A DNA stretch of 64,000 nucleotides from the NCBI RefSeq assembly GCF_043290135.1, contig NC_134701.1, forward strand, positions 8,958,001-9,022,000, written 5' to 3'. Positions within the stretch are counted from its first letter, which is position 1. Each line of letters begins with the position of its first letter. Origin of the DNA: Rhipicephalus microplus (lineage: Eukaryota; Arthropoda; Arachnida; Ixodida; Ixodidae). Of this stretch, positions 1 through 64,000 are shown one piece after another. The notes under the pieces are model-generated. The model did not search any database and was not told where the DNA came from. It was given only the letters and a program-made list of their open reading frames with translations. The position numbers and the translations under genes were made by a program.

Positions 1-15
1 GAGTAGAGCAGGACT

Positions 16-89
16 GTCTCCGTGGCGCAATTGGCTAGCGCGATCGGCTGTTAACCGAAATGTTGGAGGTTCGAGCCCACCCGGTGGTG
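16..89 (+). tRNA. tRNA-Asn(GTT)-like gene, unit 1 (reference unit)
   Basis: Folds as a clover-leaf with a 7-bp acceptor stem (GTCTCCG against CGGTGGT: two G-U pairs and one U-U clash), a 4-bp D stem GCGC/GCGC with no mismatch, an anticodon stem ATCGG/CCGAA with an A-A clash at the base, loop CTGTTAA with anticodon GTT, and a T stem GGAGG/CCACC with a central A-A clash around TTCGAGC. There is no intron and no encoded CCA. The length of 74 nt including the discriminator base equals that of animal tRNA-Asn, and the D arm, anticodon loop and T loop are Asn-like. Most units share these traits; later entries give only differences. This unit has an A-to-T change before GTT in the variable region (ATGTT). 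It may be a tRNA or a transcribed pseudo-tRNA. Confidence 0.7.
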
Positions 90-98
90 GTGCGGCGC

Positions 99-107
99 TT
101 TTTTTTT
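99..107 (+). terminator. Pol III T-run terminator of unit 1
   Basis: Nine Ts start 10 nt after the tRNA 3' end. Nearly all units have an equivalent run: eight Ts in most A-type units, six in B-type units, TTTTATTTC in another subtype. All keep at least four Ts, the usual minimum for Pol III termination, so short transcripts of about 90 to 100 nt are expected. Confidence 0.7.
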
Positions 108-164
108 CTTTGGGGCGATAGCTCTGAAGAAATGGCCTGACGGTGGTGAGAGTGGAGCACGATT

Positions 165-238
165 GTCTCCGTTGCGCAATGGGCTAGCGCGATCGGCTGT
201 TAACCGAAAGGTTGTAGTTTCGAGCCCTCCCGGGAGTG
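165..238 (+). tRNA. tRNA-Asn(GTT)-like gene, unit 2 (B-type 3' end)
   Basis: Anticodon GTT. The 3' half is of the second subtype, CCCTCCCGGGAGTGG, followed by TGTGTTGC and six Ts. The A box is altered (TTGCGC instead of TGGCGC), and the T stem reads GTAGT/CCTCC, which lacks the near-universal G53-C61 pair. It is probably a poorer tRNA candidate than unit 1. Confidence 0.55.
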
Positions 239-275
239 GTGTGTTGCTTTTTTCTTTGTGGTAATAGCTTTGAAG

Positions 276-279
276 ATAT
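276..279 (+). promoter_or_regulatory. TATA-like element upstream of unit 3
   Basis: GATAT occurs in nearly every spacer; here ATAT lies 35 to 32 bp before the tRNA start at 311. Many eukaryotic tRNA genes have an AT-rich element at about this distance, where TFIIIB binds. The position is seen in the sequence; the function is inferred. Confidence 0.4.
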
Positions 280-310
280 GTTCTGATGGTGGTGAGAGTG
301 GAGCAGGACT

Positions 311-384
311 GTCTCCATGGCTCAATTGGCTAGCGCGATTGGCTGTTAACCGAAAGGTTGGAGTTTCGAGCCCACCCGGTGGTG
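311..384 (+). tRNA. tRNA-Asn(GTT)-like gene, unit 3
   Basis: Anticodon GTT. The anticodon stem is ATTGG/CCGAA, so one pair becomes G-U. The acceptor 5' strand ends in A instead of G and the D stem starts GCTC. The T-stem 5' strand is GGAGT before CCACC, two mismatches. Confidence 0.55.
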
Positions 385-458
385 GTGCGGCACTTTTTTT
401 TCTTTGGGCTGATAGCTCTGTAGAAATGTTCTGACGGTGGTGAGAGTGGAGCAGGACT

Positions 459-532
459 GTCTCTGTGGCGCAATTGGCTAGCACGATCGGCTGTTAACCG
501 AAAGGTTGGAGGTACGAGCCCACCCGGTGGTG
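459..532 (+). tRNA. tRNA-Asn(GTT)-like gene, unit 4
   Basis: Anticodon GTT. The acceptor 5' strand is GTCTCTG, identical to the usual animal tRNA-Asn start. The D arm is GCGC with GCAC on the other side, which weakens one pair. The B box is GGTACGAGCCC, with one change from consensus. Confidence 0.6.
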
Positions 533-606
533 GTGCGGCGCTTTTATTTTCTTTGGGCTGATAGCTCTGAAGAAATGTTCTGACTTGGTGAGAGTGGAGC
601 AGGACT

Positions 607-680
607 GTTTCCGTGGCACAATTGGCTAGCGCGATCGGCTGTTAACCGAAAAGTTGGAGGTTCGAGCTCTCCCGGTGGTG
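607..680 (+). tRNA. tRNA-Asn(GTT)-like gene, unit 5
   Basis: Anticodon GTT. The acceptor starts GTTTCCG and the D stem is GCAC. The T stem has TCTCC on the 3' side, which restores the A-U pair that most units lack (GGAGG against TCTCC, with one G-U). Confidence 0.6.
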
Positions 681-753
681 GTGCGGCGCTTTTTTTCTTT
701 GCACTGACAGCTTTGAAGATATGTTCTGATGGTGGTGAGAGTGGAGCTGGACT

Positions 754-827
754 GTCTCCGTGGCGCAATTGGCTAGAGCGATCGGCTGTCAACCGAAAGG
801 TTGGAGTTTCGAGCTCTCCCGGAAGTG
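754..827 (+). tRNA. tRNA-like gene with GTC (Asp) anticodon, unit 6
   Basis: The anticodon loop is CTGTCAA, so the anticodon reads GTC in place of GTT while the body stays Asn-like. The 3' side is GCTCTCCCGGAAGTGG. The same GTC change recurs in several other units (for example starts 4444 and 10196). Whether it is charged, and with what, cannot be told. Confidence 0.55.
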
Positions 828-899
828 GTGTGTTGCTTTTTTCTTTGCACTGACAGCTTTGAAGATATGTTCTGATGGTGGTGAGAGCGGAGCAGGACT

Positions 900-973
900 G
901 TCTCCATGGCGCAATTGGCTAGCGCGATCGGCTGTTAACCGAAAGGTTGGAGGTTCGAGCCCACCCGGTGGTG
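900..973 (+). tRNA. tRNA-Asn(GTT)-like gene, unit 7
   Basis: Anticodon GTT, with GGTTCGAGCCC as a consensus B box. The acceptor 5' strand ends CCA instead of CCG. Confidence 0.65.
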
Positions 974-1047
974 GTGCGGCGCTTTTTTTTCTTTGCGCTA
1001 ATAGCTTTGAAGATATGTCCTGATGGTGTTGAGAGTGGAGCAAGAAT

Positions 1048-1121
1048 GTCTCCGTGGCGCAATGGGCTAGCGCGATCGGCTGTTAACCGAAACGTTGGAG
1101 TTTCGAGCCCTCCCGGGAGTG
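1048..1121 (+). tRNA. tRNA-Asn(GTT)-like gene, unit 8 (B-type 3' end)
   Basis: Anticodon GTT. The D loop has TGGG in place of TTGG. The variable region is ACGTT. The 3' end is CCCTCCCGGGAGTGG. Confidence 0.55.
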
Positions 1122-1193
1122 GTGTGTTGCTTTTTTCTTTGTGGTAATAGCTTTGAAGATATGTTCTGATGGTGGTGAGAGTGGAGCAGGACT

Positions 1194-1267
1194 GTCTCCA
1201 TGGCGCAATTGGCTAGCGCGATCGGCTGTTAACCGAAAGGTTGGAGGTTCGAGCCCACCCGGTGGTG
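1194..1267 (+). tRNA. tRNA-Asn(GTT)-like gene, unit 9
   Basis: Anticodon GTT. It is like unit 7, with the acceptor 5' strand GTCTCCA. Confidence 0.65.
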
Positions 1268-1348
1268 GTGCGGCGCTTTTTTTTCTTTGGGCTGATAGCT
1301 TTGAAGATATAATCTGATGGTGGTGAGAGTAGAGCAGGACTGTCTCCG

Positions 1349-1360
1349 TGGCGCAATTGG
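1349..1360 (+). promoter_or_regulatory. Internal A box of unit 10
   Basis: TGGCGCAATTGG fits the Pol III A-box consensus TRGCNNARYNNG at every position. Most units have this same sequence. Recurrent alternatives are TTGCGC, TTGTGC and TGACGC variants. Confidence 0.7.
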
Positions 1361-1393
1361 CTAGCGCGATCGGCTGTTAACCGAAATGTTGGA

Positions 1394-1404
1394 GGTTCGA
1401 GCCC
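1394..1404 (+). promoter_or_regulatory. Internal B box of unit 10
   Basis: GGTTCGAGCCC fits the B-box consensus GGTTCGANNCC exactly. A large class of units instead has GTTTCGAGCC, which loses the first conserved G, and some have GATTCGAGCC. Confidence 0.7.
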
Positions 1405-1490
1405 ACCCGGTGGTGGTGCGGCGCTTTTTTTTTCTTTGGGGCGATAGCTCTGAAGAAATGGTCTGACGGTGGTGAGAGTGGAGCACGATT

Positions 1491-1564
1491 GTCTCGGTGG
1501 CGCAGTTGGCTAGCGCGATCGGCTGTTAACCGAAAGGTTGGAGGTTCGAGCCCACCCGGTGATG
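1491..1564 (+). tRNA. tRNA-Asn(GTT)-like gene, unit 11
   Basis: Anticodon GTT. It starts GTCTCGG and has GCGCAGTTGG in the D arm. The 3' end is CGGTGATGGTGTGGCGC, a third tail subtype that recurs many times along the array. Confidence 0.65.
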
Positions 1565-1638
1565 GTGTGGCGCTTTTTTTTCTTTGTGCTGATAGCTTTG
1601 AAGATATGTTCTGATGGTGGTGAGAGTGGAGCAGGACT

Positions 1639-1712
1639 GTCTCCGTGGCGCAATTGGCTAGCGCGATCGGCTGTAAACCGAAAGGTTGGAGTTTCGAGCT
1701 CTCCCGGGAGTG
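1639..1712 (+). tRNA. tRNA-like gene with GTA (Tyr) anticodon, unit 12
   Basis: The anticodon loop is CTGTAAA, so the anticodon reads GTA. The T stem is GGAGT with TCTCC. The same change occurs in units at about 5183, 7396, 15504, 16681, 27432, 46283, 52893 and 57605. It lacks the intron usual in nuclear tRNA-Tyr, which argues that it is a mutated Asn unit. Confidence 0.55.
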
Positions 1713-1784
1713 GTGTGTTGCTTTTTTCTTTGCACTGACAGCTTTGAAGATATGTTCTGATGGTGGTGAGAGCGGAGCAGGACT

Positions 1785-1858
1785 GTCTCCATGGCGCAAT
1801 TGGCTAGCGCGATCGGCTGTTAACCGAAAGGTTGGAGGTTCGAGCCCACCCGGTGGTG
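1785..1858 (+). tRNA. tRNA-Asn(GTT)-like gene, unit 13
   Basis: Anticodon GTT, identical in type to unit 7. It is followed by the CTTTGCGCTAATAGC spacer subtype. Confidence 0.65.
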
Positions 1859-1932
1859 GTGCGGCGCTTTTTTTTCTTTGCGCTAATAGCTTTGAAGATA
1901 TGTCCTGATGGTGTTGAGAGTGGAGCAAGACT

Positions 1933-2006
1933 GTCTCCGTTGCGCAATGGGCTAGCGCGATCGGCTGTTAACCGAAAGGTTGTAGTTTCGAGCCCTCCCG
2001 GGAGTG
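1933..2006 (+). tRNA. tRNA-Asn(GTT)-like gene, unit 14 (B-type 3' end)
   Basis: Anticodon GTT. It has the altered A box TTGCGC and GTAGT in the T stem, like unit 2. Confidence 0.5.
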
Positions 2007-2078
2007 GTGTGTTGCTTTTTTCTTTGTGGTAATAGCTTTGAAGATATGTTCTGATGGTGGTGAGAGTGGAGCAGGACT

Positions 2079-2152
2079 GTCTCCATGGCGCAATTGGCTA
2101 GCGCGATTGGCTGTTAACCGAAAGGTTGGAGTTTCGAGCCCACCCGGTGGTG
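2079..2152 (+). tRNA. tRNA-Asn(GTT)-like gene, unit 15
   Basis: Anticodon GTT with stem ATTGG. The T stem is GGAGT/CCACC with two mismatches. Confidence 0.55.
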
Positions 2153-2226
2153 GTGCGGCGCTTTTTTTTCTTTGGGCTGATAGCTCTGTAGAAATGTTCT
2201 GACGGTGGTGAGAGTGGAGCAGGACT

Positions 2227-2300
2227 GTCTCTGTGGCGCAATTGGCTAGCACGATCGGCTGTTAACCGAAAGGTTGGAGGTTCGAGCCCACCCGGTGGTG
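2227..2300 (+). tRNA. tRNA-Asn(GTT)-like gene, unit 16
   Basis: Anticodon GTT. It starts GTCTCTG, as in common animal tRNA-Asn, and has GCAC in the D-stem 3' strand. Confidence 0.62.
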
Positions 2301-2374
2301 GTGCGGCGCTTTTTTTTCTTTGGGCTGATAGCTCTGAAGAAATGTTCTGACGGTGGTGAGAGTGAAGCAGGACT

Positions 2375-2448
2375 GTTTCCGTGGCACAATTGGCTAGCGC
2401 GTTCGGCTGTTAACCGAAAAGTTGGAGGTTCGAGCTCTCCCGGTGGTG
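2375..2448 (+). tRNA. tRNA-Asn(GTT)-like gene, unit 17, with repaired anticodon and T stems
   Basis: The anticodon stem is TTCGG/CCGAA, fully paired as in standard tRNA-Asn, unlike the ATCGG of almost every other unit. The T stem GGAGG/TCTCC pairs throughout with one G-U. The only other copy noticed is its higher-order duplicate at 5919-5992. This pair looks closest to a functional tRNA body in the window, apart from its GTTTCCG acceptor strand and GCAC D stem. Confidence 0.65.
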
Positions 2449-2521
2449 GTGCGGCGCTTTTTTTCTGTGGGCTGATAGCTTTGAAGATATGTTGTGATAG
2501 TGGTGAGAGTACAGGAGGACT

Positions 2522-2595
2522 GTCTCCGTGGCGCAATTGGCTGGCGTGATCGGCTGTTAACCGAAAAGTTGGAGGTTCGAGCCCACCCGGTGGTG
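2522..2595 (+). tRNA. tRNA-Asn(GTT)-like gene, unit 18
   Basis: Anticodon GTT. The D arm reads GGCTGGCGTG, so one D-stem pair becomes a U-G type pair. Confidence 0.6.
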
Positions 2596-2669
2596 GTGCG
2601 GCGCTTTTTTTTCTTTGGGCTGATAGCTTTGAAGATATGTTCTGATGGTGGTGAGAGTCGAGCAGGACT

Positions 2670-2743
2670 GTCTCCGTGGCGCAGTTGGCTGGCGCGATCG
2701 GCTGTTAACCGAAAGGTTGGAGGTTCGAGCCCACCCGGTGATG
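2670..2743 (+). tRNA. tRNA-Asn(GTT)-like gene, unit 19
   Basis: Anticodon GTT, with GGCTGGCGCG in the D loop. The tail is CGGTGATGGTGTGGCTC, followed by seven Ts. Confidence 0.62.
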
Positions 2744-2816
2744 GTGTGGCTCTTTTTTTCTTTGTGCTGATAGCTTTGAAGTTATGTTCTGACGGTGGTG
2801 AGAGTTGAGCAGGACT

Positions 2817-2890
2817 GTCTCCGTGGCGCAATTGGCTAGCGCGATCAGCTGTTAACCGAAAGGTTGGAGGTTCGAGCCCACCCGGTGGTG
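2817..2890 (+). tRNA. tRNA-Asn(GTT)-like gene, unit 20
   Basis: Anticodon GTT. The anticodon stem is ATCAG, adding an A-C clash to the usual A-A clash. Confidence 0.5.
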
Positions 2891-2966
2891 GTGCGGCGCT
2901 TTTTTTTTTCTTTGGGGCGATAGCTCTGAAGAAATGGTCTGACGGTGGTGAGAGTGGAGCACGATT

Positions 2967-3040
2967 GTCTCGGTGGCGCAGTTGGCTAGCGCGATCGGCT
3001 GTTCACCGAAAGGTTGGAGGTTCGAGCCCACCCGGTGATC
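2967..3040 (+). tRNA. tRNA-Asn(GTT)-like gene, unit 21
   Basis: Anticodon GTT, but the loop is CTGTTCA, so the base after the anticodon is C instead of the usual purine. It starts GTCTCGG. The tail has GTGATCGTGTGCGC, one base shorter than related units. Confidence 0.5.
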
Positions 3041-3113
3041 GTGTGCGCTTTTTTTTCTTTGTGCTGATAGCTTTGAAGATATGTTCAGATGGTGGTGAGA
3101 GTGGAGCTGGACT

Positions 3114-3187
3114 GTCTCCGTGGCGCAATCGGCTAGCGCGATTGGCTGTTAACCGAAAAGTTGGAGGTTCGAGCCCACCCGGTGGTG
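3114..3187 (+). tRNA. tRNA-Asn(GTT)-like gene, unit 22
   Basis: Anticodon GTT with stem ATTGG. The D loop is ATCGGCTA, which matches the usual animal tRNA-Asn AATCGG. Confidence 0.62.
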
Positions 3188-3261
3188 GTGCGGCGCTTTT
3201 TTTTCTTTGGGCTGATAGCTTTGAAGATATGTTCTGATGGTGTTGAGAGTGGAGCAAGAAT

Positions 3262-3335
3262 GTCTCCGTGGCGCAATGGGCTAGCGCGATCGGCTGTTAA
3301 CCGAAACGTTGGCGTTTCGAGCCCTCCCGGGAGTG
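3262..3335 (+). tRNA. tRNA-Asn(GTT)-like gene, unit 23 (B-type 3' end)
   Basis: Anticodon GTT. The variable region is ACGTT and the T stem starts GGCGT. The 3' end is CCCTCCCGGGAGTGG. Confidence 0.5.
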
Positions 3336-3407
3336 GTGTGTTGCTTTTTTCTTTGTGGTAATAGCTTTGAAGATATGTTCTGATGGTGGTGAGAGTGGAG
3401 CAGGACT

Positions 3408-3481
3408 GTCTCCATGGCGCAATTGGCTAGCGCGATCGGCTGTTAACCGAAAGGTTGGAGGTTCGAGCCCACCCGGTGGTG
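3408..3481 (+). tRNA. tRNA-Asn(GTT)-like gene, unit 24 (last of the first 24-unit block)
   Basis: Anticodon GTT, of the unit 7 type. The next tRNA start, 3556, is 3540 bp after unit 1 and begins the second copy of the higher-order repeat. Confidence 0.65.
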
Positions 3482-4443
3482 GTGCGGCGCTTTTTTTTCT
3501 TTGGGCTGATAGCTTTGAAGATCTAATCTGATGGTGGTGAGAGTAGAGCAGGACTGTCTCCGTGGCGCAATTGGCTAGCGCGATCGGCTGTTAACCGAAA
3601 TGTTGGAGGTTCGAGCCCACCCGGTGGTGGTGCGGCGCTTTTTTTTTCTTTGGGGCGATAGCTCTGAAGAAATGGTCTGACGGTGGTGAGAGTGGAGCAC
3701 GATTGTCTCCGTTGCGCAATGGGCTAGCGCGATCGGCTGTTAACCGAAAGGTTGTAGTTTCGAGCCCTCCCGGGAGTGGTGTGTTGCTTTTTTCTTTGTG
3801 GTAATAGCTTTGAAGATATGTTCTGATGGTGGTGAGAGTGGAGCAGGACTGTCTCCAAGGCGCAATTGGCTAGCGCGATTGGCTGTTAACCGAAAGGTTG
3901 GAGTTTCGAGCCCACCCGGTGGTGGTGCGGCGCTTTTTTTTCTTTGGGCTGATAGCTCTGTAGAAATGTTCTGACGGTGGTGAGAGTGGAGCAGGACTGT
4001 CTCTGTGGCGCAATTGGCTAGCACGATCGGCTGTTAACCGAAAGGTTGGAGGTTCGAGCCCACCCGGTGGTGGTGCGGCGCTTTTATTTTCTTTGGGCTG
4101 ATAGCTCTGAAGAAATGTTCTGACTTGGTGAGAGTGGAGCAGGACTGTTTCCGTGGCACAATTGGCTAGCGCGATCGGCTGTTAACCGAAAAGTTGGAGG
4201 TTCGAGCTCTCCCGGTGGTGGTGCGGCGCTTTTTTTCTTTGGGCTGATAGCTTTGAAGATATAATCTGATGGTGGTGAGAGTAGAGCAGGACTGTCTCCG
4301 TGGCGCAATTGGCTAGCGCGATCGGCTGTTAACCGAAATGTTGGAGGTTCGAGCCCACCCGGTGGTGGTGCGGCGCTTTTTTTTTTCTTTGGGGCGATAG
4401 CTCTGAAGAAATGGTCTGACGGTGGTGAGAGTGGAGCACGATT

Positions 4444-4517
4444 GTCTCGGTGGCGCAGTTGGCTAGCGCGATCGGCTGTCAACCGAAAGGTTGGAGGTTC
4501 GAGCCCACCCGGTGGTG
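4444..4517 (+). tRNA. tRNA-like gene with GTC (Asp) anticodon
   Basis: The loop is CTGTCAA. The unit starts GTCTCGG and has an A-type 3' end, a combination different from the GTC unit at 754. GTC therefore sits on more than one unit background, through separate mutation or conversion. Confidence 0.5.
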
Positions 4518-5918
4518 GTGCGGCGCTTTTTTTTCTTTGCGCTAATAGCTTTGAAGATATGTCCTGATGGTGTTGAGAGTGGAGCAAGAATGTCTCCGTG
4601 GCGCAATGGGCTAGCGCGATCGGCTGTTAACCGAAACGTTGGAGTTTCGAGCCCTCCCGGGAGTGGTGTGTTGCTTTTTTCTTTGTGGTAATAGCTTTGA
4701 AGATATGTTCTGATGGTGGTGAGAGTGGAGCAGGACTGTCTCCATGGCGCAATTGGCTAGCGCGATCGGCTGTTAACCGAACGGTTGGAGGTTCGAGCCC
4801 ACCCGGTGGTGGTGCGGCGCTTTTTTTTCTTTAGGCTGATAGCTTTGAAGATATAATCTGATGGTGGTGAGAGTAGAGCAGGACTGTCTCCGTGGCGCAA
4901 TTGGCTAGCGCGATCGGCTGTTAACCGAAATGTTGGAGGTTCGAGCCCACCCGGTGGTGGTGCGGCGCTTTTTTTTTCTTTGGGGCGATAGCTCTGAAGA
5001 AATGGTCTGACGGTGGTGAGAGTGGAGCACGATTGTCTCGGTGGCGCAGTTGGCTAGCGCGATCGGCTGTTAACCGAAAGGTTGGAGGTTCGAGCCCACC
5101 CGGTGATGGTGTGGCGCTTTTTTTTCTTTGTGCTGATAGCTTTGAAGATATGTTCTGATGGTGGTGAGAGTGGAGCAGGACTGTCTCCGTGGCGCAACTG
5201 GCTAGCGCGATCGGCTGTAAACCGAAAGGTTGGAGTTTCGAGCTCTCCCGGGAGTGGTGTGTTGCTTTTTTCTTTGCACTGACAGCTTTGAAGATATGTT
5301 CTGATGGTGGTGAGAGTGGAGCAGGACTGTATCCGTGGCGCAATTGGCTAGCGCGATCGGCTGTTAACCGAAAGGTTGGAGGTTCGAGCCCACCCGGTGG
5401 TGGTGCGGCGCTTTTTTTTCTTTGCGCTAATAGCTTTGAAGATATGTCCTGATGGTGTTGAGAGTGGAGCAAGACTGTCTCCGTTGCGCAATGGGCTAGC
5501 GCGATCGGCTGTTAACCGAAAGGTTGTAGTTTCGAGCCCTCCCGGGAGTGGTGTGTTGCTTTTTTCTTTGTGGTAATAGCTTTGAAGATATGTTCTGATG
5601 GTGGTGAGAGTGGAGCAGGACTGTCTCCATGGCGCAATTGGCTAGCGCGATTGGCTGTTAACCGAAAGGTTGGAGTTTCGAGCCCACCCGGTGGTGGTGC
5701 GGCGCTTTTTTTTCTTTGGGCTGATAGCTCTGTAGAAATGTTCTGACGGTGGTGAGAGTGGAGCAGGACTGTCTCTGTGGCGCAATTGGCTAGCACGATC
5801 GGCTGTTAACCGAAAGGTTGGAGGTTCGAGCCCACCCGGTGGTGGTGCGGCGCTTTTTTTTCTTTGGGCTGATAGCTCTGAAGAAATGTTCTGACGGTGG
5901 TGAGAGTGGAGCAGGACT

Positions 5919-5992
5919 GTTTCCGTGGCACAATTGGCTAGCGCGTTCGGCTGTTAACCGAAAAGTTGGAGGTTCGAGCTCTCCCGGTGGTG
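5919..5992 (+). tRNA. tRNA-Asn(GTT)-like gene with repaired anticodon stem (duplicate of unit 17)
   Basis: It has the TTCGG/CCGAA anticodon stem and TCTCC T-stem strand of the unit at 2375, 3544 bp downstream of it, as expected from the block duplication. Confidence 0.65.
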
Positions 5993-8572
5993 GTGCGGCG
6001 CTTTTTTTCTGTGGGCTGATAGCTTTGAAGATATGTTGTGATAGTGGTGAGAGTCCAGCAGGACTGTCTCCGTGGCGCAATTGGCTGGCGTGATCGGCTG
6101 TTAACCGAAAAGTTGGAGGTTCGAGCCCACCCGGTGGTGGTGCGGCGCTTTTTTTTCTTTGGGCTGATAGCTTTGAAGATATGTTCTGATGGTGGTGAGA
6201 GTCGAGCAGGACTGTCTCCGTGGCGCAGTTGGCTGGCGCGATCGGCTGTTAACCGAAAGGTTGGAGGTTCGAGCCCACCCGGTGATGGTGTGGCTCTTTT
6301 TTTCTTTGTGCTGATAGCTTTGAAGTTATGTTCTGACGGTGGTGAGAGTTGAGCAGGACTGTCTCCGTGGCGCAATTGGCTAGCGCGATCAGCTGTTAAC
6401 CGAAAGGTTGGAGGTTCGAGCCCACCCGGTGGTGGTGCGGCGCTTTTTTTTTCTTTGGGGCGATAGCTCTGAAGAAATGGTCTGACGGTGGTGAGAGTGG
6501 AGCACGATTGTCTCGGTGGCGCAGTTGGCTAGCGCGATCGGCTGTTTACCGAAAGGTTGGAGGTTCGAGCCCACCCGGTGATGGTGTGCGCTTTTTTTTT
6601 CTTTGTGCTGATAGCTTTGAAGATATGTTCAGATGGTGGTGAGAGTGGAGCTGGACTGTCTCCGTGGCGCAATCGGCTAGCGCGATTGGCTGTTAACCGA
6701 AAAGTTGGAGGTTCGAGCCCACCCGGTGGTGGTGCGGCGCTTTTTTTTCTTTGGGCTGATAGCTTTGAAGATATGTCCTGATGGTGTTGAGAGTGGAGCA
6801 AGAATGTCTCCGTGGCGCAAACGGCTAGCGCGATCGGCTGTTAACCGAAAGGTTGAAGTTTCGAGCCCTCCCGGGAGTGGTGTGTTGCTTTTTTCTTTGT
6901 GGTAATAGCTTTGAAGATATGTTCTGATGGTGGTGAGAGTGGAGCAGGACTGTCTCGGTGGCGCAGTTGGCTAGCGCGATCTGCTGTTAACCGAAAGGTT
7001 GGAGGTTCGAGCCCACCCGGTGATGGTGTGGCGCTTTTTTTTCTTTGTGCTGATAGCTTTGAAGATATGTTCTGATGGTGGTGAGAGTGGAGCAGGTCTG
7101 TCTCCGTGGCGCAATTGGCTAGCGCGATTGGCTGTTAACCGAAAAGTTGGAGGTTCGAGCCCACCCGGTGGTGGTGCGGCGCTTTTTTTTCTTTGGGCTG
7201 ATAGCTTTGAAGATATGTTCTGATGGTGGCGAGAGTAGAGCAGGACTGTCTTCGTGGCACAATTGGCTAGCGCGATCGGCTGTTAACCGAAAGGTTGGAG
7301 GTTCGAGCCCACCCGGTGGTGATGCGGCGCTTTTTTTTCTTTGCGCTGATAGCTTTGAAGATATGTTCTGATGGTGGTGAGAGTGGAGCAAGACTGTCCC
7401 CGTGGCGCAATGGGCTAGCGCGATCGGCTGTAAACCGAAAGGTTGGAGTTTCGAGCTCTCCCGGGAGTGGTGTGTTGCTTTTTTCTTTGCACTGACAGCT
7501 TTGAAGATATGTTCTGATGGTGGTGAGAGTGGAGCTGGACTGTCTCCGTGGCGCAATCGGCTAGAGCGATCGGCTGTTAACCGAAAGATTGGAGGTTCGA
7601 GCCCACCCGGTGGTGGTGCGGCGCTTTTTTTTCTTTGCGCTAATAGCTTTGAAGATATGTCCTGATGGTGTTGAGAGTGGAGCAAGAATGTCTCCGTGGC
7701 GCAATGGGCTAGCGCGATCGGCTGTTAACCGAAACGTTGGAGTTTCGAGCCCTCCCGGGAGTGGTGTGTTGCTTTTTTCTTTGCGCTGATAGCTTTGAAG
7801 ATATGTTCTGATGGTGGTGAGAGTGGAGCACGACTGTCTCCGTGGCGCAGTTGGCTAGCGCGATCGGCTGTTAACCGAAAGGTTGAAGGTTCGAGCCCAC
7901 CCGGTGATGGTGTGGCGCTTTTTTTTCTTTGTGCTGATAGCTTTGAAGATATGTTCTGATGGTGGTGAGAGTGGAGCAGGACTGTCTCCGTTGTGCAATT
8001 GGCTAGCGCGATTTGCTGTTAACCGAAAGGTTGGAGGTTCGAGCCCACCCGGTGGTGGTGCGGTGCTTTTTTTTCTTTGGGCTGATAGCTTTGAAGATAT
8101 GTTCTGATCGTGGTGAGAGTGGAGCAGGACTGTCTCTGTGGCGCAATTGGCTTGCGCGATCGGCTGTTAACCGAAAAGTTGGAGGTTCGAGCCCACCCGG
8201 TGGTGGTGCGGCGCTTTTTTTTCTTTGCGCTGATAGCTTTGAAGATATGTTCTGATGGTGGTGAGAGTGGAGCAAGACTATCCCCGTGGCGCAATGGGCA
8301 AGCGCGATCGGCTGTTAACCGAAAGGTTGGAGTTTCGAGCCCACCCGGTGGTGGTGCAGCGCTTTTATTTCTTTGCGCTGATAGTTTGAAGATATGTTCT
8401 GATGCTGGTGAGAGTAGAGAAAGACTGTCTCCGTGGCGCAATAGGCTAGGGCGATCGGCTGTTAACCGAAAGGTTGGAATTTCGAGCCCTCCCGGCAGTG
8501 GTGTGTAGCTTTTTTCTTTGCGGTAATAGCTTTGAAAATATGTTCTGATGGTGGTGAGAGTGCAGCAAGACT

Positions 8573-8646
8573 GTCTCCGTGGCGCAATGGGCTAGCGCGA
8601 TCGGCTCTTAACCGAGAGGTTGTAGTTTTGAGCCCTCCAGGGAGTG
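8573..8646 (+). tRNA. tRNA-like gene with CTT (Lys) anticodon
   Basis: The loop is CTCTTAA, giving CTT. The stem is followed by CCGAGAGG instead of CCGAAAGG and the B box is TTTTGAGCCC, far from consensus, so it is likely a weak or dead unit. Confidence 0.45.
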
Positions 8647-9460
8647 GTGTGTTGCTTTTTTCTTTGTGGTAATAGCTTTGAAGATATGTTCTGATGGTGG
8701 TGAGAGTGGAGCAGGACTGTCTCCATGGCGCAATTGGCTAGCGCGATTGGCTGTTAACCGAAAGGTTGGAGTTTCGAGCCCACCCGGTGGTGGTGCGGCG
8801 CTTTTTTTTTCTTTGGGCTGATAGCTCTGAAGAAATGTTCTGACGGTGGTGAAAGTTGAGCAGGACTGTCTCCGTGGCGCAATTGGCTAGCGCGATCGGC
8901 TGTTAACCGAAAAGTTGGAGGTTCGAGCCCACCCGGTGGTGGTGCGGCGCTTTTTTTTTCTTTGGGGCGATAGCTCTGAAGAAATGGTCTGACGGTGGTG
9001 AGAGTGGAGCACGATTGTCTCGGTGGCGCAGTTGGCTAGCGCGATCGGCTGTTAACCGAAAGGTTGGAGGTTCGAGCCCACCCGGTGATGGTGTGGCGCT
9101 TTTTTTTCTTTGTGCTGATAGCTTTGAAGATATGTTCTGATGGTGGTGAGAGTGGAGCAGGACTGTCTCCGTGGCGCCATTGGCTAGCGCGATTGGCTGT
9201 TAACCGAAAAGTTGGAGGTTCGAGCCCACCCGGTGGTGGTGCGGCGCTTTTTTTTCTTTGGGCTGATAGCTTTGAAGATATGTTCTGATGGTGGCGAGAG
9301 TAGAGCAGGACTGTCTACGTGGCGCAATTGGCTTGCGCGATCGGCTGTTAACCGAAAGGTTGGAGGTTCGAGCCCACCCGGTGGTGGTGCAGAGCTTTTT
9401 TTTCTTTGCGCTGAAAGCTTTGAAGATATGATCTGATGGTGGTGAGAGTGGAGCAAGACT

Positions 9461-9534
9461 GTTCTCGTGGCGCAATGAGCTAGCGCGATCGGCTATTAAC
9501 CGAAAGGTTGGAGTTTCGAGCCCTCCCGGGAGTG
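9461..9534 (+). tRNA. tRNA-Asn-like gene with ATT anticodon
   Basis: Starts GTTCTCG with loop CTATTAA. ATT still reads Asn codons by pairing, and more widely if A34 is edited to inosine, which is not known for tRNA-Asn. ATT units are a recurrent subtype, usually with GAGCTAGCGC in the D arm and the B-type CCCGGGAGTGG end. Confidence 0.5.
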
Positions 9535-10195
9535 GTGTGTTGCTTTTTTCTTTGCGCTGATAGCTTTGAAGATATGTTCTGATGGTGGTGAGAGTGGAGC
9601 ACGACTGTCCCCGTGGCAAAATGAGCTAGCGCGATCGGCTATTAACCGAAAGGTTGGAGTTTCGAGCCCTCCCGGGAGTGGTGTGTTGCTTTTTTCTTTG
9701 CACTGATAGCTTTGAAGATATGTTCCGATGGTGGTGAGAGCGGAGCAGGACTGTCTCCGTGGCGCAATTGGCTAGCGCGATCGGCTGTTAACCGAAAAGT
9801 TGGAGATTCGAGCCCACCCGGTGGTGGTGCAGCGCTTTTATTTCTTTGGGCTGATAGCTTTGAAGATATGTTCTGATTGTGGTGAGAGTGGAGCAGGACT
9901 GTCTCCGTGGCACAATCGGCTAGCGCGATCGGCTGTTAACCGAAAGGTTGGAGGTTCGAGCCCACCCGGTGGTGGTGCGCCGCTTTTTTTCTGTGGGCTG
10001 ATAGCTTGGAGGATATGTTCTGATGGTGGTGAGAGTAGAGCAGGACTGTCTCCGTGACGAAATTGGCTAGCGTGATCGGCTGTTAACCGAAAAGTTGGAG
10101 GTTCGAGCCCACCCGGTGGTGGTGCGGCGCTTTTTTTTCTTTGGGCTGATAGCTTTGAAGATATGTTCTGATGGTGGTGAGAGTAGAGCAGGACT

Positions 10196-10269
10196 GTCTC
10201 CGTGGCGCAATTGGCTAGCGCGATCGGCTGTCAACCGAAAGGTTGGAGTTTCGAGCCCTCCCGGGAGTG
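10196..10269 (+). tRNA. tRNA-like gene with GTC (Asp) anticodon
   Basis: The loop is CTGTCAA, with GGAGTTTCGAGCCCTCC in the T arm. The type recurs at about 12701, 19039, 20508, 23014, 24484 and 41567, mostly as block duplicates. Confidence 0.5.
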
Positions 10270-12750
10270 GTGTGTTGCTTTTTTCTTTGCGCTGATAGCT
10301 TTGAAGATATGTTCTGATTGTGGTGAGAGTGGAGCACGACTGTCTCCGTGGCGCAGTTGGCTAGCGCGATCGGCTGTTAACCGAAAGGTTGGAGGTTCGA
10401 GCCCACCCGGTGATGGTGTGGCGCTTTTTTTTCTTTGTGCTGATAGCTTTGAAGATATGTTCTGATGGTGGTGAGAGTGGAGCAGGACTGTCTCCGTTGT
10501 GCAATTGGCTAGCGCGATTGGCTGTTAACCGAAAGGTTGGAGGTTCGAGCCCACCCGGTGGTGGTGCGGTGCTTTTTTTTCTTTGGCTGATAGCTTTGAA
10601 GATATGTTCTGATCGTGGTGAGAGTGGAGCAGGACTGTCTCTGTGGCGCAATTGGCTTGCGCGATCGGCTGTTAACCGAAAAGTTGGAGGTTCGAGCCCA
10701 CCCGGTGGTGGTGCGGCGCTTTTTTTTCTTTGCGCTGATAGCTTTGAAGATATGTTCTGATGGTGGTGAGAGTGGAGCAAGACTATCCCCGTGGCGCAAT
10801 GGGCAAGCGCGATCGGCTGTTAACCGAAAGGTTGGAGTTTCGAGCCCACCCGGTGGTGGTGCAGCGCTTTTATTTCTTTGCGCTGATAGTTTGAAGATAT
10901 GTTCTGATGCTGGTGAGAGTAGAGAAAGACTGTCTCCGTGGCGCAATAGGCTAGGGCGATCGGCTGTTAACCGAAAGGTTGGAATTTCGAGCCCTCCCGG
11001 CAGTGGTGTGTAGCTTTTTTCTTTGCGGTAATAGCTTTGAAAATATGTTCTGATGGTGGTGAGAGTGCAGCAAGACTGTCTCCGTGGCGCAATGGGCTAG
11101 CGCGATCGGCTCTTAACCGAGAGGTTGTAGTTTTGAGCCCTCCAGGGAGTGGTGTGTTGCTTTTTTCTTTGTGGTAATAGCTTTGAAGATATGTTCTGAT
11201 GGTGGTGAGAGTGGAGCAGGACTGTCTCCATGGCGCAATTGGCTAGCGCGATTGGCTGTTAACCGAAAGGTTGGAGTTTCGAGCCCACCCGGTGGTGGTG
11301 CGGCGCTTTTTTTTTCTTTGGGCTGATAGCTCTGAAGAAATGTTCTGACGGTGGTGAAAGTTGAGCAGGACTGTCTCCGTGGCGCAATTGGCTAGCGCGA
11401 TCGGCTGTTAACCGAAAAGTTGGAGGTTCGAGCCCACCCGGTGGTGGTGCGGCGCTTTTTTTTTCTTTGGGGCGATAGCTCTGAAGAAATGGTCTGACGG
11501 TGGTGAGAGTGGAGCACGATTGTCTCGGTGGCGCAGTTGGCTAGCGCGATCGGCTGTTAACCGAAAGGTTGGAGGTTCGAGCCCACCCGGTGATGGTGTG
11601 GCGCTTTTTTTTCTTTGTGCTGATAGCTTTGAAGATATGTTCTGATGGTGGTGAGAGTGGAGCAGGACTGTCTCCGTGGCGCCATTGGCTAGCGCGATTG
11701 GCTGTTAACCGAAAAGTTGGAGGTTCGAGCCCACCCGGTGGTGGTGCGGCGCTTTTTTTTCTTTGGGCTGATAGCTTTGAAGATATGTTCTGATGGTGGC
11801 GAGAGTAGAGCAGGACTGTCTACGTGGCGCAATTGGCTTGCGCGATCGGCTGTTAACCGAAAGGTTGGAGGTTCGAGCCCACCCGGTGGTGGTGCAGCGC
11901 TTTTTTTTCTTTGCGCTGAAAGCTTTGAAGATATGATCTGATGGTGGTGAGAGTGGAGCAAGACTGTTCTCGTGGCGCAATGAGCTAGCGCGATCGGCTA
12001 TTAACCGAAAGGTTGGAGTTTCGAGCCCTCCCGGGAGTGGTGTGTTGCTTTTTTCTTTGCGCTGATAGCTTTGAAGATATGTTCTGATGGTGGTGAGAGT
12101 GGAGCACGACTGTCCCCGTGGCAAAATGAGCTAGCGCGATCGGCTATTAACCGAAAGGTTGGAGTTTCGAGCCCTCCCGGGAGTGGTGTGTTGCTTTTTT
12201 CTTTGCACTGATAGCTTTGAAGATATGTTCCGATGGTGGTGAGAGCGGAGCAGGACTGTCTCCGTGGCGCAATTGGCTAGCGCGATCGGCTGTTAACCGA
12301 AAAGTTGGAGATTCGAGCCCACCCGGTGGTGGTGCAGCGCTTTTATTTCTTTGGGCTGATAGCTTTGAAGATATGTTCTGATTGTGGTGAGAGTGGAGCA
12401 GGACTGTCTCCGTGGCACAATCGGCTAGCGCGATCGGCTGTTAACCGAAAGGTTGGAGGTTCGAGCCCACCCGGTGGTGGTGCGCCGCTTTTTTTCTGTG
12501 GGCTGATAGCTTGGAGGATATGTTCTGATGGTGGTGAGAGTAGAGCAGGACTGTCTCCGTGACGAAATTGGCTAGCGTGATCGGCTGTTAACCGAAAAGT
12601 TGGAGGTTCGAGCCCACCCGGTGGTGGTGCGGCGCTTTTTTTTCTTTGGGCTGATAGCTTTGAAGATATGTTCTGATGGTGGTGAGAGTAGAGCAGGACT
12701 GTCTCCGTGGCGCAATTGGCTAGCGCGATCGGCTGTCAACCGAAAGGTTG
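10246..12750 (+). repeat. 17-unit higher-order repeat (2505 bp), copy 2
   Basis: Very close copy of the preceding block. The few differences seen include C to A in the tail near 9392 compared with 11896, and a lost G in the spacer near 10585. Confidence 0.8.
11078..11151 (+). tRNA. tRNA-like gene with CTT (Lys) anticodon (block duplicate)
   Basis: Copy of the unit at 8573, 2505 bp away. A related CTT unit with CCGAAAGG lies at 17416-17489. Confidence 0.45.
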
Positions 12751-13350
12751 GAGTTTCGAGCCCTCCCGGGAGTGGTGTGTTGCTTTTTTCTTTGCGCTGA
12801 TAGCTTTGAAGATATGTTCTGATTGTGGTGAGAGTGGAGCACGACTGTCTCCGTGGCGCAGTTGGCTAGCGCGATCGGCTGTTAACCGAAAGGTTGGAGG
12901 TTCGAGCCCACCCGGTGGTGGTGTGGCGCTTTTTTTTCTTTGTGCTGATAGCTTTGAAGATATGTTCTGATGGTGGTGAGAGTGGAGCAGGACTGTCTCC
13001 GTTGTGCAATTGGCTAGCGCGATTGGCTGTTAACCGAAAGGTTGGAGGTTCGAGCCCACCCGGTGGTGGTGCGGTGCTTTTTTTTCTTTGGCTGATAGCT
13101 TTGAAGATATGTTCTGATCGTGGTGAGAGTGGAGCAGGACTGTCTCTGTGGCGCAATTGGCTTGCGCGATCGGCTGTTAACCGAAAAGTTGGAGGTTCGA
13201 GCCCACCCGGTGGTGGTGCGGCGCTTTTTTTTCTTTGCGCTGATAGCTTTGAAGATATGTTCTGATGGTGGTGAGAGTGGAGCAAGACTATCCCCGTGGC
13301 GCAATGGGCAAGCGCGATCGGCTGTTAACCGAAAGGTTGGAGTTTCGAGC
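12751..13350 (+). repeat. 17-unit higher-order repeat, partial copy 3 (~4 units)
   Basis: Continues the 2505-bp periodicity for about 600 bp, then switches near 13350 to another unit order at the 3' end of a tRNA-like gene. Confidence 0.7.
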
Positions 13351-16300
13351 CCACCCGGTGATGGTGTGGCGCTTTTTTTTCTTTGTGTTGATAGCTTTGA
13401 AGATATGTTCTGATGGTGGTGAGAGTGGAGCAGGACTGTCTCCGTGGCGCAATTGGCTAGCGCGATTGGCTGTTAACCGAAAAGTTGGAGGTTCGAGCCC
13501 ACCCGGTGGTGGTGCGGTGCTTTTTTTTCTTTGGGCTGATAGCTTTGAAGATATGTTCTGATGGTGGCGAGAGTAGAGCAGGACTGTCTTCGTGGCGCAA
13601 TTGGCTAGCGCGATCGGCTGTTAACCGAAAGGTTGGAGGTTCGAGCCCACCCGGTGGTGGTGCAGCGCTTTTTTTCTTTGCGCTGAAAGCTTTGAAGATA
13701 TGTTCTGATGGTGGTGAGAGTGGAGCAAGACTGTCCTCGTGGCGCAATGAGCTAGCGCGATCGGCTATTAACCGAAAGGTTGGAGTTTCAAGCCCTCCCG
13801 GGAGTGGTGTGTTGCTTTTTTCTTTGCGCTGATAGCTTTGAAGATATGTTCTGATGGTGGTGAGAGTGGAGCACGACTGTCCCCGTGGCGCAATGAGCTA
13901 GCGCGATCGGCTATTAACCGAAAGGTTGGAGGTTCGAGCCCACCCGGTGGTGGTGCAGCGCTTTTTTTTCTTTGCGCTGAAAGCTTTTAAGATATGTTCT
14001 GATGCTGGTGAGAGTAGAGAAAGACTGTCTCCGTGGCGCAATAGGCTAGCGCGATCGGCTGTTAACCGAAAGGTTGGAATTTCGAGCCCTCCCGGCAGTG
14101 GTGTGTTGCTTTTTTCTTTGCGGTAATAGCTTTGAAAATATGATCTGATGGTGGTGAGAGTGGAGCAGGACTGTCTCCATGGAGCAATTGGCTAGCGCGA
14201 TTGCCTGTTAACCGAAAGGTTGGAGTTTCGAGCCCACCCGGTGGTGGTGCGGCGCTTTTTTTTCTTTGGGCTGATAGCTCTGAAGAAATGTTCTGACGGT
14301 GGTGAGAGTTGAGCAGGACTGTCTCCGTGGCGCAATTGGCTAGCGCGATCGGCTGTTAACCGAAAAGTTGGAGGTTCGAGCCCACCCGGTGGTGGTGCAG
14401 CGCTTTTTTTTTCTTTGGGGCGATAGCTCTGAAGAAATGGTCTGACGGTGGTGAGAGTGGAGCACGATTGTCTCGGTGGCGCAGTTGGCTAGCGCGATCG
14501 GCTGTTAACCGAAAGGTTGGAGGTTCGAGCCCACCCGGTGATGGTGTGGCGCTTTTTTTTCTTTGTGCTGATAGCTTTGAAGATATGTTCTGATGGTGGT
14601 GAGAGTGGAGCAGGACTGTCTCCGTGGCGCAATTGGCTAGCGCGATTGGCTGTTAACCGAAAAGTTGGAGGTTCGAGCCCACCCGGTGGTGGTGCGGCGC
14701 TTTTTTTTCTTTGGGCTGATAGCTTTGAAGATATGTTCTGATGGTGGCGAGAGTAGAGCAGGACTGTCTACGTGGCGCAATTGGCTTGCGCGATCGGCTG
14801 TTAACCGAAAGGTTGGAGGTTCGAGCCCACCCGGTGGTGGTGCAGCGCTTTTTTTTTCTTTGCGCTGAAAGCTTTGAAGATATGTTCTGATGGTGGTGAG
14901 AGTGGAGCAAGACTGTTCTCGTGGCGCAATGAGCTAGCGCGATCGGCTATTAACCGAAAGGTTGGAGTTTCGAGCCCTCCCGGGAGTGGTGTGTTGCTTT
15001 TTTCTTTGCGCTGGTAGCTTTGAAGATATGTTCTGATGGTGGTGAGAGTGGAGCACGACTGTCCCCGTGGCGCAATTGGCTAGCGCGATCGGCTGTTAAC
15101 CGAAAGGTTGGAGATTCGAGCCCACCCGGTGGTGGTGCAGCGCTTTTATTTCTTTGGGCTGATAGCTTTGAAGATATGTTCTGATGGTGGTGAGAGTGGA
15201 GCAGGACTGTCTCCGTGGCACAATCGGCTAGCGCGATCGGCTGTTAACCGAAAGGTTGGAAGTTCGAGCCCACCCGGTGGTGGTGCGCCGCTTTTTTTCT
15301 GTGGGCTGATAGCTTGGAAGATATGTTCTGATGGTGGTGAAAGTAGAGCAGGACTGTCTCCGTGACGCAATTGGCTAGCGTGATCGGCTGTTAACCGAAA
15401 AGTTGGAGGTTCGAGCCCACCCGGTGGTGGTGCGGCGCTTTTTTTTCTTTGGGCTAATAGCTTTGAAGATATGTTCTGATGGTGGTGAGAGTAGAGCAGG
15501 ACTGTCTCCGTGGCGCAATTGGCTAGCGCGATCGGCTGTAAACCGAAAGGTTGGAGTTTCGAGCCCTCCCGGGAGTGGTGTGTTGCTTTTTTCTTTGCGC
15601 TGATAGCTTTGAAGATATGTTCTGATGGTGGTGAGAGTGGAGCACGACTGTCTCCGTGGCGCAGTTGGCTAGCGCGATCGGCTGTTAACCGAAAGGTTGG
15701 AGGTTCGAGCCCACCCGGTGATGGTGTGGCGCTTTTTTTTTCTTTGTGCTGATAGCTTTGAAGATATGTTCTTATGGTGGTGAGAGTGGAGCAGGACTGT
15801 CTCCGTTGTGCAATTGGCTAGCGCGATTCGCTGTTAACCGAAAGGTTGGAGGTTCGAGCCCACCCGGTGGTGGTGCGGTGCTTTTTTTTCTTTGGGCTGA
15901 TAGCTTTGAAGATATGTTCTGATCGTGGTGAGAGTGGAGCAGGACTGTCTCTGTGGCGCAAATGGCTTGCGCGATCGGCTGTTAACCGAAAAGTTGGAGG
16001 TTCGAGCCCACCCGGTGGTGGTGCGGCGCTTTTTTTTCTTTGCGCTGATAGCTTTGAAGATATGTTCTGATGGTGGTGAGAGTGGAGCAAGACTATCCCC
16101 GTGGCGCAATGGGCAAGCGCGATCGGCTGTTAACCGAAAGGTTGGAGTTTCGAGCCCACCCGGTGGTGGTGCGGCGCTTTTATTTCTTTGCGCTGATAGT
16201 TTGAAGATATGTTCTGATGCTGGTGAGAGTAGAGAAAGACTGTCTCCGTGGCGCAATAGGCTAGGGCGATCGGCTGTTAACCGAAAGGTTGGAATTTCGA

Positions 16301-17349
16301 GCCCTCCCGGCAGTGGTGTGTTGCTTTTTTCTTTGCGGTAATAGCTTTGAAAAATGTTCTGATGGTGGTGAGAGTGCAGCAAGACTGTCTCCGTGGCGCA
16401 ATGGGCTAGCGCGATCGGCTGTTAACCGAAAGGTTGTAGTTTTGAGCCCACCCGGTGGTGGTGCGCCGCTTTTTTTCTGTGGGCTGATAGCTTGGAAGAT
16501 ATGTTCTGATGGTGGTGAAAGTAGAGCAGGACTGTCTCCGTGACGCAATTGGCTAGCGTGATCGGCTGTTAACCGAAAAGTTGGAGGTTCGAGCCCACCC
16601 GGTGGTGGTGCACGCTTTTTTTTCTTTGGGCTGATAGCTTTGAAGATATGTTCTGATGGTGGTGAGAGTAGAGCAGGACTGTCTCCGTGGCGCAATTGGC
16701 TAGCGCGATCGGCTGTAAACCGAAAGGTTGGAGTTTTGAGCCCTCCCGGGAGTGGTGTGTTGCTTTTTTCTTTGCGCTGATAGCTTTGAAGATATGTTCT
16801 GATGGTGGTGAGAGTGGAGCACGACTGTCTCCGTGGCGCAGTTGGCTAGCGCGATCGGCTGTTAACCGAAAGGTTGGAGGTTCGAGCCCACCCGGTGATG
16901 GTGTGGCGCTTTTTTTTCTTTGTGCTGATAGCTTTGAAGATATGTTCTGATGGTGGTGAGAGTGGAGCAGGACTGTCTCCGTTGTGCAATTGGCTAGCGC
17001 GATTCGCTGTTAACCGAAAGGTTGGAGGTTCGAGCCCACCCGGTGGTGGTGCGGTGCTTTTTTTTCTTTGGGCTGATAGCTTTGAAGATATGTTCTGATG
17101 GTGGTGAGAGTGGAGCAAGACTATCCCCGTGGCGCAATGGGCAAGCGCGATCGGCTGTTAACCGAAAGGTTGGAGTTTCGAGCCCACCCCGTGGTGGTGC
17201 GGCGCTTTTATTTCTTTGCGCTGATAGTTTGAAGATATGTTCTGAAGCTGGTGAGAGTAGAGAAAGACTGTCTCCGTGGCGCAATAGGCTAGGGCGATCG
17301 GCTGTTAACCGAAAGGTTGGAATTTCGAGCCCTCCCGGCAGTGGTGTGT
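13351..17349 (+). repeat. Mosaic section of the array
   Basis: Continuous tRNA-like units with the usual period, but unit order matches neighbouring blocks only in short stretches: parts near 14.5 kb resemble 11.6 kb and parts near 15.1 kb resemble 12.3 kb. No non-repeat sequence was seen. Confidence 0.6.
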
Positions 17350-20300
17350 AGCTTTTTTCTTTGCGGTAATAGCTTTGAAAATATGTTCTGATGGTGGTGA
17401 GAGTGCAGCAAGACTGTCTCCGTGGCGCAATGGGCTAGCGCGATCGGCTCTTAACCGAAAGGTTGTAGTTTTGAGCCCTCCCGGGAGTGGTGTGTTGCTT
17501 TTTTCTTTGTGGTAATAGCTTTGAAGATATGTTCTGATGGTGGTGAGAGTGGAGCAGGACTGTCTCCATGGCGCAATTGGCTAGCGCGATTGGCTGTTCA
17601 CCGAAAGGTTGGAGTTTCGAGCCCACCCGGTGGTGGTGCGGCGCTTTTTTTTTCTTTGGGCTGATAGCTCTGAAGAAATGTTCTGACGGTGGTGAGAGTT
17701 GAGCAGGACTGTCTCCGTGGCGCAATTGGCTAGCGCGATCGGCTGTTAACCGAAAAGTTGGAGGTTCGAGCCCACCCGGTGGTGGTGCGGCGCTTTTTTT
17801 TTCTTTGGGGCGATAGCTCTGAAGAAATGGTCTGACGGTGGTGAGAGTGGAGCACGATTGTCTCGGTGGCGCAGTTGGCTAGCGCGATCGGCTGTTAACC
17901 GAAAGGTTGGAGGTTCGAGCCCACCCGCTGATGGTGTGGCGCTTTTTTTTCTTTGTGCTGATAGCTTTGAAGATATGTTCTGATGGTGGTGAGAGTGGAG
18001 CAGGACTGTCTCCGTGGCGCAATTGGCTAGCGCGATTGGCTGTTAACCGAAAAGTTGGAGGTTCGAGCCCACCCGGTGGTGGTGCGGCGCTTTTTTTTCT
18101 TTGGGCTGATAGCTTTGAAGATATGTTCTGATGGTGGCGAGAGTAGAGCAGGACTGTCTACGTGGCGCAATTGGCTTGCGCGATCGGCTGTTAACCGAAA
18201 GGTTGGAGGTTCGAGCCCACCCGGTGGTGGTGCAGCGCTTTTTTTTCTTTGCGCTGAAAGCTTTGAAGATATGTTCTGATGGTGGTGAGAGTGGAGCAAG
18301 ACTGTTCTCGTGGCGCAATGAGCTAGCCCGATCGGCTATTAACCGAAAGGTTGGAGTTTCGAGCCCTCGCGGGAGTGGTGTGTTGCTTTTTTCTTTGCGC
18401 TGATAGCTTTGAAGATATGTTCTGATGGTGGTGAGAGTGGAGCACGACTGTCCCCGTGGCGCAATGAGCTAGCGCGATCGGCTATTAACCGAAAGGTTGG
18501 AGTTTCGAGCCCTCCCGGGAGTGGTGTGTTGCTTTTTTCTTTGCACTGATAGCTTTGAAGATATGTTCCGATGGTGGTGAGAGTGGAGCAGGACTGTCTC
18601 CGTGGCGCAATTGGCTAGCGCGATCGGCTGTTAACCGAAAAGTTGGAGATTCGAGCCCACCCGGTGGTGGTGCAGCGCTTTTATTTCTTTGGGCTGATAG
18701 CTTTGAAGATATGTTCTGATTGTGGTGAGAGTGGAGCAGGACTGTCTGCGTGGCACAATCGGCTAGCGCGATCGGCTGTTAACCGAAAGGTTGGAGGTTC
18801 GAGCCCACCCGGTGGTGGTGCGCCGCTTTTTTTCTGTGGGCTGATAGCTTGGAGGATATGTTCTGATGGTGGTGAGAGTAGAGCAGGACTGTCTCCGTGA
18901 CGCAATTGGCTAGCGTGATCGGCTGTTAACCGAAAAGTTGGAGGTTCGAGCCCACCCGGTGGTGGTGCGGCGCTTTTTTTTCTTTGGGCTGATAGCTTTG
19001 AAGATATGTTCTGATGGTGGTGAGAGTAGAGCAGGACTGTCTCCGTGGCGCAATTGGCTAGCGCGATCGGCTGTCAACCGAAAGGTTGGAGTTTCGAGCC
19101 CTCCCGGGAGTGGTGTGTTGCTTTTTTCTTTGCGCTGATAGCTTTGAAGATATGTTCTGATGGTGGTGAGAGTGGAGCACGACTGTCTCTGTGGCGCAGT
19201 TGGCTAGCGCGATCGGCTGTTAACCGAAAGGTTGGAGGTTCGAGCCCACCCGGTGATGGTGTGGCGCTTTTTTTTCTTTGTGCTGATAGCTTTGAAGATA
19301 TGTTCTGATGGTGGTGAGAGTGGAGCAGGACTGTCTCCGTTGTGTAATTGGCTAGCGCGATTGGCTGTTAACCGAAAGGTTGGAGGTTCGAGCCCACCCG
19401 GTGGTGGTGCGGTGCTTTTTTTTCTTTGGGCTGATAGCTTTGAAGATATGTTCTGATCGTGGTGAGAGTGGAGCAGGACTGTCTCTGTGGCGCAATTGGC
19501 TTGCGCGATCGGCTGTTAACCGAAAAGTTGGAGGTTCGAGCCCACCCGGTGGTGGTGCGGCGCTTTTTTTTCTTTGCGCTGATAGCTTTGAAGATATGTT
19601 CTGATGGTGGTGAGAGTGGAGCAAGACTATCCCCGTGGCGCAATGGGCAAGCGCGATCGGCTGTTAACCGAAAGGTTGGAGTTTCGAGCCCACCCGGTGG
19701 TGGTGCGGCGCTTTTATTTCTTTGCGCTGATAGTTTGAAGATATGTTCTGATGCTGGTGAGAGTAGAGGAAGACTGTCTCCGTGGCGCAATAGGCTAGCG
19801 CGATCGGCTATTAACCGAAAGGTTGGAGTTTCGAGCCCTCCCGGGAGTGGTGTGTTGCTTTTTTTTGCGCTGATAGCTTTGAAGATATGTTCTGATGGTG
19901 GTGAGAGTGGAGCACGACTGTCCCCGTGGCGCAATGAGCTAGCGCGATCGGCTATTAACCGAAAGGTTGGAGTTTCGAGCCCTCCCGGGAGTGGTGTGTT
20001 GCTTTTTCTTTGCACTGATAGCTTTGAAGATATGTTCCGATGGTGGTGAGAGCGGAGCAGGACTGTCTCCGTGGCGCAATTGGCTAGCGCGATCGGCTGT
20101 TAACCGAAAAGTGTGAGATTCGAGCCCACCCGGTGGTGGTGCAGCGCTTTTATTTCTTTGGGCTGATAGCTTTGAAGATATGTTCTGATGGTGGTGAGAG
20201 TGGAGCAGGACTGTCTCCGTGGCACAATCGGCTAGCGCGATCGGCTGTTAACCGAAAGGTTGGAGGTTCGAGCCCACCCGGTGGTGGTCCGCCGCTTTTT

Positions 20301-21325
20301 TTCTGTGGGATGATAGCTTGGAAGATATGTTCTGATGGTGGTGAGAGTAGAGCAGGACTGTCTCCGTGACGCAATTGGCTAGCGTGATCGGCTGTTAACC
20401 GAAAAGTTGGAGGTTCGAGCCCACCCGGTGGTGGTGCGGCGCTTTTTTTTCTTTGGGCTGATTGCTTTGAAGATATGTTCTGATGGTGGTGAGAGTAGAG
20501 CAGGACTGTCTCCGTGGCGCAATTGGCTAGCGCGATCGGCTGTCAACCGAAAGGTTGGAGTTTCGAGCCCTCCCGGGAGTGGTGTGTTGCTTTTTTCTTT
20601 GCGCTGATAGCTTTGAAGATATGTTCTGATGGTGGTGAGAGTGGAGCACGACTGTCTCCGTGGCGCAGTTGGCTAGCGCGATCGGCTGTTAACCGAAAGG
20701 TTGGAGGTTCGAGCCCACCCGGTGATGGTGTGGCGCTTTTTTTTCTTTGTGCTGATAGCTTTGAAGATATGTTCTGATGGTGGTGAGAGTGGAGCAGGAC
20801 TGTCTCCGTTGTGCAATTGGCTAGCGCGATTGGCTGTTAACCGAAAGGTTGGAGGTTCGAGCCCACCCGGTGGTGGTGCGGTGCTTTTTTTTCTTTGGGC
20901 TGATAGCTTTGAAGATATGTTCTGATCGTGGTGAGAGTGGAGCAGGACTGTCTCTGTGGCGCAATTGGCTTGCGCGATCGGCTGTTAATCGAAAAGTTGG
21001 AGGTTCGAGCCCACCCGGTGGTGGTGCGGCACTTTTTTTTCTTTGCGCTGATAGCTTTGAAGATATGTTCTGATGGTGGTGAGAGTGGAGCAAGACTATC
21101 CCCGTGGCGCAATGGGCAAGCGCGATCGGCTATTAACCGAAAGGTTGGAGTTTCGAGCCCACCCGGTGGTGGTGCGGCGCTTTTATTTCTTTGCGCTGAT
21201 AGTTTGAAGATATGTTCTGATGCTGGTGAGAGTAGAGAAAGACTGTCTCCGTGGCGCAATAGGCTAGCGCGATGGGCTGTTAACCGAAAGGTTGGAATTT
21301 CGAGCCCTCCCGGCAGTGGTGTGTT
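17350..21325 (+). repeat. 27-unit higher-order repeat (3975 bp), copy 1
   Basis: Unit order recurs at an offset of 3975 to 3976 bp. Private markers include the CCCGCTGATGG tail near 17936 and 21911 and a CTCGCGGGAG tail near 18367 and 22342. Confidence 0.8.
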
Positions 21326-24300
21326 GCTTTTTTCTTTGCGGTAATATCTTTGAAAATATGTTCTGATGGTGGTGAGAGTGCAGCAAGACTGTCTCCGTGG
21401 CGCAATGGGCTAGCGCGATCGGCTGTTAACCGAAAGGTTGTAGTTTTGAGCCCTCCCGGGAGTGGTGTGTTGCTTTTTTCTTTGTGGTAATAGCTTTGAA
21501 GATATGTTCTGATGGTGGTGAGAGTGGAGCAGGACTGTCTCCATGGCGCAATTGGCTAGCGCGATTGGCTGTTAACCGAAAGGTTGGAGTTTCGAGCCCA
21601 CCCGGTGGTGGTGCGGCGCTTTTTTTTTCTTTGGGCTGATAGCTCTGAAGAAATGTTCTGACGGTGGTGAGAGTTGAGCAGGACTGTCTCCGTGGCGCAA
21701 TTGGCTAGCGCGATCGGCTGTTAACCGAAAAGTTGGAGGTTCGAGCCCACCCGGTGGTGGTGCGGCGCTTTTTTTTTCTTTGGGGCGATAGCTCTGAAGA
21801 AATGGTCTGACGGTGGTGAGAGTGGAGCACGATTGTCTCGGTGGCGCAGTTGGCTAGCGCGATCGGCTGTTAACCGAAAGGTTGGAGGTTCGAGCCCACC
21901 CGCTGATGGTGTGGCGCTTTTTTTTCTTTGTGCTGATAGCTTTGAAGATATGTTCTGATGGTGGTGAGAGTGGAGCAGGACTGTCTCCGTGGCGCAATTG
22001 GCTAGCGCGATTGGCTGTTAACCGAAAAGTTGGAGGTTCGAGCCCACCCGGTGGTGGTGCGGCGCTTTTTTTTCTTTGGGCTGATAGCTTTGAAGATATG
22101 TTCTGATGGTGGCGAGAGTAGAGCAGGACTGTCTACGTGGCGCAATTGGCTTGCGCGATCGGCTGTTAACCGAAAGGTTGGAGGTTCGAGCCCACCCGGT
22201 GGTGGTGCAGCGCTTTTTTTTCTTTGCGCTGAAAGCTTTGAAGATATGTTCTGATGGTGGTGAGAGTGGAGCAAGACTGTTCTCGTGGCGCAATGAGCTA
22301 GCGCGATCGGCTATTAACCGAAAGGTTGGAGTTTCGAGCCCTCGCGGGAGTGGTGTGTTGCTTTTTTCTTTGCGCTGATAGCTTTGAAGATATGTTCTGA
22401 TGGTGGTGAGAGTGGAGCACGACTGTCCCCGTGGCGCAATGAGCTAGCGCGATCGGCTATTAACCGAAAGGTTGGAGTTTCGAGCCCTCCCGGGAGTGGT
22501 GTGTTGCTTTTTTCTTTGCACTGATAGCTTTGAAGATATGTTCCGATGGTGGTGAGAGTGGAGCAGGACTGTCTCCGTGGCGCAATTGGCTAGCGCGATC
22601 GGCTGTTAACCGAAAAGTTGGAGATTCGAGCCCACCCGGTGGTGGTGCAGCGCTTTTATTTCTTTGGGCTGATAGCTTTGAAGATATGTTCTGATTGTGG
22701 TGAGAGTGGAGCAGGACTGTCTGCGTGGCACAATCGGCTAGCGCGATCGGCTGTTAACCGAAAGGTTGGAGGTTCGAGCCCACCCGGTGGTGGTGCGCCG
22801 CTTTTTTTCTGTGGGCTGATAGCTTGGAGGATATGTTCTGATGGTGGTGAGAGTAGAGCAGGACTGTCTCCGTGACGCAATTGGCTAGCGTGATCGGCTG
22901 TTAACCGAAAAGTTGGAGGTTCGAGCCCACCCGGTGGTGGTGCGGCGCTTTTTTTTCTTTGGGCTGATAGCTTTGAAGATATGTTCTGATGGTGGTGAGA
23001 GTAGAGCAGGACTGTCTCCGTGGCGCAATTGGCTAGCGCGATCGGCTGTCAACCGAAAGGTTGGAGTTTCGAGCCCTCCCGGGAGTGGTGTGTTGCTTTT
23101 TTCTTTGCGCTGATAGCTTTGAAGATATGTTCTGATGGTGGTGAGAGTGGAGCACGACTGTCTCTGTGGCGCAGTTGGCTAGCGCGATCGGCTGTTAACC
23201 GAAAGGTTGGAGGTTCGAGCCCACCCGGTGATGGTGTGGCGCTTTTTTTTCTTTGTGCTGATAGCTTTGAAGATATGTTCTGATGGTGGTGAGAGTGGAG
23301 CAGGACTGTCTCCGTTGTGTAATTGGCTAGCGCGATTGGCTGTTAACCGAAAGGTTGGAGGTTCGAGCCCACCCGGTGGTGGTGCGGTGCTTTTTTTTCT
23401 TTGGGCTGATAGCTTTGAAGATATGTTCTGATCGTGGTGAGAGTGGAGCAGGACTGTCTCTGTGGCGCAATTGGCTTGCGCGATCGGCTGTTAACCGAAA
23501 AGTTGGAGGTTCGAGCCCACCCGGTGGTGGTGCGGCGCTTTTTTTTCTTTGCGCTGATAGCTTTGAAGATATGTTCTGATGGTGGTGAGAGTGGAGCAAG
23601 ACTATCCCCGTGGCGCAATGGGCAAGCGCGATCGGCTGTTAACCGAAAGGTTGGAGTTTCGAGCCCACCCGGTGGTGGTGCGGCGCTTTTATTTCTTTGC
23701 GCTGATAGTTTGAAGATATGTTCTGATGCTGGTGAGAGTAGAGGAAGACTGTCTCCGTGGCGCAATAGGCTAGCGCGATCGGCTATTAACCGAAAGGTTG
23801 AAGTTTCGAGCCCTCCCGGGAGTGGTGTGTTGCTTTTTTTTTGCGCTGATAGCTTTGAAGATATGTTCTGATGGTGGTGAGAGTGGAGCACGACTGTCCC
23901 CGTGGCGCAATGAGCTAGCGCGATCGGCTATTAACCGAAAGGTTGGAGTTTCGAGCCCTCCCGGGAGTGGTGTGTTGCTTTTTCTTTGCACTGATAGCTT
24001 TGAAGATATGTTCCGATGGTGGTGAGAGCGGAGCAGGACTGTCTCCGTGGCGCAATTGGCTAGCGCGATCGGCTGTTAACCGAAAAGTGTGAGATTCGAG
24101 CCCACCCGGTGGTGGTGCAGCGCTTTTATTTCTTTGGGCTGATAGCTTTGAAGATATGTTCTGATGGTGGTGAGAGTGGAGCAGGACTGTCTCCGTGGCA
24201 CAATCGGCTAGCGCGATCGGCTGTTAACCGAAAGGTTGGAGGTTCGAGCCCACCCGGTGGTGGTCCGCCGCTTTTTTTCTGTGGGATGATAGCTTGGAAG

Positions 24301-25300
24301 ATATGTTCTGATGGTGGTGAGAGTAGAGCAGGACTGTCTCCGTGACGCAATTGGCTAGCGTGATCGGCTGTTAACCGGAAAGTTGGAGGTTCGAGCCCAC
24401 CCGGTGGTGGTGCGGCGCTTTTTTTTCTTTGGGCTGATTGCTTTGAAGATATGTTCTGATGGTGGTGAGAGTAGAGCAGGACTGTCTCCGTGGCGCAATT
24501 GGCTAGCGCGATCGGCTGTCAACCGAAAGGTTGGAGTTTCGAGCCCTCCCGGGAGTGGTGTGTTGCTTTTTTCTTTGCGCTGATAGCTTTGAAAATATGT
24601 TCTGATGGTGGTGAGAGTGGAGCACGACTGTCTCCGTGGCGCAGTTGGCTAGCGCGATCGGCTGTTAACCGAAAGGTTGGAGGTTCGAGCCCACCCGGTG
24701 ATGGTGTGGCGCTTTTTTTTCTTTGTGCTGATAGCTTTGAAGATATGTTCTGATGGTGGTGAGAGTGGAGCAGGACTGTCTCCGTTGTGCAATTGGCTAG
24801 CGCGATTGGCTGTTAACCGAAAGGTTGGAGGTTCGAGCCCACCCGGTGGTGGTGCGGTGCTTTTTTTTCTTTGGGCTGATAGCTTTGAAGATATGTTCTG
24901 ATCGTGGTGAGAGTGGAGCAGGACTGTCTCTGTGGCGCAATTGGCTTGCGCGATCGGCTGTTAACCGAAAAGTTGGAGGTTCGAGCCCACCCGGTGGTGG
25001 TGCGGCGCTTTTTTTTCTTTGCGCTGATAGCTTTGAAGATATGTTCTGATGGTGGTGAGAGTGGAGCAAGACTATCCCCGTGGCGCAATGGGCAAGCGCG
25101 ATCGGCTATTAACCGAAAGGTTGGAGTTTCGAGCCCACCCGGTGGTGGTGCGGCGCTTTTATTTCTTTGCGCTGATAGTTTGAAGATATGTTCTGATGCT
25201 GGTGAGAGTAGAGAAAGACTGTCTCCGTGGCGCAATAGGCTAGCGCGATGGGCTGTTAACCGAAAGGTTGGAATTTCGAGCCCTCCCGGCAGTGGTGTGT
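21326..25300 (+). repeat. 27-unit higher-order repeat (3975 bp), copy 2
   Basis: Near-identical copy of 17350-21325, shifted by 3975 bp. Both share the GAAAAGTGTGAGATTCGAG variant (near 20107 and 24083) and the GGTGGTCCGCCGC tail (near 20283 and 24259). Confidence 0.8.
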
Positions 25301-25860
25301 TGCTTTTTTCTTTGCGGTAATAGCTTTGAAAATATGTTCTGATGGTGGTGAGAGTGCAGCAAGACTGTCTCCGTGGCGCAATGGGCTAGCGCGATCGGCT
25401 GTTAACCGAAAGGTTGTAGTTTTGAGCCCTCCCGGGAGTGGTGTGTTGCTTTTTTCTTTGTGGTAATAGCTTTGAAGATATGTTCTGATGGTGGTGAGAG
25501 TGGAGCAGGACTGTCTCCATGGCGCAATTGGCTAGCGCGATTGGCTGTTAACCGAAACGTTGGAGTTTCGAGCCCACCCGGTGGTGGTGCGGCGCTTTTT
25601 TTTTCTTTGGGCTGATAGCTCTGAAGAAATGTTCTGACGGTGGTGAGAGTTGAGCAGGACTGTCTCCGTGGCGCAATTGGCTAGCGCGATCGGCTGTTAA
25701 CCGAAAAGTTGGAGGTTCGAGCCCACCCGGTGGTGGTGCGGCGCTTTTTTTTTCTTTGGGGCGATAGCTCTGAAGAAATGGTCTGACGGTGGTGAGAGTG
25801 GAGCACGATTGTCTCGGTGGCGCAGTTGGCTAGCGCGATCGGCTGTTAACCGAAAGGTTG
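25301..25860 (+). repeat. 27-unit higher-order repeat, partial copy 3
   Basis: About four units continue the 3975-bp spacing (21541 matches 25517). The order then switches: the CCCGCTGATGG marker is absent and a TGTGTTGATAGC spacer typical of the 13.4-kb region appears. Confidence 0.65.
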
Positions 25861-28800
25861 GAGGTTCGAGCCCACCCGGTGATGGTGTGGCGCTTTTTTT
25901 TCTTTGTGTTGATAGCTTTGAAGATATGTTCTGATGGTGGTGAGAGTGGAGCAGGACTGTCTCCGTGGCGCAATTGGCTAGCGCGATTGGCTGTTAACCG
26001 AAAAGTTGGAGGTTCGAGCCCACCCGGTGGTGGTGCGGTGCTTTTTTTTCTTTGGGCTGATAGCTTTGAAGATATGTTCTGATGGTGGCGAGAGTAGAGC
26101 AGGACTGTCTTCGTGGCGCAATTGGCTAGCGCGATCGGCTGTTAACCGAAAGGTTGGAGGTTCGAGCCCACCCGGTGGTGGTGCAGCGCTTTTTTTTCTT
26201 TGCGCTGAAAGCTTTGAAGATATGTTCTGATGGTGGTGAGAGTGGAGCAAGACTGTCCTCGTGGCGCAATGAGCTAGCGCGATCGGCTATTAACCGAAAG
26301 GTTGGAGTTTCGAGCCCTCCCGGGAGTGGTGTGTTGCTTTTTTCTTTGCGCTGATAGCTTTGAAGATATGTTCTGATGGTGGTGAGAGTGGAGCACGACT
26401 GTCCCCGTGGCGCAATGAGCTAGCGCGATCGGCTATTAACCGAAAGGTTGGAGGTTCGAGCCCACCCGGTGGTGGTGCAGCGCTTTTTTTTCTTTGTGCT
26501 GAAAGCTTTTAAGATATGTTCTGATGGTGGTGAGAGTGGAGCAAGACTGTCCTCGTGGCGCAATGAGCTAGCGCGATCGGCTATTAACCGAAAGGTTGGA
26601 GTTTCGAGCCCTCCCGGAAGTGGTGTGTTGCTTTTTTCTTTGCACTGATAGCTTTGAAGATATGTTCCGATGGTGGTGAGAGTGGAGCAGGACTGTCTCC
26701 GTGACGCAATTGGCTAGCGTGATCGGCTGTTAACCGAAAAGTTGGAGGTTCGAGCCCACCCGGTGGTGGTGCGGCGCTTTTTTTCTTTGAGCTGATAGCT
26801 TTGAAGATATGTTCTGATGGTGGTGAGAGTAGAGCAGGACTGTCTCCGTGGCGCAATTGGCTAGCGCGATCGGCTGTTAACCGAAACGTTGGAGTTTCGA
26901 GCCCTCCCGGGAGTGGTGTGTTGCTTTTTTCTTTGTGGTAATAGCTTTGAAGATATGTTCTGATGGTGGTGAGAGTGGAGCAGGACTGTCCCCATGGCGC
27001 AATTGGCTAGCGCGATTGGCTGTTAACCGAAAGGTTGGAGGTTCGAGCCCACCTGGTGGTGGTGCGGCGCTTTTTTTTTCTTTGGGATGATAGCTTTGAA
27101 GATATAATCTGATGGTGGTGAGAGTAGAGCAGGACTGTCTCCGTGGCGCAATTGGCTAGCGCGATCGGCTGTTAACCGAAAGGTTGGAGGTTCGAGCCCA
27201 CCCGGTGGTGGTGCGGCGCTTTTTTTCTTTGGGGCGATAGCTCTGAAGAAATGGTCTGACGGTGGTGAGAGTGGAGCACGATTGTCTCGGTGGCGCAGTT
27301 GGCTAGCGCGATCGGCTGTTAACCGAAAGGTTGGAGGTTCGAGCCCACCCGGTGATGGTGTGGCGCTTTTTTTTCTTTGTGCTGATAGCTTTGAAGATAT
27401 GTTCTGATGGTGGTGAGAGTGGAGCAGGACTGTCTCCGTGGCGCAATTGGCTAGCGCGATCGGCTGTAAACCGAAAGGTTGGAGTTTCGAGCTCTCCCGG
27501 GAGTGGTGTGTTGCTTTTTTCTCTGCACTGACAGCTTTGAAGATATGTTCTGATGGTGGTGAGAGTGGAGCAGGACTGTCTCCGTGGCGCAATTGGCTAG
27601 CGCGATCGGCTGTTAACCGAAAGGTTGGAGGTTCGAGCCCACCCGGTGGTGGTGCGGCGCGTTTTTTTCTTTGCGCTAATAGCTTTGAAGATATGTCCTG
27701 ATGGTGTTGAGAGTGGAGCAAGACTGTCTCCGTTGCGCAATGGGCTAGCGCGATCGGCTGTTAACCGAAAGGTTGTAGTTTCGATCCCTCCCGGGAGTGG
27801 TGTGTTGCTTTTTTCTTTGTGGTAATAGCTTTGAAGATATGTTCTGATGGTGGTGAGAGTGGAGCAGGACTGTCTCCATGGCGCAATTGGCTAGCGCGAT
27901 TGGCTGTTAACCGAAAGGTTGGAGTTTCGAGCCCACCCGGTGGTGGTGCGGCGCTTTTTTTTCTTTGGGCTGATTGCTCTGAAGAAATGTTCTGACGGTG
28001 GTGAGAGTTGAGCAGGACTGTCTCCGTGGCGCAATTGGCTAGCGCGATCGGCTGTTAACCGAAAAGTTGGAGGTTCGAGCCCACCCGGTGGTGGTGCGGC
28101 GCTTTTTTTTTCTTTGGGGCGATAGCTCTGAAGAAATGGTCTGACGGTGGTGAGAGTGGAGCACGATTGTCTCGGTGGCGCAGTTGGCTAGCGCGATTGG
28201 CTGTTAACCGAAAGGTTGGAGGTTCGAGCCCACCCGGTGATGGTGTGGCGCTTTTTTTTCTTTGTGCTGATAGCTTTGAAGATATGTTCTGATGGTGGTG
28301 AGAGTGGAGCAGGACTGTCTCCGTGGCGCAATTGGCTAGCGCGATTGGCTGTTAACCGAAAAGTTGGAGGTTCGAGCCCACCCGGTGGTGGTGCGGCGCT
28401 TTTTTTTCTTTGGGCTGATAGCTTAGAAGATATGTTCTGATGGTGGCGAGAATAGAGCAGGACTGTCTACGTGGCGCAATTGGCTTGCGCGATCGGCTGT
28501 TAACCGAAAGGTTGGAGGTTCGAGCCCACCCGGTGGTGGTGCAGCGCTTTTTTTACTTTGCGCTGAAAGCTTTGAAGATATGTTCTGATGGTGGTGAGAG
28601 TGGAGCAAGACTGTTCTCATGGCGCAATGAGCTAGCGCGATCGGCTATTAACCGAAAGGTTGGAGTTTCGAGCCCTCCCGGGAGTGGTGTGTTGCTTTTT
28701 TCTTTGCGCTGGTAGCTTTGAAGATATGTTCTGATGGTGGTGAGATTGGAGCACGACTGTCCCCGTGGCGCAATGAGCTAGCGCGATCGGCTATTAACCG

Positions 28801-29389
28801 AAAGGTTGGAGTTTAGAGCCCTCCCGGGAGTGGTGTGTTGCTTTTTTCTTTGCACTGATAGCTTCGAAGATATGTTCCGATGGTGGTGAGAGTGGAACAG
28901 GACTGTCTCCGTGGCGCAATTGGCTAGCGCGATCGGCTGTTAACCGAAAGGTTGGAGATTCGAGCCCACCCGGTGGTGGTGCAGCGCTTTTATTTCTTTG
29001 GGCTGATAGCTTTGAAGATATGTTCTGATGGTGGTGAGAGTGGAGCAGGACTGTCTCCGTGACGCAATTGGCTAGCGTGATCGGCTGTTAACCGAAAAGT
29101 TGGAGGTTCGAGCCCCCCGGTGGTGGTGTGGCGCTTTTTTTTCTTTGGGCTGATAGCTTTGAAGATATGTTCTGATGGTGGTGAGAGTAGAGCAGGACTG
29201 TCTCCGTGGCGCAATTGGCTAGCGCGATCGGCTGTCCACCGAAAGGTTGGAGTTTTGAGCCCTCCCGGGAGTGGTGTGTTGCTTTTTTCTTTGCGCTGAT
29301 AGCTTTGAAGATATGTTCTGATGGTGGTGAGAGTGGAGCACGACTGCCTCCGTGGCGCAGTTGGCTAGCGCGATCGGCTGTTAACCGAA
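25861..29389 (+). repeat. Mosaic section of the array, partly like 1.4-2.2 kb and like the retrotransposon flank
   Basis: About 27.1-27.9 kb repeats the unit order of 1.4-2.2 kb at an offset of 25793 bp (for example 27331 with 1538, and 27625 with 1832). The part from about 27.9 to 29.02 kb matches 35.0-36.09 kb at an offset of 7069 bp and includes the retrotransposon-free version of its insertion site. Confidence 0.65.
29018..29021 (+). other. Paralogous empty site of the retrotransposon insertion
   Basis: The ATAT here corresponds to the target duplication at 36087-36090 (offset 7069). The sequence runs uninterrupted from the TTTTATTTC tail through GAAGATATGTTCTGATGG. Confidence 0.75.
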
Positions 29390-32335
29390 AGGTTGGAGGT
29401 TCGAGCCCACCCGGTGATGGTGTGGCGCTTTTTTTTCTTTGTGCTGATAGCTTTGAAGATATGTTCTGATGGTGGTGAGAGTGGAGCAGGACTGTCTCCA
29501 TTGTGCAATTGGCTAGCGCGATTGGCTGTTAACCGAAAGGTTGGAGGTTCGAGCCCACCCGGTGGTGGTGCGGTGCTTTTTTTTCTTTGGGCTGATAGCT
29601 TTGAAGATATGTTCTGATCGTGGTGAGAGTGGAGCAGGACTGTCTCTGTGGCGCAATTGGCTTGCGCGATCGGCCTTAACCGAAAAGTTGGAGGTTCGAG
29701 CCCACCCGGTGGTGGTGCGGCGCTTTTTTTTCTTTGCGCTGATAGCTTTGAAGATATGTTCTGATGGTGGTGAGAGTGGAGCAAGACTATCCCCGTGGCG
29801 CAATGGGCAAGCGCGATCGGCTGTTAACCGAAAGGTTGGAGTTTCGAGCCCACCCGGTGGTGGTGCGGCGCTTTTATTTCTTTGCGCTGATAGTTTGAAG
29901 ATATGTTCTGATGCTGGTGAGAGTAGAGAAAGACTGTCTCCGTGGCGCAATAGGCTAGCGCGATCGGCTGTTAACCGAAAGGTTGGAATTTCGAGCCCTC
30001 CCGGCAGTGGTGTGTTGCTTTTTTCTTTGCGGTAATAGCTTTGAAAATATGTTCTGATGGTGGTGAGAGTGCAGCAAGAGTGTCTCCGTGGCGCAATGGG
30101 CTAGCGCGATCGGCTGTTAACCGAAAGGTTGTAGTTTTGAGCCCTCCCGGGAGTGGTGTGTTGCTTTTTTCTTTGTGGTAATAGCTTTGAAGATATGTTC
30201 TGATGGTGGTGAGAGTGGAGCAGGACTGTCTCCATGGCGCAATTGGCTAGCGCGATTGGCTGTTAACCGAAAGGTTGGAGTTTCGAGCCCACCCGGTGGT
30301 GGTGCGGCGCTTTTTTTTCTTTGGGGCGATAGCTCTGAAGAAATGGTCTGACGGTGGTGAGAGTGGAGCACGATTGTCTCGGTGGCGCAGTTGGCTAGCG
30401 CGATCGGCTGTTAACCGAAAGGTTGGAGGTTCGAGCCCACCCGGTGATGGTGTGGCGCTTTTTTTTCTTTGTGCTGATAGCTTTGAAGATATGTTCTGAT
30501 GGTGGTGAGAGTGGACCAGGACTGTCTCCTTGGCGCAATTGGCTAGCGCGATTGGCTGTTAACCGAAAAGTTGGAGGTTCGAGCCCACCCGGTGGTGGTG
30601 CGGCGCTTTTTTTTCTTTGGGCTGATAGCTTTGAAGATATGTTCTGATGGTGGCGAGAGTAGAGCAGGACTGTCTTCGTGGCGCAATTGGCTAGCGCGAT
30701 CGGCTGTTAACCGAAAGGTTGGAGGTTCGAGCCCCCCCGGTGGTGGTGCAGCGCTTTTTTTTCTTTGCGCTGAAAGCTTTGAAGATATGTTCTGATGGTG
30801 GTGAGAGTGGAGCAAGACTGTCCTCGTGGCGCAATGAGCTAGCGCGATCGGCTATTAACCGAAAGGTTGGAGTTTCGAGCCCTCCCGGGAGTGGTGTGTT
30901 GCTTTTTTCTTTGCGCTGATAGCTTTGAAGATATGTTCTGATGGTGGTGAGAGTGGAGCACGACTGTCCCCGTGGTGCAATGAGCTAGCGCGATCGGCTA
31001 TTAACCGAAAGGTTTGAGTTTCGAGCCCTCCCGGGAGTGGTGTGTTGCTTTTTTCTTTGCACTGATAGCTTTGAAGATATGTTCCGATGGTGGTGAGAGT
31101 GGAGCAGGACTGTCTCCATGGCGCAATTGGCTAGCGCGATCGGCTGTTAACCGAAAGGTTGGAGATTCGAGCCCACCCGGTGGTGGTGCAGCGCTTTTAT
31201 TTCTTTGGGCTGATAGCTTTGAAGATATGTTTTGATGGTGGTGAGAGTGGAGCAGGACTGTCTCCGTGGCACAATCGGCTAGCGCGATCGGCTGTTAACC
31301 GAAAGGTTGGAGGTTCGAGCCCACCCGGTGGTGGTGCGCCGCTTTTTTTCTGTGGGCTGATAGCTTGGAAGATATGTTCTGATGGTGGTGAGAGTAGAGC
31401 AGGACTGTCTCCGGGACGCAATTGGCTAGCATGATCGGCTGTTAACCGAAAAGTTGGAGGTTCGAGCCCACCCGGTTGTGGTGCGGCGCTCTTTTTTTCT
31501 TTGGGCTGATAGCTTTGAAGATATGTTCTGATGGTGGTGAGAGTAGAGCAGTACTGTCTCCGTGGCGCAATTGGCTAGCGCGATCGGCTGTTAACCGAAA
31601 GGTTGAAGTTTTGAGCCCTCCCGGGAGTGGTGTGTTGCTTTTTTCTTTGCGCTGATAGCTTTGAAGATATGTTATGATGGTGGTGAGAGTGGAGCACGAC
31701 TGTCTCCGTGGCGCAGTTGGCTAGCGCGATCGGCTGTTAACCGAAAGGTTGGAGGTTCGAGCCCACCCGGTGATGGTGCGGCGCTTTTTTTTCTTTGCGC
31801 TAATAGCTTTGAAGATATGTCCTGATGGTGTTGAGAGTGGAGCAAGACTGTCTCCGTTGCGCAATGGGCTAGCGCGATCGGCTGTTAACCGAAAGGTTGT
31901 AGTTTCGAGCCCTCCCGGGAGTGGTGTGTTGCTTTTTTCTTTGTGGTAATAGCTTTGAAGATATGTTCTGATGGTGGTGAGAGTGGAGCAGGACTGTCTC
32001 CATGGCGCAATTGGCTAGCGCGATTGGCTGTTAACCGAAAGGTTGGAGTTTCGAGCCCACCCGGTGGTAGTGCGGCGCTTTTTTTTCTTTGGGCTGATAG
32101 TTCTGAAGAAATGTTCTGACGGTGGTGAGAGTTGAGCAGGACTGTCTCCGTGGCGCAATTGGCTAGCGTGATCGGCTGTTAACCGAAAAGTTGGAGGTTC
32201 GAGCCCACCCGGTGGTGGTGCGGCGCTTTTTTTTCTTTGGGGCGATAGCTCTGAAGAAATGGTCTGACGGTGGTGAGAGTGGAGCACGATTGTCTCGGTG
32301 GCGCAGTTGGCTAGCGCGATCGGCTGTTAACCGAA
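29390..32335 (+). repeat. 20-unit higher-order repeat (2946 bp), copy 1
   Basis: Marker units recur 2946 bp downstream: the anticodon-arm deletion unit at 29642 and 32588, CCCCCCGGTGG tails near 30731 and 33677, and the TTGAGTTTCGAG unit near 31013 and 33959. Confidence 0.8.
29642..29714 (+). pseudogene. tRNA-Asn-like unit with 1-nt loss in the anticodon arm
   Basis: CGGCTGTTAACC is changed to CGGCCTTAACC, removing one base so that no 7-base GTT loop forms. It is otherwise a normal unit with a TTGCGC D-stem change. Only four copies were seen, each inside a matching block, so it is a lineage marker. Confidence 0.6.
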
Positions 32336-35280
32336 AGGTTGGAGGTTCGAGCCCACCCGGTGATGGTGTGGCGCTTTTTTTTCTTTGTGCTGATAGCTTT
32401 GAAGATATGTTCTGATGGTGGTGAGAGTGGAGCAGGACTGTCTCCATTGTGCAATTGGCTAGCGCGATTGGCTGTTAACCGAAAGGTTGGAGGTTCGAGC
32501 CCACCCGGTGGTGGTGCGGTGCTTTTTTTTCTTTGGGCTGATAGCTTTGAAGATATGTTCTGATCGTGGTGAGAGTGGAGCAGGACTGTCTCTGTGGCGC
32601 AATTGGCTTGCGCGATCGGCCTTAACCGAAAAGTTGGAGGTTCGAGCCCACCCGGTGGTGGTGCGGCGCTTTTTTTTCTTTGCGCTGATAGCTTTGAAGA
32701 TATGTTCTGATGGTGGTGAGAGTGGAGCAAGACTATCCCCGTGGCGCAATGGGCAAGCGCGATCGGCTGTTAACCGAAAGGTTGGAGTTTCGAGCCCACC
32801 CGGTGGTGGTGCGGCGCTTTTATTTCTTTGCGCTGATAGTTTGAAGATATGTTCTGATGCTGGTGAGAGTAGAGAAAGACTGTCTCCGTGGCGCAATAGG
32901 CTAGCGCGATCGGCTGTTAACCGAAAGGTTGGAATTTCGAGCCCTCCCGGCAGTGGTGTGTTGCTTTTTTCTTTGCGGTAATAGCTTTGAAAATATGTTC
33001 TGATGGTGGTGAGAGTGCAGCAAGAGTGTCTCCGTGGCGCAATGGGCTAGCGCGATCGGCTGTTAACCGAAATGTTGTAGTTTTGAGCCCTCCCGGGAGT
33101 GGTGTGTTGCTTTTTTCTTTGTGGTAATAGCTTTGAAGATATGTTCTGATGGTGGTGAGAGTGGAGCAGGACTGTCTCCATGGCGCAATTGGCTAGCGCG
33201 ATTGGCTGTTAACCGAAAGGTTGGAGTTTCGAGCCCACCCGGTGGTGGTGCGGCGCTTTTTTTTCTTTGGGGCGATAGCTCTGAAGAAATGGTCTGACGG
33301 TGGTGAGAGTGGAGCACGATTGTCTCGGTGGCGCAGTTGGCTAGCGCGATCGGCTGTTAACCGAAAGGTTGGAGGTTCGAGCCCACCCGGTGATGGTGTG
33401 GCGCTTTTTTTTCTTTGTGCTGATAGCTTTGAAGATATGTTCTGATGGTGGTGAGAGTGGACCAGGACTGTCTCCGTGGCGCAATTGGCTAGCGCGATTG
33501 GCTGTTAACCGAAAAGTTGGAGGTTCGAGCCCACCCGGTGGTGGTGCGGCGCTTTTTTTTCTTTGGGCTGATAGCTTTGAAGATATGTTCTGATGGTGGC
33601 GAGAGTAGAGCAGGACTGTCTTCGTGGCGCAATTGGCTAGCGCGATCGGCTGTTAACCGAAAGGTTGGAGGTTCGAGCCCCCCCGGTGGTGGTGCAGCGC
33701 TTTTTTTTCTTTGCGCTGAAAGCTTTGAAGATATGTTCTGATGGTGGTGAGAGTGGAGCAAGACTGTCCTCGTGGCGCAATGAGCTAGCGCGATCGGCTA
33801 TTAACCGAAAGGTTGGAGTTTCGAGCCCTCCCGGGAGTGGTGTGTTGCTTTTTTCTTTGCGCTGATAGCTTTGAAGATATGTTCTGATGGTGGTGAGAGT
33901 GGAGCACGACTGTCCCCGTGGTGCAATGAGCTAGCGCGATCGGCTATTAACCGAAAGGTTTGAGTTTCGAGCCCTCCCGGGAGTGGTGTGTTGCTTTTTT
34001 CTTTGCACTGATAGCTTTGAAGATATGTTCCGATGGTGGTGAGAGTGGAGCAGGACTGTCTCCGTGGCGCAATTGGCTAGCGCGATCGGCTGTTAACCGA
34101 AAGGTTGGAGATTCGAGCCCACCCGGTGGTGGTGCAGCGCTTTTATTTCTTTGGGCTGATAGCTTTGAAGATATGTTTTGATGGTGGTGAGAGTGGAGCA
34201 GGACTGTCTCCGTGGCACAATCGGCTAGCGCGATCGGCTGTTAACCGAAAGGTTGGAGGTTCGAGCCCACCCGGTGGTGGTGCGCCGCTTTTTTTCTGTG
34301 GGCTGATAGCTTGGAAGATATGTTCTGATGGTGGTGAGAGTAGAGCAGGACTGTCTCCGGGACGCAATTGGCTAGCATGATCGGCTGTTAACCGAAAAGT
34401 TGGAGGTTCGAGCCCACCCGGTTGTGGTGCGGCGCTCTTTTTTTCTTTGGGCTGATAGCTTTGAAGATATGTTCTGATGGTGGTGAGAGTAGAGCAGTAC
34501 TGTCTCCGTGGCGCCATTGGCTAGCGCGATCGGCTGTTAACCGAAAGGTTGAAGTTTTGAGCCCTCCCGGGAGTGGTGTGTTGCTTTTTTCTTTGCGCTG
34601 ATAGCTTTGAAGATATGTTATGATGGTAGTGAGAGTGGAGCACGACTGTCTCCGTGGCGCAGTTGGCTAGCGCGATCGGCTGTTAACCGAAAGGTTGGAG
34701 GTTCGAGCCCACCCGGTGATGGTGCGGCGCTTTTTTTTCTTTGCGCTAATAGCTTTGAAGATATGTCCTGATGGTGTTGAGAGTGGAGCAAGACTGTCTC
34801 CGTTGCGCAATGGGCTAGCGCGATCGGCTGTTAACCGAAAGGTTGTAGTTTCGAGCCCTCCCGGGAGTGGTGTGTTGCTTTTTTCTTTGTGGTAATAGCT
34901 TTGAAGATATGTTCTGATGGTGGTGAGAGTGGAGCAGGACTGTCTCCATGGCGCAATTGGCTAGCGCGATTGGCTGTTAACCGAAAGTTTGGAGTTTCGA
35001 GCCCACCCGGTGGTAGTGCGGCGCTTTTTTTTCTTTGGGCTGATAGTTCTGAAGAAATGTTCTGACGGTGGTGAGAGTTGAGCAGGACTGTCTCCGTGGC
35101 GCAATTGGCTAGCGTGATCGGCTGTTAACCGAAAAGTTGGAGGTTCGAGCCCACCCGGTGGTGGTGCGGCGCTTTTTTTTCTTTGGGGCGATAGCTCTGA
35201 AGAAATGGTCTGACGGTGGTGAGAGTGGAGCACGATTGTCTCGGTGGCGCAGTTGGCTAGCGCGATCGGCTGTTAACCGA
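32336..35280 (+). repeat. 20-unit higher-order repeat (2946 bp), copy 2
   Basis: Near-identical to copy 1, with single-base differences such as GCAATT against GCCATT near 34515 and G against T in CCGAAAGTTT near 34987. Similarity ends around 35280. Confidence 0.8.
32588..32660 (+). pseudogene. tRNA-Asn-like unit with 1-nt loss in the anticodon arm (block copy)
   Basis: Same CGGCCTTAACC change as at 29642, 2946 bp downstream. Confidence 0.6.
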
Positions 35281-35973
35281 AAGGTTGGAGGTTCGAGCCC
35301 ACCCGGTGATGGCGTGGCGCTTTTTTTTCTTTGTGCTGATAGCTTTGAAGATATGTTCTGATGGTGGTGAGAGTGTAGCAGGACTGTCTCCGTGGCGCAA
35401 TTGGCTAGCGCGATTGGCTGTTAACCGAAAAGTTGGAGGTTCGAGCCCACCCGGTGGTGGTGCGGCGCTTTTTTTTCTTTGGGCTGATAGCTTTGAAGAT
35501 ATGTTCTGATGGTGGCGAGAATAGAGCAGGACTGTCTACGTGGCGCAATTGGCTTGCGCGATCGGCTGTTAACCGAAAGGTTGGAGGTTCGAGCCCACCC
35601 GGTGGTGGTGCAGCGCTTTTTTTTCTTTGTGCTGAAAGCTTTGAAGATATGTTCTGATGGTGGTGAGAGTGGAGCAAGACTGTTCTCGTGGCGCAATGAG
35701 CTAGCGCGATCGGCTATTAACCGAAAGGTTGGAGTTTCGAGCCCTCCCGGGAGTGGTGTGTTGCTTTTTTCTTTGCGCTGGTAGCTTTGAAGATATGTTC
35801 TGATGGTGGTGAGATTGGAGCACGACTGTCCCCGTGGCGCAATGAGCTAGCGCGATCGGCTATTAACCGAAAGGTTGGAGTTTCGAGCCCTCCCGGGAGT
35901 GGTGTGTTGCTTTTTTCTTTGCACTGATAGCTTCGAAGATATGTTCCGATGGTGGTGAGAGTGGAGCAGGACT

Positions 35974-36047
35974 GTCTCCGTGGCGCAATTGGCTAGCGCG
36001 ATCGGCTGTTAACCGAAAGGTTGGAGATTCGAGCCCACCCGGTGGTG
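35974..36047 (+). tRNA. Last tRNA-Asn(GTT)-like gene before the retrotransposon
   Basis: Anticodon GTT. The B box is GATTCGAGCCC. The tail is GTGCAGCGC followed by TTTTATTTC. The insertion lies 43 bp downstream of the gene end and leaves its terminator intact. Confidence 0.62.
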
Positions 36048-36086
36048 GTGCAGCGCTTTTATTTCTTTGGGCTGATAGCTTTGAAG

Positions 36087-36090
36087 ATAT
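36087..36090. repeat. Target-site duplication (left), ATAT
   Basis: ATAT directly before the LTR start TGTTACG. It is repeated at 41239-41242. Removing one ATAT and the element restores the standard spacer GAAGATATGTTCTGATGG. A 4-bp duplication is within the usual range for Ty3/Gypsy integrases. Confidence 0.85.
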
Positions 36091-36264
36091 TGTTACGTGA
36101 GTAACGAGACAAAGTATTGCGAATATATTCGAAAAATATATTTGCAAGAGCGGTTGCAGCACTGGCCAGTCTGGCTCCGAGCTCGAGCAGCCAGCGAGCC
36201 TCATCTTCTTCGTCGGGCGCACACGCGCATTCGCACTATGGTTTGTGGCAGCCTACAGGTAGCA
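36091..36264 (-). repeat. 3' LTR of the retrotransposon
   Basis: 174-bp direct repeat of 41065-41238 with a single substitution at 36140. It lies 35 bp after the pol stop. Confidence 0.9.
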
Positions 36265-36275
36265 TAACCCCCGTC
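36265..36275 (-). other. Candidate polypurine tract
   Basis: On the minus strand GACGGGGGTTA abuts the 3' LTR. It is short and interrupted by pyrimidines, so the assignment rests mainly on position, where plus-strand DNA priming should start. Confidence 0.35.
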
Positions 36276-36299
36276 GGCAAAGGCGCCGTCTCGGCGCAT

Positions 36300-39200
36300 C
36301 TAGATGTCAAGATCATTGGGCGAGTGGTACTGCTTCAGGCGTGCGACGTGTACGATGTCGCTGGCCCTAGGGGTGGATGAAGACGGCGAGGCAGCAGGAG
36401 TGATTTCATAAGTGACGGGAGTCACCTCACGAAGCACTCTGTAGGGCCCTGTGTACCGAGAGAGCAGCTTGTCAGACAGGCCAACGTGCCTGGTCGGAGA
36501 CCACAGCAGAACCAACGAACCGGGCGAAAAGTGCACATCGCGGTGTCGTTGGTCGTACCGACGCCGTTGGTTTGCTTGGGAGGTCAGAAGGCGAGCACGA
36601 GCGGTTTCGCGTGCGTGGGCGGCCCGGCTGATGGCGTCCAGAGCATATTGTGAAGTTGGAGCTGCTGGTAACGGAATCGTCGTATCGAGGGGTAATGTGG
36701 GTTCGCGGCCGAACAGCAAGAAAAAAGGGGAGTAACCAGCCGTGTCGTGGCGCGAAGAATTGTAGGCAAATGTCACGTATGGTAAAGCGATGTCCCAGTC
36801 AGAGTGATCTGAGGAAACGTACTTTGCAAGCATGTCAGTTAGGGTTCGGTTCAGGCGTTCTGTGAGGCCATTTGTTTGCGGATGGTACGACGTAGTGAGC
36901 TTGTGGCGTGTTGCACAAGAGCGTAGAATGTCCGCTATGACTTTCGATAGAAATGTGCGGCCTCGGTCCGTGAGCAGCTGGCGTGGAGCACCATGTTGCA
37001 AGATCACGTCGTGTAGAAGAAAATCGGCGACGTCAGTGGCGCAACTTGTTGGAAGGGCGCGTGTGATTGCGTAGCGTGTGGCGTAGTCTGTGGCCACAGC
37101 TATCCACCTGTTGCCAGCAGAAGACAGAGGAAAAGGGCCGAGTAAGTCCAAGCCGACGCGAAAGAAAGGTTCAGTAGAAATATTGAGTGGTTGAAGGCGC
37201 CCAGCCGGAAGCGTCGATGGTGTTTTGCGGCGCTGACATTCCTCACACGCCGCGACGTATCTTCTGACGGACCGTGCCAGACCTGGCCAATAGAAGCGAC
37301 GGCGAATCCGGTCGTATGTGCGGGACACACCCAGGTGACCGGCAGTAGGAACGTCATGAAGTTCGTGGAGTACAGCCAAGCGGAGGTGTTTGGGTATGGC
37401 AAGCAGCAGAGATGGGCCGTCTGGATGGAAGTTATGCCGGTATAATGTGCCATTCTGGAGTACGAACGAGCGATAGGATCGGTTCGATGGGGAGGAGTCG
37501 AGGCGCTCAATGATAGCTCGTAGGGCTGCATCACGGCGTTGCTCGTCGGCTATGTGGTTCAGTTGAGAAACGGAGCACACGCAGGCGTCGTTGTCAGGTA
37601 TGGTGGCCGATGGGTCAACTGGATAGCGAGAAAGGCAATCGGCGTCCTGGTGCAGGCGTCCAGACTTGTATATCACAGAAAAGGTGTATTCTTGCAGTCG
37701 CAGAGCCCAGCGACCAAGTCGACCTGTAGGATCTCTTAAGGATGAAAGCCAGCAGAGCGCGTGGTGGTCGGTGACGACGGAAAAGTGAGTGCCATATAAA
37801 TATGGACGGAATTTTGAGACCGCCCAGACAAGAGCAAGGCATTCTCGCTCTGTGATCGAATAGTTACGCTCTGCAGGTGTAAGGAGGCGGCTAGCATACG
37901 CGATAACGCGGTCGTGTCCCTGTTGGCATTGGGCGAGAACGGCTCCGATACCGTGACCACTGGCATCAGTTCGGACCTCAGTTCGGGCAGATGGGTCAAA
38001 GTGGGCGAGGATAGGGGGCGTCGTCAAAAGTGTTATGAGGTGAGAGAAGGCGGCAGCTTGAGTGGACCCCCACGAAAATGGAACGCCTTTCTTCAAAAGA
38101 TCGGTAAGTGGTTGGGCGATTGCCGCAAAATCTTTCACGAACCGCCTAAAGTAGGAGCAAAGTCCCACAAAGCTCCGGACATCTTTGGCGGATTGGGGTA
38201 CTGGGAAATTCGTGACGGCACGAATTTTCTCAGGGTCCGGTCTCACACCAGAAGCATCGACAAGGTGGCCCAGCACGGTAATCTGTCGGCGGCCGAAGTG
38301 ACACTTCGAGGAGTTCAACTGGAGGCGAGCTTTGCGGAAGACGTCGAGAATGGCCGACAGACGCTCAAGGTGGGTCTCAAACGTAGGTGCAAATACGAGG
38401 ACGTCGTCTAGGTAACACAGGCATGTTGACCATTTGAACCCGTGTAGCAGAGAGTCCATCATACGTTCGAACGTGGCGGGGGCATTGCATAGGCCGAAGG
38501 GCATAACCTTGAATTGGTATAGGCCATCTGGAGTGATGAAGGCGGTCTTTTCTTGGTCTTTCTCGTCTACGGCAATCTGCCAATAACCAGAACGAAGGTC
38601 GATGGATGAAAAGTAGCGTGCGCCGTGGAGACAATCGAGGGCGTCATCAATACGTGGTAAAGGATACACGTCCTTTTTGGTGATTCGATTTAGATGCCGG
38701 TAATCGATGCAAAAACGCCATGTGTTGTCCTTCTTTTTAACCAGGACGACGGGTGACGCCCATGGGCTTGATGAGGGCTCAATAATGCCTTTAGTTAACA
38801 TCTTATTCACTTCAGCTTGAATAATCTGGCGCTCCGACGCGGACACGCGATACGGTCGACGGTGAATGGGAGCAGCATCACCGGTGTTGATGCGGTGCTT
38901 TACAAGAGAAGTTTGGCCGAGTGGGCGGTCGTCAAGGTCGAAGATGTCACGGTAGGAAGCTAGAAGGTGTGCGAGAGCGGCTGATTGCGCTGGGGGAAGG
39001 TCAGGGTCGATCATGGGACGTATTGACATGTCGAGGCATGTGGCATCGAGTGGGCGACAAGGAAAATTGGGGCATGCGTCGGCTGCGAAAGTGGTGACGT
39101 GATCATCGGCTAAGGACCGCAACGTGGCAATTAGGATGCCTTCAGGGAGGACTTGCTTTGTGAAGCCGAAATTTATGACGGGTAGACGGGTCCGGTTGGA

Positions 39201-39749
39201 GGCTACAGTTACGATGCAGTGAGGGACGGTGACGTCACGTGCCAGTAGGACATCAGGAATCGGCGTGACGATGTAATTCCCATCCAATACGGGTGAGGTC
39301 GTGGCGAATTCGGTGAATGTGAGGGCTTTAGGCGGTAAGCGGAGGAAGTCTGTGGCAGAAAGGCCGTGTTGAGGTTCAGGGTGAATATCCGGCTGAAGAG
39401 GAAGGTCTAAGCAAAGAGTACCAGCGGAACAGTCGATCAGAGCAGAATGGGTCGACAGGAAGTCCATCCCTAAGATGAGGTCATGAGGACAGTTCTGGAG
39501 CACCGTGAATAGAACAGGGATGTAACGGTCGGCGATGCGTATGCGAGCCGTACACATGCCAATGACAGGAACAGTGCCGCCATCGGCCACACGTACAGCT
39601 TCGGTAGCAGGGGGCGTGAGTACTTTTCTTAAGCGGCGACAAAGATGAACGCTGATTATGGACACATGAGCGCCAGTATCGACTAGTGCCGACAGAGAAA
39701 TACCGTCCACGTGTACATCGACAAGATTTTTGTTCGTATGAAGCGTCAA
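36300..39749 (-). CDS. pol: Pol polyprotein: protease, reverse transcriptase, RNase H, integrase
   Basis: 1149 residues from a TTG codon, with no internal stop; the frame is open back to at least 39815 and is probably reached by a -1 shift from gag, so the true N terminus is earlier. Residue numbers below count from the TTG. The aspartic protease has DTG at 24-26 and LILGMDFL at 91-98. The RT spans about 298-480, with the first catalytic Asp at 384 and YLDD at 446-449. RNase H has Asp 595, Glu 634 or 636 and Asp 661. The integrase has an HHCC zinc finger (H798, H805, C835, C838), a DDE triad D868, D928, E964 with 35 residues between the last two, and a GPY/F module near 1101-1112. All expected catalytic residues are present. 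There is no chromodomain and no env. Products would act in cytoplasmic particles and in the nucleus. Confidence 0.93.
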   Translation of the reverse strand: MTLHTNKNLVDVHVDGISLSALVDTGAHVSIISVHLCRRLRKVLTPPATEAVRVADGGTVPVIGMCTARIRIADRYIPVLFTVLQNCPHDLILGMDFLSTHSALIDCSAGTLCLDLPLQPDIHPEPQHGLSATDFLRLPPKALTFTEFATTSPVLDGNYIVTPIPDVLLARDVTVPHCIVTVASNRTRLPVINFGFTKQVLPEGILIATLRSLADDHVTTFAADACPNFPCRPLDATCLDMSIRPMIDPDLPPAQSAALAHLLASYRDIFDLDDRPLGQTSLVKHRINTGDAAPIHRRPYRVSASERQIIQAEVNKMLTKGIIEPSSSPWASPVVLVKKKDNTWRFCIDYRHLNRITKKDVYPLPRIDDALDCLHGARYFSSIDLRSGYWQIAVDEKDQEKTAFITPDGLYQFKVMPFGLCNAPATFERMMDSLLHGFKWSTCLCYLDDVLVFAPTFETHLERLSAILDVFRKARLQLNSSKCHFGRRQITVLGHLVDASGVRPDPEKIRAVTNFPVPQSAKDVRSFVGLCSYFRRFVKDFAAIAQPLTDLLKKGVPFSWGSTQAAAFSHLITLLTTPPILAHFDPSARTEVRTDASGHGIGAVLAQCQQGHDRVIAYASRLLTPAERNYSITERECLALVWAVSKFRPYLYGTHFSVVTDHHALCWLSSLRDPTGRLGRWALRLQEYTFSVIYKSGRLHQDADCLSRYPVDPSATIPDNDACVCSVSQLNHIADEQRRDAALRAIIERLDSSPSNRSYRSFVLQNGTLYRHNFHPDGPSLLLAIPKHLRLAVLHELHDVPTAGHLGVSRTYDRIRRRFYWPGLARSVRRYVAACEECQRRKTPSTLPAGRLQPLNISTEPFFRVGLDLLGPFPLSSAGNRWIAVATDYATRYAITRALPTSCATDVADFLLHDVILQHGAPRQLLTDRGRTFLSKVIADILRSCATRHKLTTSYHPQTNGLTERLNRTLTDMLAKYVSSDHSDWDIALPYVTFAYNSSRHDTAGYSPFFLLFGREPTLPLDTTIPLPAAPTSQYALDAISRAAHARETARARLLTSQANQRRRYDQRHRDVHFSPGSLVLLWSPTRHVGLSDKLLSRYTGPYRVLREVTPVTYEITPAASPSSSTPRASDIVHVARLKQYHSPNDLDI

Positions 39750-39805
39750 TGGAGGGTTTGGTTCAGACAGGGATGATGCAGCACTACCTCCAGGGGCTGC
39801 ACTGT

Positions 39806-39815
39806 CTAGTTTTCC
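39806..39815 (-). promoter_or_regulatory. Candidate -1 ribosomal frameshift site at the gag stop
   Basis: On the minus strand the gag frame reads ACG GAA AAC TAG. A slip of one base back gives GGA AAA CTA and enters the pol frame, which is open from there to the pol stop. The heptamer GGAAAAC has a good A-site slip (AAC to AAA) but an imperfect P-site slip, so it departs from the classic X XXY YYZ pattern. No downstream pseudoknot was worked out. Confidence 0.5.
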
Positions 39816-40990
39816 GTCGGGTACGATGAAAAGTTAGGCGGCGAGTGATGGCGGCGTGGCTGGGGCGACGGGGAACGACGGCGTTGAGGGGACGGAGAAC
39901 GAGCAGGAAGGCGGCTGTTAGACGTGTCGAAAGCAGGGGCGGTACGGCTGGACGAATACCGGCGAAGATCTTCATATGGGCTATAAGGTGCGAAAAACTG
40001 GCTCCTATGTGGCGGCGTCCAGGAGGCACGGCAGTAGCGGGAGACATGTCCAACGCGGTGGCACCGGAAGCAGATCGGTTTGTCGTCAGGAGTTCGCCAT
40101 TCCGCCGGGTTGCGAGATCGTGGAGCAACAAATGGGTCACGTCGAGGTGCATTAATGGGAATTGGTCTGGAGGAGGGGCAAGAGATGGGGCAAGCATCAG
40201 GGAACCCGCGGTTGGCGAATTCTTGTCGTACGACCGCCTGAATAACGGAGATCGCGGGGGTTGTCGGTATCGTATGTTCGAAAGAAGTGGGCTGAAGCGG
40301 CGCTGGACTTGCTGCTTCAAGTTCCCGTCGAACGATACGCGTTACACTCTGCTCAAAGGGCGGTGTGACGGTAGAATCGGAGCAGGTGGACGTAGCCGCC
40401 GTGTTTGGCAACCGAGAAAAAGGAGGGCGCACCCGACGGCTTTTTGCTGTTTCGAAACGGCGGCATTCTTGAATTACACGGTCGATGGTCGAGACGTTAG
40501 TGTACACCAGCAAATTGAAGGCGTCATCCGCGATCCCCTTCAAAACGTGTCCAACCTTTTCAGCCTCAGACATCGCCTCGTCCACTTTTCGGCAAAGAGC
40601 GAGAACTTCTTGGATGTATGACACATACGATTCAGTTGGCGACTGGACACGGGTAGCCAGCTCCTGTCGTGCAGCTGCGTGGCGACCGGTCGGGTCCCCA
40701 AAGATGTCACGTAGCTTTTCCTTGAACGTGTCCCAGCTGGTGAGTTCGGACTCATTTGTCTCGTACCAGACACGCGGGGTTCCGTCCAAGTAGAAGAGAA
40801 CATTAGCGAGCATCATGGTAGGGTCCCAACGGTGAGTTTGACTGACCCGTTCATAAAGGCGAAGCCATTTGTCGACGTCGAGGCCAGGTTGCGCAGAAAA
40901 TGTCCCGGGATCACGTGGTGTTTGGACGGCGACAAAGGTTGTCGGAGAAGCCGCAGATGATGAAGCGGACGCGTTGTCACTGGAAGCCAT
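39806..40990 (-). CDS. gag: Gag-like structural protein with CCHC zinc knuckle
   Basis: 394 residues from the ATG at 40990. An in-frame ATG at 41086 lies inside the LTR and would add 32 residues; the downstream one is preferred because its context, CCGCCATGG, is a strong initiation context and it lies outside the LTR. The protein starts with a Ser/Ala-rich segment, followed by a retrotransposon-type Gag core (including WYET and FKEKLRDIFG, about residues 38-180) and a zinc knuckle C-X2-C-X4-H-X4-C at about residues 307-320. A basic tail with RSPSPQRRRSPSPQ repeats follows. It should form the particle and bind element RNA. It ends at TAG 39806-39808. Confidence 0.88.
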   Translation of the reverse strand: MASSDNASASSSAASPTTFVAVQTPRDPGTFSAQPGLDVDKWLRLYERVSQTHRWDPTMMLANVLFYLDGTPRVWYETNESELTSWDTFKEKLRDIFGDPTGRHAAARQELATRVQSPTESYVSYIQEVLALCRKVDEAMSEAEKVGHVLKGIADDAFNLLVYTNVSTIDRVIQECRRFETAKSRRVRPPFSRLPNTAATSTCSDSTVTPPFEQSVTRIVRRELEAASPAPLQPTSFEHTIPTTPAISVIQAVVRQEFANRGFPDACPISCPSSRPIPINAPRRDPFVAPRSRNPAEWRTPDDKPICFRCHRVGHVSRYCRASWTPPHRSQFFAPYSPYEDLRRYSSSRTAPAFDTSNSRLPARSPSPQRRRSPSPQPRRHHSPPNFSSYPTEN

Positions 40991-41064
40991 GGCGGGAAGC
41001 TGGAGGATGCGGCCACTGCGGAGCTGCGTGGTGAGGACGGGGATCGTTCCACCTCCACCAAATA
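40991..41064 (-). other. Untranslated leader between 5' LTR and gag
   Basis: 74 bp between the LTR and the preferred gag ATG. It holds the primer-binding-site candidate and is open in the gag frame. Confidence 0.6.
41043..41060 (-). other. Candidate primer-binding site
   Basis: Four nt after the 5' LTR the minus strand reads TGGTGGAGGTGGAACGAT. It begins with TGG, as expected for pairing with a tRNA 3' CCA. I could not name the matching tRNA. It does not match the 3' end of the tRNA-Asn-like units of the surrounding array, so the element does not seem to prime from them. Confidence 0.45.
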
Positions 41065-41238
41065 TGTTACGTGAGTAACGAGACAAAGTATTGCGAATAT
41101 ATTCGAAAAATATTTTTGCAAGAGCGGTTGCAGCACTGGCCAGTCTGGCTCCGAGCTCGAGCAGCCAGCGAGCCTCATCTTCTTCGTCGGGCGCACACGC
41201 GCATTCGCACTATGGTTTGTGGCAGCCTACAGGTAGCA
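41065..41238 (-). repeat. 5' LTR of the retrotransposon
   Basis: 174 bp, starting TGCTACCTGTAGG and ending CACGTAACA on the minus strand. It matches the other LTR except at one position (T here, A at 36140, in + strand terms). The LTR is short for this family. It should hold the element's own promoter; no clear TATA box was identified. Confidence 0.9.
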
Positions 41239-41242
41239 ATAT
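41239..41242. repeat. Target-site duplication (right), ATAT
   Basis: Second copy of the ATAT at 36087-36090. It lies 35 to 32 bp before the next tRNA-like gene, in the TATA-like position. Confidence 0.85.
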
Positions 41243-41273
41243 GTTCTGATGGTGGTGAGAGTGGAGCAGGACT

Positions 41274-41347
41274 GTCTCCGTGGCACAATCGGCTAGCGCA
41301 ATCGGCTGTTAACCGAAAGGTTGGAGGTTCGAGCCCACCCGGTGGTG
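41274..41347 (+). tRNA. First tRNA-Asn(GTT)-like gene after the retrotransposon
   Basis: Anticodon GTT. The box A region is TGGCACAATCGG, and GCGCAATCGG replaces GCGCGATCGG at the D/anticodon junction. Its upstream TATA-like ATAT is now supplied by the right target duplication. Confidence 0.58.
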
Positions 41348-41731
41348 GTGCGCCGCTTTTTTTCTGTGGGCTGATAGCTTGGAAGATATGTTCTGATGGT
41401 GGTGAGAGTAGAGCAGGACTGTCTCCGTGACGCAATTGGCTAGCGTGATCGGCTGTTAACCGAAATTTGGAGGTTCGAGCCCACCCGGTGGTGGTGTGGC
41501 GCTTTTTTTTCTTTGGGCTGATAGCTTTGAAGATATGTTCGATGGTGGTGAGAGTAGAGCACGACTGTCTCCGTGGCGCAATTGGCTAGCGCGATCGGCT
41601 GTCAACCGAAAGGTTGGAGTTTTGAGCCCTCCCGGGAGTGGTGTGTTGCTTTTTTCTTTGCGCTGATAGCTTTGAAGATATGTTATGATGGTGGTGAGAG
41701 TGGAGCACGACTGCCTCCGTGGCGCAGTTGG

Positions 41732-44700
41732 CTAGCGCGATCGGCTGTTAACCGAAAGGTTGGAGGTTGGAGCCCACCCGGTGATGGTGTGGCGCTTTTT
41801 TTTCTTTGTGCTGATAGCTTTGAAGATATGTTCTGATGGTGGTGAGAGTGGAGCAGGACTGTCTCCATTGTGCAATTGGCTAGCGCGATTGGCTGTTAAC
41901 CGAAAGGTTGGAGGTTCGAGCCCACCCGGTGGTGGTGCGGTGCTTTTTTTTCTTTGGGCTGATAGCTTTGAAGATATGTTCTGATCGTGGTGAGAGTGGA
42001 GCAGGACTGTCTCTGTGGCGCAATTGGCTTGCGCGATCGGCCTTAACCGAAAAGTTGGAGGTTCGAGCCCACCCGGTGGTGGTGCGGCGCTTTTTTTTCT
42101 TTGCGCTGATAGCTTTGAAGATATGTTCTGATGGTGGTGAGAGTGGAGCAAGACTATCCCCGTGGCGCAATGGGCAAGCGCGATCGGCTGTTAACCGAAA
42201 GGTTGGAGTTTCGAGCCCACCCGGTGGTGGTGCGGCGCTTTTATTTCTTTGCGCTGATAGTTTGAAGATATGTTCTGATGCTGGTGAGAGTAGAGAAAGA
42301 CTGTCTCCGTGGCGCAATAGGCTAGCGCGATCGGCTGTTAACCGAAAGGTTGGAATTTCGAGCCCTCCCGGCAGTGGTGTGTTGCTTTTTTCTTTGCGGT
42401 AATAGCTTTGAAAATATGTTCTGATGGTGGTGAGAGTGCAGCAAGACTGTCTCCGTGGCGCAATGGGCTAGCGCGATCGGCTGTTAACCGAAAGGTTGTA
42501 GTTTTGAGCCCTCCCGGGAGTGGTGTGTTGCTTTTTTCTTTGTGGTAATAGCTTTGAAGATATGTTCTGATGGTGGTGAGAGTGGAGCAGGACTGTCTCC
42601 ATGGCGCAATTGGCTAGCGCGATTGGCTGTTAACCGAAAGGTTGGAGTTTCGAGCCCACCCGGTGGTGGTGCGGCGCTTTTTTTTTCTTTGGGCTGATAG
42701 CTCTGAAGAAATGTTCTGACGGTGGTGAGAGTTGAGCAGGACTGTCTCCGTGGCGCAATTGGCTAGCGCGATCGGCTGTTAACCGAAAAGATGGAGGTTC
42801 GAGCCCACCCGGTGGTGGTGCGGCGCTTTTTTTTCTTTGGGGCGATAGCTCTGAAGAAATGGTCTGACGGTGGTGAGAGTGGAGCACGATTGTCTCGGTG
42901 GCGCAGTTGGCTAGCGCGATCGGCTGTTAACTGAAAGGTTGGAGATTCGAGCCCACCCGGTGATGGTGTGGCGCTTTTTTTCTTTGTGCTGATAGCTTTG
43001 AAGATATGTTCTGATGGTGGTGAGAGTGGAGCAGGACTGTCTCCGTGGCGCAATTGGCTAGCGCGATTGGCTGTTAACCGAAAAGTTGGAGGTTCGAGCC
43101 CACCCGGTGGTGGTGCGGCGCTTTTTTTTCTTTGGGCTGATAGCTTTGAAGATATGTTCTGATGGTGGCGAGAGTAGAGCAGGACTGTCTTCGTGGCGCA
43201 ATTGGCTAGCGCGATCGGCTGTTAACCGAAAGGTTGGAGGTTCGAGCCCCCCCGGTGGTGGTGCAGCGCTTTTTTTTCTTTGCGCTGAAAGCTTTGAAGA
43301 TATGTTCTGATGGTGGTGAGAGTGGAGCAAGACTGTCCTCGTGGCGCAATGAGCTAGCGCGATCGGCTATTAACCGAAAGGTTGGAGTTTCGAGCCCTCC
43401 CGGGAGTGGTGTGTTGCTTTTTTCTTTGCGCTGATAGCTTTGAAGATATGTTCTGATGGTGGTGAGAGTGGAGCACGACTGTCCCCGTGGCGCAATGAGC
43501 TAGCGCGATCGGCTATTAACCGAAAGGTTGGAGTTTCGAGCCCTCCCGGGAGTGGTGTGTTGCTTTTTTCTTTGCACTGATAGCTTTGAAGATATGTTCC
43601 GATGGTGGTGAGAGTGGAGCAGGACTGTCTCCGTGGCGCAATTGGCTAGCGCGATCGGCTGTTAACCGAAAGGTTGGAGATTCGAGCCCACCCGGTGGTG
43701 GTGCAGCGCTTTTATTTCTTTGGGCTGATAGCTTTGAAGATATGTTTTGATGGTGGTGAGAGTGGAGCAGGACTGTCTCCGTGGCACAATCGGCTAGCGC
43801 GATCGGCTGTTAACTGAAAGGTTGGAGGTTCGAGCCCACCCGGTGGTGGTGCGCCGCTTTTTTTCTGTGGGCTGATAGCTTGGAAGATATGTTCTGATGG
43901 TGGTGAGAGTAGAGCAGGACTGTCTCCGTGACGCAATTGGCTAGCATGATCGGCTGTTAACCGAAAAGTTGGAGGTTCGAGCCCACCCGGTTGTGGTGCG
44001 GCGCTCTTTTTTTCTTTGGGCTGATAGCTTTGAAGATATGTTCTGATGGTGGTGAGAGTAGAGCAGTACTGTCTCCGTGGCGCAATTGGCTAGCGCGATC
44101 GGCTGTTAACCGAAAGGTTGAAGTTTTGAGCCCTCCCGGGAGGGGTGTGTTGCTTTTTTCTTTGCGCTGATAGCTTTGAAGATATGTTATGATGGTGGTG
44201 AGAGTGGAGCACGACTGTCTCCGTGGCGCAGTTGGCTAGCGCGATCGGCTGTTAACCGAAAGGTTGGAGGTTCGAGCCCACCCGGTGATGGTGTGGCGCT
44301 TTTTTTTCTTTGTGCTGATAGCTTTGAAGATATGTTCTGATGGTGGTAAGAGTGGAGAAGGACTGTCTCCGTTGTGCAATTGGCTAGCGCGATTGGCTGT
44401 TAACCGAAAGGTTGGAGGTTCGAGCCCACCCGGTGGTGGTGCGGTGCTTTTTTTCTTTGGGCTGATAGCTTTGAAGATATGTTCTGATCGTGGTGAGAGT
44501 GGAGCAGGACTGTCTCCGTGGCGCAATTGGCTTGCGCGATCGGCTGTTAACCGAAAGGTTGGAGGTTCGAGCCCACCCGGTGGGGGTGCGGCGCTTTTTT
44601 TTCTCTGCGCTGATAGCTTTGAAGATATGTTCTGATGGTGGTAAGAGTGGAGCAAGACTGTCCCCGTGGCGCAATGGGCAAGCGCGATCGGCTGTTAACC

Positions 44701-44950
44701 GAAAGGTTGGAGTTTCGAGTCCACCCGGTGGTGGTGCGGCGCTTTTATTTCTTTGCGCTGATAGTTTGAAGATATGTTCTGATGCTGGTGAGAGTAGAGA
44801 AAGACTGTTTCCGTGGCGCAATAGGCTAGCGCGATCGGCTGTTAACCGAAAGGTTGGAATTTCGAGCCCTCCCGGCAGTGGTGTGTTGCTTTTTTCTTTG
44901 CGGTAATAGCTTTGAAAATATGTTCTGATGGTGGCGAGATGCAGCAGGAC
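41732..44950 (+). repeat. Right-arm higher-order block, copy 1
   Basis: Matches 29365 onward at an offset of 12367 bp near its start. That offset equals 7069 plus the element with one ATAT (5152) plus one 146-bp unit. The block recurs about 3973 to 3976 bp further right (for example 43712 with 47687, and 44264 with 48239). Confidence 0.7.
42009..42081 (+). pseudogene. tRNA-Asn-like unit with 1-nt loss in the anticodon arm (right-arm copy)
   Basis: Same CGGCCTTAACC change, to the right of the retrotransposon. It shows that this part of the right arm belongs to the same block family as 29.4-35.3 kb. Confidence 0.6.
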
Positions 44951-45704
44951 TGTCTTCGTGGCGCAATTGGCTAGCGCGATCGGCTGTTAACCGAAAGGTT
45001 GGAGTTTCGAGCCCACCCGGTGGTGGTGCGGCGCTTTTATTTCTTTGCGCTGATAGTTTGAAGATATGTTCTGATGCTGGTGAGAGTAGAGAAAGACTGT
45101 TTCCGTGGCGCAATAGGCTAGCGCGATCGGCTGTTAACCGAAAGGTTGGAATTTCGAGCCCTCCCGGCAGTGGTGTGTTGCTTTTTTCTTTGCGGTAATA
45201 GCTTTGAAAATATGTTCTGATGGTGGTGAGAGTGCAGCAGGACTGTCTTCGTGGCGCAATTGGCTAGCGCGATCGGCTGTTAACCGAAAGGTTGGAGTTT
45301 CGAGCTCTCCCGGGAGTGGTGTGTTGCTTTTTTCTTTGCACTGACAGCTTTGAAGATATGTTCTGATGGTGGTGAGAGTGGAGCAGGACTGTCTCCGTGG
45401 CGCAATTGGCTAGCGCGATCGGCTGTTAACCGAAAGGTTGGAGGTTCGAGCCCACCCGGTGGTGGTGCGGCGCTTTTTTTCTTTGCGCTAATAGCTTTGA
45501 AGATATGTCCTGATGGTGTTGAGAGTGGAGCAAGACTGTCTCCGTGGCGCAATTGGCTAGCGCGATCGGCTATTAACCGAAAGGTTGGAGGTTCGAGCCC
45601 ACCCGGTTGTGGTGTGGCGCTTTTTTTTTCTTTGGGGCAATAGCTCTGAAGAAATGGTCTGAAGGTGGTGAGAGTGGAGCACGATTGTCTCGGTGGCGCA
45701 GTTG
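44951..45704 (+). repeat. Short mosaic link, with a recurrent ~0.4-kb cassette
   Basis: The stretch around 45280-45640 (a GAGCTCTCCCGGGAGTGG unit, a GTGCGGCGC unit and a GGTTGTGGTGTGGCGC unit in order) recurs at about 50869, 54105 and 61188, marking exchange over long distance within the array. Confidence 0.55.
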
Positions 45705-48700
45705 GCTAGTGCGATCGGCTGTTAACCGAAAGGTTGGAGGTTCGAGCCCACCCGGTGGTGGTGTGGCGCTTTTTTTTCTTTGGGCTGATAGCTTTGAAGA
45801 TATGTTCTGATGGTGGTGAGAGTAGAGCAGGACTGTCTCCGTGGCGCAATTGGCTAGCGCGATTGGCTGTTAACCGAAAGGTTGGAGGTTCGAGCCCACC
45901 CGGTGGTGGTGCGGTGCTTTTTTTTTTTGGGCTGATAGCTTTGAAGATATGTTCTGATCGTGGTGAGAGTGGAGCAGGACTGTCTCTGTGGCGCAATTGG
46001 CTTGCGCGATCGGCCTTAACCGAAAAGTTGGAGGTTCGAGCCCACCCGGTGGTGGTGCGGCGCTTTTTTTTCTTTGCGCTGATAGCTTTGAAGATATGTT
46101 CTGATGGTGGTGATAGTGGAGCAAGACTATCCCCGTGGCGCAATGGGCAAGCGCGATCGGCTGTTAACCGAAAGGTTGGAGTTTCGAGCCCACCCGGTGG
46201 TGGTGCGGCGCTTTTATTTCTTTGCGCTGATAGTTTGAAGATATGTTCTGATGCTGGTGAGAGTAGAGAAAGACTGTCTCCGTGGCGCAATAGGCTAGCG
46301 CGATCGGCTGTAAACCGAAAGGTTGGAATTTCGAGCCCTCCCGGCAGTGGTGTGTTGCTTTTTTCTTTGCGGTAATAGCTTTGAAAATATGTTCTGATGG
46401 TGGTGAGAGTGCAGCAAGACTGTCTCCGTGGCGCAATGGGCTAGCGCGATCGGCTGTTAACCGAAAGGTTGTAGTTTTGAGCCCTCCCGGGAGTGGTGTG
46501 TTGCTTTTTTCTTTGTGGTAATAGCTTTGAAGATATGTTCTGATGGTGGTGAGAGTGGAGCAGGACTGTCTCCATGGCGCAATTGGCTAGCGCGATTGGC
46601 TGTTAACCGAAAGGTTGGAGTTTCGAGCCCACCCGGTGGTGGTGCGGCGCTTTTTTTTTCTTTGGGCTGATAGCTCTGAAGAAATGTTCTGACGGTAGTG
46701 AGAGTTGAGCAGGACTGTCTCCGTGGCGCAATTGGCTAGCGCGATCGGCTGTTAACCGAAGAGTTGGAGGTTCGAGCCCACCCGGTGGTGGTGCGGCGCT
46801 TTTTTTTCTTTGGGGCGATAGCTCTGAAGAAATGGTCTGACGGTGGTGAGAGTGGAGCACGATTGTCTCGGTGGCGCAGTTGGCTAGCGCGATCGGCTGT
46901 TAACCGAAAGGTTGGAGGTTCGAGCCCACCCGGTGATTGTGTGGCGCTTTTTTTTCTTTGTGCTGATAGCTTTGAAGATATGTTCTGATGGTGGTGAGAG
47001 TGGAGCAGGACTGTCTCCGTGGCGCAATTGGCTAGCGCGATTGGCTGTTAACCGAAAAGTTGGAGGTTCGAGCCCACCCGGTGGTGGTGCGGCGCTTTTT
47101 TTTTCTTTGGGCTGATAGCTTTGAAGATATGTTCTGATGGTGGCGAGAGTAGAGCAGGACTGTCTTCGTGGCGCAATTGGCTAGCGCGATCGGCTGTTAA
47201 CCGAAAGGTTGGAGGTTCGAGCCCCCCCGGTGGTGGTGCAGCGCTTTTTTTTCTTTGCGCTGAAAGCTTTGAAGATATGTTCTGATGGTGGTGAGAGTGG
47301 AGCAAGACTGTCCTCGTGGCGCAATGAGCTAGCGCGATCGGCTATTAACCGAAAGGTTGGAGTTTCGAGCCCTCCCGGGAGTGGTGTGTTGCTTTTTTCT
47401 TTGCGCTGATAGCTTTGAAGATATGTTCTGATGGTGGTGAGAGTGGAGCACGACTGTCCCCGTGGCGCAATGAGCTAGCGCGATCGGCTATTAACCGAAA
47501 GGTTGGAGTTTCGAGCCCTCCCGGGAGTGGTGTGTTGCTTTTTTCTTTGCACTGATAGCTTTGATGATATGTTCCGATGGTGGTGAGAGTGGAGCAGGAC
47601 TGTCTCCGTGGCGCAATTGGCTAGCGCGATCGGCTGTTAACCGAAAGTTTGGAGATTCGAGCCCACCCGGTGGTGGTGCAGCGCTTTTATTTCTTTGGGC
47701 TGATAGCTTTGAAGATATGTTTTGATGGTGGTGAGAGTGGAGCAGGACTGTCTCCGTGGCACAATCGGCTAGCGCGATCGGCTGTTAACTGAAAGGTTGG
47801 AGGTTCGAGCCCAACAGGTGGTGGTGCGCCGCTTTTTTTCTGTGGGCTGATAGCTTGGAAGATATGTTCTGATGGTGGTGAGAGTAGAGCAGGACTGTCT
47901 CCGTGACGCAATTGGCTAGCATGATCGGCTGTTAACCGAAAAGTTGGAGGTTCGAGCCCACCCGGTTGTGGTGCGGCGCTCTTTTTTTCTTTGGGCTGAT
48001 AGCTTTGAAGATATGTTCTGATGGTGGGGAGAGTAGAGCAGTACTGTCTCCGTGGCGCAATTGGCTAGCGCGATCGGCTGTTAACCGAAAGGTTGAAGTT
48101 TTGAGCCCTCCCGGGAGTGGTGTGTTGCTTTTTTCTTTGCGCTGATAGCTTTGAAGATATGTTATGATGGTGGTGAGAGTGGAGCACGACTGTCTCCGTG
48201 GCGCAGTTGGCTAGCGCGATCGGCTGTTAACCGAAAGGTTGGAGGTTCGAGCCCACCCGGTGATGGTGTGGCGCTTTTTTTTCTTTGTGGTGATAGCTTT
48301 GAAGATATGTTCTGATGGTGGTAAGAGTGGAGAAGGACTGTCTCCGTTGTGCAATTGGCTAGCGCGATTGGCTGTTAACCGAAAGGTTGGAGGTTCGAGC
48401 CCACCCGGTGGTGGTGCGGTGCTTTTTTTTCTTTGGGCTGATAGCTTTGAAGATATGTTCTGATCGTGGTGAGAGTGGAGCAGGACTGTCTCCGTGGCGC
48501 AATTGGCTTGCGCGATCGGCTGTTAACCGAAAGGTTGGAGGTTCGAGCCCACCCGGTGGTGGTGCGGCGCTTTTTTTTCTTTGCGCTGATAGCTTTGAAG
48601 ATATGTTCTGATGGTGGTAAGAGTGGAGCAAGACTGTCCCCGTGGCGCAATGGGCAAGCGCGATCGGCTGTTAACCGAAAGGTTGGAGTTTCGAGCCCAC

Positions 48701-48930
48701 CCGGTGGTGGTGCGGCGCTTTTATTTCTTTGCGCTGATAGTTTGAAGATATGTTCTGATGCTGGTGAGAGTAGAGAAAGACTGTTTCCGTGGCGCAATAG
48801 GCTAGCGCGATCGGCTGTTAACCGAAAGGTTGGAATTTCGAGCCCTCCCGGCAGTGGTGTGTTGCTTTTTTCTTTGCGGAAATAGCTTTGAAAATATGTT
48901 CTGATGGTGGCGAGAGTGCAGCAGGACTGT
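45705..48930 (+). repeat. Right-arm higher-order block, copy 2
   Basis: Shares with copy 1 the anticodon-arm deletion unit, CCCCCCGGTGG tails (near 43248 and 47223) and GTTAACTGAAAGG units (near 43812 and 47787). It differs by scattered substitutions, and the first two units are of another type. Confidence 0.7.
45982..46054 (+). pseudogene. tRNA-Asn-like unit with 1-nt loss in the anticodon arm (fourth copy)
   Basis: Same change, 3973 bp after the copy at 42009, in the second block of the right arm. Confidence 0.6.
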
Positions 48931-49754
48931 CTTCGTGGCGCAATTGGCTAGCGCGATCGGCTGTTAACCGAAAGGTTGGAGGTTCGAGCCCACCCGGTGG
49001 TGGTGCGGCGCTTTTTTTTCTTTGGGGTGATAGCTCTGAAGAAATGTTCTGACGGTGGTGAGAGTGGAGCACGACTGTCTCCGTGGGGCAATGGGCTAGC
49101 GCGATCGGCTGTTAACCGAAAGGTTGGAGGTTCGAGCTCTCCCGGTGGTGGTGCGGCGCTTTTTTTCTGTGGGCTGATACCTTTGAAGATATGTTCTGAT
49201 GGTGGTGAGAGTAGAGCAGGACTGTCTCTGTGGCGCAATCGGCTAGCGCGATCGGCTGTTAACCGAAAGGTTGGAGTTTCGAGACCTCCCGGGAGTGGTG
49301 TGTTGCTTTTTTCTTTGCGCTGATAGCTTTGAAGATATGGTCTGATGGTGGTGAGAGTGGAGCACGACTGTCTCCGTGGCGCAGTTGGCTAGCGCGATCG
49401 GCTGTTAACCGAAAGGTTGGAGTTTCGAGCCCACCCGGTGGTGGTGCGGCGCTTTTTTTTCTTTGGGCTGATAGCTTTGAAGATATGTTCTGATGGTGGT
49501 GAGAGTAGAGCAGGACTGCCTCCGTGGCGCAATTGGCTAGCGCGATCGGCTGTTAACCGAAAGGTTGGAGTTTCGAGCCCTCCCGGGAGTGGTGTGTTGC
49601 TTTTTTCTTTGCGCTGATAGTTTGAAGATATGTTCTAATGCTGGTGAGAGTAGAGAAAGAATGTTTCCGTGGCGCAATTGGCTAGCGCGATCGGCTGTTA
49701 ACCGAAAGGTTGGAGTTTCGAGCCCTCCCGGGAGTGGTGTGTTGCTTTTTTCTT
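48730..49754 (+). repeat. 7-unit higher-order repeat (1025 bp), copy 1
   Basis: Seven units in the same order recur 1025 bp downstream. Shared private markers include GTGGGGCAATGG (near 49083 and 50108) and TTTCGAGACCTCC (near 49278 and 50303). Confidence 0.8.
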
Positions 49755-50703
49755 TGCGCTGATAGTTTGAAGATATGTTCTAATGCTGGTGAGAGTAGAG
49801 AAAGACTGTTTCCGTGGCGCAATAGGCTAGCGCGATCGGCTGTTAACCGAAAGGTTGGAATTTCGAGCCCTCCCGGCAGTGGTGTGTTGCTTTTTTCTTT
49901 GCGGAAATAGCTTTGAAAATATGTTCTGATGGTGGCGAGAGTGCAGCAGGACTGTCTTCGTGGCGCAATTGGCTAGCGCGATCGGCTGTTAACCGAAAGG
50001 TTGGAGGTTCGAGCCCACCCGGTGGTGGTGCGGCGCTTTTTTTTCTTTGGGGTGATAGCTCTGAAGAAATGTTCTGACGGTGGTGAGAGTGGAGCACGAC
50101 TGTCTCCGTGGGGCAATGGGCTAGCGCGATCGGCTGTTAACCGAAAGGTTGGAGGTTCGAGCTCTCCCGGTGGTGGTGCGGCGCTTTTTTTCTGTGGGCT
50201 GATACCTTTGAAGATATGTTCTGATGGTGGTGAGAGTAGAGCAGGACTGTCTCTGTGGCGCAATCGGCTAGCGCGATCGGCTGTTAACCGAAAGGTTGGA
50301 GTTTCGAGACCTCCCGGGAGTGGTGTGTTGCTTTTTTCTTTGCGCTGATAGCTTTGAAGATATGGTCTGATGGTGGTGAGAGTGGAGCACGACTGTCTCC
50401 GTGGCGCAGTTGGCTAGCGCGATCGGCTGTTAACCGAAAGGTTGGAGTTTCGAGCCCACCCGGTGGTGGTGCGGCGCTTTTTTTTCTTTGGGCTGATAGC
50501 TTTGAAGATATGTTCTGATGGTGGTGAGAGTAGAGCAGGACTGCCTCCGTGGCGCAATTGGCTAGCGCGATCGGCTGTTAACCGAAAGGTTGGAGTTTCG
50601 AGCCCTCCCGGGAGTGGTGTGTTGCTTTTTTCTTTGCGCTGATAGTTTGAAGATATGTTCTAATACTGGTGAGAGTAGAGAAAGAATGTTTCCGTGGCGC
50701 AAT
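49755..50703 (+). repeat. 7-unit higher-order repeat (1025 bp), copy 2
   Basis: Nearly identical to copy 1. One visible difference is CTAATGCTGG against CTAATACTGG near 50663. It ends inside a tRNA-like gene, where GCAATTGG changes to GCAATAGG. Confidence 0.8.
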
Positions 50704-53700
50704 AGGCTAGCGCGATCGGCTGTTAACCGAAAGGTTGGAATTTCGAGCCCTCCCGGCAGTGGTGTGTTGCTTTTTTCTTTGCGGTAATAGCTTTGAAAAT
50801 ATGTTCTGATGGTGGTGAGAGTGCAGCGGGACTGTCTTCGTGGCGCAATTGGCTAGCGCGATCGGCTGTTAACCGAAAGGTTGGAGTTTCGAGCTCTCCC
50901 GGGAGTGGTGTGTTGCTTTTTTCTTTGCACTGACAGCTTTGAAGATATGTTCTGATGGTGGTGAGAGTGGAGCAGGACTGTCTCCGTGGCGCAATTGGCT
51001 AGCGCGATCGGCTGTTAACCGAAAGGTTGGAGGTTCGAGCCCACCCGTTGGTGGTGCGGCGCTTTTTTTCTTTGCGCTAATAGCTTTGAAGATATGTCCT
51101 GATGGTGTTGAGAGTGGAGCAAGACTGTCTCCGTGGCGCAATTGGCTAGCGCGATCGGCTATTAACCGAAAGGTTGGAGGTTCGAGCCCACCCGGTTGTA
51201 GTGTGGCGCTTTTTTTTTCTTTGGGGCAATAGCTCTGAAGAAATGGTCTGACGGTGGTGAGAGTGGAGCACGATTGTCTCGGTGGCGCAGTTGGCTAGTG
51301 CGATCGGCTGTTAACCGAAAGGTTGGAGGTTCGAGCCCACCCGGTGATGGTGTGGCGCTTTTTTTTCTTTGTGCTGATAGCTTTGAAGATATGTTCTGAT
51401 GGTGGCGAGAGTAGAGCAGGACTGTCTTCGTGGCGCAATTGGCTAGCGCGATCGGCTGTTAACCGAAAGGTTGGAGGTTCGAGCCCACCCGGTGGTGGTG
51501 CGGCGCTTTTTTTCTTTGCGCTAATAGCTTTGAAGATATGTCCTGATGGTGTTGAGAGTGGAGCAAGACTGTCTCCGTGGCGCAATTGGCTAGCGCGATC
51601 GGCTATTAACCGAAAGGTTGGAGGTTCGAGCCCACCCGGTTGTGGTGTGGCGCTTTTTTTTGGGGCAATAGCTCTGAAGAAATGGTCTGACGGTGGTGAG
51701 AGTGGAGCAGGACTGTCTCCGTGGCGCAATTGGCTAGCGCGATTGGCTGTTAACCGAAAAGTTGGAGGTTCGAGCCCACCCGGTGGTGGTGCGGCGCTTT
51801 TTTTTCTTTGGGCTGATAGCTTTGAAGATATGTTCTGATGGTGGCGAGAGTAGAGCAGGACTGTTTCCTGGCGCAATAGCTAGCGCGATCGGCTGTTAAC
51901 CGAAAGGTTGGAGATTCGAGCCCACCCGGTGGTAGTGCAGCGCTTTTATTTCTTTGGGCTGATAGATTTGAAGATATGTTCTGATGGTGGTGAGAGTGGA
52001 GCAGGACTGTCTCTGTGACACAATCGGCTAGCGCGATCGGCTGTTAACCGAAAGGTTGGAGGTTCGAGCCCACCCGGTGGAGGTGCGCCGCTTTTTTTCT
52101 GTGGGCTGATAGCTTGGAAGATATGTTTTGATGGTGGTGAGAGTAGAGCAGGACTGTCTCCGTGACGCAATTGGCTAGCGTGATCGGCTGTTAACCGAAA
52201 AGTTGGAGGTTCGCGCCCACCCGGTGGTGGTGCGGCGCTTTTTTTTCTTTGGGCTGATAGCTTTGAAGATATGTTCTGATGGTGGTGAGAGTAGAGCAGG
52301 ACTGCCTCCGTGGCGCAATTGGCTAGCGCGATCGGCTGTTAACCGAAATGTTGGAGTTTCGAGCCCTCCCGGGAGTGGTGTGTTGCTTTTTTCTTTGCGC
52401 TGATAGCTTTGAAGATATGTTCTGATGGTGGTGAGAGTGGAGCACGACTGTCTCCGTTGCGCAGTTGGCTAGCGCGATCGGCTGTTAACCGAAAGGTTGG
52501 AGGTTCGAGCCCACCCGGTGATGGTGTGGCGTTTTTTTTTCTTTGTGCTGATAGCTTCGAAGATATGTTCTGATGGTGGTGAGAGTGGAGCAGAACTGTC
52601 TCCGTTGTGCAATTGGCTATCGCGATTGGCTGTTAACCGAAAGGTTGGAGGTTCGAGCCCACCCGGTGGTGGTGCGGTGCTTTTTTTTCTTTGGGCTGAT
52701 AGCTTTGAAGATATGTTCTGATCGTGGTGAGAGTGGAGCAGGACTGTCTCCGTGGCGCAATGGGCAAGCGCGATCGGCTGTTAACCGAAAGGTTGGAGGT
52801 TCGAGCCCACCCGGTGGTGGTGCGGCGCTTTTTTTCTTTGCGCTAATAGCTTTGAAGATATGTTCTGATGGTGGTGAGAGTGGAGCAAGACTGTCCCCGT
52901 GGCGCAATGGGCTAGCGCGATCGGCTGTAAACCGAAAGGTTGGAGTTTCGAGCTCTCCCGGGAGTGGTGTGTTGCTTTTTTCTTTGCTCTGACAGCTTTG
53001 AAGATATGTTCTGATGGTGGTGAGAGTGGAGCTGGACTGTCTCCGTGGCGCAATCGGCTAGAGCAATCGGCTGTTAACCGAAAGGTTGGAGGTTCGAGCC
53101 CACCCGGTGGTGGTGCGGCGCTTTTTTTCCTTTGCGCTAATAGCTTTGAAGATATGTTCTGATTGTGGTGAGAGTGGAACAGGACTGTCTCCATGGCGCA
53201 ATTAGCTAGCGCGATCGGCTGTTAACCGAAAGGTTGGAGGTTCGAGCCCACCCGGTGATGGTGTGGCGTTTTTTTTTCTTTGTGCTGATAGCTTCGAAGA
53301 TATGTTCTGATGGTGGTGAGAGTGGAGCAGAACTGTCTCCGTTGTGCAATTGGCTATCGCGATTGGCTGTTAACCGAAAGGTTGGAGGTTCGAGCCCACC
53401 CGGTGGTGGTGCGGCGCTTTTTTTTCTGTGGGCTGATAGCTTTGAAGATATGTTCTGATGGTGGTGAGAGTAGAGCAGGACTCTCTCCGTTGCGCAATCG
53501 GCTAGCGTGATCGGCTGTTAACCGAAAAGTTGGAGGTTCGAGCCCACCCGGTGGTGGTGCGGCGCTTTTTTTTCTTTGGGCTCATAGCTTTGAAGATATG
53601 TTCTGATGGTGGTGAGAGTAGAGCAGGACTGTCTCCGTGGCGCAATCGGCTAGCGCGATCGGCTGTTAACCGAAAGGTTGGAGTTTCGAGCCCTCCCGGG

Positions 53701-53814
53701 AGTGGTGTGTTGCTTTTTTCTTTGCGCTGATAGCTTTGAAGATATGGTCTGATGGTGGTGAGAGTGGAGCACGACTGTCTCCGTGGCGCAGTTGGCTAGC
53801 GCGATCGGCTGTTA
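50704..53814 (+). repeat. Mosaic section of the array
   Basis: Continuous units in mixed order. Two short units stand out: near 51650 the tail lacks TTTCTTT (GGCGCTTTTTTTTGGGGC), and near 51862 the tRNA start is contracted to GTTTCCTGGCGCAATAGC. No non-array DNA was seen. Confidence 0.6.
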
Positions 53815-56800
53815 ACCGAAAGGTTGGAGTTTCGAGCCCAACCGGTGGTGGTGCGGCGCTTTTATTTCTTTGCGCTGATAGTTTGAAGATATGTTCTGAT
53901 GCTGGTGAGAGTAGAGAAAGACTGTTTCCGTGGCGCAATAGGCTAGCGCGATCGGCTGTTAACCGAAAGGTTGGAATTTCGAGCCCTCCCGGCAGTGGTG
54001 TGTTGCTTTTTTCTTTGCGGTAATAGCTTTGAAAATATGTTCTGATGGTGGTGAGAGTGCAGCAGGACTGTCTTCGTGGCGCAATTGGCTAGCGCGATTG
54101 GCTGTTAACCGAAAGGTTGGAGTTTCGAGCTCTCCCGGGAGTGGTGTGTTGCTTTTTTCTTTGCACTGACAGCTTTGAAGATATGTTCTGATGGTGGTGA
54201 GAGTGGAGCAGGACTGTCTCCGTGGCGCAATTGGCTAGCGCGATCGGCTGTTAACCGAAAGGTTGGAGGTTCGAGCCCACCCGGTGGTGGTGCGGCGCTT
54301 TTTTTCTTTGCGCTAATAGCTTTGAAGATATGTCCTGATGGTGTTGAGAGGGGAGCAAGACTGTCTCCGTGGCGCAATTGGCTAGCGCGATCGGCTATTA
54401 ACCGAAATGTTGGAGGTTCGAGCCCACCCGGTTGTGGTGTGGCGCTTTTTTTTTCTTTGGGGCAATAGCTCTGAAGAAATGGTCTGACGGTGGTGAGAGT
54501 GGAGCACGATTGTCTCGGTGGCGCAGTTGGCTAGTGCGATCGGCTGTTAACCGAAAGGTTGGAGGTTCGAGCCCACCCGGGAGTGGTGTGTTGCTTTTTT
54601 CTTTGTGGTAATAGCTTTGAAGATATGTTCTGATGGTGGTGAGAGTGGAGCAGGACTGTCTCCATGGCGCAATTGGCTAGCGCGATTGGCTGTTAACCGA
54701 AAGGTTGGAGTTTCGAGCCCACCCGGTGGTAGTGCGGCGCTTTTTTTTCTTTGGGGCGATAGCTCTGAAGAAATGGTCTGACGGTGGTGAGAGTGGAGCA
54801 CGATTGTCTCGGTGGCGCAGTTGGCTAGCGCGATCGGCTGTTAACCGAAAGGTTGGAGGTTCGAGCCCACCCGGTGATGGTGTGGCGCTTTTTTTTCTTT
54901 GTGCTGATAGCTTTGAAGATATGTTCTGATGGTGGTGAGAGTGGAGCAGGACTGTCTCTGTGGCGCAATTGGCTAGCGCGATTGGCTGTTAACCGAAAAG
55001 TTGGAGGTTCGAGCCCACCCGGTGGTGGTGCGGCGCTTTTTTTTCTTTGGGCTGATAGCTTTGAAGATATGTTCTGATGGTGGCGAGAATAGAGCAGGAC
55101 TGTCTACGTGGCGCAATTGGCTTGCGCGATCGGCTGTTAACCGAAAGGTTGGAGGTTCGAGCCCACCCGGTGGTGGTGCAGCGCTTTTTTTTCTTTGCGC
55201 TGAAAGCTTTGAAGATATGTTCTGATGGTGGTGAGAGTGGAGCAAGACTGTTCTCGTGGCGCAATGAGCTAGCGCGATCGGCTATTAACCGAAAGGTTGG
55301 AGTTTCGAGCCCTCCCGGGAGTGGTGTGTTGCTTTTTTCTTTGCGCTGGTAGCTTTGAAGATATGTTCTGATGGTGGTGAGATTGGAGCACGACTGTCCC
55401 CGTGACGCAATTGGCTAGCGTGATCGGCTGTTAACCGAAAAGTTGGAGGTTCGAGCCCACCCGGTGGTGGTGCGGCGCTTTTTTTTCTTTGGGCTGATAG
55501 CTTTGAAGATATGTTCTGATGGTGGTGAGAGTAGAGCAGGACTGCCTCCGTGGCGCAATTGGCTAGCGCGATCGGCTGTTAACCGAAAGGTTGGAGTTTC
55601 GAGCCCTCCCGGAAGTGGTGTGTTGCTTTTTTGTTTGCGCTGATAGCTTTGAAGATATGTTCTGATGGTGGTGAGAGTGGAGCAGGACTGTCTCCGTGGC
55701 ACAATCGGCTAGCGCGATCGGCTGTTAACCGAAAGGTTGGAGGTTCGAGCCCACCCGGTGGTGGTGCGCCGCTTTTTTTTTCTTTGTGCTGATAGCTTTG
55801 AAGATATGTTCTGATGGTGGTGAGAGTGGAGCAGAACTGTCTCCGTTGTGCAATTGGCTATCGCGATTGGCTGTTAACCGAAAGGTTGGAGGTTCGAGCC
55901 CACCCGGTGGTGGTGCGGTGCTTTTTTTTCTTTGGGCTGATAGCTTTGAAGATATGTTCTGATCGTGGTGAGAGTGGAGCAGGACTGTCTCCGTGGCGCA
56001 ATTGGCTTGTGCGATCGGCTGTTAACCGAAAGGTTGGAGGTTCGAGCCCACCCGGTGGTGGTGCGGCGCTTTTTTTCTTTGCGCTGATAGCTTTGAAGAC
56101 ATGTTCTGATGGTGGTGAGAGTGGAGCAAGACTGTCCCCATGGCGCAATGGGCAAGCGCGATCGGCTGTTAACCGAAAGGTTGGAGTTTCGAGCCCACCC
56201 GGTGGTGGTGCGGCGCTTTTATTTCTTTGCGCTGATAGTTTGAAGATATGTTCTGATGGTGGTGAGACTGGAGAAAGACTGTCTCCGTGGCGCAATAGGC
56301 TAGCGCGATCGGCTGTTAACCGAAAGGTTGGAATTTCGAGCCCACCCGGTGGTGGTGCGGCGCTTTTTTTTCTTTGGGCTGATAGCTTTGAAGATATTTT
56401 CTGATGGTGGCGAGAGTAGAGCAGGACTGTCTTCGTGGCGCAATTGGCTAGCGCGATCGGCTGGTAACCGAAAGGTTGGAGGTTCGAGCCCACCCGGTGG
56501 TGGTGCAGCGCTTTTTTTTCTTTGCGCTGAAAGCTTTGAAGATATGTTCTGATGGTGGTGAGAGTGGAGAAGACTGTCCCCGTGGCGCTATGAGCTAGCG
56601 CGATCGGCTGTTAACCGAAAGGTTGGAATTTCGAGCCCTCCCGGGAGTGGTGTGTTGCTTTTTTCTTTGCACTGATAGCTTTGAAGATATGTTCCGTTGG
56701 TGATGAGAGTGGAGCAGGACTGTCTCCGTGGCGCAATTGGCTAGCGCGATCGGCTGTTAACCGAAAGGTTGGAGATTCGAGCCCACCCGGTGGTGGTGCA

Positions 56801-57213
56801 GCGCTTTTATTTCTTTGGGCTGATAGCTTTGAAGATATGTTCTGATGGTGGCGAGAGTAGAGCAGGACTGTCTTCGTGGCGCAATTGGCTACCGCGATCG
56901 GCTGTTAACCGAAAGGTTGGACGTTCGAGCCCACCCGGTGGTGGTGCAGCGCTTTTTTTCTTTGCGCTGAAAGCTTTGAAGATATGTTCTGATGGTGGTG
57001 AGAGTGGAGAAGACTGTCCCCGTGGCGCTATGAGCTAGCGCGATCGGCTGTTAACCGAAAGGTTGGAATTTCGAGCCCTCCCGGGAGTGGTGTGTTGCTT
57101 TATTCTTTGCACTGATAGCTTTGAAGATATGTTCCGTTGGTGGTGAGAGTGGAGCAGGACTTTCTCCGTGGCGCAATTGGCTAGCGCGATCGGCTGTTAA
57201 CCGAAAGGTTGGA
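53815..57213 (+). repeat. Large higher-order block, copy 1
   Basis: Matches 60898-64000 at an offset of 7083 bp up to about 54700, and of 6787 bp from about 54965 on. Private markers include CTTTATTCTTTGC (near 57098 and 63885) and GAAGACATGTTC (near 56096 and 62883). Confidence 0.8.
56429..56502 (+). tRNA. tRNA-like gene with GGT (Thr) anticodon
   Basis: The loop is CTGGTAA, giving GGT. The body is otherwise a standard array unit starting GTCTTCG. The block duplicate is at 63216-63289. Confidence 0.5.
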
Positions 57214-58931
57214 GATTCGAGCCCACCCGGTGGTGGTGCAGCGCTTTTATTTCTTTGGGCTGATAGCTTTGAAGATATGTTGTGATGATGGTGAGAGTGG
57301 AGCAGGACTGTCTCCGTGGCACAATCGGCTAGCGCGATTGGCTGTTAACCGAAAGGTTGGAGGTTCGAGCCCACACGGTGGTGGTGCGGCGCTTTTATTC
57401 TTTGGGGCGATAGCTCTGAAGAAATGGTCTGACGGTGGTGAGAGTGGAGCACGATTGTCTCGGTGGCGCAGTTGGCTAGTGCGATCGGCTGTTAACCGAA
57501 AGGTTGGAGGTTCGAGCCCACCCGGTGATGGTGTGGCGCTTTTTTTTCTTTGTGCTGATAGCTTTGAAGATATGTTCTGATGGTGGTGAGAGTGGAGCAG
57601 GACTGTCTCCGTGGCGCAATTGGCTAGCGCGATCGGCTGTAAATCGAAAGGTTGGAGTTTCGAGCTCTCCCGGGCGTGGTGTGTTGCTTTTTTCTTTGCA
57701 CTGACAGCTTTGAAGATATGTTCTGATGGTGGTGAGAGTGGAGCAGGACTGTCTCCGTGGCACAATGGGCTAGCGCGATCGGCTGTTAACCGAAAGGTTG
57801 GAGTTTCGAGCCCACCCGGTGGTGGTGCGGCGCTTTTTTTTCTTTGGGCTGATAGCTCTGAAGAAATGTTCTGACGGTGGTGAGAGTTGAGCAGGACTGT
57901 CTCCGTGGCGCAATTGGCTAGCGCGATCGGCTGTTAACCGAAAGGTTGGAGGTTCGAGCCCACCCGGTGGTGGTGCGGCGCTTTTTTTTCCTTTGGGGCG
58001 ATAGCTCTGAAGAAATGGTCTGACGGTGGTGAGAGTGGAGCACGATTGTCTCGGTGGCGCAGTTCGCTAGCGCGATCGGCTGTTAACCGAAAGGTTGGAG
58101 GTTCGAGCCCACCCGGTGATGGTGTGGCGATTTTTTTTCTTTGTGCTGATAGCTTTGAAGATATGTTCTGATGGTGGTGAGAGTGGAGCAGGACTGTCTC
58201 CGTGGCGCAATTGGCTAGCGCGATTGGCTGTTAACCGAAAAGTTGGAGGTTCGAGCCCACCCGGTGGTGGTGCGGCGCTTTTTTTTCTTTGGGCTGATAG
58301 CTTTGAAGATATGTTCTGATGGTGGCGAGAGTAGAGCAGGACTGTCTTCGTGGCGCAATTGGCTAGCGCGATTGGCTGTTAACCGAAAGGTTGGAGGTTC
58401 GAGCCCACCCGGTGGTGGTGCGGTGCTTTTTTTCTTTGGGCTGATACCTTTGAAGATATGTTCTGAAGGTGGTGAGAGTGGAGCAGGACTGTCTCCGTGG
58501 CGCAATTGGCTTGCGCGATCGGCTGTTCACCGAAAAGTTGGAGGCTCGAGCCCACCCGGTGGTGGTGCGGCGCTTTTTTTCCTTTGGGCTGAGAGCTTTG
58601 AAAATATGTTCTGATGGTGGTGAGAGTGGAGCAGGACTGTCTCCGTGGCGCAATTGGCTAGCGCGATCGGCTGTTAACCGAAAGGTTCGAGTTTCGAGCC
58701 CTCCCGGGAGTGGTGTGTTGTTTTTTTCTTTGTGCTGATAGCTTTGAAGATATGTTCTGATGGTGGTGAGAGTGGAGCAGGACTGTCTCCGTGGCGCAAT
58801 TGCCTAGCGCGATTGGCTGTTAACCGAAAGGTTGGAGTTTCGAGCCCACCCGGTGGCGGTGCGGCGCTTTTTTTCTTTGGGCTGATAGCTCTGAAGAAAT
58901 TTTCTGACGGTGGTGAGAGTTGAGCAGGACT

Positions 58932-59005
58932 GTCTCCGTGGCGCAATTGGCTAGCGCGATCGGCTGGTAACCGAAAGGTTGGAGGTTCGAGCCCACCCGG
59001 TGGTG
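58932..59005 (+). tRNA. tRNA-like gene with GGT (Thr) anticodon and long tail
   Basis: The loop is CTGGTAA on a unit with consensus A and B boxes. The tail has the 6-nt insertion GCGGCGGCAGCGC. It is duplicated at 60706-60779. Confidence 0.5.
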
Positions 59006-60705
59006 GTGCGGCGGCAGCGCTTTTTTTTTCTTTGGGGCAATAGCTCTGAAAAAATGGTCTGACGGTGGTGAGAGTGGAGCACGATTGTCTCCGTGGCGCA
59101 GTTGGCTAGCGCGATCGGCTGTTAACCGAAAGGTTGGAGGTTCGAGCCCACCCGGTGATGGTGTGTTGCGTTTTTCTTTGTGGTAATAGCTTTGATGATA
59201 TGTTCTGATGGTGGTGAGAGTGGAGCAGGACTGTCTCCATGGCGCGATTGGCTAGCGCGATCGGCTGTTAACCGAAAGGTTGGAGGTTCGAGCCCACCCG
59301 GTGGTGGTGCGGCGCTTTTTTTCTTTGGGGCGATAGCTCTGAAGAACTGGTCTGACGGTGGTGAGAATGGAGCACGATTGTCTCCGTGGCGCAATGGGCT
59401 AGCGCGATCGGCTGTTAACCGAAAGGTTGGAGTTTCGAGCCCTCCCGGGAGTGGTGTGTTGCTTTTTTCTTTGTGGTAATAGCTTTGGAGATATGTTCTG
59501 ATGGTGGTGAGAGTGGAGCAGGACTGTCTCCATGGCGCAATTGGCTAGCGCGATCGGCTGTTAACCGAAAGGTTGGAGTTTCGAGCCCACCGGGTGGTGG
59601 TGCGGCGCTCTTTTTTCTTTGGGCTGATAGCTCTGAAGAAATGTTCTGACGGTGGTGAGAGTTGAGCAGGACTGTCTCTGTGGCGCAATTGGCTAGCGCG
59701 ATCGGCTGTTAACCGAAAGGTTGGAGGTTCGAGCCCACCCGGTGGTGGTGCGGCGCTTGTTTTTTCTTTGAAGCGATAGCTCTGAAGAAATGACCTGACG
59801 GTGGTGAGAGTGGAGCACGATTGTCTCCGAGGCGAAGTTGGCTGGCGCGATCGGCTGTTAACCGAAAGGTTGGAGGTTCAAGCCCACACGGTAATGGTGT
59901 GGCGCTTTTTTTCTTTGTGCTGATAGCTTTGAAGATATGTTCTGAAGGTGGTGAGAGTGGAGCAGGGCTGTCTCCGTGGCGCTATTGGCTTGCGCCATCG
60001 GCTGTTAACCGAAAGGTTGGAGGTTCGAGCCCACCCGGTGGTGGTGCGGCGCTTTTTTTTTCTTTGGGGTGATAGCTCTGAAGAAATGGTCTGACGGTGG
60101 TGAGAGTGCAGCACGACTGTTCCGTGGCGCAAAGGGCTAGCGCGATCGGCTGTTAACCGAAAGGTTGGAGTTTCGAGAACTCCCGGGAGTGGTGTGTTGC
60201 TTTTTTCTTTGCACTGATAGCTTTGAAGATATGTTCTGATGGTGGTGAGAGTGGAGCAGGACTGTCTCCGTGGCGCAATTGGCTAGCGCGATTGGCTGTT
60301 AACCGAAAAGTTTGAGGTTCGAGCCCACCCGGTGGTGGTGCGGCGCTTTTTTTTCTTTGGGCTGATAGCTTTGAAGATATGTTCTGATGGTGGCGAGAGT
60401 AGAGCAGGACTGTCTTCGTGGCGCAATTGGCTAGCGCGATCGGCTGTTAACCGAAAGGTTGGAGGTTCGAGCCCACCCGGTGGTGGTGCAGCGCTTTTTT
60501 TTCTTTGCGCTGAAAGCTTTGAAGATATGTTCTGATGGTGGTGAGAGTGGAGACGACTGTCCCCGTGGCGCTATGAGCTAGCGCGATTGGCTGTTAACCG
60601 AAAGGTTGGAGTTTCGAGCCCACCCGGTGGTGGTGCGGCGCTTTTTTTCTTTGAGCTGATAGCTCTGAAGAAATTTTCTGACGGTGGTGAGAGTTGAGCA
60701 GGACT

Positions 60706-60779
60706 GTCTCCGTGGCGCAATTGGCTAGCGCGATCGGCTGGTAACCGAAAGGTTGGAGGTTCGAGCCCACCCGGTGGTG
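60706..60779 (+). tRNA. tRNA-like gene with GGT (Thr) anticodon and long tail (copy)
   Basis: Same anticodon and tail insertion as 58932-59005, 1774 bp downstream. Confidence 0.5.
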
Positions 60780-63215
60780 GTGCGGCGGCAGCGCTTTTTT
60801 TTCTTTGGGGCAATAGCTCTGAAAAAATGGTCTGACGGTGGTGAGAGTGGAGCACGATTGTCTCCGTGGCGCAGTTGGCTAGCGCGATCGGCTGTTAACC
60901 GAAAGGTTGGAGTTTCGAGCCCACCCGGTGGTGGTGCGGCGCTTTTATTTCTTTGCGCTGATAGTTTGAAGATATGTTCTGATGCTGGTGAGAGTAGAGA
61001 AAGACTGTTTCCGTGGCGCAATAGGCTAGCGCGATCGGCTGTTAACCGAAAGGTTGGAATTTCGAGCCCTCCCGGCAGTGGTGTGTTGCTTTTTTCTTTG
61101 CGGTAATAGCTTTGAAAATATGTTCTGATGGTGGTGAGAGTGCAGCAGGACTGTCTTCGTGGCGCAATTGGCTAGCGCGATTGGCTGTTAACCGAAAGGT
61201 TGGAGTTTCGAGCTCTCCCGGGAGTGGTGTGTTGCTTTTTTCTTTGCACTGACAGCTTTGAAGATATGTTCTGATGGTGGTGAGAGTGGAGCAGGACTGT
61301 CTCCGTGGCGCAATTGGCTAGCGCGATCGGCTGTTAACCGAAAGGTTGGAGGTTCGAGCCCACCCGGTGGTGGTGCGGCGCTTTTTTTCTTTGCGCTAAT
61401 AGCTTTGAAGATATGTCCTGATGGTGTTGAGAGGGGAGCAAGACTGTCTCCGTGGCGCAATTGGCTAGCGCGATCGGCTATTAACCGAAATGTTGGAGGT
61501 TCGAGCCCACCCGGTTGTGGTGTGGCGCTTTTTTTTTCTTTGGGGCAATAGCTCTGAAGAAATGGTCTGACGGTGGTGAGAGTGGAGCACGATTGTCTCG
61601 GTGGCGCAGTTGGCTAGTGCGATCGGCTGTTAACCGAAAGGTTGGAGGTTCGAGCCCACCCGGGAGTGGTGTGTTGCTTTTTTCTTTGTGGTAATAGCTT
61701 TGAAGATATGTTCTGATGGTGGTGAGAGTGGAGCAGGACTGTCTCCATGGCGCAATTGGCTAGCGCGATTGGCTGTTAACCGAAAAGTTGGAGGTTCGAG
61801 CCCACCCGGTGGTGGTGCGGCGCTTTTTTTTCTTTGGGCTGATAGCTTTGAAGATATGTTCTGATGGTGGCGAGAATAGAGCAGGACTGTCTACGTGGCG
61901 CAATTGGCTTGCGCGATCGGCTGTTAACCGAAAGGTTGGAGGTTCGAGCCCACCCGGTGGTGGTGCAGCGCTTTTTTTTCTTTGCGCTGAAAGCTTTGAA
62001 GATATGTTCTGATGGTGGTGAGAGTGGAGCAAGACTGTTCTCGTGGCGCAATGAGCTAGCGCGATCGGCTATTAACCGAAAGGTTGGAGTTTCGAGCCCT
62101 CCCGGGAGTGGTGTGTTGCTTTTTTCTTTGCGCTGGTAGCTTTGAAGATATGTTCTGATGGTGGTGAGATTGGAGCACGACTGTCCCCGTGACGCAATTG
62201 GCTAGCGTGATCGGCTGTTAACCGAAAAGTTGGAGGTTCGAGCCCACCCGGTGGTGGTGCGGCGCTTTTTTTTCTTTGGGCTGATAGCTTTGAAGATATG
62301 TTCTGATGGTGGTGAGAGTAGAGCAGGACTGCCTCCGTGGCGCAATTGGCTAGCGCGATCGGCTGTTAACCGAAAGGTTGGAGTTTCGAGCCCTCCCGGA
62401 AGTGGTGTGTTGCTTTTTTGTTTGCGCTGATAGCTTTGAAGATATGTTCTGATGGTGGTGAGAGTGGAGCAGGACTGTCTCCGTGGCACAATCGGCTAGC
62501 GCGATCGGCTGTTAACCGAAAGGTTGGAGGTTCGAGCCCACCCGGTGGTGGTGCGCCGCTTTTTTTTTCTTTGTGCTGATAGCTTTGAAGATATGTTCTG
62601 ATGGTGGTGAGAGTGGAGCAGAACTGTCTCCGTTGTGCAATTGGCTATCGCGATTGGCTGTTAACCGAAAGGTTGGAGGTTCGAGCCCACCCGGTGGTGG
62701 TGCGGTGCTTTTTTTTCTTTGGGCTGATAGCTTTGAAGATATGTTCTGATCGTGGTGAGAGTGGAGCAGGACTGTCTCCGTGGCGCAATTGGCTTGTGCG
62801 ATCGGCTGTTAACCGAAAGGTTGGAGGTTCGAGCCCACCCGGTGGTGGTGCGGCGCTTTTTTTCTTTGCGCTGATAGCTTTGAAGACATGTTCTGATGGT
62901 GGTGAGAGTGGAGCAAGACTGTCCCCATGGCGCAATGGGCAAGCGCGATCGGCTGTTAACCGAAAGGTTGGAGTTTCGAGCCCACCCGGTGGTGGTGCGG
63001 CGCTTTTATTTCTTTGCGCTGATAGTTTGAAGATATGTTCTGATGGTGGTGAGACTGGAGAAAGACTGTCTCCGTGGCGCAATAGGCTAGCGCGATCGGC
63101 TGTTAACCGAAAGGTTGGAATTTCGAGCCCACCCGGTGGTGGTGCGGCGCTTTTTTTTCTTTGGGCTGATAGCTTTGAAGATATTTTCTGATGGTGGCGA
63201 GAGTAGAGCAGGACT

Positions 63216-63289
63216 GTCTTCGTGGCGCAATTGGCTAGCGCGATCGGCTGGTAACCGAAAGGTTGGAGGTTCGAGCCCACCCGGTGGTG
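63216..63289 (+). tRNA. tRNA-like gene with GGT (Thr) anticodon (block duplicate)
   Basis: Copy of 56429-56502 at the 6787-bp offset. Confidence 0.5.
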
Positions 63290-63948
63290 GTGCAGCGCTT
63301 TTTTTTCTTTGCGCTGAAAGCTTTGAAGATATGTTCTGATGGTGGTGAGAGTGGAGAAGACTGTCCCCGTGGCGCTATGAGCTAGCGCGATCGGCTGTTA
63401 ACCGAAAGGTTGGAATTTCGAGCCCTCCCGGGAGTGGTGTGTTGCTTTTTTCTTTGCACTGATAGCTTTGAAGATATGTTCCGTTGGTGATGAGAGTGGA
63501 GCAGGACTGTCTCCGTGGCGCAATTGGCTAGCGCGATCGGCTGTTAACCGAAAGGTTGGAGATTCGAGCCCACCCGGTGGTGGTGCAGCGCTTTTATTTC
63601 TTTGGGCTGATAGCTTTGAAGATATGTTCTGATGGTGGCGAGAGTAGAGCAGGACTGTCTTCGTGGCGCAATTGGCTACCGCGATCGGCTGTTAACCGAA
63701 AGGTTGGACGTTCGAGCCCACCCGGTGGTGGTGCAGCGCTTTTTTTCTTTGCGCTGAAAGCTTTGAAGATATGTTCTGATGGTGGTGAGAGTGGAGAAGA
63801 CTGTCCCCGTGGCGCTATGAGCTAGCGCGATCGGCTGTTAACCGAAAGGTTGGAATTTCGAGCCCTCCCGGGAGTGGTGTGTTGCTTTATTCTTTGCACT
63901 GATAGCTTTGAAGATATGTTCCGTTGGTGGTGAGAGTGGAGCAGGACT

Positions 63949-64000
63949 TTCTCCGTGGCGCAATTGGCTAGCGCGATCGGCTGTTAACCGAAAGGTTGGA
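63949..64000 (+). tRNA. tRNA-Asn(GTT)-like gene, cut by window end
   Basis: Starts TTCTCCG (first base T instead of G). The D arm and GTT anticodon are present; the T arm is cut off by the window edge. Confidence 0.5.

Follow-up and report, generated by a model that had tools for sequence, protein, structure and literature searches.

The window, a 64,000-nucleotide stretch of Rhipicephalus microplus DNA, consists mostly of short monomers repeated head to tail in a long array, the arrangement that characterizes satellite DNA. A search with nhmmer returned 401 matches, all on the forward strand, of which 399 were full units of ~147 bp. A period of 148 across the window was obtained with TRF, the rows spanning 1-64000 bridging the retrotransposon gap described below. 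Each unit is composed of a tRNA-Asn-like sequence (columns 17-90 of the unit alignment) and a spacer (the remaining columns) in which a T-run terminator occupies columns 100-107. About half of the unit is tRNA-like, corresponding to a tRNA gene with ~74 bp of flank. ARAGORN called 287 tRNAs in the window, all on the forward strand, and a 27-base spacer pattern occurred 178 times versus none in 100 shuffles. These results bear out the original prediction of a same-strand tandem array of ~400 tRNA-Asn-like units. The array was also said to be uninterrupted, which does not hold since nhmmer left 5,147 bases without units and positions 36091-41238 are an LTR retrotransposon. The features are as follows.

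1..36090, forward strand: left portion of the array, made up of tandem units of ~147 bp (nhmmer hits, alignment columns, TRF)
900..973, forward strand: tRNA-Asn-like segment of a single unit, given as an example (Rfam, 38.4 bits)
8116..13273, forward strand: higher-order repeat of 17 units (2,505 bp), with 99.9% identity between copies
17400..26385, forward strand: higher-order repeat of 27 units (3,975 bp), with 99.6% identity between two overlapping 5.0-kb stretches
29478..34484, forward strand: higher-order repeat of 20 units (2,946 bp), with 99.9% identity between matching stretches
36091..41238, reverse strand: Ty3/mdg4-type LTR retrotransposon (LTR pair, target-site duplication ATAT, Pfam domains)
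36091..36264, reverse strand: 3' LTR
36300..39833, reverse strand: open frame encoding protease, RT and integrase domains (Pfam on pieces)
39806..41209, reverse strand: open frame with Retrotrans_gag domain (Pfam)
41065..41238, reverse strand: 5' LTR
41243..64000, forward strand: right part of the array, last unit truncated by the window end
43023..48912, forward strand: higher-order repeat of 27 units, with 99.3% identity between matching stretches
54938..63935, forward strand: higher-order repeat of 46 units (6,787 bp), with 99.9% identity between matching stretches of 2.2 kb
55544..55617, forward strand: tRNA-like part of one of the two units that scored highest (Rfam, 50.6 bits)

The monomers are ~89% alike whereas the higher-order repeat blocks are 99.3-99.9% alike, the near-identical repetition of blocks of divergent monomers that occurs in higher-order satellites. 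The retrotransposon is a young insertion that splits one array unit, with a single difference between its LTRs in 174 positions. The element contains the LTRs, target duplication, gag, protease, RT and integrase expected of the Ty3/mdg4 type, in the domain order protease-RT-integrase according to the coordinates of the pieces searched against Pfam. Every named match to gag was from a hard tick, the best being 74% identical, and matches to the RT piece included spiders and others among the 120 listed of 6,612.

Origin of the monomer from a tRNA gene was revealed by Rfam family RF00005 and by an intact relative on contig C1 of the same genome. Nearly all of the RF00005 matches spanned model positions 1-71, and 346 of the 394 passed the gathering score. 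The maximum among units was 50.6 bits, reached at 55544-55617 and 62331-62404, versus 67.7 bits for the C1 tRNA-Asn gene, in which no stem pair is mismatched; E. coli tRNA-Asn scored 72.6 bits in the comparison. No intact cloverleaf was found among the 399 window units. Every unit has at least two broken stem pairs, and pair 27-43 is broken in 397. A27 and T69 are bases specific to the satellite. Outside the window, none of the 932 non-overlapping units compared had fewer than two stem mismatches. The discriminator is G in 392 of 399 units, and the anticodons are GTT (330), ATT (39), GTC (10), GTA (9), GGT (4), CTT (3) and gapped (4). Thus, of the hallmarks of a functional tRNA-Asn gene, the GTT anticodon is retained in most units and the paired-stem cloverleaf in none. 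The proposal of a single isoacceptor type is accurate as to the predominance of GTT but not as to one anticodon, there being six kinds in addition to the gapped units. With the cloverleaf broken in all units, the array is better read as a tRNA-derived chromosome satellite than as a store of 400 functional tRNA genes.

It was also proposed that promoter and terminator are retained in each unit. The terminator nearly is, a run of at least four T following 397 of 399 units; the promoter is not, with an A box in 305 units, a strict B box in 209, and both boxes together with the terminator in only 164 of 399 by strict definition. The three elements occur together in 344 of the 932 units elsewhere. 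The T-run is well preserved (pi 0.046 in the window and elsewhere combined), although a run of eight T tolerates single changes. Given the surviving boxes and terminators, some contact of TFIIIC or Pol III with the units is possible.

The tRNA part was compared with the spacer for signs of selection, all p-values being indicative only because the units share ancestry. Diversity in the window was 0.092 in the tRNA part versus 0.112 in the spacer (p=0.41), and rare variants per site were 1.03 versus 0.97 (p=0.66). When units from elsewhere were included, diversity was 0.105 versus 0.114 (p=0.69). The anticodon arm was less variable than the spacer (0.062 versus 0.114), yet not significantly so (p=0.14), and the promoter boxes (0.100 and 0.105 versus 0.114) were not significantly less variable (p=0.73). 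Breakage of the 18 standard-consensus stem pairs was 18.8 cells versus 19.4 for 4,596 unrelated complementary column pairs. Changes on both sides were somewhat commoner in stem than in random pairs (1.44 versus 0.44 cells, p=0.08), and the four stem pairs with such changes did not exceed six slid controls (5-9). Thus, no significant signal of selection on the tRNA part was obtained in the window diversity, rare-variant or combined comparisons, and on the best reading the satellite would be neutral in sequence. With neither such a signal nor a unit having fewer than two broken stem pairs in the window or among those compared elsewhere, the suggestion that the array might dwarf the ordinary complement of Asn genes is unsupported.

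The array extends far beyond the window. Sampling of the source genome identified five multi-megabase blocks, of which four are near contig ends:

C2, ~5.2-10.5 Mb: satellite block (sampled loci)
C3, ~289.2 Mb to contig end: satellite block (sampled loci)
C4, ~174.6 to at least 178 Mb: satellite block (sampled loci)
C13, 0.5-8 Mb: satellite block (sampled loci)
C14, 1.3-6.6 Mb: satellite block (sampled loci)

The satellite was present at 32 of 33 loci sampled in the C2 block, and the family occurs on at least 10 contigs among the matches listed. C3 ends within the array, and a TTAGG-containing satellite adjoins three of the four blocks near ends. On C4, a contig of 243 Mb, the block lies at 174.6-178 Mb and is interstitial unless misplaced. 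C1 and C3-C11 were each sampled 3 Mb and 7 Mb in from the contig start, and none of these 20 loci contained the satellite, which was therefore not seen on every chromosome. The blocks elsewhere strengthen the original view of a megasatellite of one tRNA-Asn type. RMR-1, a ~149-bp subtelomeric repeat of R. microplus, is of near-equal monomer size and subterminal, a likeness in size and location. Ixodes ISR-2 was ruled out as the same repeat, being 95-99 bp (PMC4748124). No description of a tick tRNA satellite was found in the literature searched by title and in passages of PMC2893602 and PMC12341941. The spacer pattern had no matches in viral_contigs or genome_contigs, a result that says little since both by their description are without animal genomes; a metazoan tRNA-Asn pattern had none in viral_contigs.

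Overall, the array is very probably a satellite that originated from a tRNA-Asn(GTT) gene, with units evolving as monomers and not as tRNA genes. The 287 ARAGORN calls and the 346 Rfam matches above the gathering score count against this reading, as do the lower variability of the anticodon arm, the excess of two-sided changes at stem pairs and the preserved T-run, each with the limits given above. A tRNA-Asn gene with ~74 bp of flank would have lost stem pairing, the ~147-bp monomer would have spread by unequal exchange or similar copying, and amplification would then have built the higher-order repeats and multi-megabase blocks. The satellite is probably heterochromatic and its units would be transcriptionally silent; judged from sequence, they should not supply tRNA-Asn.

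A satellite maintained for a role in chromatin, in which the remaining boxes bind TFIIIC or Pol III factors that organize heterochromatin, boundaries or a kinetochore end, is unlikely. The units retaining both boxes and the terminator, the 147-bp monomer size, the position of four of the five blocks close to contig ends, where three adjoin the TTAGG-containing satellite, and the proposal of a boundary element for the human 1q23.3 tRNA tandem repeat (PMC4041453) are in its favor. However, the boxes are not significantly less variable than the spacer, the strict B box is absent from 190 of 399 units, the C4 block is far from a contig end unless misplaced, and the 20 loci on C1 and C3-C11 were negative. 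A broader and rather doubtful extension is that dead tRNA-Asn genes form a large part of the repeats at the ends of several tick chromosomes, possibly on the kinetochore side, with TFIIIC sites giving a chromosomal role and target-selective retroelements landing at two fixed positions in the unit. Because insertion positions in the unit recur, the satellite might serve as a natural assay of retroelement target choice.

Derivation from a tandemized tRNA-derived SINE, rather than from a tRNA gene, appears quite improbable. Squamate satellites of SINE origin exist, with gecko repeats averaging 143 and 151 nt (PMC10702118), but the tick unit is a tRNA with a short flank and Pol III terminator in which no SINE body or LINE-derived tail was discerned by eye. 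A bank of working tRNA-Asn genes serving high translation demand, as in blood feeding, is consistent with the frequencies of GTT, discriminator G and terminator and with the 20-30-fold expansion of tRNA genes in ticks reported in a 2026 preprint, whose predictions were filtered for confidence and for scores of at least 50 (PMC13105059). It is nonetheless highly improbable in view of the broken cloverleafs, the tRNA columns without significant constraint, and the uniform rise over isotypes in that preprint, which a single Asn satellite would not yield. Expansion of a few units by the assembler, named at the outset as a possible refutation, is scarcely credible: several blocks are 99.3-99.9% identical and C3 terminates inside the array, but 265 of 399 units are distinct, the family is on multiple contigs, and the retrotransposon splits one unit with its own target duplication. 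The exact copy numbers of near-identical blocks could be wrong in the assembly.

The tRNA-Asn-derived satellite can be compared with several described systems. The Cynops PolIII/TAN (Hirt) repeat, related to tRNA-Glu and transcribable in vitro, is likewise tandem with a tRNA-like part but is an amphibian repeat with a ~360-nt unit, whereas the tick array has a ~147-bp tRNA-Asn unit that is half tRNA, with higher-order repeats and megabase blocks (PMC10702118). The Xenopus OAX/satellite I and Rana/polIII repeats are also tandem with a tRNA-derived or tRNA-like segment, although with longer units and only a segment of, or weak similarity to, tRNA (PMC10702118). The squamate satellites similarly arose from sequence bearing a Pol III promoter and are of similar monomer size, but differ in their SINE origin (PMC10702118). 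The Arabidopsis tRNA Ser-Tyr-Tyr cluster consists of tandem tRNA genes that meet heterochromatin and are silent in most tissues; however, the genes are functional, with tRNAs made in root cap cells and an effect of deletion (PMC12308677). The human 1q23.3 VNTR is a tandem tRNA-bearing repeat that differs in its 7.3-kb unit, of which tRNA is <6%, and in having 9-43 units per allele (PMC4041453).

The tick satellite clearly exemplifies the conversion of an almost complete tRNA gene into higher-order satellite DNA at the megabase scale. It allows one to ask whether TFIIIC sites aid satellite spread or mark chromosome ends. Automatic tRNA finders may inflate tRNA counts in such genomes, as illustrated by the 287 calls in 64 kb. 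Open frames of the array were rejected as genes: the 52 proteins matching a 250-aa antisense frame (E<=0.001 among 7,996 candidates scored) all carry an antisense tRNA-Asn motif. Position 27 is T in 53 of the 54 antisense motifs of these database proteins and A in the satellite.

Analysis of the window with TRF revealed an array with a period of 148 and 433.5 copies across positions 1-64000. A profile derived from the unit gave 401 matches, every one on the + strand, and 399 were retained as full units after a 20-column fragment and a unit truncated at the window end were left out. ARAGORN predicted 287 tRNAs, exclusively on the + strand, and a 27-base spacer pattern occurred 178 times in the window versus 0 times in 100 shuffles. 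In the 148-column alignment of the 399 units the tRNA-Asn(GTT)-like part occupies columns 17-90 and the T-run columns 100-107.

None of the 399 window units had 0 or 1 stem mismatch; the number of mismatches was 2 in 10 units, 3 in 170, 4 in 154, 5 in 54, 6 in 10 and 7 in a single unit. The 27-43 pair was A.A in 395/399 units, the 4-69 pair was non-standard in 305/399, and the T stem carried at least one mismatch in 392/399, the most frequent being A51.A63 (277 units) followed by a non-standard 53-61 pair (175 units). Fewer than 2 stem mismatches were likewise found in 0 of 932 non-overlapping units at loci fetched from elsewhere in the genome, a set reduced from 1,020 by removal of overlapping loci and excluding matches of less than 141 profile columns. 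Position A27 was present in 995 of the 1,020 units outside the window with overlapping loci still included. Rfam model RF00005 gave 394 window matches at E≤1, of which 346 scored at least 29, the gathering threshold, and 2 scored at least 50, compared with 72.6 bits for tRNA-Asn of E. coli. An intact dispersed tRNA-Asn(GTT) gene on contig C1 (C1:249482145-249482218, locus L130) scored 67.7 bits with zero mismatched pairs and is likely a relative of the ancestor of the satellite. Since this gene carries T27, and A51 paired with U63, A51 is probably ancestral in the satellite, while A27, A63 and T53 would be losses that arose within it. That T27 is the normal state is independently supported by antisense motifs in 52 database proteins, where 53 of the 54 motifs agree with it.

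The normal T27 string had 1,823 occurrences genome-wide. The intact gene was the only place on C1 among the 100 listed of the 1,823, and both places examined inside the multi-megabase satellite blocks were broken satellite units. An interstitial block at C4:174604340-175415979 is rich in T27 units, which may reflect a subfamily of greater age or an error in scaffolding.

A T-run of at least 4 was located downstream of 397/399 window units, an A box was found in 305/399 and the strict B box GGTTCGANNCC in 209/399. All three elements were present together in 164/399 units, and A box, B box and terminator occurred together in 344/932 units outside the window.

No significant constraint on the tRNA is visible in the evolution of the satellite. 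Comparison of the tRNA part with the spacer gave 0.092 versus 0.112 for variability in the window (p=0.41), 1.03 versus 0.97 for rare variants per site (p=0.66) and 0.105 versus 0.114 for distinct sequences of the window and elsewhere (p=0.69). Breakage at the 18 stem pairs standard in the consensus averaged 18.8 cells versus 19.4 at 4,596 unrelated complementary column pairs. Two results speak against a lack of constraint: changes on both sides averaged 1.44 cells at stem pairs versus 0.44 at random pairs (p=0.08), and the anticodon arm was below the spacer in variability (p=0.14). In a slid-structure control the true structure paired 82% of cells versus 37-44% for slid versions, as expected of any tRNA-derived sequence, and pairs with a change on both sides numbered 4 in the true structure versus 5-9 in slid versions. 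Because units within a higher-order repeat have common ancestry, all of these p-values are indicative only.

Mean pairwise identity of units in the window was 0.893, with 265 of the 399 distinct. Higher-order blocks recurred every 17, 20, 27 and 46 units at 99.3-99.9% identity versus 88.9-90.5% when shifted by one unit. Near-identical blocks of divergent monomers are the pattern of satellite arrays that have undergone repeated unequal exchange. Overall, the array is a satellite derived from tRNA-Asn and organised in higher-order repeats, in a tick-like genome. Local homogenisation is weak, because unit identity within a locus (0.86-0.91) was about equal to identity with the window (0.87-0.90). 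Satellites related to tRNA are already described for amphibians and reptiles (PMC10702118); no report of a tick tRNA-derived satellite was found in the literature searched, which covered subscription journals poorly.

The assembly comprises 3.26 Gb in 1,202 contigs, and the window lies at C2:8958001-9022000 on a contig of 301 Mb. Of 33 loci sampled across the 5.2-10.5 Mb stretch of C2, 32 carried the satellite, the exception being 10.1 Mb; it lay on the + strand through 9.9 Mb and on the - strand at 10.3 and 10.5 Mb. It was found at 0/11 C2 loci outside this block (0, 1, 3, 5, 5.05, 5.1, 10.7, 10.9, 11, 13 and 20 Mb), nor was it present at the far end of C2. On C3, 6/6 positions checked at 289.18 Mb and beyond, up to the contig end, were positive, and 288.5, 287 and 283 Mb were negative. 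The C4 block runs from pattern matches at 174.6 Mb up to 178.0 Mb; loci at 174.0 and 174.4 Mb lacked the satellite. All 10 C13 loci sampled between 0.5 and 8 Mb contained the satellite; the contig start, 9 Mb and seven points further on did not. The C14 block was positive at 5/6 loci from 1.3 to 6.25 Mb with more matches up to 6.6 Mb, and no satellite was found on C14 at 0, 0.7, 7 and 7.5 Mb or at six points from 8 Mb onward. Contigs C29, C38, C39, C100 and C127 also bear the satellite. With a mean coverage of ~0.85 over the 33 C2 loci, a rough estimate is ~30,000 units on C2 alone and on the order of 100,000 over the five blocks. The satellite was found at 0/20 loci located 3 and 7 Mb from the starts of C1 and C3-C11 and at 3/20 loci close to the far ends of contigs or flanking the C4 block, on C3 and C4 only; thus, not every chromosome-sized contig showed it.

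Pure TTAGG repeat occupies the opening 1.5 kb of both C5 and C11, and also the terminal 1.5 kb of C2. A second satellite family, partly with degenerate TTAGG patches (spaced ~1.3 kb in locus L013), was observed in terminal regions of several contigs: on C2 at 1, 3, 5, 5.05, 5.1 and 10.7 Mb, and beyond C2 at the start and 3 Mb of C1, 236 and 240 Mb of C4, the end of C5, the start of C6, 510 Mb of C11 and the starts of C13 and C14.

Fetched loci with the second satellite family: L011-L013, L030, L034, L050, L060, L070, L071, L088, L090, L118, L119, L122, L128, L141

The sampled positions and TTAGG neighbours indicate that the tRNA satellite is mostly in terminal repeat domains, C4 being the exception. 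The I. scapularis genome is described with tandem repeats at one chromosome end, presumed centromeric (PMC4748124).

The unit-profile search detected no units between 36090 and 41238, where an element interrupts the array.

36091-41238, minus strand: LTR retrotransposon in the array gap, with a 174-bp LTR pair and target duplication

The LTRs, 174 bp each, differ at 1 position and are flanked by a 4-bp target duplication, ATAT. Pieces of the element matched the RVT_1, integrase, Retrotrans_gag and aspartyl protease families. The joined 30+30-base flanks had 139 window matches with ≤3 substitutions, which are the empty site of the element. The gag piece had 60 protein matches; those with a species name were exclusively hard ticks, the best being Rhipicephalus microplus (74%), and the others were nameless. 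The 120 matches listed for the pol piece included ticks, spiders and others. Judging from these relatives of the retrotransposon, the host is probably a hard tick. Insertions adjoining the single ATAT of the unit (columns 130-133) were found in the window and at three other C2 loci.

Window 36091: ATAT-site insertion
L015:4867: ATAT-site insertion
L017:~5541: ATAT-site insertion
L024:~3300: ATAT-site insertion

The four insertions derive from at least 3 different sequences, those in L017 and L024 matching the RT piece of the window element at 72-75%.

A non-LTR element encoding endonuclease and RT domains had its 5' end in the unit D-loop at 3/3 places seen in fetched DNA, and a further junction, on the 3' side in L082, lies in a different part of the unit.

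L019:5622: non-LTR element 5' junction, unit D-loop/A-box
L022:7202: non-LTR element 5' junction, same position within 2 bp
L078:75: non-LTR element 5' junction, same position within 2 bp

Flanks were compared for two of the three 5' junctions, L019 and L022. Their left flanks shared an identity of 0.92-0.93 for lengths of 150-300 bp, falling to 0.908 at 600 bp and 0.893 at 1,200 bp, against a background of 0.875-0.920 at 600 bp (12 comparisons), a result that favours separate insertions of the two copies. Non-LTR elements aimed at tRNA or other RNA genes exist, and the element described here is possibly a candidate for targeting tRNA sequences. The junction pattern had 7 genome-wide occurrences, on C2, C5, C6 and C79, four of them outside C2.
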